64,000 nucleotides of DNA from Pegea sp. RAD2-039 (taxonomy: Eukaryota; Chordata; Thaliacea; Salpida; Salpidae): the NCBI GenBank assembly GCA_034620365.1, contig JAQGEQ010000335.1, forward strand, positions 186,001 through 250,000. The letters are read 5' to 3'. A program made the position numbers and the translations under genes. Below, piece after piece: positions 1-64,000 of this stretch; position 1 is the first letter of the stretch; each line of letters opens with the position of its first letter. Below the pieces are notes generated by a model. That model saw only the letters and a list, made by a program, of their open reading frames with translations, was not told the origin of the DNA and did no database searches.

Positions 1-168
1 AGTTTAAACTGTAAAGTTTTCATCACTTCTAAAAATTCCTTTTAAAAGTTTTCAAAAAATTGCTAATATTTAATTCAAATACATTTTTTCTTTTGAGATT
101 ATTAATTATTTATCTTAGATTGTTTATCCGATATTTCGATTTAATTTGTAGTTTTAAAATTAAAATGT

Positions 169-242
169 TTATATAAATCAACTAATTCATTTATATAACA
201 TCAACAGTTGGTAGATTTTCTAAACTTGTTAATTCCATCAAA
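169..242 (+). promoter_or_regulatory. Conserved proximal promoter block of K1
   Basis: The bases just upstream of the K1 start codon include a TATA-like 'tttatataac' about 45-55 bases before the ATG and the element 'catcaacagttggtagat'. The same block precedes K2 (16941-17014), K4 (25927-25998), K5 (29808-29880), K6 (43365-43435) and K7 (55553-55625) with few changes. Its retention in all six full-length copies suggests that each copy carries its own core promoter. The transcription start has not been mapped. Confidence 0.5.
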
Positions 243-3135
243 ATGGGTAATATATTAAATAGCAAAGTTGTTTTCGATTCAATTATGCCACCTACAGATG
301 ATAAAAGGTTAGTAGAATTTTGTGTCTTCACTTAAAGTTGTTCGCTAAGTAAACTTACTTTAAATTCACTTTTTATTTAAAATAAACACAGATTTGAAAT
401 TATTTATGTTGCATCTAAAAAGATTAATAACTTAAATTTTATCAATTTTAACTTGCAATTATTTTTTTTTTGATTTGTCTTAGAGTCATTTTTGTGTTAC
501 TCAATCATTTAGAAGAATTTTAATTTTATTGTTTTTCTTAATTATCAATTTAAGAACTGAAATAAGTATTTGTAATTTTATTTATTCACTTTTTTTATTT
601 TTATGTAACTTATTTGTTTCTTCTAATTCTTTATTTGTGATTAGATACTAAAGTAAATTTTAATTTTGATGTTTTTAGAGGTGAAGTTTGGGAAGCTGAT
701 AATTGTACAAATCTTCGATTGAAACTAAATTGCTTTCGTCAAACTTCTCAGCTTTGTGACGTTACCATCAAAGTAAATTTAGATGGTTTGGAAAGAACTT
801 TCAATTGTCACAAAGTAATATTAGCTGCTGCTTCAATTTATTTTGAAGATATGTTTTGCGGTAAGTTAGATTCAAGATTTAACTTCAGTTGTAAAATAAC
901 TGAATATATGAACACAAAAACTATTTGAATTTATTAAGGTGGATTTAAAGAATCATATTCTCGGGAAGTTACCATAAATGAGGTTGACCCAAATGTATTC
1001 TCTGATCTTCTAGAATATATTTACTCAAAAGAAATAGAAATCAATGAAGAAAATGTTGAGAAACTGATGATCACAGATTCCATGTTTCAAATAAATGGTT
1101 TAGAGAAGTTATGTAGCAAGTAAGTTAGTTTTGTAAATCAGTTTCTTTCGATAGTTTTTGTAACTTTACTTTATCAAATACAGCTTTTTGGAAAGTCAAA
1201 TTGAAATTTCCAACTGCTTCGAATTTGCAACATTTGCTGAGAAATATGGATTTTTGGAGCTTTCAACGAAAATAGAAAAATTTATTGGAAAAAACTTTAT
1301 AGAAGTAAGAAAATAGAGAAATGTTATTTTCTTGGCTAAAACATTTTAAGTAGAAAGATATTTTCCACTTCATCAAAATTAAATAATTATGAAATATTTC
1401 CTTGCTTCGTTATTTCTACTGATTTTGTTCTTTTCATGATTAATAAGAAAAAGTTTTTGATTGATCTCATGATATTTACCAGATTTCGAAAACTGAAGAA
1501 TTCAAATTACAACCAGACTCTGTAATTTCTAAAATAATTTCTAAAGATGAGCTTCATGTGGTTTGTGAATCCCAAGTATTCAATGCTGTTCTAGATTGGA
1601 TCAAATATGATTTAACTTCAAGAAAACATTACTTAAATAAGTTAATTAAGAACGTAAGTATCTAGAAACTATAAAGTTGTAGACTTGTGAGTATAAAATT
1701 GTGATTTCTCTAGGTACGTTGCCATTTGATAAATTCAAATTTTATTTCGATGAAACTAGAAAGTTGTGAAGTAATTAGAGATACTTGTTATGAATATCTC
1801 AGCAAGGTCCTCGATGACCTCAAAGCTTTCATTCCAATTGAAAGTAAGCCAAGACAACTTGATATTCCGCAGGTAAGATTATTTAATTAAATACTTTTCA
1901 CTTCAACGACTGATATATGACGTCACAGGTGATGTACATCACTGGTGAATCTTTTAGATCTGATGAGAAATTTTTGGAAAGTGTAAAGTTCCGTTTGTCT
2001 GAAACAGATGTTTGGTTTAAACTTCCGAAGATGTGTCTTCGAAATATTTCAAGATCTGTTGGCATCAACGGTTTCATTTATATGTTAAGGTTTAATGGTG
2101 ATATGGAAAGGTTAGAAGCATGAAGCAAATGATGACATCATCACTGCAAACTAAATATGACGTCATCTCATTTCTAGATACAACCCAATTTCAAATGAGT
2201 GGAAGAAGTGCAAAAGTTTAGAATTTGAATTTTCTATGCCGAAAATGGAAGTTCTTAATAAAGCATTATACGTTCTTGAAGATTATTATGATTTTGAAGC
2301 AGATGCTGATGATTCTAATTCTTTTGAAATAAGCAGATTGATGAAGTGAGTGATGAAATGACATTTCAACCAAAACTTCATTTGCCAAAAACTATTATGT
2401 TATTACCAGATACGATCCGATCACTGATAAATGGAGGCAAAAAGCTTCATTAAATAGACCTTGTGAATCTTGCGGTTGTGCTGTCTTCAATCGGATGTTG
2501 TATGTTGTCGGTGGTGAAGATTTCGGTCACTCAGTTGCTCTTGTGGATAAATATGATCCACAGAGAGACGATTGGAGTTTTTCAAAATCGATGTTGACTC
2601 CTCGAAGTGATCCAGGTAGTTGCTGATGACGCCACGATGACGTTTTGATCTTGTGATGACAACTAATTTTAAAATCATTAAAGGTGTAGTCACGCTTGGC
2701 AACTATATCTACGCCATTGGTGGTTGGAATGACGGAGAATATTTAAAGACTGTTGAAAGATACGATGTCCTCAATGATAATTGGCAATTCGTAGCAAGTA
2801 TGAAATATGCAAGAAGATGCCCAAGAGCTGTTGTCTTTAATAAGAAGATTTATGTTTTCGGTAAAACTTTTCTTATGTTTGGAATTGAAAAACTTTTTAA
2901 TAACATTTTTATGATGTTTACAATAATTTGCATAATTGCGATGAACTTGTTGATTCTTTCAGGAGGTTATTCTCATTACAGTCAAGATGGTCTAGAGGAT
3001 GTTAAAACTGTCGAATGTTACAATGAAATAACAAATGAATGGAAAGAAGTTGCAAGAACGAATGAATTGATTAGTGAAGTCATAGTCAGCTATCAACCAT
3101 GTGTACCTGACATATGTGTAAATTTCCCATTTTAA
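243..3135 (+). CDS. BTB-BACK-Kelch protein K1 (putative CUL3 substrate adaptor)
   Basis: The 11 exons are 243-307, 679-860, 939-1119, 1184-1304, 1483-1653, 1714-1872, 1929-2110, 2178-2345, 2410-2615, 2684-2860 and 2963-3135. All introns are GT-AG, and the exons sum to 1785 nt, giving 594 residues with no internal stop. The BTB domain is about residues 47-150 (CDVTIKV, then CHKVILAAAS), BACK about 153-258, and the Kelch propeller about 294-594, with recurrent Gly-Gly and Tyr/Trp positions (YDPITDKW, YAIGGW, YVFGGY). By family knowledge such proteins bind CUL3 through BTB and BACK and bring substrates to it through the propeller. The start is the first ATG after the promoter block and gives MGNILNSK. 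AATAAA signals overlap the stop (3134-3143). The first Kelch blades are degenerate, and the tail ends PCVPDICVNFPF. The partner is unknown. Confidence 0.9.
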
Positions 3136-3143
3136 TAAATAAA

Positions 3144-4640
3144 TTTTACTAGTAGATTGCTGTGAAGCTTATTTTCAGTATAAAGTTGCTTTTGAGGTCG
3201 TATTTATTTTCAAAAACATTTAGAATAAAATCAAAATGTTCTTTCATGAATATTTTCATATTTTTTAATTGTTTGATAATTTACAAAATATAAAAAAGTT
3301 TGTTAGAATTTAGAGATTTATTCTAATCATCAAATCAGATCTTTTTTGTTTGAAGTTATTTAGAAATTGAAGTTCATTAAATTTTTAACAAATGTTTTGT
3401 CTAATAAGAAACAAATTGTGTAAAAATAAAACATTTATTATTAATCTAAGATTAGAAATAAAAGAGTAAAGAATGAAGATCACTTTTACATCTTTCTTGT
3501 ATCTTCGACCATCTAACCCAACATATTATTTGATTTCATTTAGATCATTTTAATTCATAAATTTATTAACTATTTTAAGTAGCTTTTTGAACTTGATAGA
3601 TTTTGTAAATATTTTGTATCAAATTTTTAATTATTTTTCATCAACCTTTAACAAAATGTAAAGAAATTTATTTTCATTTTAAAGTGATTTTTTAAAAGGT
3701 TTTTCATCCAATTATAGTTTTGAAGTCAGATTTATCTTTCTATTTATCTATTACAACTTTTAATTATATGAATCATCAGCTTAAGTTGCTTTCATAAAAT
3801 ATATAGTAATTTTATTAGTTTTATCAATCATCGAAATAAGTTATATAATAAACTATATGGATATATTTTGTACTTATATTTCTTTGATTATATTTGTTAA
3901 GTAGTTTTTGGGAGAATTTTTATATTATTTATATCAGCTGATGTTTTTATCTAATAACATTGATTAATTGTTTAATAATTTTACTAATATCGTTTGATCA
4001 CTAACATCTAGCTTCTAAAACATTTACTTTCATCTTACTTCAAAGATGTTGTTGCTATTTGGAAGAAAAAAGTAGGTGGAGGACTCTAGTAGTGATGAAG
4101 TCATTAATCGAATTGTTTGGTAGATATTCAAAGAGTTCAAGTGATGACGAAAAAGAAAAATCCTTCAAATCTTAATCGCTGCTTCAAATTCCTTAATTTT
4201 AATCGATATAATTTCTAATGTAAAAGTTATGGATCAGAACACAAGAGTCGTATTTATACTTCAGAAATAATTGAAACCAACTTGAATCGAAAATGATATT
4301 ATATTTCTAATTTTCCTATCGAATAATATTTAAAAATATTAAGTTATTGGACAATCTACATTATGATTTTTCAAATTTCTTTTAATATACTTTCTTTATT
4401 TCGAATGAAACTAAAAATTGACTTTGAACTTTCATCATAAACTTGTACAGTTTAGCTTACTTTCATCAAAGTTTAATTTCAAAATGAAACTTTTCAGGAG
4501 AGAACATGTATAAGATGGTATTTGCAATTTACAAAGTCAGAAAAATGATTTGATTGCAGTAAAATATTGATGATTAGAAAGTGAAATAAACATATGTACA
4601 TTTAGTTTCAAATAAAGTTCATAGATGATATAAATTTTAC
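3144..4640. other. K1 3' flank, AT-rich, no gene recognised
   Basis: Up to about 4133-4165 this is the duplicated 3' flank shared with the other Kelch copies (compare 13060-14040, 22150-23120, 32715-33100, 40060-40470 and 58465-58860). Near 4049-4170 a short spliced reading is possible: MLLLFGRKK, an intron, then a serine-rich tail and a stop. The same reading exists behind K4, but its start codon is GTG behind K2, so I do not call it a gene. Bases 4170-4640 hold nothing I recognise. Confidence 0.5.
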
Positions 4641-4645
4641 AGCAT

Positions 4646-7264
4646 TTAAACTTGAGTATTGAAAGATATTTGCTCAAACAGACAACGAAATTCACTTCTG
4701 GTTGATAAATATTTAGCAACACGAGCCTAAAATGACAAAAAATAATTAATAAAGAGTTTTAACTAATAAAAATTCAAATCAAACCAGTTGTTTAGAATCA
4801 CATAGACTTGATTTATTAATTAATATCCATGTTTTGATAAAAAGTTCAATCATAGATTGATTTTTCAAATCACCATGTGTAATGATAGTTTGTAGAAACC
4901 CAATTGCACAGTTGCTTTTAGAAGAGTTCTACGAAATATAACGAGTTGAAGTAGAAGCTAACTGATAAACCTTCTTACTTTATCGCTGGTTGACTCGATA
5001 AAGGCTAATATTTGATTGAGAACTGTTTGACTGATGCTTGAGACTTGCCGAAGAAACTTTGGATCATTACTGTATAAAGTTTCATTGGATTCGACTGAAA
5101 TGTTTTTATTAAAATCCAAACAAATTCTCCATCAGCAAAAAACTGATTTTCTCACTTTTTTCAATTTGATATAAATACTGCTCTTGACTATAAACAGATA
5201 AGATTGCCAAAACTGAAATATAAGTAGTACAAGACACAGATTTTGGGATGACATGATCCAGCTCTGAGATGACATTTAGAAATCCTCGGAGTAAATAAAG
5301 GACTCCTTGATCCGTATTGTCCTAACAAAAAGTTGTTTTTAATAACAAAAGAGACTTTTTAGTTAACTTACAGGAACTAAAATCAGCGACGACAAGAAAT
5401 TACAAGCCAAAGCTTGGAAACTAGGCCAAAAGTGCCCTTGTCTAAACCCCTTAAACGTATTCAAGTCCATAACCAAAAGGATTGCGCTCTTAAATATGGC
5501 ATCAGCTATAAATAATAAAAGTTAAACAGTTTGAAGTAGTATCCCAACCGTTTTCTGGTTGATAACAGCTTTTAATACTTTGAATGAAATTATAAAAGTT
5601 ATAATTGAGTATCACCTTGAGAAATACATTGACAGTTTAAAGCATCTTGTCCTGATTCTATAAACAGATTGAATTTGACTAAATTGTTCTCTAGTGATGG
5701 AATCGTGATAAACGAATAAGCAGTACAAGAAAAACTACTTTCTCTGAAAAGTTAATAAAATTAACATCATCATACTCGAACAAAAGCAGAAGTTTTCCTT
5801 GTATGATTCCCTTTCATTATTGCTATAACCTTCATTGACAGTTGATTAACAAAATGGTCCAATGAGCTCAAAACAAAATCCAAATTAGAAAAGCTTACTC
5901 TCCACGTAACATAAAACGATAACTGTTGCTCAAAGTCTTTACCAAAACTGATATACAAAAGAAATCTTTTAAAACATTTTCGAATTTAGCCATTTTTTAC
6001 CTTCTGTAAAGATTTAAAATTGATTGGGCTGACGAATTACGTTGATCAATAATACTTAATGCGCAGGAAAAAGTAATTTTGCAAATATTCTGGTCTTAGC
6101 TTTAGATTAAACTTACTTTAGTGGGTCATGCACAGCTTTTCACATGTATAGAACAACATTAACAACAATAGTATCACATGTGTTTTCTTGTTGTTTTCTT
6201 TTTAAAAGTGATAGTTTATTTTATTAACTAATTCAGTTTTTTAAGACCCACTTGATAAAGAATGAGAGGACTTCATGAGCAAGTTCAGATTTTCTATCTT
6301 CATTTTGAAACATATCAATAAAAGGTGTAAAGAAAATTGTAAAAGAAAATTGTCCTAAAATAAAAAGTAAATAAAAAAATTGGGAGAAAAACAGAAAGTT
6401 TAATAAAATCAAACAAACCATATAAAAAGCCTCAGATGGTGACTCGAAATGATTCAGGATTTCCACCATTATTCGTTTCAACTAGAATTGATAATGTCAA
6501 AAAAAGTAGATTATTTTTATACAAAGCAACCAACCAACTGACCTGTGAGTAGCAACTCTCAAAAGCTCTATTTGGAATCATATCATATGTTTAATAGTCT
6601 CACCTAAAACTCTATTAACTTCTCGTTTCTACAAAAATAAACAAGCTAACAAAAAGAACAATAAACTGATCGTAAAACTCACAGTGAAATATTTAGCTGA
6701 GTGTTGAGTCGTAGGTATGGCACAAGAAATAAATTGCTACAAATAAAATGATGTCATCAGTTACAAACTTCTTTTATTCCATCAACAGATCACCTGAGGA
6801 TTCTTCACTTTTACTAGAAGCTTCCAAACCTCATTTAGAAGAGGTAAACGATCCTGTTGAGGGGGTTCCCCTTTAACTACATAATCTCCAAGAGCCTCCA
6901 ATGCCAGTAACTAAATTTCTTGGTTGAGAAAAGTAATAGATAAATTGTTGAGATGGACCTTGTACACCACAGTTTCTTCAAATGAACAGATTTGACGACA
7001 AATTGAAAAGGATCTCGCTGCGATATGACCAACTCCTGAAAGTGACCAGGCAAAAATTGATGAGAAAAAGACTGTAATCAGTGTTCTTACATTTACCCAG
7101 GACTTTTGTTCAATGTCTTCTTTAAAATCGTAATTGAGAAGAAGTAGTTGACACAACAATCATAGAACCTCATGAGCGTTCTTTGATAAACAAGACAGAA
7201 TCCAGTGAACGGTAGGAACATGATGACTAAGATAAGTGTCTAAAGAAATCTTCTGAGATGCCAT
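4646..7264 (-). pseudogene. VPS35L-like pseudogene, 5'-truncated
   Basis: Exons on the minus strand match the second half of VPS35L, a Retriever-complex subunit that acts in endosome-to-surface recycling. Recognisable stretches are [103 protein letters not shown] and THGDLKNQ. Approximate exons are 7252-7097, 7035-6959, 6910-6794, 6736-6683, 6628-6543, 6480-6419, 6354-6255, 6089-6001, 5947-5776, 5743-5616, 5505-5372, 5321-5156, 5094-4979, 4928-4785 and 4726-4646. It is broken by an in-frame TGA at 7160-7162, by a 5-base tandem duplication near 6579-6588 that shifts the frame inside IKHM/IPNRAFE, and by phase mismatches at several joins. The N-terminal half is absent. Exon order is preserved with introns, so this is a duplicated segment and not a retrocopy. 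Confidence 0.8.
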
Positions 7265-8190
7265 GATGTTACGAAGAGATTTTATTGGAATCTAACCAAT
7301 ACGTTACAAGCGTAGTACTTTAATACACCAAATTATAAAACAACCAAGTGTGTAAAACAACTTTGTAAGACTAAAAATAAAAGTTTAAACAGTAGATTGT
7401 ATTTCAAAATGTTCATAATTTAATGATATGTGACATATTTTTTACTAAAACTAAGTTTGATTAATTTAAAGCTGTATAAATCAAAACTGTACAGAATGTT
7501 TCGCTGTCATCAACTTTTATTTGTTGTTTATTAGAAACAAAAAAGCAACAAATTAACTTGAAGTATATTCTTCGTAATAAAGTTATTTAAAATAAGCTTG
7601 TACTTATCTTTATCTTTAAACAAGTTTTAAACATAACAGTTATTGCTTGGTGTGACTAAAAAAGTGTTTATTGATTAATTAATTACTAAAATATAAAACA
7701 TAAATTACTAAAATATAAGTAAGTTTCTGAGCGAGCTACTTATATAAAAATATCGTTTAATAAATTTCTGACACAAATATAATTAAAGATATTTCAAAAA
7801 GCTTAAATCAGGAGAGTTAAATAAACTACTATGGTAAAAGGTTTATAAAAAATTATAATCAAATTTATTATTAAATTCACAAAAATGTATATCTAAATGT
7901 TATAATATTTTAGAAAGAATAAGTAATAGCTAAATATTAGAGTGTTTTGTATTATATATGTAAGGTTTTTTAAATTATATAATTAAATAGAATGAGGTGA
8001 ACATAAAACTTGTCTTTATTCCTACAAGAAAGATAATTATGCTTAAACTTTTAATATTGTTGTACAATCACAAATCAATCTAAGAAATCTTTTAATTAGT
8101 CTGAATTTTTTTGAAATACTTTCATTAAATTTATGTTGCTCAGAATAAGAAACTTTCATTGATGAAATGTTGCAAAAAAGGAGCTAAATG
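7265..8190. other. AT-rich spacer between VPS35L-like pseudogene and T1
   Basis: I find no exons here for the missing VPS35L N-terminus. Bases 7320-7385 resemble, in inverted orientation, the edges of the 120-base tandem repeat at 45350-45600, so part of this is a small dispersed repeat. The remainder is simple AT-rich sequence, presumably holding what is left of the T1 promoter. Confidence 0.4.
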
Positions 8191-8194
8191 AGAA

Positions 8195-11100
8195 ATGGTT
8201 AGTGTAATGAACTTCTTCTTGCTATGCAGTGTATTTTGTCAAGGAAACTGTGGTTCTTGCAACCTTCCAGCTCCTAAATCATGCTCACATCCACAATGCA
8301 TAGGTAGAAAAGTTGTTCCAATACAAAAATAGAATATTGAAACGTTTGTATTTAAATAAACTTCATTTAAAATCAGATTGTCAATCGAACAGCTGGTCTA
8401 GTTGGAGTAAATGCAATACATAATCGATATCTGAGGTTTACAGAACAAGAACTAAAAACGCCTTTGGGTCAAAAGGAACAGATTGCCCAGGAAGCTCAAG
8501 GAAAAGTAAAAAGTGTGGACGTGTCTGTTGCCCAGAAAATTGTATCTGGGGACCGTGGTCAGTATATGGGCAATGCCCAGTAACATGTGGAAGTGGAAGC
8601 CACACTAGATTAAGATCGATATCAAAACCTGCCAAGTGTGAAGGGAATCCTTGCACTGGACCAACAAGTCAAACAAAACAATGTTCAAGTGGTTGCTATC
8701 CAGTTGACTGATTATGGGGACAATGGAGCAGTTACGTTAAGTGTTCACTTACTTGTGGATCTGAATCACAAAGCCGACAAAGAAATATTACGAGAGAAGC
8801 TAGTTGTGGTGGAGCCGCTTGTTTTGATCCGAGAATGCAAACAAAAAACTGCAACACACAGTGCTGTAAAGAAGATTGTTTGTTAAGTGAATGGGGAAGT
8901 TTTGGTTCTTGTTCAGCAAGTTGTGGTGAAGGAGTGAGGCTGAGGTCTCGAAATTTAATTCGTCCAGCAAAATGTGGAGGACAACCTTGTAGTAGTGATA
9001 GAGAAGAAAGTAAACCCTGTAACGAGAGATGTTGCCCAGTTGACTGTATTTAGGGTGAATGGGGATTGTATGACAGTTGCTCAGTTTCCTGTGGTAATGG
9101 AGTTCAAGTCAGAAGTAGAAGAAAGACTCAGGAATCAGAATGTGGAGGTAGTGAATGTTCAGGATCTCCGAATGATTATCTTAATTGCTACAATTGTTGT
9201 CCGGTTAACTGTGTGTGGGACAACTGGGTAGTTACTGGCACTTGTTCTGAGTCTTGTGGTGGAGGACTAATAAATCGAAAACGAACCATTAAAACTAAGG
9301 AGTCGTGTGGTGGGCAAACATGTTACGGTCCGTCAACCGACAAACAATCATGTAATACTCAATGCTGCGCTGTTAACTGTCAATGGACTGAATGGAACAA
9401 GTTTGGCTTATGCTCAAAACATGTGGAAACGGAACAAAGTCGAGATCAAGAACAATTAAAGTTGTAGCATCATGCGGAGGAGAAAGCTGTGAAGGTGAAT
9501 ACACAGAATTCACATCATGTAATGATGGGTGTTGTCCGGTTGATTGTCAATGGTCAAGTTGGACAAGCTATGGAAGCTGTTCTAAAACATGTGGATCAGG
9601 ACAAGAAAGTAGAAGCAGAAGCATAAAAGTAAAAGCACAATGTGGAGGTGCTGTATGTGAAGGAAGTGAAGTTGATACTAGAAGATGCAACACACAGTGT
9701 TGTGCTGTTGATTGTCAATGGAGTGAGTGGGGATATTTTGAACCATGTTCAGTGTCTTGTGGTAAAGGAAAGAAATCTCGTTCAAGAACTGTTCAGATTG
9801 CAGCAAGTTGTGGAGGTGAATTATGTCAAGGGTCATCTACAAGTACCTTACCTTGTAATACTCATTGTTGTGCTGTTGACTGTAAATGGACGAATTGGAG
9901 TAAATTTGGAAGCTGTTCAAAGTCTTGTGCAAGTGGATTACAATCTAGACAGAGGACAATTGCTACGATTGCAAGTTGTCATGGCAAATCATGCCAAGGA
10001 GCAAACAACGACACAAGATCTTGTAACACTGAATGTTGTAAGGTTGATTGTTCTTGGACAGACTGGACTGCATGGCAAGGGTAATTTATTTTATATTTGA
10101 TTAACAATTATAAGGTTTAATATCAAATTACACAGATGTAATGCAACTTGTGGTACTGGCAAACAAAAACGATTTCGTAAAATAAAAGTTGAAGCAAGTT
10201 GTGGTGGTGATGTATGTGAGGGAGAACGTGTTCAAATAGCTAACTGTAATACTCAATGCTGTCCAGGTGAGGTTTGTAGGTTTTCAAACTTTAATGACCG
10301 ACTTCACAAAATAATTGTTCTTTCACAAAAAGAATATTATGAAAAGTTTTTAAATCATTTATTTTTAATTATTATTTGCATTAGTCATTTTATACGTTTT
10401 TAACAACTAATTATTTTAAAGTGGATTGCCAAGTATCACAATGGAGTTCATGGACTTCTTGTACTAAGTCTTGTGGAGTTTCAGGATTTACAACAAGAAA
10501 TAGAAGTATTACTCAGCAACAAAGTTGCAATGGAAGAACTTGCCAAGATTATTTTGAACAAGTTAAACCATGCAATGTGATTTGCTTAAACAATGGCACA
10601 CCAGATGCTTCAACTCAAACTTGCCAATGTTCAAAAGGGTGGAAAGGAGATTGTTGTGATGAAGGTTTTTTCAAAGTTGTGAAGTAAATTATGTAAATAA
10701 AAAACAAATATTGATTTAAACTTTGAAATGGTACTTAAAAATGTGTTAGGATGAGATCAAGCTTATGTATTCAAAATCTTTCTACAGATTTCAAATCTAG
10801 TCTAATATTAATTCTAAATAACTTTTAGATGTTGATGAATGTGAAAACGATTTACATAACTGTAATGATGTAGCAACTTACACAAATCTCATTGGAAGTT
10901 TTCAATGTTCTTGTAATCAAGGATATTCAGGAAATGGTATCGAATGTATAAGTAAGAGAATATTTGTTTATAATTGTTAATTATTTTTTTTGTAATTTAT
11001 GATTAAATGTGAAACTTTAGTATTTTATAGGATTTAGTTTTAACAAATGATAAAGTTTTACTGCTCCCTTAATAACCGTAAGATTCATCATTGGTTTAAG

Positions 11101-11314
11101 TAACCAACAACAGTAACTATTTGATAGAAGCTTTAGTATGGTAGTGCAAACTAAAAAGTTTAAACAAAAAAATTTGTTTTTTTTCAATCAGACCTTGATG
11201 AATGTGGGAACGACGAACATAATTGTGATGTTAATGCAAATTGCTTCAATATAAAAGGACATTATGAATGTTTATGCAAAGAAGGATACAAGGGAGATGG
11301 ATTTTCATGTCTTG
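8195..11314 (+). pseudogene. T1: decayed thrombospondin-1/EGF gene
   Basis: Exons are 8195-8303 (signal-peptide-like MVSVMNFFLLCSVFC), 8377-10080, 10136-10266, 10422-10664, 10829-10951 and 11192-11314, with boundaries and phases matching T2. I count 12 TSP1 modules (cores such as WSSWSKC, WGPWSVYGQC, WTEWNKFG, WTNWSKFGSC) with the family's CSxSCG and RSR patterns. One EGF-like module and two calcium-binding EGF exons (DVDEC, DLDEC) follow. It is disabled by TAA at 8421-8423, TGA at 8709-8711, TAG at 9051-9053 and a one-base deletion near 9416-9420. A transposon fragment begins at 11377, within the following intron, and no further T2-like EGF exon is seen. Six of its TSP1 modules (the fourth to ninth) are absent from T2. 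Readable stretches between lesions suggest recent loss of function. Confidence 0.88.
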
Positions 11315-11376
11315 GTTAGTAAATATATGTTCTTGAAGGATTAGCTACTAGAATTTTTGTGCTTTTGTAAAAGTCA

Positions 11377-11545
11377 CCATTTCAAACTCCACTTTTTCCA
11401 CGAACGCTCAAAACTCAAAGCAAAAAGAATTTTTATCATCTCAGACGACACACATTACATCTTAATAAGCCGGCTCTTCGTCCCGGCGTTACCTCTCTTT
11501 GTACTCAACCGATTACAGTTCATCGTCATTTTCCAAATTTAGCAT
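11377..11545 (+). mobile_element. Non-LTR retrotransposon fragment in T1
   Basis: At about 11377 the T1 intron stops matching its T2 counterpart and becomes richer in GC. Its plus-strand translation includes STFSTNAQNSKQKEFLSS. This matches the minus strand near 53000-53060 (NFSTNLQNSKQKEFLS), which follows a retrotransposon endonuclease domain. The piece is about 170 bases, truncated at both ends, and non-coding as it stands. It marks where collinearity between T1 and T2 ends. Confidence 0.6.
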
Positions 11546-12374
11546 AAAAAACAATTAGTTCAGTTGTATAATATAAATTGTGAGTGCTTTATAAACATTA
11601 AAAAAAAAATTATTTTGCAAATGTCGAAAAAAAATAAATTAAAAAGATATTAATTCTGTTTGTTTAATTCTTATGTCAGAAATAACATGAGACTGTTTTG
11701 TAACTCATAAGAACTTATATTTAACTTTACTCTTTGTAAAATCCAGTGGTATAAACTAGTAAAGTAAGTATTTTTCTAAAATATGTAATACCAACTTTTC
11801 CTTCAACGGCTTTTCACTTATCTCTTGATAGCTAACAAACTTATCGTGACTCAAAAAAGAGTATTAGTATAAAAACATTAGAGTAAAACTTAGATAGAAT
11901 ACAGAAATTAAGTTACTGTTTTTAAAACACTGTTATATTGTATAGGGGATTCCCGAAATACCAGATGTCACATTTATTTTTCTGTATTTCTATCTTATTT
12001 ATATATCAAATAATTATATTATTTGTGAAAAGATATGATAGCAAGCTTTTCAGACACTCTACTTTGGGTTTATTATATTAAATACCAAAACTTTACTTTT
12101 AAAATGAAAGCTTAACAATTAATGATAATTTTTTCTGTAGTTGAAATAGATGATGAGAGATGTAATGATTCAAAACTGAGTTAAAAGCTCCTGATTGCGA
12201 CAAAAGACAGGATGTACCTGGTTAGAGTGAACAATAAAAAAAAATTCTACATTTACAAACTTTTTATGCAAAATGTTGAAGTTGGTTTTCAAAACCCGCA
12301 TCAGAAATACTTTCTACTTTTTGTAATAATTAAAGTTAATAAAAGAAAACTACCAACAAGTTTCAAATAAATAA
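11546..12374. other. Unique AT-rich stretch after T1
   Basis: I recognise no gene here. A reading near 12141-12185 after a TTTTTTCTGTAG acceptor-like site begins EIDDERCNDSKL and then stops; it could be the remains of a further EGF exon but is too short to support. A 17-base stretch near 11943 ('ggggattcccgaaatacc') is locally GC-richer. Confidence 0.35.
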
Positions 12375-12865
12375 ATATTTCGAAACTAAATTGGTTATAA
12401 TATTTACATTCACAAGAGACTTTAAAAAATACAAAATTGAACAAACTGAACTTAATCTGGTAAGAAATTAATTTGAATATTATAGAAATGAAGTTTATTG
12501 TTTCCATCTTTCCATTAAGAATTATAATAAGATTTTATTTGTAAAATATTTACCAATCAGTGAAAAGTAAAATAATCCCAAATAAAATTAGTTCTATTAA
12601 TTAAAAATTATTAATAATTATAAACTGATTTTATACTGATGTCAGAAAAACTACATTAAAAGTTCAAGGACAAGATCTTAAACAAAGTTACCTCGACAAA
12701 ATCCAAATAGCATCTCTGAGATTGGAATCTGAAACTAAAAAGTTTCAACTCAAAATTGATTTGAATTAAATTTTAACAGTTTGTTTTATCTAAATAATAA
12801 ATTGGAACAAATAACAAACATTGATTCGCAAATAAACTCTTATCAAAGTTAGTGATCAAATATTA

Positions 12866-13047
12866 TCAACTTGAATCATCTGATAAACTTATCCAAAGAT
12901 ATTTTAATCTCTCATTAAATATTTTTTGAGTAAAATCATAAAATATTTGTTCATATTTTAAAGGTCTTTCGAGAAAACATCTCCGCGATTCTTCATTCAT
13001 TTCGCGAAGATTTTTGGTTCTCGTCAACACATGAGCGTCTTGAATAT
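12866..13047 (-). other. Possible exon downstream of K2, unrecognised
   Basis: After a TTTTGTAG acceptor-like site the minus strand reads open for about 60 codons, beginning DIQDAHVLTRTKNLREMN and ending SLSDDSS before a stop. The equivalent behind K4 (22140-21986) reads DIREVQVSTETKKLRKMN and also ends at a stop. Conserved charged residues and an in-frame length change between the copies hint at coding. No upstream exon in the right phase is clear, and behind K1 the frame is lost. The family is unknown. Confidence 0.25.
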
Positions 13048-14048
13048 CTACAAAATTTATCAATCAATGACTTCATCACTACTAGAGTCCTCAAACTACT
13101 TTTTTCTTCCAAATAGCAACAGCACCTTTGAAGTAAGATGAAAGTAAATGTTTTAGAAACTAGATTCTAGAAGTTAGTGATCAAATGTTAATGGCAAAAT
13201 TATTAAACAATTAATCAATGTTATAAGATAAAAACATCAGCTGATATAAATAATATAAAAATTCTTCCGAAAACTACATAACAAATATAATCAAAAAAAT
13301 TAATTACAAAATATATCCATATAGTTTATTATATAACTTATTTCGATGCTTGATAAAACTAATAAAATTATTATATATTTTATGAAACCAACTTAAGCTG
13401 ATGATTCATATAATTAAAAATTGTAATAGATAAATAGAAAGATAAATCTGACTTCAATACTATAATTGGATGAAAAACCTTTTAAAAATCACTTTAAAAT
13501 GAAAATAAAGTTCTTTACATTTTGTTAAAAGTTGATAAGAAATAATTAAAAATTTGCTACAAAATATTTACAAAATCTATCAAGTTCAAAAAGCTACTTA
13601 AAAAAGTTAATAAATTTATGAATTAAAATGATCTCAATGAAATCAAATAATATGTTGGGTTAGATAATCGAAGATACAAGAAAAATGAATCTCTGTAAAA
13701 GTGATCTTCATTCTTTACTCTTTTATTTTAAATCTTAGATTATTAATAAATGTTTTAATTTCACAGAATTTGTTTCTTATTAGACAAAAAATCTGTTAAC
13801 AATTTAATGAACTTCAATTTCTAAATAACTTCAAACAAAAAAGATCTGATTTGATGATTAAAATAAATCTCTAAATTCTAACAAACTTGTTTATATTTTG
13901 TAAAGTATCAAACTATTAAAAAATATGAAAATATTCATGTAAGAACATTTTGATTTTATTCTAAATGTTTTTCTAGATAAACATGACCTCAAAAGCAACT
14001 TTATACTGAAAATAAGCTTCATAGCAATGTAGTGATAAAATTTATTTA

Positions 14049-16940
14049 TTAAAATGGGAAATTTACACATATGTCAGGTACACATGGTTGATAGCTGACT
14101 ATGACTTCACTAATCAATTCATTCGTTCTTGCAACTTCTTTCCATTCGTTTGTTACTTCATTGTAACATTCGACAGTTTTAACATCTTCTAGACCATCTT
14201 GACTTATATGAGAATAACCTCCTGAAACAATCAACCAGTTCATCGCAAGTATGCAAATTATTTTAAACATCATAAAAATGTTATTAAAAAGTTTTTCAAT
14301 TCCAAACATAAGAAAAGTTTTACCAAAAACATAAATCTTCTTATTACAGACAACAGCTCTTGGGCATCTTCTTGCATATTTCATACTTGCTACGAATTGC
14401 CAATTATCATTGAGGACATCGTATCTTTCAACAGTCTTTAAATATTCTCCGTCATTCCAACCACCAATGGCGTAGAGATAGTTGCCAAGCGTGACTACAC
14501 CTTTAATGATTTTAAAATTAGTTGTCATCAAAAGATCAAAACGTCATCGTGGCGTCATCAGCAACTACCTGGATCACTTCGAGGAGTCAACATCCATTTT
14601 GAAAAACTCCAAACGTCTCTCTGTGGATCATATTTATCCACAAAAGTAACTGAGTGACCAAAATCTTCACCACCGACCACATACAACATCCGATTGAAGA
14701 CAGCACAACCGCAAGATTCACAAGGTCTATTTAATGAAGCTTTTTGCCTCCATTTATCAGTGATCGGATAGTATCTGGTAATAACATAATAGTTTTTGGC
14801 AAATGAAGTTTTGGTTGAAATGTCAGTTCATCACTCACTTCATCAATCTGCTTATTTCAAAAGAATTGGAATCATCAGCATCTGCTTCAGAATCATAAAA
14901 ATCTTCAAGAACGTATAATGCTTTATTAAGAACTTCCATTTTCGGCATACGCAACTCATCGTCTAAACGTTTGCACTTCTTCCACTCATTTAAAATTGGG
15001 TCGTATCTAGAAATGTGATGACGTCATATTTAGTTTGCAGTGATGATGTCATCATTTGCTTCATGTTTCTAACCTTTCCATATCACCATTAAACCTTAAC
15101 ATATAAATGAAACCGTTGATGACAACAGATCTTGAAATATTTCGAAGACACATCTTTGGAAGTTTAAACCAAACATCTGTTTCAGACAAACGGAACTTTA
15201 CACTTTCCAAAGATTTCTCATCAGATCTAAAAGATTCACCAGTGATGTACATCACCTGTGACGTCATATGTCAGTGGTTGAAGTGAAAAGTATTTAATTA
15301 AATAATCTTACCTGCCGAATATCAAGTTGTCTTTGCTTACTTTCAATTGGAATGAAAGCGTTGAGGTCATCAAGGACCTTGCTGAGATATCCATAACAAG
15401 TATCTTTAATTACTTGACATTTTTTTAATTTCATCGAAATAAAATTTGGATTTATCAAATGGCAACGTACCTAGAGAAATCACAATTCTATACTCACAAG
15501 TCTACAACTTTATAGTTTCTAATTACTTACGTTCTTAATTAACTTATTTAAGTAATGTTTTCTTGAAGTTAAATCATATTTGATCCAATCTAGAAGAGCA
15601 TTGAATATTTGGGATTCACAAATCACATGAAGCTCATCTTTAGAAATTATTTTAGAAATTACCGAGTCTGGTTGTAATTTGAATTCTTCAGTTTTCGAAA
15701 TCTGGTAAATATCATGAGATCAATCAAAAATTTTTTCTTATTAATTATGAAAAGAACCAAATCAGTAGAAATAACGAAGCAAGGAAATATTTCATAAATA
15801 TTTAATTTTGATGAAGTAGAAAAAATCTTTTTACTTAAAATGTTTTAGCCAAGAAAATAACATTTCTCTATTTTCTTACTTCTATAAAATTTTTTCCAAT
15901 AAATTTTTCTATTTTCGTTGAAAGCTCCAAAAATCCATATTTCTCAGCAAATGTTGCAAATTTGAAGCAGTTGGAAATCTCTATTTGACTTTCCAAAAAG
16001 CTGTATTTGATAAAGTAAAGTTACAAAAACTATCGAAAGAAACTGATTTATAAAACTAACTTACTTGCTACATAACTTCTCTAAACCATTTATTTGAAAC
16101 ATGGAATCTGTGATCATCAGTTTCTCAACATTTTCTTCATTGATTTCTATTTCTTTTGAGTAAACATATTCTAGAAGATCAGAGAATACATTTGGGTCAA
16201 CCTCATTTATGGTAACTTCCCGAGAATATGATTCTTTAAATCCACCTTAATAAGTTCAAATAGTTTTTGTGTTCATATATTCAGTTATTTTACAACTGAA
16301 GTTAAATCTTGAATCTAACTTACCACAAAACATATCTTCAAAATAAATTGAAGCAGCAGCTAATATTACTTTGTGACAACTGAAAGTTCTTTCCAAACCA
16401 TCTAAATTTACTTTGATGGTAACATCACAAAGCTGAGAAGTTTGACGAAAGCAATTTAGTTTCAATCGAAGATTTGTACAATTATCAACTTCCCAAACTT
16501 TACCTCTAAAAACATCAAAATTAAAATTTACTTTAGTATCTAATCACAAATAAAAAATTAGAAGAAACAAATAAGTTACATAAAAATAAAAAAGTGAACA
16601 ATTAAAATTACAAATACTTATTTCAGTTCTTAAATTGATAATTAAGAAAAACAATAAAATTAAAATTCTTCTAAATGATTGAGTAACACTAAAATGACTC
16701 TAAAACAAATTAGAAATATAATAATTACAAGTTAAAATTGATAAAATTTAAATTATTAATCTTTTTAGATGAAACATAAATAATTTCAAATCTGGGTTTA
16801 TTTTAAATAAAAAATAAATTTAAAGTAAGTTTACTTAGCTAACAATTTTAAGTCAAGACACGAAATTCTACTAACCTTTTATCATCTGTAGGTGGCATAA
16901 TTGAATCGAAAACAACTTTTTTATTTGATCTATCTACCAT
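14049..16940 (-). CDS. BTB-BACK-Kelch protein K2 (putative CUL3 substrate adaptor)
   Basis: The 11 minus-strand exons are 16940-16876, 16505-16324, 16245-16065, 16000-15880, 15701-15531, 15470-15312, 15255-15074, 15006-14839, 14774-14569, 14500-14324 and 14221-14049. Lengths equal those of K1 exon by exon, giving 594 residues with no stop. The start reads MVDRSNKKVVFDSIM. It differs from K1 by scattered substitutions (for example KYYPITDKW for KYDPITDKW, and GKVWEVDN for GEVWEADN). It shares the long acidic loop in the second Kelch blade (about 20 residues, DSEADADDSN) found otherwise only in K1. The inverted arrangement would allow gene conversion with K1. Role by family as for K1; expression is unknown. 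Confidence 0.9.
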
Positions 16941-17014
16941 TTTGATGTAATTAACAAGTTTAGAAAATCTACCAACTGTTGATGTTATATAAATGAATTA
17001 ACTGATTTATATAA
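16941..17014 (-). promoter_or_regulatory. Conserved proximal promoter block of K2
   Basis: This is the inverted counterpart of the K1 block, with 'ttatataaat' TATA-like sequence and the 'catcaacagttggtagat' element just before the K2 start. The assignment rests on conservation among the copies only. Confidence 0.45.
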
Positions 17015-17179
17015 ACATTTTAATATTAAAACTACCAAATAAATCGAAGTATCGGATAAATAAACTTGGATAAATAATAAATAATCTTAAAAGAAAAAAT
17101 GTATTTGAATTAAATATTAGCAATTTTTTGAAAACTTTTAAAAGGAATTTTTAGAAGTGATGAAAACTTTACAGTTTCA

Positions 17180-18330
17180 ACTTGTAACAGTAAAACGCCG
17201 AACATATTTTGATAGAAACTAATTATTATAATCATAAACTACCAAAGTTAAATTAGTTAAAATTAAATACAAAAATATAGAATGATTATCAAAATAAATT
17301 ATAAAAACAATTCAATCAATTAGCATTATTTAAATAAAAAAAAAATATTTTATCAACAAAACTAAAATTTTCAATAAAATAATTAGAAACGTTTGATATA
17401 AAAACTAAAATTTCGAAAAAGATTAATGAATATTTTTTTCCAAAAATTAAAAAAAATAGTAGATAAAACAAAACGATGATAAATTTTTCAATGAAGGTAA
17501 AGATAACTCTTATAAAGAGATTTATTCAAAGTAATAAGAAGGTGACTAACAATAATGATAATATAAATGAGTAATTACAACCTTTATCAAAAACATAAAA
17601 AAATCATCAGGAAAAATAAAATATTTCGAAATTAGAAAAACCTAAATTGCTAAAATACGATAAATTTCATAAAAAGTAATAAATATTACTTTTTTACAAT
17701 TTTCATTATTATTAGAAGGATATTAGTGGGTTACAATAAAATGACTTGAAATTTTAATATACTCAATTATTAGGTTTTATAAACTGTGGAGGTAAATCTA
17801 ACCACTAATCTGTTAAACAAAGAGAAATATTTGTGGAAATAAAATAACTTTAGACAATTGATTGAATTTTAACCTACATAATCATCGTGATAGTTTTTAT
17901 AGTCTTTATTTCTAATTTCTTACTTTTTTTATCAAATAGTTTAGTAAACCATCTTACATTGATATGAGCTTATTACACTAAACTTTCTTAAGTAATGCTT
18001 TCATCAGCTTTCGAATACGAAGCTTTGACATAAAAAAACTGAAGTAATTACCACCTTTCAAACTTTATGCTTCCAGCATATTCACTTACCACTATAAATC
18101 TCTGATAATATTTGAAAAAGTTACAGATGCAAACATTTACGACCATGGACTTTCATTTTTGCACAATTCCTGAATACTTTATAGCCTCATAGGAACTCTT
18201 ATAAGAAATTTTTGTAAGTCAAATTCAGTTCTTGCTAAAATGTATTATTGTAAAAATATTAATTGAATTTAAACGTTTAATGACTGTCAATGCTGACCAA
18301 ATTATATATATATCAACTAAATATATTAAG
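17180..18330. repeat. Chimeric flank: two K5-flank segments joined
   Basis: Bases 17180-17655 match 29600-29100 inverted (the region upstream of K5; also 55330-54830). Bases 17690-18330 match 37840-37230 inverted (far downstream of K5; also 63640-62970). Near K5 these two segments lie about 8 kb apart with the gene between them, but here they abut at about 17655. This is the arrangement expected at the boundary between two tandem units. Confidence 0.7.
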
Positions 18331-20025
18331 CCGAAAAAACAACTAAAATATATCAACAAAATGAATGTTTAAAAACATTAATTTAACATAAAGTTGATAC
18401 TAGTATTTAAAATTTGAAACGGTTTTAGATACATAATCGTTGATATATTAATTGTATAAAATTTTGTTTTACTAAAAGGGTTAGTTACAAAGTTAGATTG
18501 AAGTATGATTGAAATGATAAATAGTATGTTTTAACTTCCTAAATGTCAGTGTAACAATCAATAATACGAAATTTATTAAATTATATGTTTTCTTTAGTTG
18601 CTATTTGACATCAATGTTCATTTAAACTGAAAGAATTTTGTAGTGATGAAAAAATATATCTAATCTGTTTGTAAATATAATCAAGTTTGACTTGAAAAAA
18701 ATCTTCTGTAAAAGAAAATTGTCAATATTTTCTAATTTGCAGTTTGTTTAACTGTTTTTATTCCATTTCTTGAATTTTTATGATGACGTTTCATAACATT
18801 TGATTTTACAAGAATTGCAACAAATAAATTATCTTCTATTATGTAGAATATTAAAAAGAATTAACTAATTAATAAAATTGTTATTCCTGATTTTATGATT
18901 CTGATTTCGTGACTACTATTTGACTACTTTATAACTTGATTACCATAGAAACAATAAAGAACTTGCATATTGCCTAATCTCGAAGAAATGTTAACCAAGT
19001 GATGGAAAAAAAGAGGTTCAAGAAGACATACGCGATCTAAATATCATGACATTAAGCAAAATCAAGGGTTACACTTCAATAATCATAAAAGAATTTCTTT
19101 TCCTAGCATCGTAGGCAAACCATTTTTTACTCACTTTGAAAGCTAATCAATAACCTGCTCGCGTTTAATTTCATGTTTGATTAAAAACAATCAATACTTA
19201 CTACTAATAAACACTAAACTTATTCAAATCTTTAAAAGTTTTAATTACGTTTATAATCCGAACTTACTAACCCAAAAATGCGGCCAAAATTATTATCACG
19301 AGTATATTACATTTACTGTGAAGCGTGAGGTCATTTCAAATACTGCATTACGAAATAAGCATTTTATCTTCTGTGTTAGATGAAAAATGCCAAAAAGAGG
19401 CTACTGTCTTTTTTCAGTTTTTTTACGTAGTTGTGTAAGGAATGTAAAATGCTCAATAAACCAAGTATAAGTAGTTTAGATTTACCAAGTACCAAGATAC
19501 ATGCGGAAACTAAGGACTTGTTTAAAAAGGTTAACCTCCTAAAAAAAGACTTGATAAATGAGATTCAAGCTTAGTAACTCTCATATGCTAATGTAACTAA
19601 AAGAAACTTTGAAATATCAAACTAAACCAAATATTCAAATTTCTTAAATAAAGAATAACTTCAAAACAAAATTCTCTAGCATCACCTAAACTATGTAAAC
19701 CCTGGCTGACATTACTGTAAAGAACTTTGAAAAAGAATCATCAACATCTCAAACTCTAAAACAGATGATCAAAGGAAGATTTTCAAACTTTCCTAAAGTC
19801 AGTGGAGGATAATGATCTTCTGAAAAAAATGACATCAATGCGTTCTACTAAGTCGGTTCAACATCTTTAAATAGAAAATCAAATCTACTAAATGTTTCAA
19901 ATGAATCAACGAGAAATAAACTGATAAAATCATAAAAACCTCAGCATCAGCATTTTCGAAAATCAACACGACATCAAAAGCAATTTTATACTGAAAATAA
20001 TCTTCACAGCAGTCTACTAGTAGAA
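18331..20025. other. Unique AT-rich region, no secure gene
   Basis: I see no paralogue elsewhere in the window. An ATG-initiated reading at 19449-19574 (+) gives 41 residues beginning MLNKPSISSLDLPSTKIH, with a lysine-rich helical end (DLFKKVNLLKKDLI). It could be a decayed gag or ORF1 fragment or chance. Other open stretches here are low-complexity. Confidence 0.3.
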
Positions 20026-20029
20026 TTTA

Positions 20030-20975
20030 TTTATTAAAATAGGAAATCTACACATATGTCGGGTACACATAGTTGATAGCTGACTATGAATTGATAAATC
20101 CATTCATTCGTTCTTGCAACTTCTTTCCATTCATTTGTTACTTCATTCTAACATTCAACAATTTGATCATCATCTCCACATAAACGTCCTGAAACAATCA
20201 ACAAACTAATCACAATTATGCAAATTATTGTAAACATCATAAAAATTTGATTAAAACGTTTTTCAATTCCAAACATAAGTTTTACTAAAAACATAAATCT
20301 TCTTATTAAAGACAACAGCGTTTGGTTCTTTTCTTGCAAATTTAATACTTGCTACAAACTCCCGATTATCATTGAGGACATCGTATCTTTCAACAGTCTT
20401 TAAAAATTCTCCGCCACTTCGACCACCAATGGCGTAGATATAACTGCCAGCAAAACTACAGCTTTGATCATTTAGAATTAGTTATCATCATAAAATCGAA
20501 ACATCATTACATATTCATTACAATAATATATAATAAATATATATAATTTAATATAATATAATGGAATAATCATTACATATTCAGCAAACTTTTAAAAACA
20601 TTCCTTTTTTGATCTCTATCAATATTGCAGACAACAGCAAATTATTGTTTATTATTCAAACAAACTGTAATGATTTTAGAATTATTTATCATCATAAAAT
20701 CAAAACGTTATCGTGATATCATCAGCAAATACTTGGTTTGTATCGAACTGTCAACATCGATTTTACAGAACTCCATGTGTTCCTAGGAATGTGTATTAAA
20801 AATCGAAGATACAATTTATTATCAATAACTCCCACTTTCGCATAACCTAATCCATCGTTTGAACTTTTGCACTTCTTCCACTCCTTTGAAATTGGGTCGT
20901 AACTAGAAATGTGATGACGTCATTCTTAGTTTGCAATGATGATGATGTCATCATTTGCTTCATGCTTCTAAATCA
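20030..20975 (-). pseudogene. K3: decayed Kelch gene 3' fragment
   Basis: Remnants of exons 8 to 11 of the Kelch gene remain: the last exon near 20040-20190, the exon 10 region near 20290-20475, exon 9 scraps near 20720-20780 and exon 8 near 20830-20905. The last exon carries an in-frame TAG where the other copies read VECYNE (VEC, stop, NE). AT-rich inserted sequence with partial internal duplication (about 20510-20710) splits the remainder. There is no BTB or BACK. The 'tgacgtca'-bearing intron is still visible at about 20905-20965. It is probably a relic of an older unit. Confidence 0.8.
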
Positions 20976-21985
20976 TTCTTAATTTGTTAAAAGGAGAAAT
21001 GATTTTTGTATTTTTGACCTTATAAGGCGTCAGGTGTTTGATAAGTAAAACTGTAATTTTAAATTAGAATCTTACCACTAGATATATTCTTATTTTTTAA
21101 TTTGTCTAAACACACTTATCTATTATTGAATCAAAATGTTTAATAAATAAATTTAAAATTAAAATATTACAATTGATAAAAAAGATGAAATGAAAAGATA
21201 TAAAGATTTTTGTTGATGAAAGCTTTCTTGATTGAGTTGATGATATAGAATTTAGAAGGTAGGTAGAATTGATTAAATGTTTACAGTTTGCTACATCATA
21301 AAGAGTCATTTGCTGAAAATCATAAACTAAATTGGTGCTGAAACATATCAACTTCAATTTAGGACATTGCATCTGTAAACTTCTAGTTACTTTTCTAAAA
21401 TTTTATCTCTTAGACTCATAGCATAATTCAATTAAATTTCTTTATATTTCGAAATTAAATTGGTTACAATAATTACATTCACAAGAGACTTTAGAAAATA
21501 GAAAATTGAATTAACTGAACTTAATATGGTTAGAAATTAATTTGAATTTTATAGAGATGAAATTTATTGTTTCCATCTTTCCATTTAGAACTAGAAAAAG
21601 ATTTTATTTGTAAATTATTTACTATTCAATGAAAAGTAAAATAATCCCAAATAAAATTAGTTCTAATAATTAAAAATTATTAATAATTATTATCTAATTT
21701 TATACTGTTGCCAGAAAAACTCCAGTGAAAGTCTAGGGACATGATCTTAAACAAAGTTACCTCGACAAAATCCGACTAGCATCTCTAAGATTGAAATCTG
21801 AAACTAAAAAGTTTTAACTCAAAATTGATTTGAATTATATTTTAACAGTTTGTTTTATTTAAATAATAAATTGGAACAAATAACTTGGATTTATTCGCAA
21901 ATAAACTCTTATCAAAGTTAGTGATCAAATATTATCATCAAATGTTATTAACTTGAATAGTCTGATAAAGTTATCTGGAAATATT
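20976..21985. other. AT-rich spacer, partly the repeated K2/K4 flank
   Basis: Bases 20976-21440 show no homologue here; an 88-codon minus-strand reading at 21106-21372 is low-complexity and I do not believe it codes. From about 21440 the sequence parallels 12375 onward. Confidence 0.35.
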
Positions 21986-23126
21986 TCATTCATTAAAAAT
22001 TTTTCGAGTAAATTCATAAGACATTTGTTCATATTTTAAATGTTCATATTTTAAAGGTCCTACGAAAAATAATCTCCGCGATTCTTCATTCATTTTGCGA
22101 AGCTTTTTCGTTTCCGTCGACACTTGAACTTCTCGAATATCTACAAAACAAATTAACCAATGACTTCATCACTACTAGAGTCCTCCACCTACTTTTTTCT
22201 TCCAAATAGCAACAGCATCTTTGAAGTAAGATGAAAGTAAATGTTTTAGAAGCTAGATTCTAGAAGTTAGTGATCAAACGTTATTAGCAAAATTATTAAA
22301 CAATTAATCAATCTCATTAGATAAAAACATCAGCTGATATAAATACTATAAAAATTCTGCTACAAAATAATTAACAAATATAATCTAAGAAAATATATCC
22401 ATATAGTTTATTAGATAACTTATTTCGATGATTGATAAAACTAATAAAATTAGTATATATTTTATGAAAGCAACTTAAGCTGACGATTCATATAATTAAA
22501 AGTTGTAATAGATAAATAGAAAGATAAATCTGACTTCAATACTATAATTGGATGAAAAACCTTATAAAAATCACTTTGAAATGAAAATAAATTTCTTTAC
22601 ATTTTGTTAAAGGTTGATGAAAAATAATTAAAAATTTGATACAAAATATTTACAAAATCTATCAAGTTCAAAAAGCTACTTAAAAAAGTTAATAAATTTA
22701 TGAATTAAAATGATCTAAATGAAATCAAATAATATGTTGGGTTAGATGGTCGAAGATACAAGAAAGATGAATCTCTGTAAATTAGATCTTCATTCTTTAC
22801 TCTTTTATCTTTAATCTTAGATTGTTAAAGTTTCAATTTCACAAAATTTGTTTCTTATTAGACAAAAAATTTGTTAACAATTTAATGAACTTTAATTTCT
22901 AAATAACTTCAAACAAAAAAGATCTGATTTGATGATTAAAATAAATCTCTAAATTCTAACAAATTTGTTTAAATTTTGTAAATTATCAAACAATTAAAAA
23001 ATATGAAAATATTCATGTAAGAACATTTTGATTTTATTCTAAATGTTTTTGTAAATAAACACGACCTCAAAAGCAACTTTATACTGAAAATAAGCTTCAC
23101 AGCAATGTAGTGATAACATTTGTTAA

Positions 23127-25926
23127 TTAAAATGGGAAATTTACACATATGTCAGGTACACATGGTTGATAGCTGACTATGACTTGATCAAACCTTTCAT
23201 TCGTTCTTGCAACTTCTTCCCATTCATTTGTTACTTCATTGTAACATTCGACAGTTTCAACATCTTCTACAACATCTTGATCATGTATGTAAAAAAAGCC
23301 TCATGAAACAATCAACAAGCTCATTACAATTATGCAAATTATTGTAAACATCATAAAAATTTTATTAAAAAGTTTTTCAATTCCAAACATAAGAAAAGTT
23401 TTACCAAAAACATAAATCTTCTTATTAAAGACAACAGCTTCTGGGCATCCTCTTGCATACTTCATACTTGCTACAAATTCCCAATTATCATTGAGGACAT
23501 CGTATCTTTCAACAGTCTTAAAACCTTCTTTGTAATTCCCACCACCAACGGCGTAGATATAGTTGCCAGGCGTGACTATAGCTTTAATGATTTTAAAATT
23601 AGTAATCATCATAAGATCAAAACGTCATCGTGACGTCATCAGCAAGTACCTGGTCCACTTCGTGTCAACATCGATTTTACAGAACTCCATTCGTCCCTCT
23701 GTGGATCATATTTATCCACACGAGCAACTGGGATAAAGAGTTCTTCATCACCACCGACAGCATACAACATCCGGTTGAAGACAGTACAGCCGAAAAATTC
23801 ACGAAATGCGTCACGATATCTTAGAATTAGTGAAGCTCTTTGCGTCCATTCATCAGTGATCGGATCGTATTTGCTAATAACATAATAGTTTTTGGAATAT
23901 GAAGTTTTGGTTGAAATCTCATTTCATCACTCACTTCATAAATATGTTTTCATCACCACCTTGAAAAAGATACAATTCATTATCAATAACTTCAATTTTC
24001 GGCAAACACAATTTAACGTCTAAACTTTTGCACTTCTTCCACTCATTTGAAATTGGGTCGTATCTAGAAATGTGATGACGTCATATTTAGTTTGCAATGA
24101 TGGTGTCATCATTTGCCACATGTTTCTAACCTTTCCATATCACCATTTTCCTTTAACATATAAATGAAACCGTTGATGACAACAGATCTTGATGTATTTC
24201 CAAGACACAGCTTCGGAAGTTTAAACCAAGCATCCGTTTCAGACAAACGGAACTTTGCACTTTTCAAAGATTTCTCATCAGATCTATCAGATCTATCAAT
24301 GATGTAGATCACCTGTGACGTCATATATCATTCGTTGAGGTGAAAAGTATTTAATTAATTAATCTTACCTGCCGAATATCAAGTTGTCTTGGCTTACTTT
24401 CAATTTGGATGAAAGCCTTGAGGTCTTTGAGGACCTTGCTGAGATATTCATAACAAGTATCTCTAATTACATCACAACTTTCTAATTTCATCGAAATAAA
24501 ATTTGGTTTTATCAAATGGCAACGTACCTAGAGAAATCACAATTTTATATTCACAAGTCTACAACTTTATAGTTTCTAATTACTTACGTTCTTAATTAAC
24601 TTATTTAAGTAATGTTTTCTTGAAGTTAAATCATATTTGATCCAATCTAAAAGAGCATTGAATATTTGGGATTCACAAATCACATGAAGCTCATCTCTAG
24701 AAATTATTTTAGAAATTACAGAGTCTGGTTGTAATTTGAATTCTTCACTTTTAGAAATCTGGTAAATATCATGAGATCAGGGAAAAAATTGTTCTTTTTA
24801 AATATGAAAAGAACAAAATCAGTAGAAATAACGAAGCAAGTAAATATTTCATAAATATTTAAGTTTGATGAAGTAGAAAAAATCTTTCTACTTAAAATGT
24901 TTTAGCCAAGAAAATAACATTTCTCTATTTTCTTACTTCTATAAAGTTTTTTCCAATAAATTTTTCTATTTTTGTTGAAAGCTCCAAAAATCCATAATTC
25001 TCAGCAAATGTTGAAAATTCGAAGCAGTTTGAAATCTTTATTTTACTTTCCAAAAAGCTGTAATTAATAAAGTATAATTACAAAAAACTATTGAAAGAAA
25101 CTGATTTATAAAACTAGCTTACTTGCTACATAAATTATCTAAACCATTTATTTGAAATATGGAATCTGCGATCATCAGTTTCTCAACGTTTTCTTCATTT
25201 AATTTTATTTTTTTTGAGTAAATGTATTCTAGAAGATTAGAGAATACTTTTGGGTCTACCTTATATATGGTAACTTCCCGAGAATATGATTCTTTAAATC
25301 CACCTTAACAAATTCAAATAGTTTTTTGTTGATATATTCAGTTATTTTCAGTTGAATGTTGAATCTAACTTACGACAAAACATAGCTTTAAAAAAAGGTG
25401 AAGCAGCAGCTAATATTACTTTGTGACAATTGAAACTTCTTTCCAAACCATCCAAATTTACTTTGATGGTAACGTCACAAATCTGAGAAGTTTGACGAAA
25501 ACCATTTAGTTTGAATTGACGAAGATTGGTATAATTATTGATTTCCGAAATTTCTTCTCTAAAATGATCAAATCAGAATAACAAAACAGGAAGTAGAAGA
25601 AACAAATAAATTATATGAAAATACAAAAAACTGAATAATTAAATTCGTAATACTTAATTCAGTTGTTATATTAAACAATAAAATTAAGATTCTTCGAAAT
25701 GATTGAGTAATAATAAATCACTCTAAAACAGATTAAAAATATAACAATTGAAAGTTAAAGATAATAAAATTTAAGTTAATAATATCTATCTACATGCAAG
25801 GTAAATAGTTTTTTAATCTGATTTTATTTTAACACAAAATTCTACTAACCTTTTATCATCTGTAGGTGGCATAATTGAATCGAAAACAACTTTGTTATTT
25901 GATCTATTGGTAGTAATTGGTAGCAT
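23127..25926 (-). CDS. BTB-BACK-Kelch protein K4 (putative CUL3 substrate adaptor)
   Basis: Exons are 25926-25850, 25558-25374, 25303-25123, 25057-24937, 24758-24588, 24527-24369, 24312-24131, 24063-23935, 23873-23650, 23581-23405 and 23299-23127. They total 1779 nt, or 592 residues, without a stop. The N-terminus is four codons longer than in its relatives (MLPITTNRSNNK). Two acceptors have lost the ancestral AG: before exon 9 the usable AG is 3 bases upstream (ttattag), and before exon 11 it is 3 bases downstream (catgag). Both keep the frame. Loops differ from the other copies (QGGDENIFMNK; ILRYRDAFREFF; GGDEELFIPVAR; GGGNYKEGF). I read it as functional, but if the shifted acceptors are not used it would be a pseudogene. 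Confidence 0.75.
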
Positions 25927-25998
25927 TTTGATGCAATTAACAAGTTTGGAAACTCTACCAACTGTTGATGTTATATAAATGAATTAGTTGATTTACCA
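25927..25998 (-). promoter_or_regulatory. Conserved proximal promoter block of K4
   Basis: The TATA-like and 'caacagttggtagagttt' sequences are as in the other copies, directly before the K4 start. Function is inferred from conservation. Confidence 0.4.
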
Positions 25999-25999
25999 A

Positions 26000-26954
26000 A
26001 CGGCTTATGTTTTAAATAAATAAATTTAGCTAATAACTAAATAAATAACTAAATAAATTGTTAAATAAATAACCAAACATTTTAGAATACCAAAAAGAAA
26101 ATTATTGATCTAACCAAGTAAAATATTAAATAATTGCAAAAGAAAAAAGTAAATCAATAAAAGATTATTAACTTCTTAAAAATATTTTTATACTAATTTT
26201 CCAGAAGTAAATAAATCTTATAATACCAAATTATAATAGTAAAGCACCTAGCAGGTTTGTATAAAACATATTATTATATATGTAAAACTGTTGTATATAA
26301 ATTATTATATAAAATATAATATTAAGCAGTGTGTATTCAAAATTGTATAACAACAACTGTTATTTGGAAAAAAATAATTAATTATATAATTTTTATAGAA
26401 CATTATTAAACAGTTTATATTCAGTCATACCAAAAGTATAATATAACTTTATACTTTTACCTAAAGTACAAAAGTTGCAATCGTATTAGCTATTCGAACA
26501 ACCTAAAAAATATTCTAAAGTTATATACTTAAAGATAAAAATATTATAAATAAAGATATTGTTTAGCTGATTCAGTTCTTAGAAACAAAAGGTTAATACA
26601 GAAAGAATTATAAAATTCTATAGAAAACTTTTTTTACAGTTAAACAAAAATGTTTAAAACTTTTAAATAATTAATGAACAATTAATCAAATTTTACACCA
26701 CTAATACACTAAACTGAAATATGTGTGAAGTAGCTTAATATTCAAAGTAGTATTTAAAATTCAAATTATAATTATTCAGTTAAAATTATTTATCTAAAGT
26801 ATGAATTTTCAAAAAAAGCAAATACTTTTGCGATTCTAAAATCATGTAATACTTTATAATTCAGTTGTAACCTGAACCTCTTAAAATTATCCTTTAACTA
26901 TCTCCTCTATTTTAACTTATTTTCAAAATCAATACAACAATAATAAAGAGACTC
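26000..26954. repeat. K4 upstream flank, repeated upstream of K6
   Basis: This is collinear with about 43440-44560 in the same orientation ('acaccactaatacactaaactgaaatatgtgtgaag' region). The K6 copy carries about 200 extra bases near 43720-43920. No coding potential is seen. Confidence 0.7.
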
Positions 26955-27299
26955 TAATAATACAAAAAATAACTCTTTGAACTTAATCATCTGAAACAGG
27001 AAAAATTATCATTAATTGACCAAGTTTCATTTTAACAGTAAAGTTTGTTTATTTATTACAATATTGTAAAAGATTCCCATTTAACTAAAATCAGATATTT
27101 AAGCTTTGTTTAAGAGTTTCAATGAAGTTGTTTTAAAAAGGGGTTTTGAAATCTAAAGGAGAAACAAGACTCCTTAAACTTTCTTAGTCGAGTGCTTTAA
27201 TGTCATGTGTTATCTATTATTCTTTTATATTTTTAACTTAATAGATGTTCTTTGTGAGAACGTGTGTTAGCGAGAGGTACTCTCTTCAGGCACCCTCCT

Positions 27300-27860
27300 T
27301 TGCATTTATTGTAATAAAAAATAATCTCATGTAAAAAAAATCTTTACAAACATATTTTTATAGATGTTGTGATTATTATTGTTCAGAAGGCTATTTAAAA
27401 AGTTGTACCAAAGCTAAATAATTATTATTTATCTATTTTGATTTATCCATTAATATTAAATATATTAGTGATTAGTAAGACTTCTCATGCAGCAGCATAA
27501 AGTTTAGTAATAATTGTTGTAGCATGCAGCGTTTCTACTGAAACATTTTATAGATACAGTGAGTGAATTATCTACAAAATATAAGGAAAAATACGAATTT
27601 GTTTAAAATCCTGTTTATTTCTATTTCGTTTTATTCATCTTAAACTTTATTGAGCATTTGTAATATTACAAACTCATAATCTAACTGGTTAAAAATAATA
27701 ATTCTTTTATTATCTTAAAAGTAAATGCTTTTTAGAATGTAATTTTACATGTTTCTTATTAAAAATTATGTCCTGAATGATATGTAATTAATTAATGGTA
27801 ATTTTTTTTACAAATATTTTTGTTTAGATATTTTAGATCAACGGTCGCATTGTTAAAGCT
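27300..27860. other. Segment-specific insert, partly shared with the T2 3' flank
   Basis: This stretch interrupts the K5/K7 collinearity. Bases 27450-27610 match 46560-46410 inverted (shared 'gtgagtgaattatctacaaaatataaggaaaaatacgaatttgttt'). That second place lies just beyond the broken end of T2, which links this insertion to the T2 rearrangement. No gene is recognised. Confidence 0.5.
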
Positions 27861-29600
27861 TTTAGGACATTTATATATAAATTTATATATTTTTATTCCA
27901 GGGTCTGTTGTATAAAGAGCTTTTAAAGGGCACCGACCGTCTTTGTCGCCACTTTAAGAATAAATCCTCCTAGATTGCTCTGTAAACAACTGTAAGATAG
28001 AGAAGACAAACTAACTTGATTAAAAAAGAAAAACTTTTCGGTTGTCCACTAAGCATATCCATCATCAATTTTTTTTAATCTTAACAAAGTAAACTAGTTT
28101 TTTTCTATTCTAAAACGTTTAAAATGTCTTATCTGATTAAATATTAATCAGCTCATAATAAAATTAAAGATTTATTTGTTTAGTTATACTATTTCTCTAA
28201 TAAAAAAGATGAATTTTCAATATGCCGTAGTATAAAGAAACAATTATATTTGTAAAAAATTATCTGATTGAGCAAGTTTATTGAACATTTTAAAATACTT
28301 ACTAGCCGTTAAAGAAAAATTATTTAATTTCATTTTATCGTTTATTTCATTCGAATAGAAGATGAAAGGTTTCTTCACCAAACAAATCGAAAAAATTCAA
28401 GTAAGTCTAAAAAGATATTAAAACATTATTAACAATCTAAGATTTAAAATAAAACTGTAAAAGAAAAGAATAAAATTCTGTTATATTTCAATGACAATAT
28501 ATTTCATACTTATATTTACAAATCAAAAGTTTTTTGTTTGCCTGAGATAAAGATTCTTTATATTTTCAGATTGTCTTCATGAAAGTATGATGAGTTTTTA
28601 AAAATCAATATTTTTCAAGGGTTATTTTTGTTTAAGGTAATTAAAAATAAACATTCTATAATTGAAAAAAAAACTTTTGTTCCACTTATAAATTCTTGAA
28701 ATTCCAAGAACATAATAGCTTCTTTTGTTAAAAAAAACCCAACTCAGTAATAAGAGTTAGTAAGTTGGACAAACGCAGGGTCATGTTAAAGAGCATTAAG
28801 TTTTTTATGTGTTTAACAATTATGACCAAAATATCAGGAAAAAATTAAATTTTATTCTTTACTAGTATTCCGTATATAAAAAATGTAAATATTGTAGCCA
28901 AAATATTATTAGTACATAATGTCCATGTTTATTATGTATTCCTCATATTGCTGTTTTCGCTGGTTATCATTTTGCTTTAAACCGTTTTAATGGTTGCAAA
29001 TTAAGAACGAAAATGATTTTACAATTTCTTTTAACAAGTTAGGAAAAATAAAAATATCTTTATAACTTATTTTACTGATTTATTTTTAAGTTTATTTTGT
29101 AGCATTTTAGACTTTTTTAATTTCGAAATATCTTAATTTTTCCTGATGATTTTTTTATGTTTTTAATAAATGTTGTAATTACTCATTTATATTATTATTA
29201 TTGTTAGTCACCTTATTATTACTTTGAATAAATCTTTTTATAAGAGCTATCCTTACCTTTATTGAAAAATTTATCATCGTTTTGTTTTATCTACTATTTT
29301 TTTTATTTTTGGAAAACATTTTTGATTAATCTTTTTCTAAATTTTAGTTTCTATATCAAACTTTTCTAATTTATTTTAGTAAAATTTTTTCTTTTTATTG
29401 ATAAAATATTTTTTAGTTTTAATGATTTTAACATTAATAATGCTTACTGATTGAATTGTTTTTATAATTTATTGCATTTTATTATCATTTTATGTTTTTG
29501 TATTTAATTTTAACTAATTTAATTTTGGTAGTTAATGATTATAATAATTACTTTCTATCAAAATATGTAAGGCGTTTTACTGTTAAAAGTTGAAACTGTA
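27861..29600. other. K5 far-upstream region, repeated before K7
   Basis: This is repeated at about 53590-55330. It includes a compact GC-richer stretch at about 27900-27970 ('gggcaccgaccgtctttgtcgcc', minus-strand sense unclear) that may be old transposon sequence. Its last 500 bases recur inverted at 17180-17655. No gene is seen. Confidence 0.4.
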
Positions 29601-29807
29601 AAGTTTTCATCACTTATAAAAATTTAAATAATTTTAATATTTAATTAATTTTTAAAAGCTTTTTGAAAGTTTTCAAAAAATTTCTAATATTTAATTCACA
29701 TACATTTTTCGTTTGAAATTATTTCTTATTTATCTTTGATTATTTATCCCATAATAATTTTCTTTTTGATATTCTAAAATGTTTGGTAGTTTTAAGTTTA
29801 AATTGTT

Positions 29808-29880
29808 TATATAAATCAACTAATTCATTTATATAACATCAACAGTTGGTAGATTTTCTAAACTTGTTAATTTCATCAAA
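29808..29880 (+). promoter_or_regulatory. Conserved proximal promoter block of K5
   Basis: The TATA-like 'tttatataac' and 'catcaacagttggtagat' precede the start codon at the same spacing as in K1. Confidence 0.45.
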
Positions 29881-32713
29881 ATGGTTGATAGATCAAATAA
29901 CAAAGTTGTTTTTGATTCAATTATGCCACCTACAGATGATAAAAAGTTAGTAGAATTTTATGTCTTCACTTAAAATTGTTTGCTAAGTAAACTTACTTTA
30001 AATTCACTTTTTATTTAAAATAAATACAGATTAGAAAAATTATTTATGTTGCATCTAAAAAGATTAATAACTTAAATTTTATCAATTTTAACTGGTAATT
30101 ATTATATTTCTAATTTATTTTAGAGTCATTTTAGTGTTACTCAATCATTTAGAATAATTTTAATTTTATTGTTTTATTTATTAACTAATTTAACAACTGA
30201 AATGAATATTTATAACTTTAATTATTCACTTTTTTTATTTTTATCTAACTTATTTCTAATTCTTTATTTGTAATTTGATACTAAAGTAAATTATACTTTT
30301 GATGTTTTTAGAGATGAAGTTTGGGAAGTTGGTAATTGTACAAATCTTCATCAACTTAAACTGAATGACTCTTCTGAAGATTCTCAGATTCATGATGTTA
30401 GCATCAAAGTGAAATTAAATGGAATTGAAAAAAGTTTCAATTGTGACAAACGTATATTAGTTGCTGCTTCACCTTATTTTGAAGCTATGTTTTGTCGTAA
30501 GTTAGATTCAACTTCAGTTGTAAAATAACTGAATATATGAACAAAAAACTATTTGAATTTATTAAGGTGGATTAAAAGAATCATATTCGGGAGAAGTTAC
30601 CTTAAATGAGGTTGACCCAAATGTATTCTCTGATCTTCTAGAATATATTTACTCAAAAAAAATACAAATCAATGAAGAAAATGTTGAGAAACTGATGATT
30701 GCAAATTCCATGTATCAAATAAATGGTTTAGAGAAGTTATGTAGCAAGTAAGCTAGTTTTATAAATCAGTTTCTTTCAATAGTTTTTTGTAACTTTACTT
30801 TATCAATTACAGCTTTTTGGAAAGTCAAATTGAAATTTCCAACTGCTTCGAATTTGCAACATTTGCTGAGAATTATGGATGTATGGAGCTTTCAACAAAA
30901 ATAGAAAAATTTATTGGAAAAAACTTTATAAAAGTAAGAAAATAGAGAAATGTTATTTTCTTGGCTAAAACATTTTAAGTAGAAAGATTTTTTCTACTTC
31001 ATCAAACTTAAATATTTATGAAATATTTACTTGCTTCGTTAATTCTACTGATTTTGTTCTTTTCATATTTAATAAGAAAACTTTTTTCCCTGATCTCATG
31101 ATATTTACCAGATTTCAAAAAGTGAAGAATTCAAATTACAACCAGACTCTGTAATTTCTAAAATAATTTCTAAAGATGAGCTTCATGTGGTTTGTGAATC
31201 CCAAGTATTCAATGCTCTCTTAAATTGGATCAAATATGATTTAACTTCAAGAAAACATTACTTAAATAACTTAATTAAGAACGTAAGTATCTAGAAACTA
31301 TAAAGTTGTAGACTTGTGAGTATAAAATTGTGATTTCTCTAGGTACGATGCCATTTGATAAAACCAAATTTTATTTCGATGAAATTAGAAAGTTGTGATG
31401 TAATTAGAGATACTTGTTATGAATATCTCAGCAAGGTCCTTGATGACCTCAAAGCTTTTATTCCAATTGAAAGTAAGCCAAGACAACTTGATATTCCGCA
31501 GGTAAGATTATTTAATTAAATACTTTTCACTTCAACGACTGATATATGACGTCACAGGTGATCTACATCATTGATAGATCTGATAGATCTGATGAGAAAT
31601 CTTTGGAAAGCGTAAAGTTCCGTTTGTCTGAAACGGATGTTTGGTTTAAACTTCCGAAGCTGTGTCTTGGAAATATTTCAAGATCTGTTGTCATCAACGG
31701 TTTCATTTATATGTTAAAGGAAAATGGTGATATGGAAAGGTTAGAAGCATGAAGCAAATGATGACATCATCATTGCAAACTTAATATGACGTCATCACAT
31801 TTCTAGATACGACCCAATTTCAAATGAGTGGAAGAAGTGCAAAAGTTTAGACGGTGGATTAGGTTATTTCACTTATGCGAAAATGGAAGTTGTTGAAAAT
31901 GAATTGTATATTTTTATTGGTGGCAAAAGATTGATGAAGTTAGTGATGAAATGAGATTTTAACCAAAACTTCATATTCCAAAAACTATTATGCTATTGCC
32001 AGATACGATCCGATCACTGATGAATGGATGCAAAAAGCTTCACTAAAAGCATTTCATGAATTTTTCGGTTGTGCTGTCTTCAATCGGATGTTGTTTGCTG
32101 TCGGTGGTGATAAATTCGATGATTCAGTTGCTCTTGTGGAGAAATATGATCCACAGAGGGACGAATGGAGTTCTGTAAAATCGATGCTGACACCTCGAAG
32201 TGGACCAGGTATTTGCTGATGACGTCACGATGACGTTTTGATCTTATGATGATAACTAATTCTAAAATCATTAAAGCTGTAGTCACGCTTGGCAACTATA
32301 TCTACGCCATTGGTGGTTGGACTTACGAAGAACATTTAAAGACTGTTGAAAGATACGATGTCCTCAATGATAATTGGGAATTTGTAGCAAGTATGAAGTA
32401 TGCAAGAGGATGCCCAAGCGCTGTTGCCGTTAATAAGAAGATTTATGTTTTTGGTAAAACTTTTCTTATGTTTGGAATTGAAAAACTTTTTAATAAAATT
32501 TTTATTATGTTTACAATAATTTGCATAATTGTGATGAGCTTGTTGATTGTTTCAGGACGTTTATTTGGAGATGATGATGTTAAAACTGTCGAATGTTATA
32601 ATGAAGTAACAAATGAATGGAAGGAAGTTGCGAGAACGAATGAAATAATTAATCATGTCATAGTCAGTTATCAACCATGTGTACCTGACATATGTGTAAA
32701 TTTCCCATTTTAA
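29881..32713 (+). CDS. BTB-BACK-Kelch protein K5 (putative CUL3 substrate adaptor)
   Basis: Exons are 29881-29945, 30312-30496, 30567-30747, 30813-30933, 31112-31282, 31343-31501, 31558-31739, 31807-31938, 32003-32208, 32277-32453 and 32556-32713. They total 1737 nt, or 578 residues, with no stop. The start reads MVDRSNNKVVFDSIM. The BTB domain differs from K1, K2, K4 and K6: SQIHDVSIKVKLNG for SQLCDVTIKVNLDG, and CDKRILVAASPYF where those have CHKVILAAAS or a similar motif, so the usual His of the HK motif is Asp. Kelch loops are short (IGGKRLMK; KAFHEFF; GGDKFDDS; GGWTYEEH; GRLFGDDD). The tail PCVPDICVNFPF is shared. AATAAA follows the stop. Confidence 0.9.
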
Positions 32714-35700
32714 TAAATAAATTTTACTAGTAGATTGCTGTGAAGTTTATTTTCAGTATAAAGTTGCTTTTGAGGTCGTGTTTATTTTCAAAAACATTTA
32801 GAATAAAATCAAAATGTTCTTTCATGAATATTTTCATGTTTTTTGATTGTTTGATAATTTACAAAATTTAAAAAAGTTTGTTAGAATTTAGAGATTTATT
32901 TTAATCATCAAATCAGATCTTTTTTGTTTGAAGTTATTTAGAAATTGAAGTTCATTAGATTTTTAACAAATTTTTGTCTAATAAGAAACAAATTCTGTGA
33001 AATTAAAACATTTATTAACAATCTAAGATTAGAAATAAAAGAGTAAAGAATGAAGATCACTTTTACAGAGATTCATCTTTCTTGTATCTTCAACCATCTG
33101 TTGTAGTTTTGTCAAATTTTTCACTCACTTCTACTTTAGCTTCAAATTTTACTGTTTTGATATCTAACAAGTCAAGAATATATTTCATATTTAGATTTGC
33201 AAATTAAAAGTTTGTTATTTACCTAAGATAAAGATTCTTTAGTTTGATGTTTTTAAACAGATTTTTTAAAAGTATTATCAGTTTCAAATATTTAAATCTT
33301 TTTGAGCATTTCTATTTAAGAAATTTTTGATTTAAAGCAGTTGGTTGGTTCTAATTGAAAAGAAAAGTTTCAGTTACAAATATATTTTTTATTTAAAAAA
33401 GAGTTTCAACTAGATCTACGTCATTTAATGACTTTACTAGCTAGTAATCTTTCCGTTTCTTTTATTTGTCTGTAAACATTTGTTTTTAATCCAATTGTAC
33501 TTTATCTTCAAATAGAAAATAATTGTTTTGATTTTTAAATACTCAGATATTTAGATTTAAATGAAATTCTATATTATTATCTTGTAACTTTAAATTAAAC
33601 TTTCCCGCAGTAGATTCTAATAATTACCTCTCTTAGATTCTGTCTGTTCTAGTGTAGCCCAAAAACAATTTGAAATATCTGAAAACAACCAGTTGAAATA
33701 AATGGTGTTTAAATGGTTATGTGATAAATGTAGAACAATTAACGTGACAGTTACCTAAAAAGAAAGTTAAAAGACATCATCTACAAGTACTTGAGATATA
33801 TGAGGTAAAAACTGCACAGATTCTTAACTACAAGGCTTCAGACAAAAGATTAAATTCAAATTAAATTGCTTCAAAAATTACTTAAATTAACATTATTGAA
33901 GTAAAAAATTGAGATGTTAATCTTTTTAAATATTTTTCATTACATGATACTATTTTAGTTTTTATCTATTTTCAGTTTGTTGTGAAATTGATTACTTACA
34001 CTGAAAGAAATCAAATAAAGTTGCGTTTTGTAAAACTGAGGATTAATTTAAATTTACTTTTTGACAATTGGTATTTGACAATTCGGTGCTGGTTTTATTT
34101 TAAGTTTCCTTATCTTTAAAACAAAGTTAGAGCTCGACAGTAAAAAAAACTTTTTAATTCAACTACAATTTAACAAAACTTTGCTTTTTAAAGTTTTGTT
34201 TGTTTCAACATCTTATAGTGAACTTCTAAACAAAAGTAGGATTTGATTAATTACTAAAAGTTAACGATTTAAAGATTTGTTTATCCGTCAATTTCGACAT
34301 AAACGAAAACGCATTCAGTGCTGACTACAAAATTTTATAATAAAGTGTGTAATCAAGATAAAAACTAAAAAAAAATTTCACTTTATTCAACGAAATTTTA
34401 CAACTTTTGTAAATATCTTTATAAGTATCATTGACCTCGTCTCTTTAAACATGCTTCCATATAACATGATACCATGTTTCAAGGTTCTTGTGGTTTATTC
34501 TGTACATTGGTCTGACTTTCTCATTCTTATTTCTTTGAATATTATGATGAGATTAAATGTTAGTTGGCTCTGAAACTCGCCCAGAAACAGAAACAGATTC
34601 ACAAGGTTCTCTTATTATAAATTTTATGGTGATAACCAGAATTACATACAGATAGATATTTGAGGTTTTTAAACTTGTGACCTGAAACATCTGCGGCGAT
34701 GATATTGACCTCAATAATAAAAGCAATTACAGCAAATAACTTCTATTTTTATCTGAAAAATAATTTCCTGGTGAGAGTTAACTCAATGAATTTAAAGAAT
34801 ATTAACTTCACTAAACAAATTTGTCAAACTATTTTACTTGCTTCTAAGATTATACAAAGAGAAAGTTTCTACAATTAGTTTACTATTTTAATGTATGCTC
34901 TTTAGTTATAATAATATCAGAATAGTGAACACTGTTTCAAAGTTTTTACTAACATCAATTTTATCAAACTGAATATAAAGTATTAAGTTAAAAACAGACT
35001 AATATTTGATAATATGTCAAGTTAAAAATATACAAAATTTGTAAATTGTACATATTTGACTGTTCATTATAAATATCAAATTAACACATTAAAAGGCTAT
35101 CAATTCTAAAATATTAACAAAAAATATTAAATAGTTTATTTATACTAATTATTAGCTAAAACCTCACAGAAAAAAAGCTTTTAAAAATAATACATTTTCA
35201 AAATTATTGAAATGTTAAATCATATAAAAACTTAAACTTGCTTTTTAGATCTTTCAAAATTGGTTTGGTTCAATTATTTGAGTTAATCAGGAAATTAAAG
35301 AAGACTTTAAAATAAAAAAACAATCTTCCGGAACTAGATTGAAAAGTTTAGCTGAAAAATTTTAACAACTAAAGCTAATAGAAATAATAATTGAAATTAA
35401 TAATCTTTTTGAAAATAGTTAGAACACTTTTTCACTGTAATTTCTAAAAGTGGGACAGATACTCATGAGAAAAGTTATCTAAGTTTTGAAGAGATCTTGC
35501 TGATATAAAACATTCGTTTTTGTTTAAAACAATTGTTTGATTTATAAAATGTTACAAAATAAGTCTTGAAAATGCTCAAGTCACAAAGAAAACGGTTTGC
35601 AAAAGTTTAATTAAAATGCTGAATATTCTGAAGGGAAATGTCATCTATTGAGAAACCATCAACTTATGAGTTTTAATAACTTCTATTATTCTCATTTTAC

Positions 35701-35880
35701 AGGTTTTCTTAGCTGACTACAAATTGTCAGCCTTTTGTCCAGCTGATGATATAAAATTATTAATTTTAAGAAATCAGATATAACAAGTTTTACTTTTACA
35801 GCTTAAATTACAATTTCCTGATAATCATTTCAATACAAACTGTATGTCCTCTTCTTGTGCTACAAAAACTTTTTACATTT
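32714..35880. other. K5 3' flank, duplicated, no gene recognised
   Basis: Bases 32714-33100 are the common Kelch 3' flank. Bases 33410-33670 recur inverted at 39790-40030 downstream of K6, showing that K5 and K6 share more than the gene. The stretch 34430-34740 is the least AT-rich part and is nearly unchanged in the second copy (60170-60480), but I find no coding frame. The remainder is AT-rich. Confidence 0.4.
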
Positions 35881-35903
35881 CTGCTTAGTTTTTTTTATTA
35901 ATT

Positions 35904-36116
35904 TTACTTACGACAAAAATTGAACATTTTGTAGAAAGACCCTTCGTGAACATATGAAGAATAACCCATAAAATCAAAAAACGCAATTCCACTTTGCTTA
36001 TGCTTATTTTCTTTCCTATTTTCAAAACACGAAAAATTGAAATTGGATATAGAGGTTACAACTTTAGATTTTAATGTTTTGTTTATAAACTGGTTTAATT
36101 TTAGTTGTTTAATCAA
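35904..36116 (-). other. Small conserved open reading, possible exon (first copy)
   Basis: The minus-strand reading ends SGIAFFDFMGYSSYVHEG, then KMFNFCR, then a strong GTAAGT donor. It opens with TTG, not ATG, so it could be an internal exon. The second copy (61645-61857) keeps the frame with one visible residue change (SSYV to SSDV). No domain is recognised. The ending superficially resembles the end of BTB exon 2 (EAMFCR before the same donor), but the rest does not match BTB. Confidence 0.3.
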
Positions 36117-36278
36117 TTTTCACGGGAAATAACTTTATTTTTACAAGTAATTTCGTTTGAAAACTTTTTAGTAAAAAAATAACATAAAGGTAGATATTTG
36201 AAACCGTTTAAAAAAATTAACACAAAGTTATAAACTTACTGTTTATAAATATATAATAATCCTAAACATGATAAAAGT

Positions 36279-36424
36279 TTAACTGGATTTAGATAACAAA
36301 TTGAGAAGCAAACATTTTATCAGATCTTCATCTTTTTGTTTATCAGTAACTACTTCTTTTGAAGGACTTTTGGTAACATTATCATCAGTTACTGAGAAAT
36401 TTTCAGGTTTTGGCGATGTCAAAA
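36279..36424 (-). other. Conserved acidic C-terminal-like reading (first copy)
   Basis: The minus strand reads SPKPENFSVTDDNVTKSPSK and continues through KDEDLIKCLLLNLL to a stop at 36279-36281. The second copy (about 62020-62165) keeps the frame with conservative changes (PKLETFSV, VVIDK). There is no ATG or clear splice acceptor at its beginning, so it is an exon candidate only. Confidence 0.25.
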
Positions 36425-36559
36425 ATTATAAGATAAATGATTTCAGATAAATGTATTTAAATATATATATATTGAATAGATATAGAAAGTTATAAGTTGC
36501 AAAAAATGAATACTAACATTAACCTTATTTAATTTTTTTATACATTGTTACAAAAGCTC

Positions 36560-36830
36560 GAGAAAAAGATGATGAAATTATAGCATATAGACCAGATCGT
36601 CTACTAAAAACAAAAAATATGCTTACTAATTGGTGTTGAAGTACCAAGTGGTGCAAATATTAATATACTTTTACACATTTTACACAAACATCTTTTACTC
36701 TTTAATATCCCCCACAAACTAAGCATTGCATCTTAACCGAGACCTCACTGCCATTAACTTCTTTCCACTTTTAACTGTTCTTGGTTTATAAGCAACAGCT
36801 GGTGATGCACTCTTTAAGATCTTTAATTTT
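36560..36830 (-). pseudogene. Broken copy of bL32m-like zinc-knuckle reading
   Basis: This is homologous to the open reading at 62270-62635. It reads SPAVAYKPRTVKSGKKLMAV. It then carries a 2-base insertion after RSRL relative to the other copy, so the CxxC motif falls out of frame and stops follow. It lacks the tandem duplication seen in the second copy. Confidence 0.4.
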
Positions 36831-37021
36831 ATTCACTAAAGAATAAATGAGTTAAATATTGTTACAGGGTTAAGTTTTTGAACAGATTTTAAATTTGATA
36901 TTTTACAATTTACTTTTGTATTTGTTTTTACAGAAGAAATATCTATAGAAATATCTTAAGGTAACCTAGAGGTATTTCTTGGGCGATGCTAACTGCTATA
37001 ATTTGCAAAGAACAAAGTTTG

Positions 37022-37315
37022 TCGGTGAATTTGTCAAAAAATTTCATGTTTAGTAAAAACGCTGTTTGTTAATTTACTTTTTGATAAAATTAATCTAAAA
37101 CTAACTACAAAAGATTGGTCTCGACCTGTCAAAGTAACGTGGTCTGATATTCAAGTTCCTCTCTACTTTAAATTACAGAAAAGGGAAATAGGTATGTCAG
37201 TCATCAATCAAACTTACTATGTAACTTGGTCAGCATTGAGAATCAATAAACGTGTAACTTCATTTTGTATTTTTACAGTAATATATTTTAGTAAGAGGTA
37301 TAGTTGATTAACAAT
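37022..37315 (+). other. Start-less open reading, unrecognised
   Basis: A plus-strand frame stays open for over 90 codons with non-random composition (KLTTKDWSRPVKVTWSDIQV, then YFKLQKREI and a GGTATGTC donor-like site, continuing MSVINQTYYVTW). It has no ATG. A second frame just upstream (ISWAMLTAIICKEQSL) suggests a frameshifted gene remnant. The second copy at about 62760-63055 has TAG where this one has Tyr (PLYF). Probably a relic; the family is unknown. Confidence 0.3.
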
Positions 37316-40060
37316 AATTAATTTTTCTTATAAGAGTTTCTATGAGGCTATAAAGTATTCGGGAATTGTGCAAAAATGAAAGTCCATGGTCGTATATGTT
37401 TGCAGCTGTAACTTTTTCAAATATTATCAGAGATTTATAGTAGTAAGTGAATATGCTGGAAGCATAAAGTTTGAAATGTGGTAATAACTTCAGTTTTTTT
37501 ATGTCAAAGCTTTGTATTCGAAAGCTGATGAAAGCATTACTTAAGCAAGTTTAGTGTAATAAGCTCATATCAATGTAAGATGGTTTACTAAATTATTTGA
37601 TAAAGAAAGTAAGAATTTCGAAATAAAGACTATAGAAACTATCAATATGATTATCTAGGTTAAAGTTCAATCAATTGTCTGAAGTTATTTTATTTCCACA
37701 AATATTTCTCTTTGTTTAATAAATTAGTGGTTAGATTTGCCTCCACAGTTTATAAAACCTAATAATTGACTAGTTTTAAATTTCAAGTCATTTTAGTGTA
37801 ACCCACTAATATCCTTCTAATAATAATGAAAGTTTTAGAAAAGTAATATTTTTTACTTTTTATAAAATTTATCGTATTTGGGTCATAAGATAGGATTTTA
37901 AAGAAATAATAATGAAATCAAAATGAAATATTTGGAAAGTAGTTAGAAAACGTTCTTGTTGAAGTAGTTAATAATCAATTGTAAACTAAACTGAGTTTTT
38001 TAAAGACGTTTCAGTGTTCATTTTCAGTAAAAGTTTAATTTTGACATTTTTATTTAGGAAATATTGATGTTAGTTATTGTTATAAAACATTTCAGTTTAA
38101 ACGAAACTGACAAATAATTTCAAAACTTTTAATAATTCATGCTTTTACAACCCACATTTATATAAATAATGAAATTTTAAAGTTAAGAAATGATTATTAT
38201 CAAACAACTATACAAAGAATTAGGTTTCAGTTTATCTAAGAATCATTTTTCTATCATTGTTCATTATTAAATGTCAACCAGAATGTTTATCTTAAAACAG
38301 CCGAAAATTGAAGAAAATAAACTTCAAGAATTTTTAAATAAATGTTTTTCTACTAATTAGATGGAATAACAACGAATTGGAGAAAAGTTAAATCGATTGT
38401 ATATAAAAATGTGGTTTATAAAATTAAGATAGATTACAACTTTGTCTTCAAAGATACAAAATGTTTATACTTAATAAAGAGTAATGTTTCCTATCGAACG
38501 CTGAAGTTATCTTTCCAAACTGTGGATGAATATAGTTGTTTCAAAAAAATGTGTAATAGTAAACCATGAAAGAAAATTCATATCCAATGGTCTCGAATCT
38601 ACTTTTCCATATAATTGAGATTTGTATAATAAAGTTTAAAGCTCTATGGTAAATTTCAATACAGCAAGTATCACTTTCTTTCTATCTACATAGCTTCCAA
38701 AGTTCACTATAAAAAAAGATTATTGCAACTGTTTAATAATTAATTTGTCAAAGTTTTATTACTTATTGTCATTATTTAATGATAACAAATGTGTTTAGAT
38801 TATTTTATAAGTTTAGGTGAAAACAAATACTCAAAAATTTGATACAAAATATTTATAACATTTCTAATGTCAAAAAAGCTACCTAAAAAACACAAATAAA
38901 TTTGTTAATGGAAATGATCTATAACTTCTCTCCAAGCAAACTGACCTTTTGTTCCTAAATAAGTCCTGGCCTTCAGATAAAATATCGAGTTCAATAATAT
39001 GTCCCCCTGGGTATGATGTCGTCGGGCATTATCATAGAGACACTAGAGTAGGTGGTATCTGCTACTTTATAATAGTGACTTAAAGGTTAAACAGTTCGAT
39101 ATAAAGTTAGGTTATTTCCAATATTCCTGGAAACAGTTTTTAAACCATTTATGTTGATCTCTTTAACTTATTACCTGGAGCAAAATTTATCAGTATTAAT
39201 ATCCCTTCTTTAACGTTTCACAAAGGACTATTATTGAACTAACCTGAATCAGCTAAAAAGTCATCTGAAAGTCTTTTAAGCTTGTCTAGTCCTTGATAAA
39301 TACAAGTGCAAACTTCTTTTATATTCTCATAGCTGGTCTAAGCAACGTTTATAGTGATTTTATTCACAATTATCTCATTTAAACTTTGATATTTGCCTTT
39401 AATAGTTTTCACGTCAGGTTAACTTGTTGCAAGTGTTTTGAGAACAAATTCAATTTGTTTGTTTCATCTAAATATCAATTTGATGAAATCAAAATATGCA
39501 AAATATCCTCAGCAAAAAGGCAGCCATGATCTTTGGAGATTCTTGGCTTTTACTTCAAGTCAAATTTTGTTGAAGTTAATAAAAACTGTTTTAACATCAG
39601 CAAAAGTCCCAAAAATATTTGCTCAATCAATTATAAAATAATCTTTAATCACAATTTCTATTAAAATTTTCCCAATTCTGCAGATATAAATTAACCAACG
39701 TCGGATGACAGGTTTGAATCAGAATTGGCCGAGATAAGTGTTAATTAATCCACATTTAATGCAGAACCGTTTAAACCCAATTGATTTTAACTGGATGTTT
39801 TCAATTTTTTTAAGCTTACACTAGAACAGACGAGATAAATCTAAGAGGCGCAATTATTACATTCTTTTGAGAGAAAGTTTAATTTTAAGTTAAAACATAA
39901 TATTGTAAATTGTCTTTTAAATCAAGAAATCTGAAAATTAAAAACAAATTTCTGGTTGAAAATATAATTAAGTTAAAAACAAATGTTTACAGACAAATAA
40001 AAGTAGCTGGAAGATTGTTAGCTAGTAAATGTCCTCAAGTTCTCTCAAAAAGAAATCTGT
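37316..40060. other. AT-rich intergenic region between K5 and K6
   Basis: Up to about 38205 this belongs to the K5 duplication. Bases 38205-39790 are mostly unique. A GC-richer patch at 38930-39110 ('tgtccccctgggtatgatgtcgtcgggc') reads open on the minus strand (DNARRHHTQGD) for about 38 codons and may be old transposon sequence. A 67-codon plus reading at 39438-39641 is not supported. Bases 39790-40030 are the inverted K5 flank. Confidence 0.35.
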
Positions 40061-40478
40061 AACTTAATCAACAGTTGTTTTTTCAATTATAAGGTGGTAG
40101 AAGATGCAAGAAAAACCAAGTGCTGTAAAAGTGATCTTCATTCTTTACTTTTCTATTTTAAATCTTAGATTGTTAAGAAATGTTTTAGTTATACAGAACT
40201 TGTTATTATTAGAGAAAGAATTGTTAAAATCTTGATGAACTTTCATTCCTAAATAAAACAAGAAACAAAAAAGATCTGAATTGATGAATAAAATAAATCT
40301 CTAAATTCTAACAAACCTTTTTATATTATGTAATTTATCAAACAATTAAAAAACATGAAAATATTCATGAACGAACATTTTGATTTTATTCTAAATGTTT
40401 TTGAAAATAAACACGACCTCAAAAGCAACTTTATACTGAAAATAAGCTTCACAGCAATCTACTAGTAAAATTTATTTA

Positions 40479-43364
40479 TTAAAATGGGAAATTTTCACAT
40501 ATGTCAGGTACACATGGTTGATAGGTGACTATGACATGATTAATCCATTCATTCGTTCTTGCAACTTCTTTCCATTCATTTGTTACTTCATTGTAACATT
40601 CGACGATTTCTAAATAACATTCTTGACCTACATTTTCTTCTTCATAATCAACTTCGGGTAAACTTCCTGAAACAATCAACAAGCTCATCACAATTATGCA
40701 AATTATTGTAAACATCATAAAATTTTAATTAAAAAGTTTTTCAATTCCAAACATAAGAAAAGTTTTACCAAAAACATAAATCTTCTTATTAAAGACAACA
40801 GCTTTTGGATCTTCTCTTGCATATTTCATACTTGCTACAAACTCCCAATTATCATTGAGGACATCGTATCTTTCAACAGTCTTTAAATCTTTTTCTTCTT
40901 CATTTAAACCACCAATGGCGTAGATATAGTTGCCAAGCGTGACTACAGCTTTAATGATTTTAGAATTAGTTATCGTCATAAGATCAAAACGTCATCGTGA
41001 CGTCATCGTGACGTCATCAGCAAGTACCTAGATGGCTTCGACGTGTCAACATCGATTTTGCAGAACTCCATTCGTCCCTCGTTGGATCATATTTCTCTAC
41101 ACGAGCAACTGGGATAAAGAGTTCTTCGTCACCACCGACAACATACAACATCCGGTTGAAGACAGCACAACCGAAAGAGTAACGATATCTATATAATGAA
41201 GCTCTTTGCGTCCATTTATCAGTGATCGGATCGTATCTGGAAATAACATAATAGTTTTTGGAAAATGAAGTTTTGGTTGAAATGTCATTTCATCACTCAC
41301 TTCATCAATCTAATTTTATTACCACCTTGAAAAAGATACAGTTCATTTTCAATAACTCCTAATCTCGGCCAACACAATTTATCGTCTAAACTTTTGCACT
41401 TCTTCCACTCATTTGAAATTGGATCGTATCTAGAAATGTGATGACGTCATATTTAGTTTGCAATGATGATGTCATCATTTGCTTCATGCTTCTAACCTTT
41501 CCATATCACCATTCCACTTTAAAATATAAATGAAACCGTTGATGACAACAGATCTTAAATTCATTGGAAGACCTATCTTTGGAAGTTTAAACCAAACATA
41601 TGTTTCAGACAAACGGAACTTTTGACTTTCCAAAGATTTCTCATCAGATCTACCGGATCCATCAATGACGTACATCACCTGTGACGTCATATGTCAGTGG
41701 TTGAAGTGAAAAGTATTTAATTAAATAATCTTACCTGCCGAATATCAAGTTGTCTTGGCTTACTTTCAATTGGTATGTAAGCTTTGAGGTCATCAAGGAC
41801 CTTGCTGAGATATTCATAACAAGTATCTCTAATTACATCACAACTTTCTAATTTCATCGAAATAAATTTTGGTTTTATCAAATGGCATCGTACCTAGAGA
41901 AATCACAATTTTATACTCATAAGTCTACAACTTTATAGTTTCTAGATACTTACGTTTTTAATTAAGTTATTTAAGTAATGTTTTCTTGAAGTTAAATCAT
42001 ATTTGATCCAATTTAAGAGAGCATTGAATATTTGGGATTCACAAATCACATGAAGCTCATCTTTAGAAATTATTTTAGAAATTACAGAGTCTGGTTGTAA
42101 TTTGAATTCTTCACTTTTTGAAATCTGGTAAATATCTTGAGATCAATCAAAAAGTTTTTCTTATTAAATATGAAAAGAACAAAATCAGTAGAAATAACGA
42201 AGCAAGGAAATATTTCATAAATATTTAAGTTTGATGAAGTAGAAAAAATCTTTCTACTTAAAATGTTTTAGCCAAGAAAATAACATTTCTCTATTTTCTT
42301 ACTTCTATAAAGTTTTTTCCAATAAATTTTTCTATTTTTGTTGAAAGCTCCAAAAATCCATAATTCTCAGTAAATGTTGAAAATCCAATACAGTTGGAAA
42401 TTTCAATTTGACTTTCCAAAAAGCTGTATTTGATAAAGTAAAGTTACAAAAAACTATTGAAAGAAACTGATTTATAAAACTAGCTTACTTGCAACATAAA
42501 TTCTCTAAACCAGTTATTTGAAACATGGAATTTGCAATCATCAGTTTCTTAACATTTTCTTCATTTATTTGTATTTTGTTTGAGTAAATGTATTCTAGAA
42601 GATCAGAGAATACATTTGGGTCAACCTCATTTAAGGTAACTTCTCCCGAATATGATTCTTTTAATCCACCTTAATAAATTCAAATAGTTTTTTGTTGATA
42701 TATTCAGTTATTTTACAACTGAAGTTGAATCTTGAATCTAACTTACGACAAAACATAGCTTCAAAATAAGGTGAAGCAGCAACTAATATTACTTTGTGAC
42801 AACTGAAACTTCTTTCCAAACCATCCAAATTTACTTTGATGGTGACATCACATAGCTGAGAAGTTTGACGAAAACCATTTAGTTTCAATCGAAGTTTTGT
42901 ACAATTATCAACTTCCGAAACTTCATCTCTAAAAACATCAAAAGTATAATTTACTTTAGTATCAAATTAAAAATAAAGAATTAGAAGAAACATATAAGTT
43001 AGATAAAAATAAAAAAGTGAATAAATAAAATCACAAATACTTATTTCAGTTCTTAAATTTTTAAATAAATAAAACAATAAAATTTAAATTCTTCTAAATC
43101 ATTTAGTAACACAAAAATAACTCTAAAACAAATTAGAAAAATAATAATTGCAAGTTAAAATTGATAAAATTTAATTATTTATCTTTTTAGATGCAACATA
43201 AATAATTTTTCTAATCTGTGTTTATTTTAAATAAAAAGTGAATTTAAAGTAACTTTACTTAGCGAACAATTTTAAGTGAAGACACAAAATTCTACTAGCC
43301 TTTTATCATCTGTAGGTGGCATAATTGAATCAAAAGCAACTTTGCTATTTGATCTATCAACCAT
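40479..43364 (-). CDS. BTB-BACK-Kelch protein K6 (putative CUL3 substrate adaptor)
   Basis: Exons are 43364-43300, 42928-42747, 42669-42489, 42423-42303, 42124-41954, 41893-41735, 41678-41497, 41429-41301, 41236-41028, 40948-40769 and 40666-40479. They total 1767 nt, or 588 residues, with no stop. The start reads MVDRSNSKVAFDSIM. Intron 1 begins GCTAGT where the other copies have GTTAGT, so it needs a GC-AG splice. The BTB is of the CHKVIL type. Loops are distinct: QGGNKIRLMK, LYRYRYSF, GGDEELFIPVAR, GGLNEEEKD and, in the last blade, the longest version (PEVDYEEENVGQECYLEI). The tail is PCVPDICENFPF. Likely functional if the GC donor is used. Confidence 0.85.
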
Positions 43365-43435
43365 TTTGATGCAATTAACAAGTTTAGAAAATCTACCAAC
43401 TGTTGATGTTATATAAATGAATTAGTTGATTTAAC
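43365..43435 (-). promoter_or_regulatory. Conserved proximal promoter block of K6
   Basis: The TATA-like sequence and 'catcaacagttggtagat' element lie immediately upstream of the K6 start, as in the other copies. Confidence 0.4.
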
Positions 43436-43439
43436 TAAA

Positions 43440-44560
43440 CAGTTTAAATTTAAAACTACCAAATATTTTAAAATATTAAAAATAAAATTAATGGTCTAAG
43501 TAAGATAAATACTAAATAATTGCAAAAGAAAAAGGTAAATCAATAAAAGATTATTAACTTCTTAAAAATATTTTTATACTAATTTTCCAGAAGTAAATAA
43601 ATCTTATAATACCAAATTTTAATAGTAAAGCACCTTGCAGGTTTGTATCAAACATATTATTATATATGTAAAACTATTGTATATAAATTATTATATAAAA
43701 TATAATATTAAACAGTGTATATTCAAAAGTCCAGCCATACATAAACTATATTTCCTGTAATCAATATCATATTTAGTCATCTTTAAATCTTAGATTTCCA
43801 TAAAATTTGTAAAAGTCATCATGTTTAAAATGGTTATAGGTCTTGATAAAATCAACAAAATTTATGGCATATTTAAAATAAACACAATAGTTACACTATT
43901 AAAGAAATTGATTAATGTATAACAACAATTGTTATTTGGAAAAAATAACTAATTATATAATTTTTCTAGAAACTTATTAAACAGTTTATATTCAGTCATA
44001 CCAAAGGTATAATACAACTTTATAATTTTACTTTAGGTAAACTACAAAAGTTGCAATTATATTAGCTATTTTAACAACATAAAAATTTACTAAAGTTATA
44101 TACTAAAAAGAATAAAAAATATACTAAAGTTATATACTAAAAGATAAAGATATTATAAATAAATATATTTTTTAGCTGATTCTGTTCTTAGAAACAAAAG
44201 GTTATTACAGAAAGAATTAGAAAATTCTATTGAAACATTATTTTACAGTTAAACAAAAATGTTTAAAACTTCTAAATAATTAATGAACAATTAATCAAAT
44301 TTTACACCACTAATATACTAAACTGAAATATGTGTGAAGTAGCTTAATATTCAAAGTAGTATTTAAAAGTCAAATTATAATTATTCAGTTAAAATTATTT
44401 ATCTAAAGTATGAATTTTCAAAATAAGCAAATACTTTTGCCATTCTAAAATCATGTAATGCTTTATAGTTCAGTTGTAACATGAACCTCTTAAAATTATC
44501 CTGTAACTATCTCAAAAAGTTTAAAAAACTTATTTTCAAAATCAATACAACAATAATAAA
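43440..44560. repeat. K6 upstream flank, repeated upstream of K4
   Basis: This is the direct counterpart of 26000-26954 with a copy-specific insert of about 200 bases near 43720-43920 ('gtccagccatacataaac' onward). No gene is seen. Confidence 0.65.
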
Positions 44561-46653
44561 GCTGATATTAAACAGTGGTAAAGATATTAGTCAAAAAATA
44601 AAACTGAAACACAACACACAATCTCCAAAAATATAATGCGATATGAAATAAGCTCACTAGAACTTTTCTTCAGTGCGAAATTTCAAAATGTAAAAAATAT
44701 TCCAAAAAATAAACTCTAGAATGCACGTGATATGTTAATTAAAAATTGGTGCATAAAGATTATTTGTGTTGACGCGCTCTCGATTAGTTGACCCGTAAAA
44801 CCTGCAAACTCATTTAACAGCTGTTTAACAATTTTACATCTATTCATAAATCTTTATAAGTTAGACAAGATTTTTCAGATTTTATCTAATATTTAGTGTA
44901 AATATTTAATGTTATATTGTACAGGATTTACTAAACTATCAATTGTTACATCATTTTTTTTAACTTAAGTATGTATAATAGGTCTCTTCTGAGCCTAGTA
45001 GTTGGTGGGAAATTTTATTTCGAGAAACTGTTAAAGTTAGATTCATCATTCATTAACTTCTTTTCTAATCTAAGCAAACTTACATACAAGATTGTATTGG
45101 AACTAGTAGCGTGTATTAATATGTTAAGAGAGCATGCCTAGAAGCCTTTTACAATTAAAATTAGTGCTGGCAAAAATGTTTTTTAAATATATCTATTGAT
45201 TGAAATTTCGGATCACTTTGGAGTGGTATGGAAAAACAAACATAAATAATTTTTACAAACAACTGAGTAGAAAAAGTAATTATACAAGGATCATAAAACA
45301 GAGGCAAGATGTAGGTATCATAATTACTATCAATAGATACTGTTTAAAATTGTATTTTTAGTCTTACAAAGTTGTCTTGCACACTTTAAGTCTGACTAAA
45401 GCTTAAACAAGATAAGATAGTAAAAATAAAGATGAAAATCCTTTTTATAATTTGATCTGTTACAATTTGGTGTATTTTTAGTCTTACAAAGTTGTCTTGC
45501 ACACTTTAAGTCTGACTAAAACTTACACAAGATAAGATAGTAAAAATAAAGATGAAAATCCTTTTTATAATTTGATCTGTTACAATTTGGTGTATTAAAG
45601 TCGACAAATAATTACAATCAAATTAAATTAATTTACCTTCACTAAGCGATTTTATTTAACTATAGTAAAAATTTCAAGAAGCAATTTTTAAAAGGAATAT
45701 AGTTTTTCTAATTCTGTAAAATATCATCTAACTTAGTGCAGTGATATGGTCTTATAATTTTAGTACAATTGTACGACTATTTTGAAATAAATCAGTTTCT
45801 TTATTTTCTTATAAGATCTATATAACTTTTACTATTTCAATTCTAACTCAATTATTACATTAGTGAATACTTCAAGTATGTTGGCAAGTTTCATTTCTAC
45901 TGAATGACTTTTGTTCACTTAAAGTACGTCCAACTTCAAAAAAATGCTTTCTTATTATTATTCAGAAAACTTTTAATTTCAGTTATTATTTAACTAAATT
46001 TATAAAAAGTTGGTTTATTTTAGTGTTTTGCAAAATCCTGCTTCTTTCAAAAACTCTTTCGAGAGATGATTTATTTGAGTTCTTTCGAAACCAAACTTGT
46101 AACATAAGACATGTCAGGAAACAGAAATTGTAATATTAACTTTAAAACATGTTTGATGAGCTTACGGTTTGATTTTCACAAATTAACTTGAATTTTAGTG
46201 AAATAAATTATTTTTACGTGCAATAATATAATTTTTTAGACAATCTTTTCATAATTTAAAGTTTTAAACGATTTATCTTTTTGTAAAATTGAAATTAATC
46301 GCGACTTAAAAAGATCAAATTCCTTTTTATCCACTTTTTATTTTTCTTAGAAATTTATTGACAGAACGATTAGAGGTTTATAAAAAAAAAGAAATAGAAA
46401 GAAAAGCAATTTCAAACAAATTCGTATTTTTCCTTATATTCTGTAGATAATTCACTCACTGTATCTATAAAATGTTTTAGTAGAAACGGTGCATCATAAA
46501 CAACATTGCATGTAACAGCAATTATTACTAAAATTTATGCTGCTGCATGAGTAGTCTTACCAATCATTAATATATTTGATAATACAATAGTGCGTTTGAA
46601 GAAAAGAACAAAAATGAAACCATACTCATTGATAATTACATTTAAATTCTGAG
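44561..46653. other. Intergenic region between K6 and T2
   Basis: This is mostly unique AT-rich sequence with no recognised gene. It contains the 120-base tandem duplication (separate entry). Bases 46375-46560 match 27610-27450 inverted. A 68-codon minus reading around 46535-46741 is the read-through of the broken T2 end and not a separate gene. Confidence 0.4.
45361..45596. repeat. 120-base tandem duplication, two units
   Basis: Unit 1 (45361-45480) and unit 2 (45481-45596, truncated at its end) begin 'gtcttacaaagttgtcttgc' and differ at two positions in the shared part ('gcttaaacaa' against 'acttacacaa'). A related single sequence occurs inverted at 7320-7385. The low divergence suggests a recent event. 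Confidence 0.9.
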
Positions 46654-49600
46654 CTAGTAAAGGATTAGATAAATAGCTAAACCGAACATCGTGTTTGATA
46701 TAATTTTTTGATAGTTTAAACAAACGGAATTCGGTGAACAATTATGAATTTTCTCAAAGCATTCATCCAAATCTAACAATAAAAGATCATAAAGTTTTAT
46801 AAATTTTGTAAAACTTTTATTTATTATGAATAATATGCAAAACTTTATGCAAAGACTAAAGTATAAATTGAATATTTGATTACACAGCTATAAGCTTGGA
46901 ATACATTACAAGAAATTGTAAGTACAAAGTCTCAATAATATTAGAAATAAAAACTACCCGATATTCAATCTAACTAAATAAATATTTACTTACTTGTGCA
47001 CTCTTTTCCATTTCCTTTATATCCCTCATTACAGGTGCATGAATATCCTCCAATTGTATTATTACAAATTGCTTCAATATGGCATTCGTGTGTTTCACTT
47101 CCGCATTCATCAATGTCTTCATTGAAAATGAAATGATTATAAGAAAAGATATTAGGCTTAAATACAAGTTTTTTACAAACTCTAATGGATTTTACTTAGC
47201 TATTATGCTAAAAATATAAAAACAAATTATAACTTCTAATAGTAACAGTTTCATTACGTATCCGAAAGGATTTTTGTCTAAATATCTAGTAGTGACGGTA
47301 AGTAGTTAAACAGATTAACAGGAAAATCTCATAAATGAAAACTTTTGTTATTAGTCAAGCAGCTAATTGATTTTTTATTGTGGAATAGTTGTTAGTAAAA
47401 ACTATAGTTTCTGATAATCACAGTTTCCTTATTGTAAATCACTTTCTTATTTTAAAAAGTTTAGACACGGATGTTTTTATTGAAAATTGAATTTATTTCT
47501 AAATCTCACAAATGATAAAACTTAACGTATATCTTGCAAGTCGGAAATGGTTTACTTTTGATCAGATAGACCTAAGACCTACAAACTACCGAGAGATACA
47601 AAAAATATTTAATCAGATGAAGGTAATCAAATTACCTGAACAATTGTAACCGTTTCCTTGGTATCCAGAGTTACATTTACATTTGTAACTACCAATAGTA
47701 TTAATACAAGCAGCATTGAAATTGCAATCTTCTAATTCATATAAACATTCATCAATATCTACATATAAATGAAAAATATTTCAATTTTATATTACATCGT
47801 TTTAGAAAAGTAGAACACAAACCAAAGCAAGATAAACCATTTCCCCTGTATCCACTTTTACATATACATGTAAAACTACCTTCTAAATTATTACAATTAG
47901 CTTCAGAATGACAATTATTGGTTTCATCTTCACATTCGTTAACATCTTTTAAAACAGTTTTTTTATCAATGAGAGCATTCTACTTAATCTTCATTTAGTT
48001 TTTCATTCACCTGAACACGTGACACCATCTCCAGTAAAACCCTCTAAGCATTTACATTGAAAACTGCCATCAATGTTGATACATTTTGCTTTACTATTAC
48101 AATTGTCTTTATTCTCTTCACATTCATTTATATCTACAAGACAATCAGAAATTTCTACTTTGCAAGAAAATACTTAATCAAAAATCTATACTACAAACTT
48201 CTAGTATCTACTAACATTTATAAATAATCTCTTATTAGTCTATATTTGAAACTATTTTATTCATAATGGAGTTTCATAAAATAAAGTAGATCTAAAATTT
48301 TAAAGAGACGCTAATTTATTTAAATCACATATAAAGAATTTTTTAAATAAGAATTTAAATTGAATACTTTGTGTGATAATAATAAGAAAAAAAGATTTTT
48401 GTTCAATTAAAACAATTGTTAGTAACTGTTGGTGAATTTTACAAAAGCACAAAAATTATCGTAGCTAATCCTTCAAGAACATATATTTACTAACCAAGAC
48501 ATGAAAGTCCGTCTCCTTTGTATCCTTCTTTGCATAAACATTCATAATGTCCTTTTATATTGAAGCAATTTGCATTAACATCACAATTATGTTCGCCGTT
48601 CCCACATTCATCAACGTCTAATTGTAAAAAAACAAATTTTTTTGTTTAAACTTTTTAGTTTGCACTACCATACTATACTGAAGCTTCTATCACAAATGAT
48701 CAGTTTAAAAGAAAATAAATTTAACAAGAAGTTAATTTCAAAATTAACCTCTACAAATAGTTCCATTTCCATGATATCCATTAGCACAAGTACAAATATA
48801 GCTGCCCAATATATCTGTACAGATTGCATCTTCATGACACAAGTCAGTTTTTATTGCGCACTCATTATCATCTAAAAAACAAGAAAAAATATTTAGAAAA
48901 TATGATAGAATAAAATCTTAAGATGATAATATCAAGGTCTTTAAAACCAAATAGTTACTGGTGTTTGTTATCTAAACCAATGATGAATCTTACGGTTATT
49001 AAGGGAGCAGTAAAAGTTTTATGATTTGTTAAAACTAAATCCTATAAAATACTAAAGTTTCACATTTAATCGTAAATTACAAAAAAAATAATTAACAATT
49101 ATAAACAAATATTCTCTTACTTATACATTCGATACCATTTCCTGAATATCCTTGATTACAAGAACATTTAAAGCTTCCAATTAGATTTGTGCAAGTTGCT
49201 ACATCATTACAGTTATTTAAATTGTTTTCACATTCATCAACATCTGAAAGTTATTTAGAATTAATATTAGACTAGATTTGAAATCTGTAGAAAGATTTTG
49301 AATACATAAGCTTGATCTCATCCTAACACATGTTTAAGTACCATTTCAAAGTTTAAATCAATATTCGTTTTTTATTTAAAAAATTAGCTTCACAACTTTG
49401 AACAAACCTTCATCACAAAAACCTCCTTTCCACCCTTTTGAACATTGGCAAGTTTGAGCTGAAGCATCTGGTGTACCATTGTTAAAGCAAATCACATTAC
49501 ATGGTTTAACTTGTTCAAAACCATCTGGACAAGTTTTTCCATTGCAGCTTTGTTGCTGAGTAATACTTCTATTTCTTGTTGTAAATCCTGAAACTCCACA

Positions 49601-51031
49601 AGACTTTGTACAAGAAGTCCATGAACTCCATTGTGATACTTGGCAATCCACTTTAATACAATTAGTTGTTAAAAAACGTATAAAATGACTAATGCAAATA
49701 ATAATTAAAAATAAATGATTTAAAAACTTTTTATAATATTCTTTTTGTGAAAGAACAATTATTTTGTGAAGTCGGTCATTAAAGTTTTAAAACCTACAAA
49801 CCTCACCTGGACAGCAGTGAGTATTACAGTTAGCTATTTGAACACGTTCTCCCTCACAAACATCACCACCACAACTTGCTTCAACTTTTATTTTACGAAA
49901 CCTATTTTGCTTGCCAGTACCACAAGTTGCACTACACCTGTTTACATTTTATGTTAGTGTTTATACTCATAAATATCTAAATAATAAACTTACCCTTGCC
50001 ATGCAGTCCATTCTGTCCAAGAACAATCAACCTTACAACATTCAGTGTTACAAGATCTCGAGTCGTTGTTTGCTCCTTGGCATGATTTGCCATGACAACT
50101 TGCAATTGTAGCGATTTGCCTCTGTCTAGATTGTAATCCACTTGCACAAGACTTTGAACAGCTTCCAAATTTACTCCAATTTGTCCATTTACAGTCAACA
50201 GCACAACACTGTGTGTTGCAGGTTATTGTTTCTGTATTTGGACCAACACAAGCGGCTCCACCACAGCTAGCTTCTCTTGTAATATTTCTTTGTCGGCTTT
50301 GTGATCCAGATCCACAAGTAAGTGAGCACTTATCATAACTGCTCCATTGCCCCCATACACAGTCAACTGGACAGCAACCACTTGAACATTGTTGTGTTTG
50401 AGTTGTTGGTCCAGAGCATGGATTCCCTCCACACTTGGCAGATTTTGAAATCGATCTTGATCTAGTATGGTTTCCATTTCCACATGTTACTGGACATTGC
50501 CCATAGACTGACCACGGTCCCCAGATACAATTTTCTGGGCAACAAACACGTCCACACTTTTTACTTTCCCTTGAGCTTCCTGGGCAATCATTTCCTGTTT
50601 TCCACCAATAGCATAATTTGCTTCTTGTTCTGTAAACTTCGGATATTGAACATGTTGTATTGCATTTACTCCAACTAGACCAGCTGTTCCACCGACAACC
50701 TGATATCAAATGATTTTATTTAAATACAAACGTTTCAATATTCTGCTTTTGTATTGGAACAACCTTTTACCTCTGATTGGTTGATGGATGCATGGTAAGG
50801 GTATAGCCGGAATAAAGACTTGCCTTTAAATTCAGAAAGTTTTTAGAAGTACTCTACTAATTTCATAAACAGATTTTTGGGTTTAAACATTCGCTTTTAA
50901 GTTTATTTATCATTAGAAACAACTTCTATAAAAATTTAATTTTTATAGTGAGCTTACCCTTGGGTGAATGTCTGGTGAAAAGCTATCAAGAAACAATTCA
51001 GCACACAAATAAATTTTATTAATTTTGACAT
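46654..51031 (-). CDS. T2: secreted thrombospondin-1/calcium-binding-EGF protein
   Basis: Exons are 51031-50958 (signal peptide MSKLIKFICVLNCFLIAFHQ), 50823-50771, 50699-49994, 49937-49807, 49650-49408, then seven 123-nt EGF exons (49243-49121, 48871-48749, 48617-48495, 48133-48011, 47945-47823, 47758-47636, 47116-46994) and a final 46772-46654. Phases agree and the frame is open for 728 residues. It has six TSP1 modules (WSSWSKC, WGPWSVYGQC, WGQWSSYDKC, WTNWSKFGSC, WTEWTAWQG, WSSWTSC), one EGF-like module (CQCSKGWKGGFC) and seven calcium-binding EGFs (DVDEC, DDNEC, DINEC, DIDEC starts; CxCxxGYxGNG ends). By family it is an extracellular adhesion or matrix protein. The eighth EGF starts DLDECFEKIHNC, loses the pattern after NSVCLN and stops, so the original C-terminus is missing. 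There is no membrane segment. Confidence 0.85.
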
Positions 51032-52429
51032 TCTAGTCTTAGAAACTTTCTTTTATTAAAAATAAACAATTTTTTTTTCAATCAGTAACAATTTTCTTAA
51101 ACAAAATTTCTCTATTCTCAACAAAAACTAAAAAAAAAATTATTTCCTCTTTTGCCAACCAAATTTTTATATAAATTATTTAGTACTATTAGCTAGATTA
51201 GTGTTCATAAGCTTCAGTTATTTCTAAAACTAATATTTGCCGAGGTGCTGTATTAAAAATGTCAGACTTCCTCAAATTTGTTTGTTTTGAGATTAATTCT
51301 CAAAGTTTTAATTCTCTTTTCAACAAAAAAAGTTTTAATCTGTTATTTGCGAAAAAAATAAATGAACAACGATTGTATTTGCTTCATTGTCCTCATATAC
51401 ACAGTCAACCGAGCAGCAACCCTTTCGAACATTGTTTGGTTTGACTATAGAATAAGAAACATACAAAACTATTAATGAAACTTTAATCAGCTTCAATAAA
51501 TTCTTTAAAAGCATTTAAAAGAAGTAACGTTTCCACCAGAAATTAAATTTTTACAAGACCATTCGAAAATATAAATCAAATCAGCGACCTGCTTCTATAA
51601 GCATCTGTTCTTTGTGCAGCTTATATTTTTCTTGATTAGGATGATAAAGCATTAAACATCCGCAAAGCTGAGAAAATACTTTCACTTCCGATAAGAAAAC
51701 CTGGTTCTTACTGGTTCTTGACATTGACGTCTTTTTGAGAACATTTAACCAGAGAATTTAGTTGTTTCTGAAATTGATGAAACGATAGTCAATTTAAAAA
51801 AAATATATTTGATCACTATATTTACTTTGTTCCATTTTTTATTTAAAAATTTTGTCTTTCAGAAATCTACTTTTTTTCCTCTAAAAATGTTTGTACTTGT
51901 TTATTAATTAATTCGAAATTCAAAATATTAATAAATGATTAAACAAGTAACTAATGATGTGCACTAGAATATAATAAGTATTTTCAAACATTACATTACG
52001 AGTAGGTTGAATTATAATATCGTAGAAATGTGTAGAATTAAATGACGTCAATAGTGTTACAACTGTATCTGCTATTAAACTCAAAAATAGCGTTAGATGA
52101 TTTAAGAATAAAGCTGAAGAATAAGGTCAAAAGTAATTAGCAAAAAACCACTTTAAATTTATTTGAACAAATCAAAATTTTAGCTAACATTGTAACATTT
52201 TATCAAATGTGATAATATATAAATTTAAAGTAGAATTAAAATAATTTGAATTTTCAACATTTCTTAGTTATTGAAAATAATCTAATAAATTATTTTGTCA
52301 TTAAAAATGATTAAAAAAATTAAAATTAATTAGAAAATAAATAAGACTTTTAAGTAAAATTATAAAATTATTTAAAACCAATTTATAAGTCTCTGTACAA
52401 TATAATAGTGCAAATTTACATAGACGTTA
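51032..52429. other. T2 upstream region with an orphan TSP1 scrap
   Basis: Bases 51391-51450 on the minus strand resemble the TSP1 stretch QTKQCSSGCYPVD of T1 but are frameshifted and isolated. A 61-codon plus reading over it is only its antisense. The rest (51450-52429) is AT-rich with no recognised gene; T2 regulatory sites must lie here but I cannot identify them. Confidence 0.45.
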
Positions 52430-52774
52430 ATAATACAAAAAATAACTCTCTGAACTTAATCATCTGAAACAGGAAAAATTATCATTAATTGACCAAGTTT
52501 CATTTTAAAAGTAAAGTTTGTTTATTTATTACAATATTGTAAAAGATTCCCATTTAACTAAAATCAGATATTTAAGCTTTGTTTAAGAGTTTCATTGAAG
52601 TTGTTTTAAAAAGGGGTTTTGAAATCTAAAGGAGAAACAAGACTCCTTAAACTTTCTTAGGCGAGTGCTTTAATGTCATGTGTTAAATATTATTCTTCCT
52701 ATATTTTAAACTTAATAGGTATTATTTATGAGAATGTGTGTTAGCGAGAGGTACTATATTCAGGCACCCTCCTT

Positions 52775-53600
52775 CGTTTAACTAAGACTTAGTTAAATAA
52801 AGATTGATAAAAAAATATGAATCCTTAGAATTTAAAGTCTTATGATAGAGTAATGCCAAGGTCTAGGATATTCGTTGAATAATAACTCCATTGATGGAAT
52901 ATTGGTTGAAGAAATTTACGGCTGGTTTACGAGAAAACTTTATAAGTTTAAACAGAAATCTTGACAACACCTGATAGAAACTTGTTTATACCATTATAAT
53001 TTCTACGATAAAAATTCCTTTTGCTTTGAGTTTTGAAGGTTCGTGGAAAAATTTTGATGGAGTTTGAATTTAATCATGTTGTGATCGCATGTCGGAGCAA
53101 AACGTTCTCTTTGATCAACGTAAATAATGTTCTCAGGTTATGATGTGATAAGAAGATCCGAAGTATTATCACTAACCTGGATCGGAAAAGTAACCATCTG
53201 AGATAGATTATTGGCATTGAGGAAGCTTACAAAAGCATGACTTACAATGGATGAATTAGAGTTGTCGCTATTCAAGTTAAACAATTTTCCCATAAATGCT
53301 AAATTCGGGTTATTCTAATCAATTTTACAAAAATTAAAATCTTATAAAATATAAAACTCAGGACACACAACACTCTTCAGAACCTTCAAGGCCTTAACAG
53401 CAACCTCCTCATTAATTTTAGAGGGTGGTATGTAGGTACATATAAGACGAAAAAATGTTTTAAAAGAATTGGGAACAGTGGTTATTTGTCACTTCCGTTT
53501 TTTGAATTTCATTAATTAATATGACGTTGAGGCTGTGAATAATCCTTTCTTGCTCAGCTCAAAAATAACATCATCAGTACCAATAGAAGCTGAGATCAAC
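52775..53600 (-). mobile_element. Non-LTR retrotransposon endonuclease fragment
   Basis: The minus-strand translation shows the tail of an apurinic-like endonuclease domain as in non-LTR (LINE-type) elements: ICTYIPPSKINEE, DFNFCKID, FVSFLNANNLSQMVTFPI, DNTSDLLITS and CDHNMIKFKLHQNF, the DFN and DH positions being catalytic in this family. Several in-frame stops and a truncated start show it is dead. No reverse transcriptase is visible after it. It occupies the place taken by unrelated sequence at 27300-27860 in the first copy. It appears related to 11377-11545. Confidence 0.75.
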
Positions 53601-55330
53601 GGCCGTATTGTTAAAGCTTCATTTGTATATTTTTACTCCAGGGTCTGTTGTATGGAGAGCTTTTAAAGGGCACTGACCGTCCTTGTCGCTGCTTTAAGAA
53701 TTAATCCTCCTATATTGCTCTGTAAAGAACTGAAAGATAGAGAAGAGAAACTAACTTGACTAAAAAAGAAAAACTTTTCTATTGTCCACTGAGCATGTCC
53801 ACCATCAATTTTTTTAAATCTTAACAAAGTAAACTAGTTTTTTCTATTCTAAAACGTTTAAAATGTCTTATCTGATTAAATATTAATCAGCTCAAAATAA
53901 AATTAAGGATTTATTTGTTTAGTTATACTATTTCTCTAATAAAAAAGATGAATTTTCAATATGCCATAGTATAAAGAAACAATTATATTTGTAAAAAAAT
54001 TATCTGATTGAGCAAGTTTATTGAACATTAAAAATACTTACTAGCCGTTAAAGCAAAATTATTTAACTTCATTTTATCGTTTGTTTCATTCGAATAGAAG
54101 ATGAAAGGTTTTCTTCACCAAGCGAATCGAAAAAATTCAAGCAAGTCTAAAAAGATATTAAAACATTATTAACAATCTAAGATTTAAACTAAAACTGTAA
54201 AAGTAAAGAATAAAATTTTGTTTTATTTCAATGACAATATATTTCATACTTATATTTACAAATCAAAAGTTTTTTGTTTGCCTGAGATAAAGATTCTTTA
54301 TATTTTCAGATTGTCTTCATGAAAGTATGATGAGTTTTTAAAAATCAATATTTTTCAAGGGTTATTTTTGTTTAAGGTAATTAAAATAAATTAATATAAT
54401 TGAAAAAAAACTTTTGGTCCACTTATAAATTCTTGAAATTCACAGAACAAAATAGTTTCTTTTGTTAAAAAAATCCAACTCAGTAAGAAGAGTTAGTAAG
54501 CTGGACAAACGCAGGGCCATGTTAGAGAGCATTAAGTTTATTATGTGTTTAACAATTATGACCAAAATATCAGGAAAAAATTAAATTTTATTCTTTACTA
54601 GTATTCCGTATATAAAAAATGTAAATATTGTAGCCAAAATATTATTAGTACATAATGTCCATGTTTATTATGTATTCCTCATATTGCTGTTTTCGCTGGT
54701 TATCATTTTGCTTTAAACCGTTTTAATGGTTGCAAATTAAGAACAAAATGATTTTACAATTTCTTTTAACAAGTTAGTAAAAATAAAAATATCTTTATAA
54801 CTTATTTTACTGATTTATTTTTAAGTTTATTTTGTAGCATTTTAGACTTTTTTAATTTCGAAATATCTTAATTTTTCCTGATGATTTTTTTATGTTTTTA
54901 ATAAATGTTGTAATTACTCATTTATATTATTATTATTATTAGTCACTTTCTTATTAATTTGAATAAATTTTTTTATAAGAGCTATCCTTACCTTTATTGA
55001 AAAATTTATCATCGTTTTGTTTTATCTACTATTTTTTTTATTTTTGGAAAACATTTTTGATTAATCTTTTTCTAAATTTTAGTTTTTATATCAAACTTTT
55101 CTAATTTATTTTAGTAGAATTTTTTATTTTTATTGATAAAATATTTTTTAGTTTTAATGATTTTAACATTAATAATGCTAACTGATTGAATTGTTTTTAT
55201 AATTTATTGCATTTTATTATCATTTTATGTTTTTGTATTTAATTTTAACTAATTTAATTTTGGTAGTTAATGATTATAATAATTACTTTCTATCAAAATA
55301 TGTTAGGCGTTTTACTGTTAAAAGTTGAAA
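53601..55330. other. K7 far-upstream region, copy of 27861-29600
   Basis: Nearly identical to the region before K5, including the GC-richer 'gtccttgtcgctgctttaag' stretch near 53680-53700. No gene is seen. Confidence 0.4.
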
Positions 55331-55552
55331 CTGTAAAGTTTTCTTCACTTATAAAAATTTAAATAATTTTAATATTTAATTAATTTTTAATAATTTTTAA
55401 AAGCTTTTTGAAAGTTTTCAAAAAATTTCTAATATTTAATATACATACATTTTTCGTTTGAAATTATTTCTTATTTATCTTTGATTATTTATCCCATAAT
55501 AATTTTCTTTTTGATATTCTAAAATGTTTGGTAGTTTTAAAATCAAACTGTT

Positions 55553-55625
55553 TATATAAATCAACTAATTCATTTATATAACATCAACAGTTGGTAGATT
55601 TTCTAAACTTGTTAATTTCATCAAA
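55553..55625 (+). promoter_or_regulatory. Conserved proximal promoter block of K7
   Basis: Same TATA-like and 'catcaacagttggtagat' elements and spacing as in K5. Confidence 0.45.
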
Positions 55626-58464
55626 ATGGTTGATAGATCAAATAGCAAAGTTGCTTTTGATTCAATTATGCCACCTACAGATGATAAAAGGTTAGTAGAA
55701 TTTTGTGTCTTCACTTAAAATTGTTCGCTAAGTAAACTTACTTTAAATTCACTTTTTATTTAAAATAAATACAGATTAGAAAAATTATTTATGTTGTATC
55801 TAAAAAGATTAATAACTTAAATTTTATCAATTTTAACTTGTAATTATTATATTTCTAATTTATTTTAGAGTCATTTTAGTGTTACTCAATCATTTAGAAT
55901 AATTTTAATTTTATTGTTTTATTTATTAATTAATTTAACAACTGAAATGAATATTTATAACTTTAATTATTCACTTTTTTTATTTTTATCTAACTTATTT
56001 CTAATTCTTTATTTGTAATTTGATACTAAAGTAAATTATACTTTTGATGTTTTTAGAGATGAAGTTTGGGAAGTTGGTAATTGTACAAATCTTCATCAAC
56101 TTAAACTGAATGACTCATTTGAAGATTCTCAGATTCATGATGTTTGCATCAAAGTGAAATTAAATGGATTTGAAAGAAGTTTTAATTGTGACAAACGTAT
56201 ATTAGTTGCTGCTTCACCTTATTTTGAAGCTATGTTTTGTCGTAAGTTAGATTCAAAATTCAACTTCAGTTGTAAAATAACTGAATATATCAACAAAAAA
56301 CTATTTGAATTTATTAAGGTGGATTAAAAGAATCATATTCGGGAGAAGTTACCTTAAATGAGGTTGACCCAAATGTATTCTCTGATCTTCTAGAATACAT
56401 TTACTCAAAAAAAATACAAATCAATGAAGAAAATGTTGAGAAACTGATGATTGCAAATTCCATGTATCAAATAACTGGTTTAGAGAATTTATGTAGCAAG
56501 TAAGCTAGTTTTATAAATCAGTTTCTTTCAATAGTTTTTGTAATTATACTTTATCAATTACAGCTTTTTGGAAAGTCAAATTGAAATTTCCAACTGTATT
56601 GGATTTTCAACATTTACTGAGAATTATGGATTTTTGGAGCTTTCAACAAAAATAGAAAAATTCATTGGAAAAAACTTTATAGAAGTAAGAAAATAGAGAA
56701 ATGTAATTTTCTTGGCTAAAACATTTTAAGTAGAAAGATTTTTTCTACTTTATTAAACTTAAATATTTATGAAATATTTACTTGCTTCGTTATTTCTAAT
56801 GATTTTGTTCTTTTCATATTTAATAAGAAAACTTTTTTCCCTGATCTCATGATATTTACCAGATTTCAAAAAGTGAAGAATTCAAATTACAACCAGACTC
56901 TGTAATTTCTAAAATAATTTCTAAAGATGAGCTTCATGTGGTTTGTGAATCCCAAGTATTCAATGCTCTTCTAGATTGGATTAAATATGATTTACCTTCA
57001 AGAAAACATTACTTAAATAAGTTAATTAAGAACGTAAGTATCTAGAAACTATAAAGTTGTAGACTTGTGAGTATAAAATTATGATTTCTCTAGGTACGAT
57101 GCCATTTGATAAAACCAAATTTTATTTCTATGAAATTAGAAAGTTGTGATGTAATTAGAGATACTTGTTATGAATATCTCAACAAGGTCCTCGATGACCT
57201 CAAAGCTTTTATTCCAATTGAAAGTAAGCCAAGACAACTTGATATTCGGCAGGTAAGATTATTTAATTAAATACTTTTCACTTCATCTACTGACATATGA
57301 CGTCACAGGTGATCTACATCATTGATAGATCTGATAGATCTGATGAGAAATCTTTGGAAAGCGTAAAGTTCCGTTTGTCTGAAACGGATGTTTGGTTTAA
57401 ACTTCCGAAGCTGTGTCTTGGAAATATTTCAAGATCTGTTGTCATCAACGGTTTCATTTATATGTTAAAGGAAAATGGTGATATGGAAAGGTTAGAAGCA
57501 TGAAGCAAATGATGACATCATCATTGCAAACTAAATATGACGTCATCACATTTCTAGATACGACCCAATTTCAAATGAGTGGAAGAAGTGCAAACGTTTA
57601 GACGGTGGATTAGGTTATTTCACTTATGCGAAAATGGAAGTTGTTGAAAATGAATTGTATATTTTTATTGGTGGCAAAAGATTGAAGAAGTTAGTGATGA
57701 AATGAGATTTTAACCAAAACTTCATATTCCAAAAACTATTATGTTATTTCTAGATACGATCCAATCACTGATGAATGGACGCAAAAAGCTTCACTAAAAG
57801 CATTTCGTGAATTTTTCGGTTGTGCTGTCTTCAATCGGATGTTGTTTGCTGTCGGTGGTGATAAATTCGATGATTCAGTTGCTCTTGTGGAGAAATATGA
57901 TCCACAGAGAGACGAATGGAGTTCTGTAAAATCGATGCTGACACCTCGAAGTGGACCAGGTATTTGCTGATGACGTCACGATGACGTTTTGATCTTATGA
58001 TGATAACTAACTCTAAAATCATTAAAGCTGTAGTCACGCTTGGCAACTATATCTACGCCATTGGTGGTTGGACTTACGAAGAACATTTAAAGACTGTTGA
58101 AAGATACGATGTCCTCAATGATAATTGGGAATTTGTAGCAAGTATGAAATATGCAAGAGGATGCCCAAGCGCTGTTGCCGTTAATAAGAAGATTTATGTT
58201 TTTGGTAAAACATTTCTTATGTTTGGAATTGAAAAACTTTTTAATAAAATTTTTATTATGTTTACAATAATTTGCATAATTGTAATGAGCTTGTTGATTG
58301 TTTCAGGACGTTTATTTGGAGATGATGATGTTAAAACTGTCGAATGTTATAATGAAGTAACAAATGAATGGAAAGAAGTTGCAAGAACGAATGAAATAAT
58401 TAATCATGTCATAGTCAGTTATCAACCATGTGTACCTGACATATGTGAAAATTTCCCATTTTAA
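55626..58464 (+). CDS. BTB-BACK-Kelch protein K7 (putative CUL3 substrate adaptor)
   Basis: Exons are 55626-55690, 56057-56241, 56319-56499, 56564-56684, 56863-57033, 57094-57252, 57309-57490, 57558-57689, 57754-57959, 58028-58204 and 58307-58464. They total 1737 nt, or 578 residues, uninterrupted. It is the near twin of K5 with the same CDKRILVAASPYF variant of BTB and the same Kelch loops. Differences include SFEDSQIHDVCIKVKLNGFE in BTB, KRLKKYDP for KRLMKYDP, KAFREFF for KAFHEFF, and ENFPF at the end. Both copies of the duplicated segment thus retain an intact gene while smaller readings around them decay in one copy or the other. Confidence 0.9.
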
Positions 58465-61400
58465 TAAATAAATTTTACTAGTAGATTGCTGTGAAGTTTA
58501 TTTTCAGTATAAAGTTGCTTTTGAGGTCGTGTTTATTTGCAAAAACATTTAGAATAAAATCAAAATGTTCTTTCATGAATATTTTCATGTTTTTTAATTG
58601 TTTGATAATTTACAAAATTTAAAAAAGTTTGTTAGAATTTAGAGATTTATTTTATTCATCAAATCAGATCTTTTTTGTTTGAAGTTATTTAGAAATTGAA
58701 GTTCATTAGATTTTTAACAAATTTTTGTCTAATAAGAAACAAATTCTGTGAAATTAAAACATTTATTAACAATCTAAGATTAAAAATAAGAGTAAAGAAT
58801 GAAGATCACTTTTACAGAGATTCATCTTTCTTGTATCTTCAACCATCTGTTGTAGTTTTGTCAAATTTTTCACTCACTTCTACTTTAGCTTCAAATTTTA
58901 CTGTTTTGATATCTAACAAGTCAAGAATATATTTCATATTTAAATTTGCAAATTAAAAGTTTGTTATTTACCTAAGATAAAGATTCTTTAGTTTGATGTT
59001 TTTAAACAGATTTTTTAAAAGTATTATCAGTTTCAAATATTTAAATCTTTTTGAGCATTTCTATTTAAGAAATTTTTGATTTAAAACAGTTGGTTGGTTC
59101 TAATTGAAAAGAAAAGTTTCAGTTACAAATATATTTTTTATTTAAAAAAGAGTTTCAACTAGATCTATGTCACTTAATGACTTTACTAGCTAGTAATCTT
59201 TCCGTTTCTTTTATTTGTCTGTAAACATTTGTTTTTAATCCAATTGTACTTTATCTTCAAATAGAAAATAATTGTTTTGATTTTGAAATACTCAGATATT
59301 TAAATTTAAATGAAATTCTATATTATTATCTTGTAACTTTAAATTAAACTTTCCCGCAGTAGATTCTAATAATTACCTCTCTTAGATTCTGTCTGTTCTA
59401 GTGTAGCCCAAAAACAATTTGAAATATCTGAAAACAACCAGTTGAAATAAATGGTGTTTAAATGGTTATGTGATAAATGTAGAACAATTAACGTGACAGT
59501 TACCTAAAGAGAAAGTTATAAAACATCATCTACAAGTACTTGATATATATGAGGTAAAAACTGCACAGATTGTTAACTACAAGGCTTTGGACAAAAGATT
59601 AAATTCAAATTAAATTGCTTCAAAAATTATTTAAATTAACATTATTGAAGTAAAAAATTGAGATGTTAATCTTTTTAAATATTTTTCATTACATGATACT
59701 ATTTTAGTTTTTATCTATTTTCAGTTTGTTGTGAAATTGATTACTTACACTGAGAAGAAATCAAATAAAGTTGCGTTTTGTAAAACTGAGGATTAATTTA
59801 AATTTACTTTTTGACAATTGTGGTCGGTGCTGGTTTTATTTTAAGTTTCCTTATCTTTAAAACAAAGTTAGAGCTCGACAGTAAAAAAAACTTTTTAATT
59901 CATCTACAATTTAACAAAACTTTGCTTTTTAAAGTTTTGTTTGATTTAACATCTTATAGTGAACTTCTAAACAAAAGTAGGATTTGATTAATTACTAAAA
60001 GTTAACGATTTAAAGATTTGTTTATCCGTCAATTTCGACATAAACGAAAACGCATTCAGTGCTGACTACAAAATTTTATAATAAAGTGTTTAATCAAGAT
60101 AAAAACTAAAAAAATATTTCACTTTATTCAACGAAATTTTACAACTTTTGTAAATATCTTTATAAGTATGATTGACCTCGTCTCTTTAAACATGCTTCCA
60201 TATAACATGATACCATGTTTCAAGGTTCTTGTGGTTTATTCTGTACATTGGTCTGACTTTCTCATTCTTATTTCTTTGAATATTATGATGAGATTAAATG
60301 TTAGTTGGCTCTGAAACTCGCCCAGATTTAGAAACAGATTCACAAGGTTCTCTCATTATAAATTTTATGGTGATAACCAGAATTACATACAGATAGAGAT
60401 TTGAGGTTTTTAAACTTGTGACCTGAAACATCTGCAGCGATGATATTGACCTCAATAATAAAAGCAATTACAGCAAATAACTTCTATTTTTATCTGAAAA
60501 ATAATTTCCTGGTGAGAGTTAACTCAATGAATTTAAAGAATATTAACCTCACTAAACAAATTTGTCAAACTATTTTACTTGCTTCTAAGATTATACAAAG
60601 AGAAAGTTTCTACAATTAGTTTACTATTTTAATGTATGCTCTTTACTTATAATAATATCAGAATAGTGAACACTGTTTCAAAGTTTTTACTAACATCAAA
60701 TTTATCAAACTGAATATAAAGTATTAAGTTAAAAACAGACTAATATCTGATAATATGTCAAGTTAAAAATATACAAAATTTGTAAATTGTACATATTTGA
60801 CTGTTCATTATAAATATCAAATTAACACATTAAAAGGCTTTCAATTCTAAAATATTATCAAAAAATATTATATAGTTTATTTATACTAATTATTAGCTAA
60901 AACCTCACAGAAAAAAAGCTTTTAGAATAAAGCATTTCCAAAATTATTGAAATGTTAAATCATATAAAAACTTAAACTTGCTTTTTAGATCTTTCAAAAT
61001 TGGTTTGGTTCAATTATTTGAGTTAATCAGGAAATTAAAGAAGACTTTAAATTAAAAAAACAATCTTCCGGAACTAGATTGAAAAGTTTAGCTTGAAAAA
61101 TTTTAACAACTAAAGCTAATAGAAATAATAATTGAAATTAATAATCTTTTTGAAAATAGTTAAAACACTTTTTCACTGTAATTTCTAAAAGTGGGACAGA
61201 TACTCATGAGAAAAGTTATCTAAGTTTTGAAGAGATCTTGCTGATATAAAACATTTGTTTTTATTGAAAACAGTTGTTTGATTTATAAAATGTTACAAAA
61301 TAAGTCTTGAAAACGCTCAAGTCACAAAGAAAACGGTTTGAAAAGTTTAATTAAAATGCTGAATATTCTGAAGGGAAATGTCATCTATTGAGAAACCATC

Positions 61401-61640
61401 AAATTATGAGTTTTAATAACTTCTATTATTCTCATTTTACAGGTTTTCTTATCTGACTACAAATTGTCAGCCTTTTGTCCAGCTGATGATATAAAATTAT
61501 TAATTTTAAGAAATCAGATATAACAAGTTTTACTTTTACAGCTTAAATTACAATTTCCTGATAATCATTTCAATACAAACTGTATGTCCTCTTCTTGTGC
61601 TACAAAAACTTTTTACATTTCTGCTTAGTTTTTTTTAATT
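58465..61640. other. K7 3' flank, copy of the K5 flank
   Basis: Collinear with 32714-35880. An 86-codon plus reading at 58696-58956 is AT-rich, lacks a conserved partner in frame and is probably chance. No gene is supported. Confidence 0.4.
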
Positions 61641-61644
61641 AATT

Positions 61645-61857
61645 TTACTTACGACAAAAATTGAACATTTTGTAGAAAGACCCTTCGTGAACATCTGAAG
61701 AATAACCCATAAAATCAAAAAACGCAATTCCACTTTGCTTATGCTTATTTTCTTTCCTATTTTCAAAACACGAAAAATTGAAATTGGATATAGAGGTTAC
61801 AACTTTAGATTTTAATGTTTTGTTTATAAACTGGTTTAATTTTAGTTGTTTAATCAA
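61645..61857 (-). other. Small conserved open reading, possible exon (second copy)
   Basis: Second copy of 35904-36116. The frame is preserved, with Asp replacing Tyr in GYSSDVHEG, and it ends at the same GTAAGT donor. Unrecognised. Confidence 0.3.
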
Positions 61858-62019
61858 TTTTCACGGGAAATAACTTTATTTTTACAAGTAATTTCGTTTG
61901 AAAACTTTTTAGTAAAAAAATAACATAAAGGTAGATATTTGAAACCGTTTAAAAAATTTAACACAAAGTTATAAACTTATTGTCTATAAATATATAATAA
62001 TCCTAAATATGATAACAGT

Positions 62020-62165
62020 TTAACTGGATTTAGATAACAAATTTAGAAGCAAACATTTTATCAGATCTTCATCTTTTTGTTTATCAATAACTACTTCTTT
62101 TGAAGGACTTTTGGTAACATTATCATCAGTTACTGAGAAAGTTTCAAGTTTTGGCGATGTCAAAA
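62020..62165 (-). other. Conserved acidic C-terminal-like reading (second copy)
   Basis: Counterpart of 36279-36424, open in the same frame to the same stop, with substitutions such as PKLETFSV. Exon status is unproven. Confidence 0.25.
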
Positions 62166-62269
62166 ATTATAAAATAAATGATTTCAGATAAATGTATTTA
62201 AATATATATATATTGATTAGATATAGAAAGTTATAAATTGCAAAAAATGAAGACTAATAATAATCTTAT

Positions 62270-62635
62270 TTATGGTAATTTGATTTTTTTATTCATGGTA
62301 ACAAAAACTCGATAACAAGATCGAGAAATTATAGCAAATAGACCAGATCGTCTTCTAAACCCAAAAAATATGCTTACTAATCGACGTTGAAGTACCAAGT
62401 GATGCAAATGTAAGTAAAAAGGTACTACTTGATATTGAAGTACCAAGTGGTGCAAATGTAAGTATGCTTTTACACATTTTACGCAAACAACTTTTACTGT
62501 CAAATATCCCCCACAAACTAAGCATCGCATTAACCGAGGCCTCACTGCAATTAACTTTGTTCCACTTCTAACTGTTCTTGGTTTATAAACAACAGCTGGT
62601 GATGCACTCTTTAACATCTTTAATTTTAGTTTCAA
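62270..62635 (-). other. bL32m-like zinc-knuckle reading, possibly decayed
   Basis: The minus-strand frame includes an ATG reading MLKSASPAVVYKPRTVRSG and then RCLVCGGYLTVKVVCVKC. The CxxC-(9)-CxxC spacing and the upstream basic RTV segment resemble mitochondrial ribosomal protein bL32m, which binds zinc this way in the large subunit. CxxC pairs are common, so this is a suggestion only. After the knuckle the frame runs into a repeated segment (YLHLHHLVLQ twice) caused by a recent tandem duplication, which is not bL32-like. The other copy is frame-broken, so this is probably a relic of a duplicated exon. Confidence 0.35.
62389..62467. repeat. Short tandem duplication specific to the second copy
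   Basis: The unit 'gaagtaccaagtgatgcaaatgtaagta' recurs as 'gaagtaccaagtggtgcaaatgtaagta'. The equivalent place in the first copy (about 36631-36665) has a single unit. It arose after the 11 kb duplication. Confidence 0.75.
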
Positions 62636-62759
62636 AATGATAAATGAGTTAAATATTGTTACAGGGTTAAGTTTTTGAACAGATTTTAAATTTGATACTT
62701 TACAATTTACTTTTGTATTTGTTTTTACAGAAGAAATATCTATAGAAATATCTTAAGGT

Positions 62760-63055
62760 AACCTAGAGGTATTTCTTGGACGATGCTAACTGCTATAATT
62801 TGCAAAGAACAAAGTTTGTCGGTGAATTTGTCAAGAAATTTCATGATTAGTAAAAACACTGTTTGTTAATTTACTTTTTGATAAAATTAATCTAAAACTA
62901 ACTACAAAAGATTGGTCTCGACCTGTCAAAGCAACGTGGTCTGATATTCAAGTTCCTCTCTAGTTTAAATTACAGAAAAGGGAAATAGGTATGTCAGTCA
63001 TCAATCAAACTTACTATGTAACTTGGTCAGCATTGAGAATCAATAAACGTGTAAC
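62760..63055 (+). pseudogene. Broken copy of the start-less open reading
   Basis: Counterpart of 37022-37315 with a TAG where that copy reads Tyr in IQVPLYF and Ala for Val (VKATWSD). This supports decay of an unrecognised gene fragment after duplication. Confidence 0.3.
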
Positions 63056-64000
63056 TTCATTTTGTATTTTTACAGTAATATATTTTAGTAAGAGGTATAG
63101 TTGATTAACAATAATTAATTTTTCTTATAAGAGTTTCTATGAGGCTATAAAGTATTCAGGAATTGTGCAAAAATGAAAGTCCATGGTCGTATATGTTTGC
63201 AGCTGTAACTTTTTCAAATATTATCAGAGATTTATAGTAGTAAGTGAATATGCTGGAAGCATAAAGTTTGAAAGGTGGTAATTACTTCAGTTTTTTGATG
63301 TCACAGCTTCGTATTCGAAAGCTGATGAAAGCATTACATTAAGAAAGTTTAGTTTAATAAGCTCATATCAATGTAAGATGGTTTACTAAATTATTTGATA
63401 AAGAAAGTAAGAATTTCGAAATAAAGACTATAGAAACTATCATGATGATTATCTAGGTTAAAATTCAATCAATTGTCTAAAGTTATTTTATTTCCACAAA
63501 TATTTCTCTTTGTTTAATAAATTAGTGGTTAGATTTACCTCCACAGTTTATAAAACCTAATAATTGACTAGTTTAAAATTTCAAGTCATTTTAGTGTAAC
63601 CCACTAATATCCTTCTAATAATAATGAAAGTTTTAGAAAAGTAATATTTTTTACTTTTTATAAAATTTATCGTATTTGGGTCATAAGATAAAATTTTAAA
63701 GAAATAATAATGAAATTAAAATAAAATATTTGGAAAGTAGTTGGAAAAGATTCTGTTGAAGTAGTTAATAATCAATTGTAAACTAAAATGAGTTTTTTAA
63801 AGACGTTTCAGTGTTCACTTTCAGTAAAAGTTTAATTTTGACATTTGTATTTAGGAAATATTGATATTAGTTATTGTTATAAAACATTTCAGTTTAAACG
63901 AAACTGACAAATAATTTCAAAACGTTTAATAATTCATGCTTTTACAACCCACATTTATATAAATAATGAAATTTTAAAGTTAAGAAATGATTATTATCAA
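63056..64000. other. End of the K7 segment, no gene
   Basis: AT-rich and collinear with 37316-38205; bases up to about 63640 also match 18330-17690 inverted. Nothing coding is recognised. Confidence 0.4.

Follow-up and report, generated by a model that had tools for sequence, protein, structure and literature searches.

The window analysed here, a stretch of DNA of 64,000 nucleotides, contains six BTB-BACK-Kelch genes whose products probably belong to a large, young family of CUL3-type ubiquitin-ligase adaptors derived from KEAP1, and would together form a diversified repertoire of CRL3 substrate receptors. Pooled dN/dS is clearly above 1 on the loops of the substrate face only. The BTB and BACK domains would dock each protein on CUL3, and the loop face would bind a target that is then ubiquitinated. 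Many or changing targets would keep this face diverse, and gene conversion together with purifying selection would keep the remaining parts alike. The targets would most likely be foreign or selfish proteins within the cell.

A cluster of BTB-BACK-Kelch genes

The six genes are start-to-stop open reading frames with 11 exons each at matching positions, which bears out the original prediction of six complete Kelch genes with common exon boundaries, and their modelled translations (578-594 residues) contain no internal stop. K1 (243-3135, forward strand, 594 residues) is complete, with BTB and Kelch exons recognised by Pfam. Its exons 7-11 (1929-3135, forward) encode the predicted Kelch propeller, whose BC and DA loops are variable, exon 8 (2178-2345, forward) carrying a long acidic BC3 loop. 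K2 (14049-16940, reverse strand, 594 residues) is also complete and is an inverted copy of K1 at 95% identity, within a 4.2 kb duplication. K3 (19953-20971, reverse) is a broken relic that retains exons 10-11 (19953-20507), exon 11 being interrupted by a stop, together with leftover sequence of intron 7 and exon 8 (20842-20971). K4 (23127-25926, reverse, 592 residues) has an open frame, although the canonical acceptors of exons 9 and 11 are lost; the acceptors have slid 3 nt, and an AG three bases off preserves the frame. K5 (29881-32713, forward, 578 residues) is complete and served as the reference protein for blade assignment. K6 (40479-43364, reverse, 588 residues) is complete and uses a GC donor in intron 1. 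Lastly, K7 (55626-58464, forward, 578 residues) is a complete, 97% identical copy of K5, the duplication covering 8.8 kb (27881-36658 and 53621-62409, 97%). Since K1/K2 and K5/K7 are recent duplicates whose loops differ little, there are roughly four loop sets among the six genes. Duplication in this genome is not confined to the Kelch family, as the TSP1 genes of the window show, which weighs somewhat against the proposed reading.

In the order K1, K2, K4, K5, K6 and K7, exon 8 measures 168, 168, 129, 132, 129 and 132 nt, and exon 11 measures 173, 173, 173, 158, 188 and 158 nt. These are the values first reported (168, 129 and 132 nt; 173, 158 and 188 nt), and the loop strings quoted with them are present in the translations of the modelled genes. 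That all length differences are multiples of three is partly built in, because only open-frame copies were retained. The original description has to be amended for the shifted acceptors of K4, the GC donor of K6 and the additional relic K3.

Domain architecture and descent from KEAP1

Pfam analysis of K5 reports BTB (residues 39-149), BACK (residues 155-253) and Kelch_1, in this order and all above cut-off, and no match to MATH or F-box at E≤0.001. The Kelch motif and the alignment with KEAP1 delineate six Kelch repeats and a closing strand. Intron 10 was considered as possible coding sequence, being open in frame and reading as hydrophobic in 42 of 60 copies; it contains stops or has a frame-breaking length in the other 18, K6 included, and this reading was rejected.

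The best PDB match of K5 is KEAP1 (E 2e-93). Identity reaches 44% with a KEAP1-like gene of the same genome, as compared with 24% for one other KLHL there, and the six intron positions compared (introns 5-10) are all common to the family and the KEAP1-like gene. To judge from these similarities, the family descends from KEAP1, which in well-studied animals is a single, conserved stress sensor. The positions aligned to the eight residues that we take to be the Nrf2 contacts of KEAP1 rank 3-44 of 284 in variability. As far as the alignment tells, the Nrf2-contact positions have thus turned hypervariable, and the conserved contacts that would mark a KEAP1 orthologue are absent. As to C151, C273 and C288, presumably the sensor cysteines of KEAP1, equivalents of C273 and C288 occur in all 60 open copies, as does an equivalent of C297 assigned from the K5-KEAP1 alignment, and the position of C151 is an asparagine in K5. 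It is conceivable, but doubtful, that the family is a germline-encoded intracellular recognition repertoire built on KEAP1, in which well above 100 receptors with an antibody-like variable face would feed an expanded set of CUL3 ligases and, given that the C273, C288 and C297 equivalents are retained throughout, could all be switched by stress of an oxidative or electrophile kind.

Expansion of the family and of CUL3 in the genome

The proposed survey for further copies found the conserved exon 5 at no fewer than 150 genomic places, pseudogenes included (all 150 scored matches, out of 255 candidates, have E≤1e-5; six contain an internal stop). Among 73 full-length copies examined, 60 have open frames and were modelled. 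In these 60, exons 4 and 5 each have a single length and exon 6 is uniform in all but one copy (59 of 60), whereas 19 different lengths, between 117 and 216 nt, occur for exon 8; such exon-length variation is not chance. The copies are clustered, inverted and segmentally duplicated, and relics and broken copies occur among them. Two array-bearing contigs, C97 and C116, were considered as two haplotypes, but best matches lie mostly at 93-97% and do not form ordered pairs at allelic identity. As both arrays also reach contig ends, a single long array is likelier. A viral origin was considered too and rejected, as a single search of viral contigs, made with exon 10, yielded 13 pattern matches and no relative.

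CUL3, the cullin into which BTB adaptors plug, is present at 17 loci, as compared with about one or two for other cullins. Twelve of these loci are 97-100% identical to the query exon, four are at 77-79% and one at 75%, and the best PDB match is Cullin-3 (E 2e-103, versus 6e-30 for CUL4). The KEAP1 origin and the CUL3 expansion both go beyond the original prediction.

Variation and probable selection on the predicted substrate face

The BC and DA loops of all six predicted blades vary strongly in sequence (mean pairwise identity 50%), and several of them also in length; identity is 81-88% for the AB and CD loops, the strands, BTB and BACK. It is the BC and DA loops that make up the substrate face in structures of KEAP1 and KLHL proteins (PMC6650413). 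As mapped by sequence alignment with KEAP1 and by the Kelch motif, these loops comprise 86 of 284 propeller positions and contain 40 of the 50 most variable ones, so the proposal that loops on the putative substrate-binding side vary around a conserved scaffold is upheld. Entropy is 1.55 bits on the loop face and 0.47 bits in the rest; none of the 283 circular label shifts attains this difference of 1.08, the largest shifted value being as high as 0.99 because blades repeat.

Sorted by divergence class, dN/dS of the substrate-face loops amounts to 1.31-3.53, and it is below 1 elsewhere, the one exception being the short N-terminus, with 1.06 in a single divergence class; the idea of diversifying loops on a constrained scaffold survives this comparison. 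For 18 non-overlapping pairs and an intron-derived mutation spectrum, loop dN/dS is 1.73 (p 4e-5), and BACK, the AB/CD loops, the strands and BTB are at 0.40-0.75, values that for BTB and AB/CD are not significantly below 1. Comparison of the loop face with the rest in non-overlapping pairs gives a Fisher odds ratio of 3.6 (p 5e-17, 18 pairs). When the 12 loops are considered one by one, dN/dS is above 1 in 10 of them, the others being BC1 (0.92) and DA5 (0.65); values over 1 also occur in 6 of the 35 propeller segments outside the loops. For the 11 youngest duplicate pairs, the loop value of 1.45 does not significantly exceed 1 (p 0.28). The predicted rapidly diversifying recognition repertoire is therefore favoured by the pooled tests, but the word rapid is not supported on the shortest time scale.

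Alternative explanations

An alternative source of this pattern would be relaxed constraint, if Nrf2 binding had been lost and the loops drifted while folding held the frame. All BC and DA loops vary, as expected from freeing one face, and both the low values of BC1 and DA5 and the non-significant recent duplicates would agree with it. However, the loops of 18 close pairs have a pN that is 4.8-fold the divergence seen in introns 1-4 and 8-10 (95% interval 2.9-6.9), exceeding it in 14 pairs, with loops no faster in four, including K5/K7, and the share of amino-acid changes is above the intron-calibrated neutral share (p 4e-5). As drift should not surpass the neutral rate, this excess makes relaxed constraint unlikely. 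Synonymous sites of close pairs differ by about 10% in exons 7 and 8, far above the adjoining introns, so part of the loop-intron contrast reflects constrained introns or imported tracts and not amino-acid selection. This elevation also suits gene conversion acting alone, which would shuffle old loop variants and homogenise introns and frame without selection for new specificities. Indeed, linkage decays with distance, r2 dropping from 0.27 for sites less than 10 bp apart to about 0.05 for those separated by more than 500 bp, a decay well outside the permuted values that shows reassortment between copies, and pairs with similar introns have loops that are either strongly different (loop pN up to 0.31) or nearly identical. 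Gene conversion can, moreover, inflate apparent dN/dS. Nevertheless, neutral conversion should not spare only the loops of one face, and among 25 modelled genes of C97 and C116 the introns differ by 4.4% and the loop residues by 41%. Selection maintaining loop diversity is still needed alongside conversion, which leaves conversion alone quite improbable.

Two further proposals concern function. Some copies might be drive elements or suppressors spreading through intragenomic conflict; the clustered, inverted and segmentally duplicated arrangement with its debris fits such a selfish repertoire, but no toxin partner is in view and we regard it as very unlikely. Even less credible is an action independent of ubiquitin, for instance on actin as for Drosophila kelch, the precedent being the pea aphid with about 200 lineage-specific paralogues of that gene, called actin-binding (PMC2826372); the relative here is KEAP1, and the genome that carries the family also has several copies of CUL3. 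The reading as diversified CUL3 adaptors is preferred.

An 8-nt palindrome, TGACGTCA, lies in intron 6 of K1 (1918-1925, unstranded). It occurs 19 times in the window, where 0.38 would be expected, and 18 of these occurrences belong to intron 6, 7 or 9 of a Kelch copy, with K3 counted among the copies; the KEAP1-like gene has it too. A role of these introns as recombination sites is not supported, since LD across introns 6, 7 and 9 (0.03, 0.04 and 0.05) shows no clear drop against introns 3, 4, 5, 8 and 10 (0.04-0.07, with few site pairs for some introns). TGACGTCA may be a regulatory motif.

Comparison with known systems

If the proposed reading is true, KEAP1 has given rise to at least 150 copies, broken ones among them, its Nrf2 pocket has become the most variable part and CUL3 has been multiplied, a natural experiment that would bear on how degradation receptors acquire new targets. 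The alignment shows which propeller loops tolerate changes of sequence and length, which helps the design of receptors for targeted degradation. No KEAP1-derived expansion was found among the titles and abstract openings consulted, all from open-licence literature. The family shares with KEAP1 the domain order, the six repeats with closing strand and the C273/C288 cysteines, and differs from it by hypervariable Nrf2-contact positions, the C151 to asparagine change in K5 and the number of loci.

Resemblance to the nematode MATH-BTB and F-box families had been suggested. According to a paper citing the 2006 study of Thomas, positive selection in these Caenorhabditis families reportedly acts on the domains that bind substrates but not on those that bind cullin. 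Both cases involve large adaptor families with positive selection in the substrate domain, and the pooled tests fit such a limitation, the 11 recent duplicates being non-significant; the resemblance does not extend to domain content, since K5 has neither MATH nor F-box. Here, the substrate domain is a KEAP1-type propeller in which mainly one face is variable, and CUL3 is multicopy. If true, this would be a second route to a possible ubiquitin-based intracellular defence. Like the present family, the pea aphid paralogues represent a lineage-specific expansion of Kelch genes in an animal, but they are paralogues of Drosophila kelch, and the passage describing them mentions neither loop-face diversification nor cullin expansion (PMC2826372). 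KLHL2, KLHL3 and KLHL12 have the same predicted fold, with the substrate site on the BC/DA face (PMC6650413). Among orthologues of these proteins and of KEAP1, the best-conserved positions are grouped in the pocket that this face forms (PMC6650413), whereas in the family of the window the same face is the least conserved, so that the pattern is inverted.

Gene models and family size

The window (C81:186001-250000, GC ~27%), taken from a genome of 105.7 Mb in 387 contigs, holds six BTB-BACK-Kelch genes (K1, K2, K4, K5, K6 and K7), each with 11 exons and a reading frame uninterrupted from start to stop, while the seventh copy is a relic. The K5 protein matches the BTB, BACK and Kelch Pfam families over the cut-off, and the gene coordinates, exon lengths and loop strings of the original prediction agree with the gene models. 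K4 (23127-25926) has lost two canonical acceptors, AGs 3 bases off preserving the frame. Intron 10 (e.g. 2861-2962), considered as coding because it is stop-free in frame with a hydrophobic reading in 42/60 copies, was rejected, since the other 18/60 carry stops or a broken frame. K5 and K7 lie on a segmental duplication of ~10 kb (27881-36658 and 53621-62409, extending over 36624-38203 and 62423-64000; 96-97% identity). Also present are two related genes rich in thrombospondin type 1 repeats, 88-96% alike in parts, that on the minus strand (49376-50715) being apparently shorter than its relative on the plus strand (8424-10687), a 120-bp unit repeated twice in tandem with 98% identity (45351-45596), and a 160-residue stop-to-stop frame without Pfam match (62270-62752, minus strand).

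In a Kelch_1 search of the genome, the 150 candidates scored out of 912 all exceed the Kelch_1 cut-off, a count that takes in other Kelch genes besides the KEAP1-derived family. An exon-5 query returns at least 150 matches at E<=1e-5 (150/150 scored, from 255 candidates; 77-98% identity), with a stop within exon 5 in six of the 150, and thus ~150 loci is a lower bound that includes pseudogenes. The family clusters on contigs C81, C14, C97, C116, C75, C50 and others. Same-family arrays with 14 and 23 exon-5 matches on C97 and C116, respectively, each reach a contig end and are perhaps a single array of ~37 genes. For modelling, 82 loci were taken, some overlapping, and 80 of the 81 checked contain an exon-5 match. 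Once the KEAP1-like L001, another KLHL (L005 and L006) and four loci fetched with too little sequence (L002, L003, L004 and L008) are set aside, the family is represented by 73 loci, six of them the window genes, of which the 60 passing frame and stop tests were analyzed; three of these have no ATG at the modelled start and four no stop codon at the modelled end. Six of the 13 excluded loci show one defect (an in-frame stop or, in L025, a last exon one base short), and the other seven show frameshifts or multiple defects, or are mis-modelled. Exons 4 and 5 have one length in 60/60 copies and exon 6 in 59/60; the most variable is exon 8, with 19 lengths between 117 and 216 nt, and there are ten lengths of exon 11, seven of exon 9, six of exon 7 and five of exon 2.

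A variable loop face

Blades were placed on K5 by means of the Kelch motif and the KEAP1 alignment. Mean pairwise identity over the 60 copies is 50% in the BC and DA loops, and elsewhere 81% in BTB, 83% in the N-terminus and strands, 86% in BACK and 88% in the AB and CD loops. Invariant positions number 1/86 in the BC/DA loops, 35/155 in strands, 8/43 in AB/CD loops, 38/144 in BACK and 13/112 in BTB. The blade-3 BC loop stretch, in exon 8, occurs in 15 lengths, and the loop-face strings are distinct in 59/60 copies. According to PMC6650413, the AB/CD loops of a Kelch propeller make up its top face, and the substrate pocket is on the bottom face, built from the BC/DA loops. On that assignment, variable sites lie mainly on the putative substrate side as predicted, 40 of the top 50 propeller positions by variability falling in BC/DA loops; three of the other ten border the exon-8 loop.

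Selection and exchange between copies

Pairwise NG86 dN/dS, computed for the 1770 non-independent pairs of the 60 copies and split by divergence class, is for the loop face 3.53 (36 pairs), 2.37 (342), 1.75 (488) and 1.31 (770), and 1.53 over all pairs. A bootstrap over genes, restricted to pairs at pS<0.25, puts the loop face at 1.44-1.78, whereas the upper limits of the remaining classes are 0.39-0.78. The ratio exceeds 1 in 10/12 loops (BC1, 0.92, and DA5, 0.65, fall below) and in 6/35 propeller segments outside them. When introns 1-5, 8 and 10 supply the mutation spectrum, 18 non-overlapping close pairs give a loop-face ratio of 1.73 (p 4e-5; 431 to 56 changes) and a non-significant 1.62 in the N-terminus, and all remaining classes stay below 1, bearing out the expected excess of loops over scaffold. 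Loop pN is 4.8x as high as intron divergence (introns 1-4 and 8-10), an excess that stems from pairs with strongly different loops; loops are slower than introns in K5/K7, K6/L030, L014/L015 and L040/L049. The 11 recent duplicates, when pooled, give a loop dN/dS of 1.45 that is not significant (p 0.28). Loop-face diversity is therefore favoured across the age of the arrays, but rapid loop change straight after duplication is not borne out by these duplicates.

For 206 biallelic sites in 49 core copies, r2 is 0.27 at distances <10 bp, drops to 0.07 at 120-250 bp and to ~0.05 at >500 bp, and correlates with log distance at -0.23 (500 permutations, 0.00 +- 0.013), which shows that short tracts are exchanged among copies. 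Across the 300 pairs that can be formed from 25 modelled genes on C97 and C116, divergence is 4.4% in introns, 6.8% at non-loop residues and 41% at loop residues; the frame is held alike and the loop face held apart. Gene conversion alone is an improbable rival explanation of the pattern. Synonymous sites of exons 7 and 8 also differ by ~10% in the 49 closest pairs (adjoining intron 6, 0.9%; intron 7, 0.6%). This and the ratios below 1 in BC1 and DA5 slightly lower our confidence in a CRL3 receptor repertoire and slightly raise it in conversion alone.

An intron palindrome

The window contains 19 copies of the palindrome TGACGTCA versus 0.38 expected, 18 of the 19 inside introns of Kelch copies and the remaining one at 52043-52050. 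Of the 60 copies, 54 have it in intron 6, 51 in intron 7 and 49 in intron 9, all three short introns, and it is absent from every other exon and intron of these Kelch genes. Pairs whose overall intron divergence is <6% show a divergence of 0.9-1.3% in intron 6 and 0.6-0.9% in intron 7, against 10-16% in exons 7 and 8. L001 also carries TGACGTCA, in introns 7, 8 and 9. The motif, which by its sequence we take to be a CRE-type site, looks like a conserved putative regulatory element predating the family expansion.

KEAP1 origin and CUL3 copies

KEAP1 is the best natural PDB match of L001 (C76:424472-427594; E 1e-144), a designed propeller scoring above it. L001 and the family have in common all six introns compared (5-10), and K5 is 44% identical to L001 versus 24% to one other KLHL of the genome. 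The positions aligned to eight of the Nrf2-contact residues of KEAP1, R483, S508, Y525, Q530, S555, A556, Y572 and F577, all rank within the 44 most variable of 284. Equivalents of C273 and C288 are kept in 60/60 copies, as is K5 C266, equivalent to C297 by the KEAP1 alignment. Since several further cysteines are likewise conserved across the family and the C151 position is N in K5, the three kept cysteines alone are no proof of a sensor role.

A cullin search of the genome (71/94 candidates scored) finds one type repeated many times with near-identical sequence and, among the matches scored, the other types at ~1-2 places each, these being places and not gene models. The exons pieced together for L082, which belongs to the multicopy type, identify it as Cullin-3 in a PDB comparison. 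Its first coding exon matches 17 loci (identity 97-100% at 12, 77-79% at four and 75% at one), on contigs C92, C134, C96, C203, C369, C370 and C278, and contains no stop at any of the 17; L082 is the single locus read beyond that exon. Putative CUL3 genes and BTB adaptors are both multicopy in this genome, an apparent co-expansion.

Comparison with known systems

The proposed recognition repertoire on a constant ubiquitin-ligase adaptor stands and can be sharpened: the family is probably a repertoire of CRL3 receptors derived from KEAP1 and hypervariable on a single face, the function and targets of which we infer. A literature search listed no report of a KEAP1-derived expansion, nor of a CUL3 expansion accompanying one. 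A rotifer experiment associates linked SNPs in a gene named KEAP1 with the hatching of diapausing eggs, and PMC2826372 counts ~200 kelch paralogues in the pea aphid. Nematode MATH-BTB and F-box families are reported to be under selection in the substrate domain, and such adaptors go up in infected C. elegans, with cul-6 rising too in one infected mutant. In the orthologues of KEAP1, KLHL2, KLHL3 and KLHL12, the best-conserved positions gather in the bottom-face pocket (PMC6650413), whereas in the Pegea family this same BC/DA face is the least conserved part.
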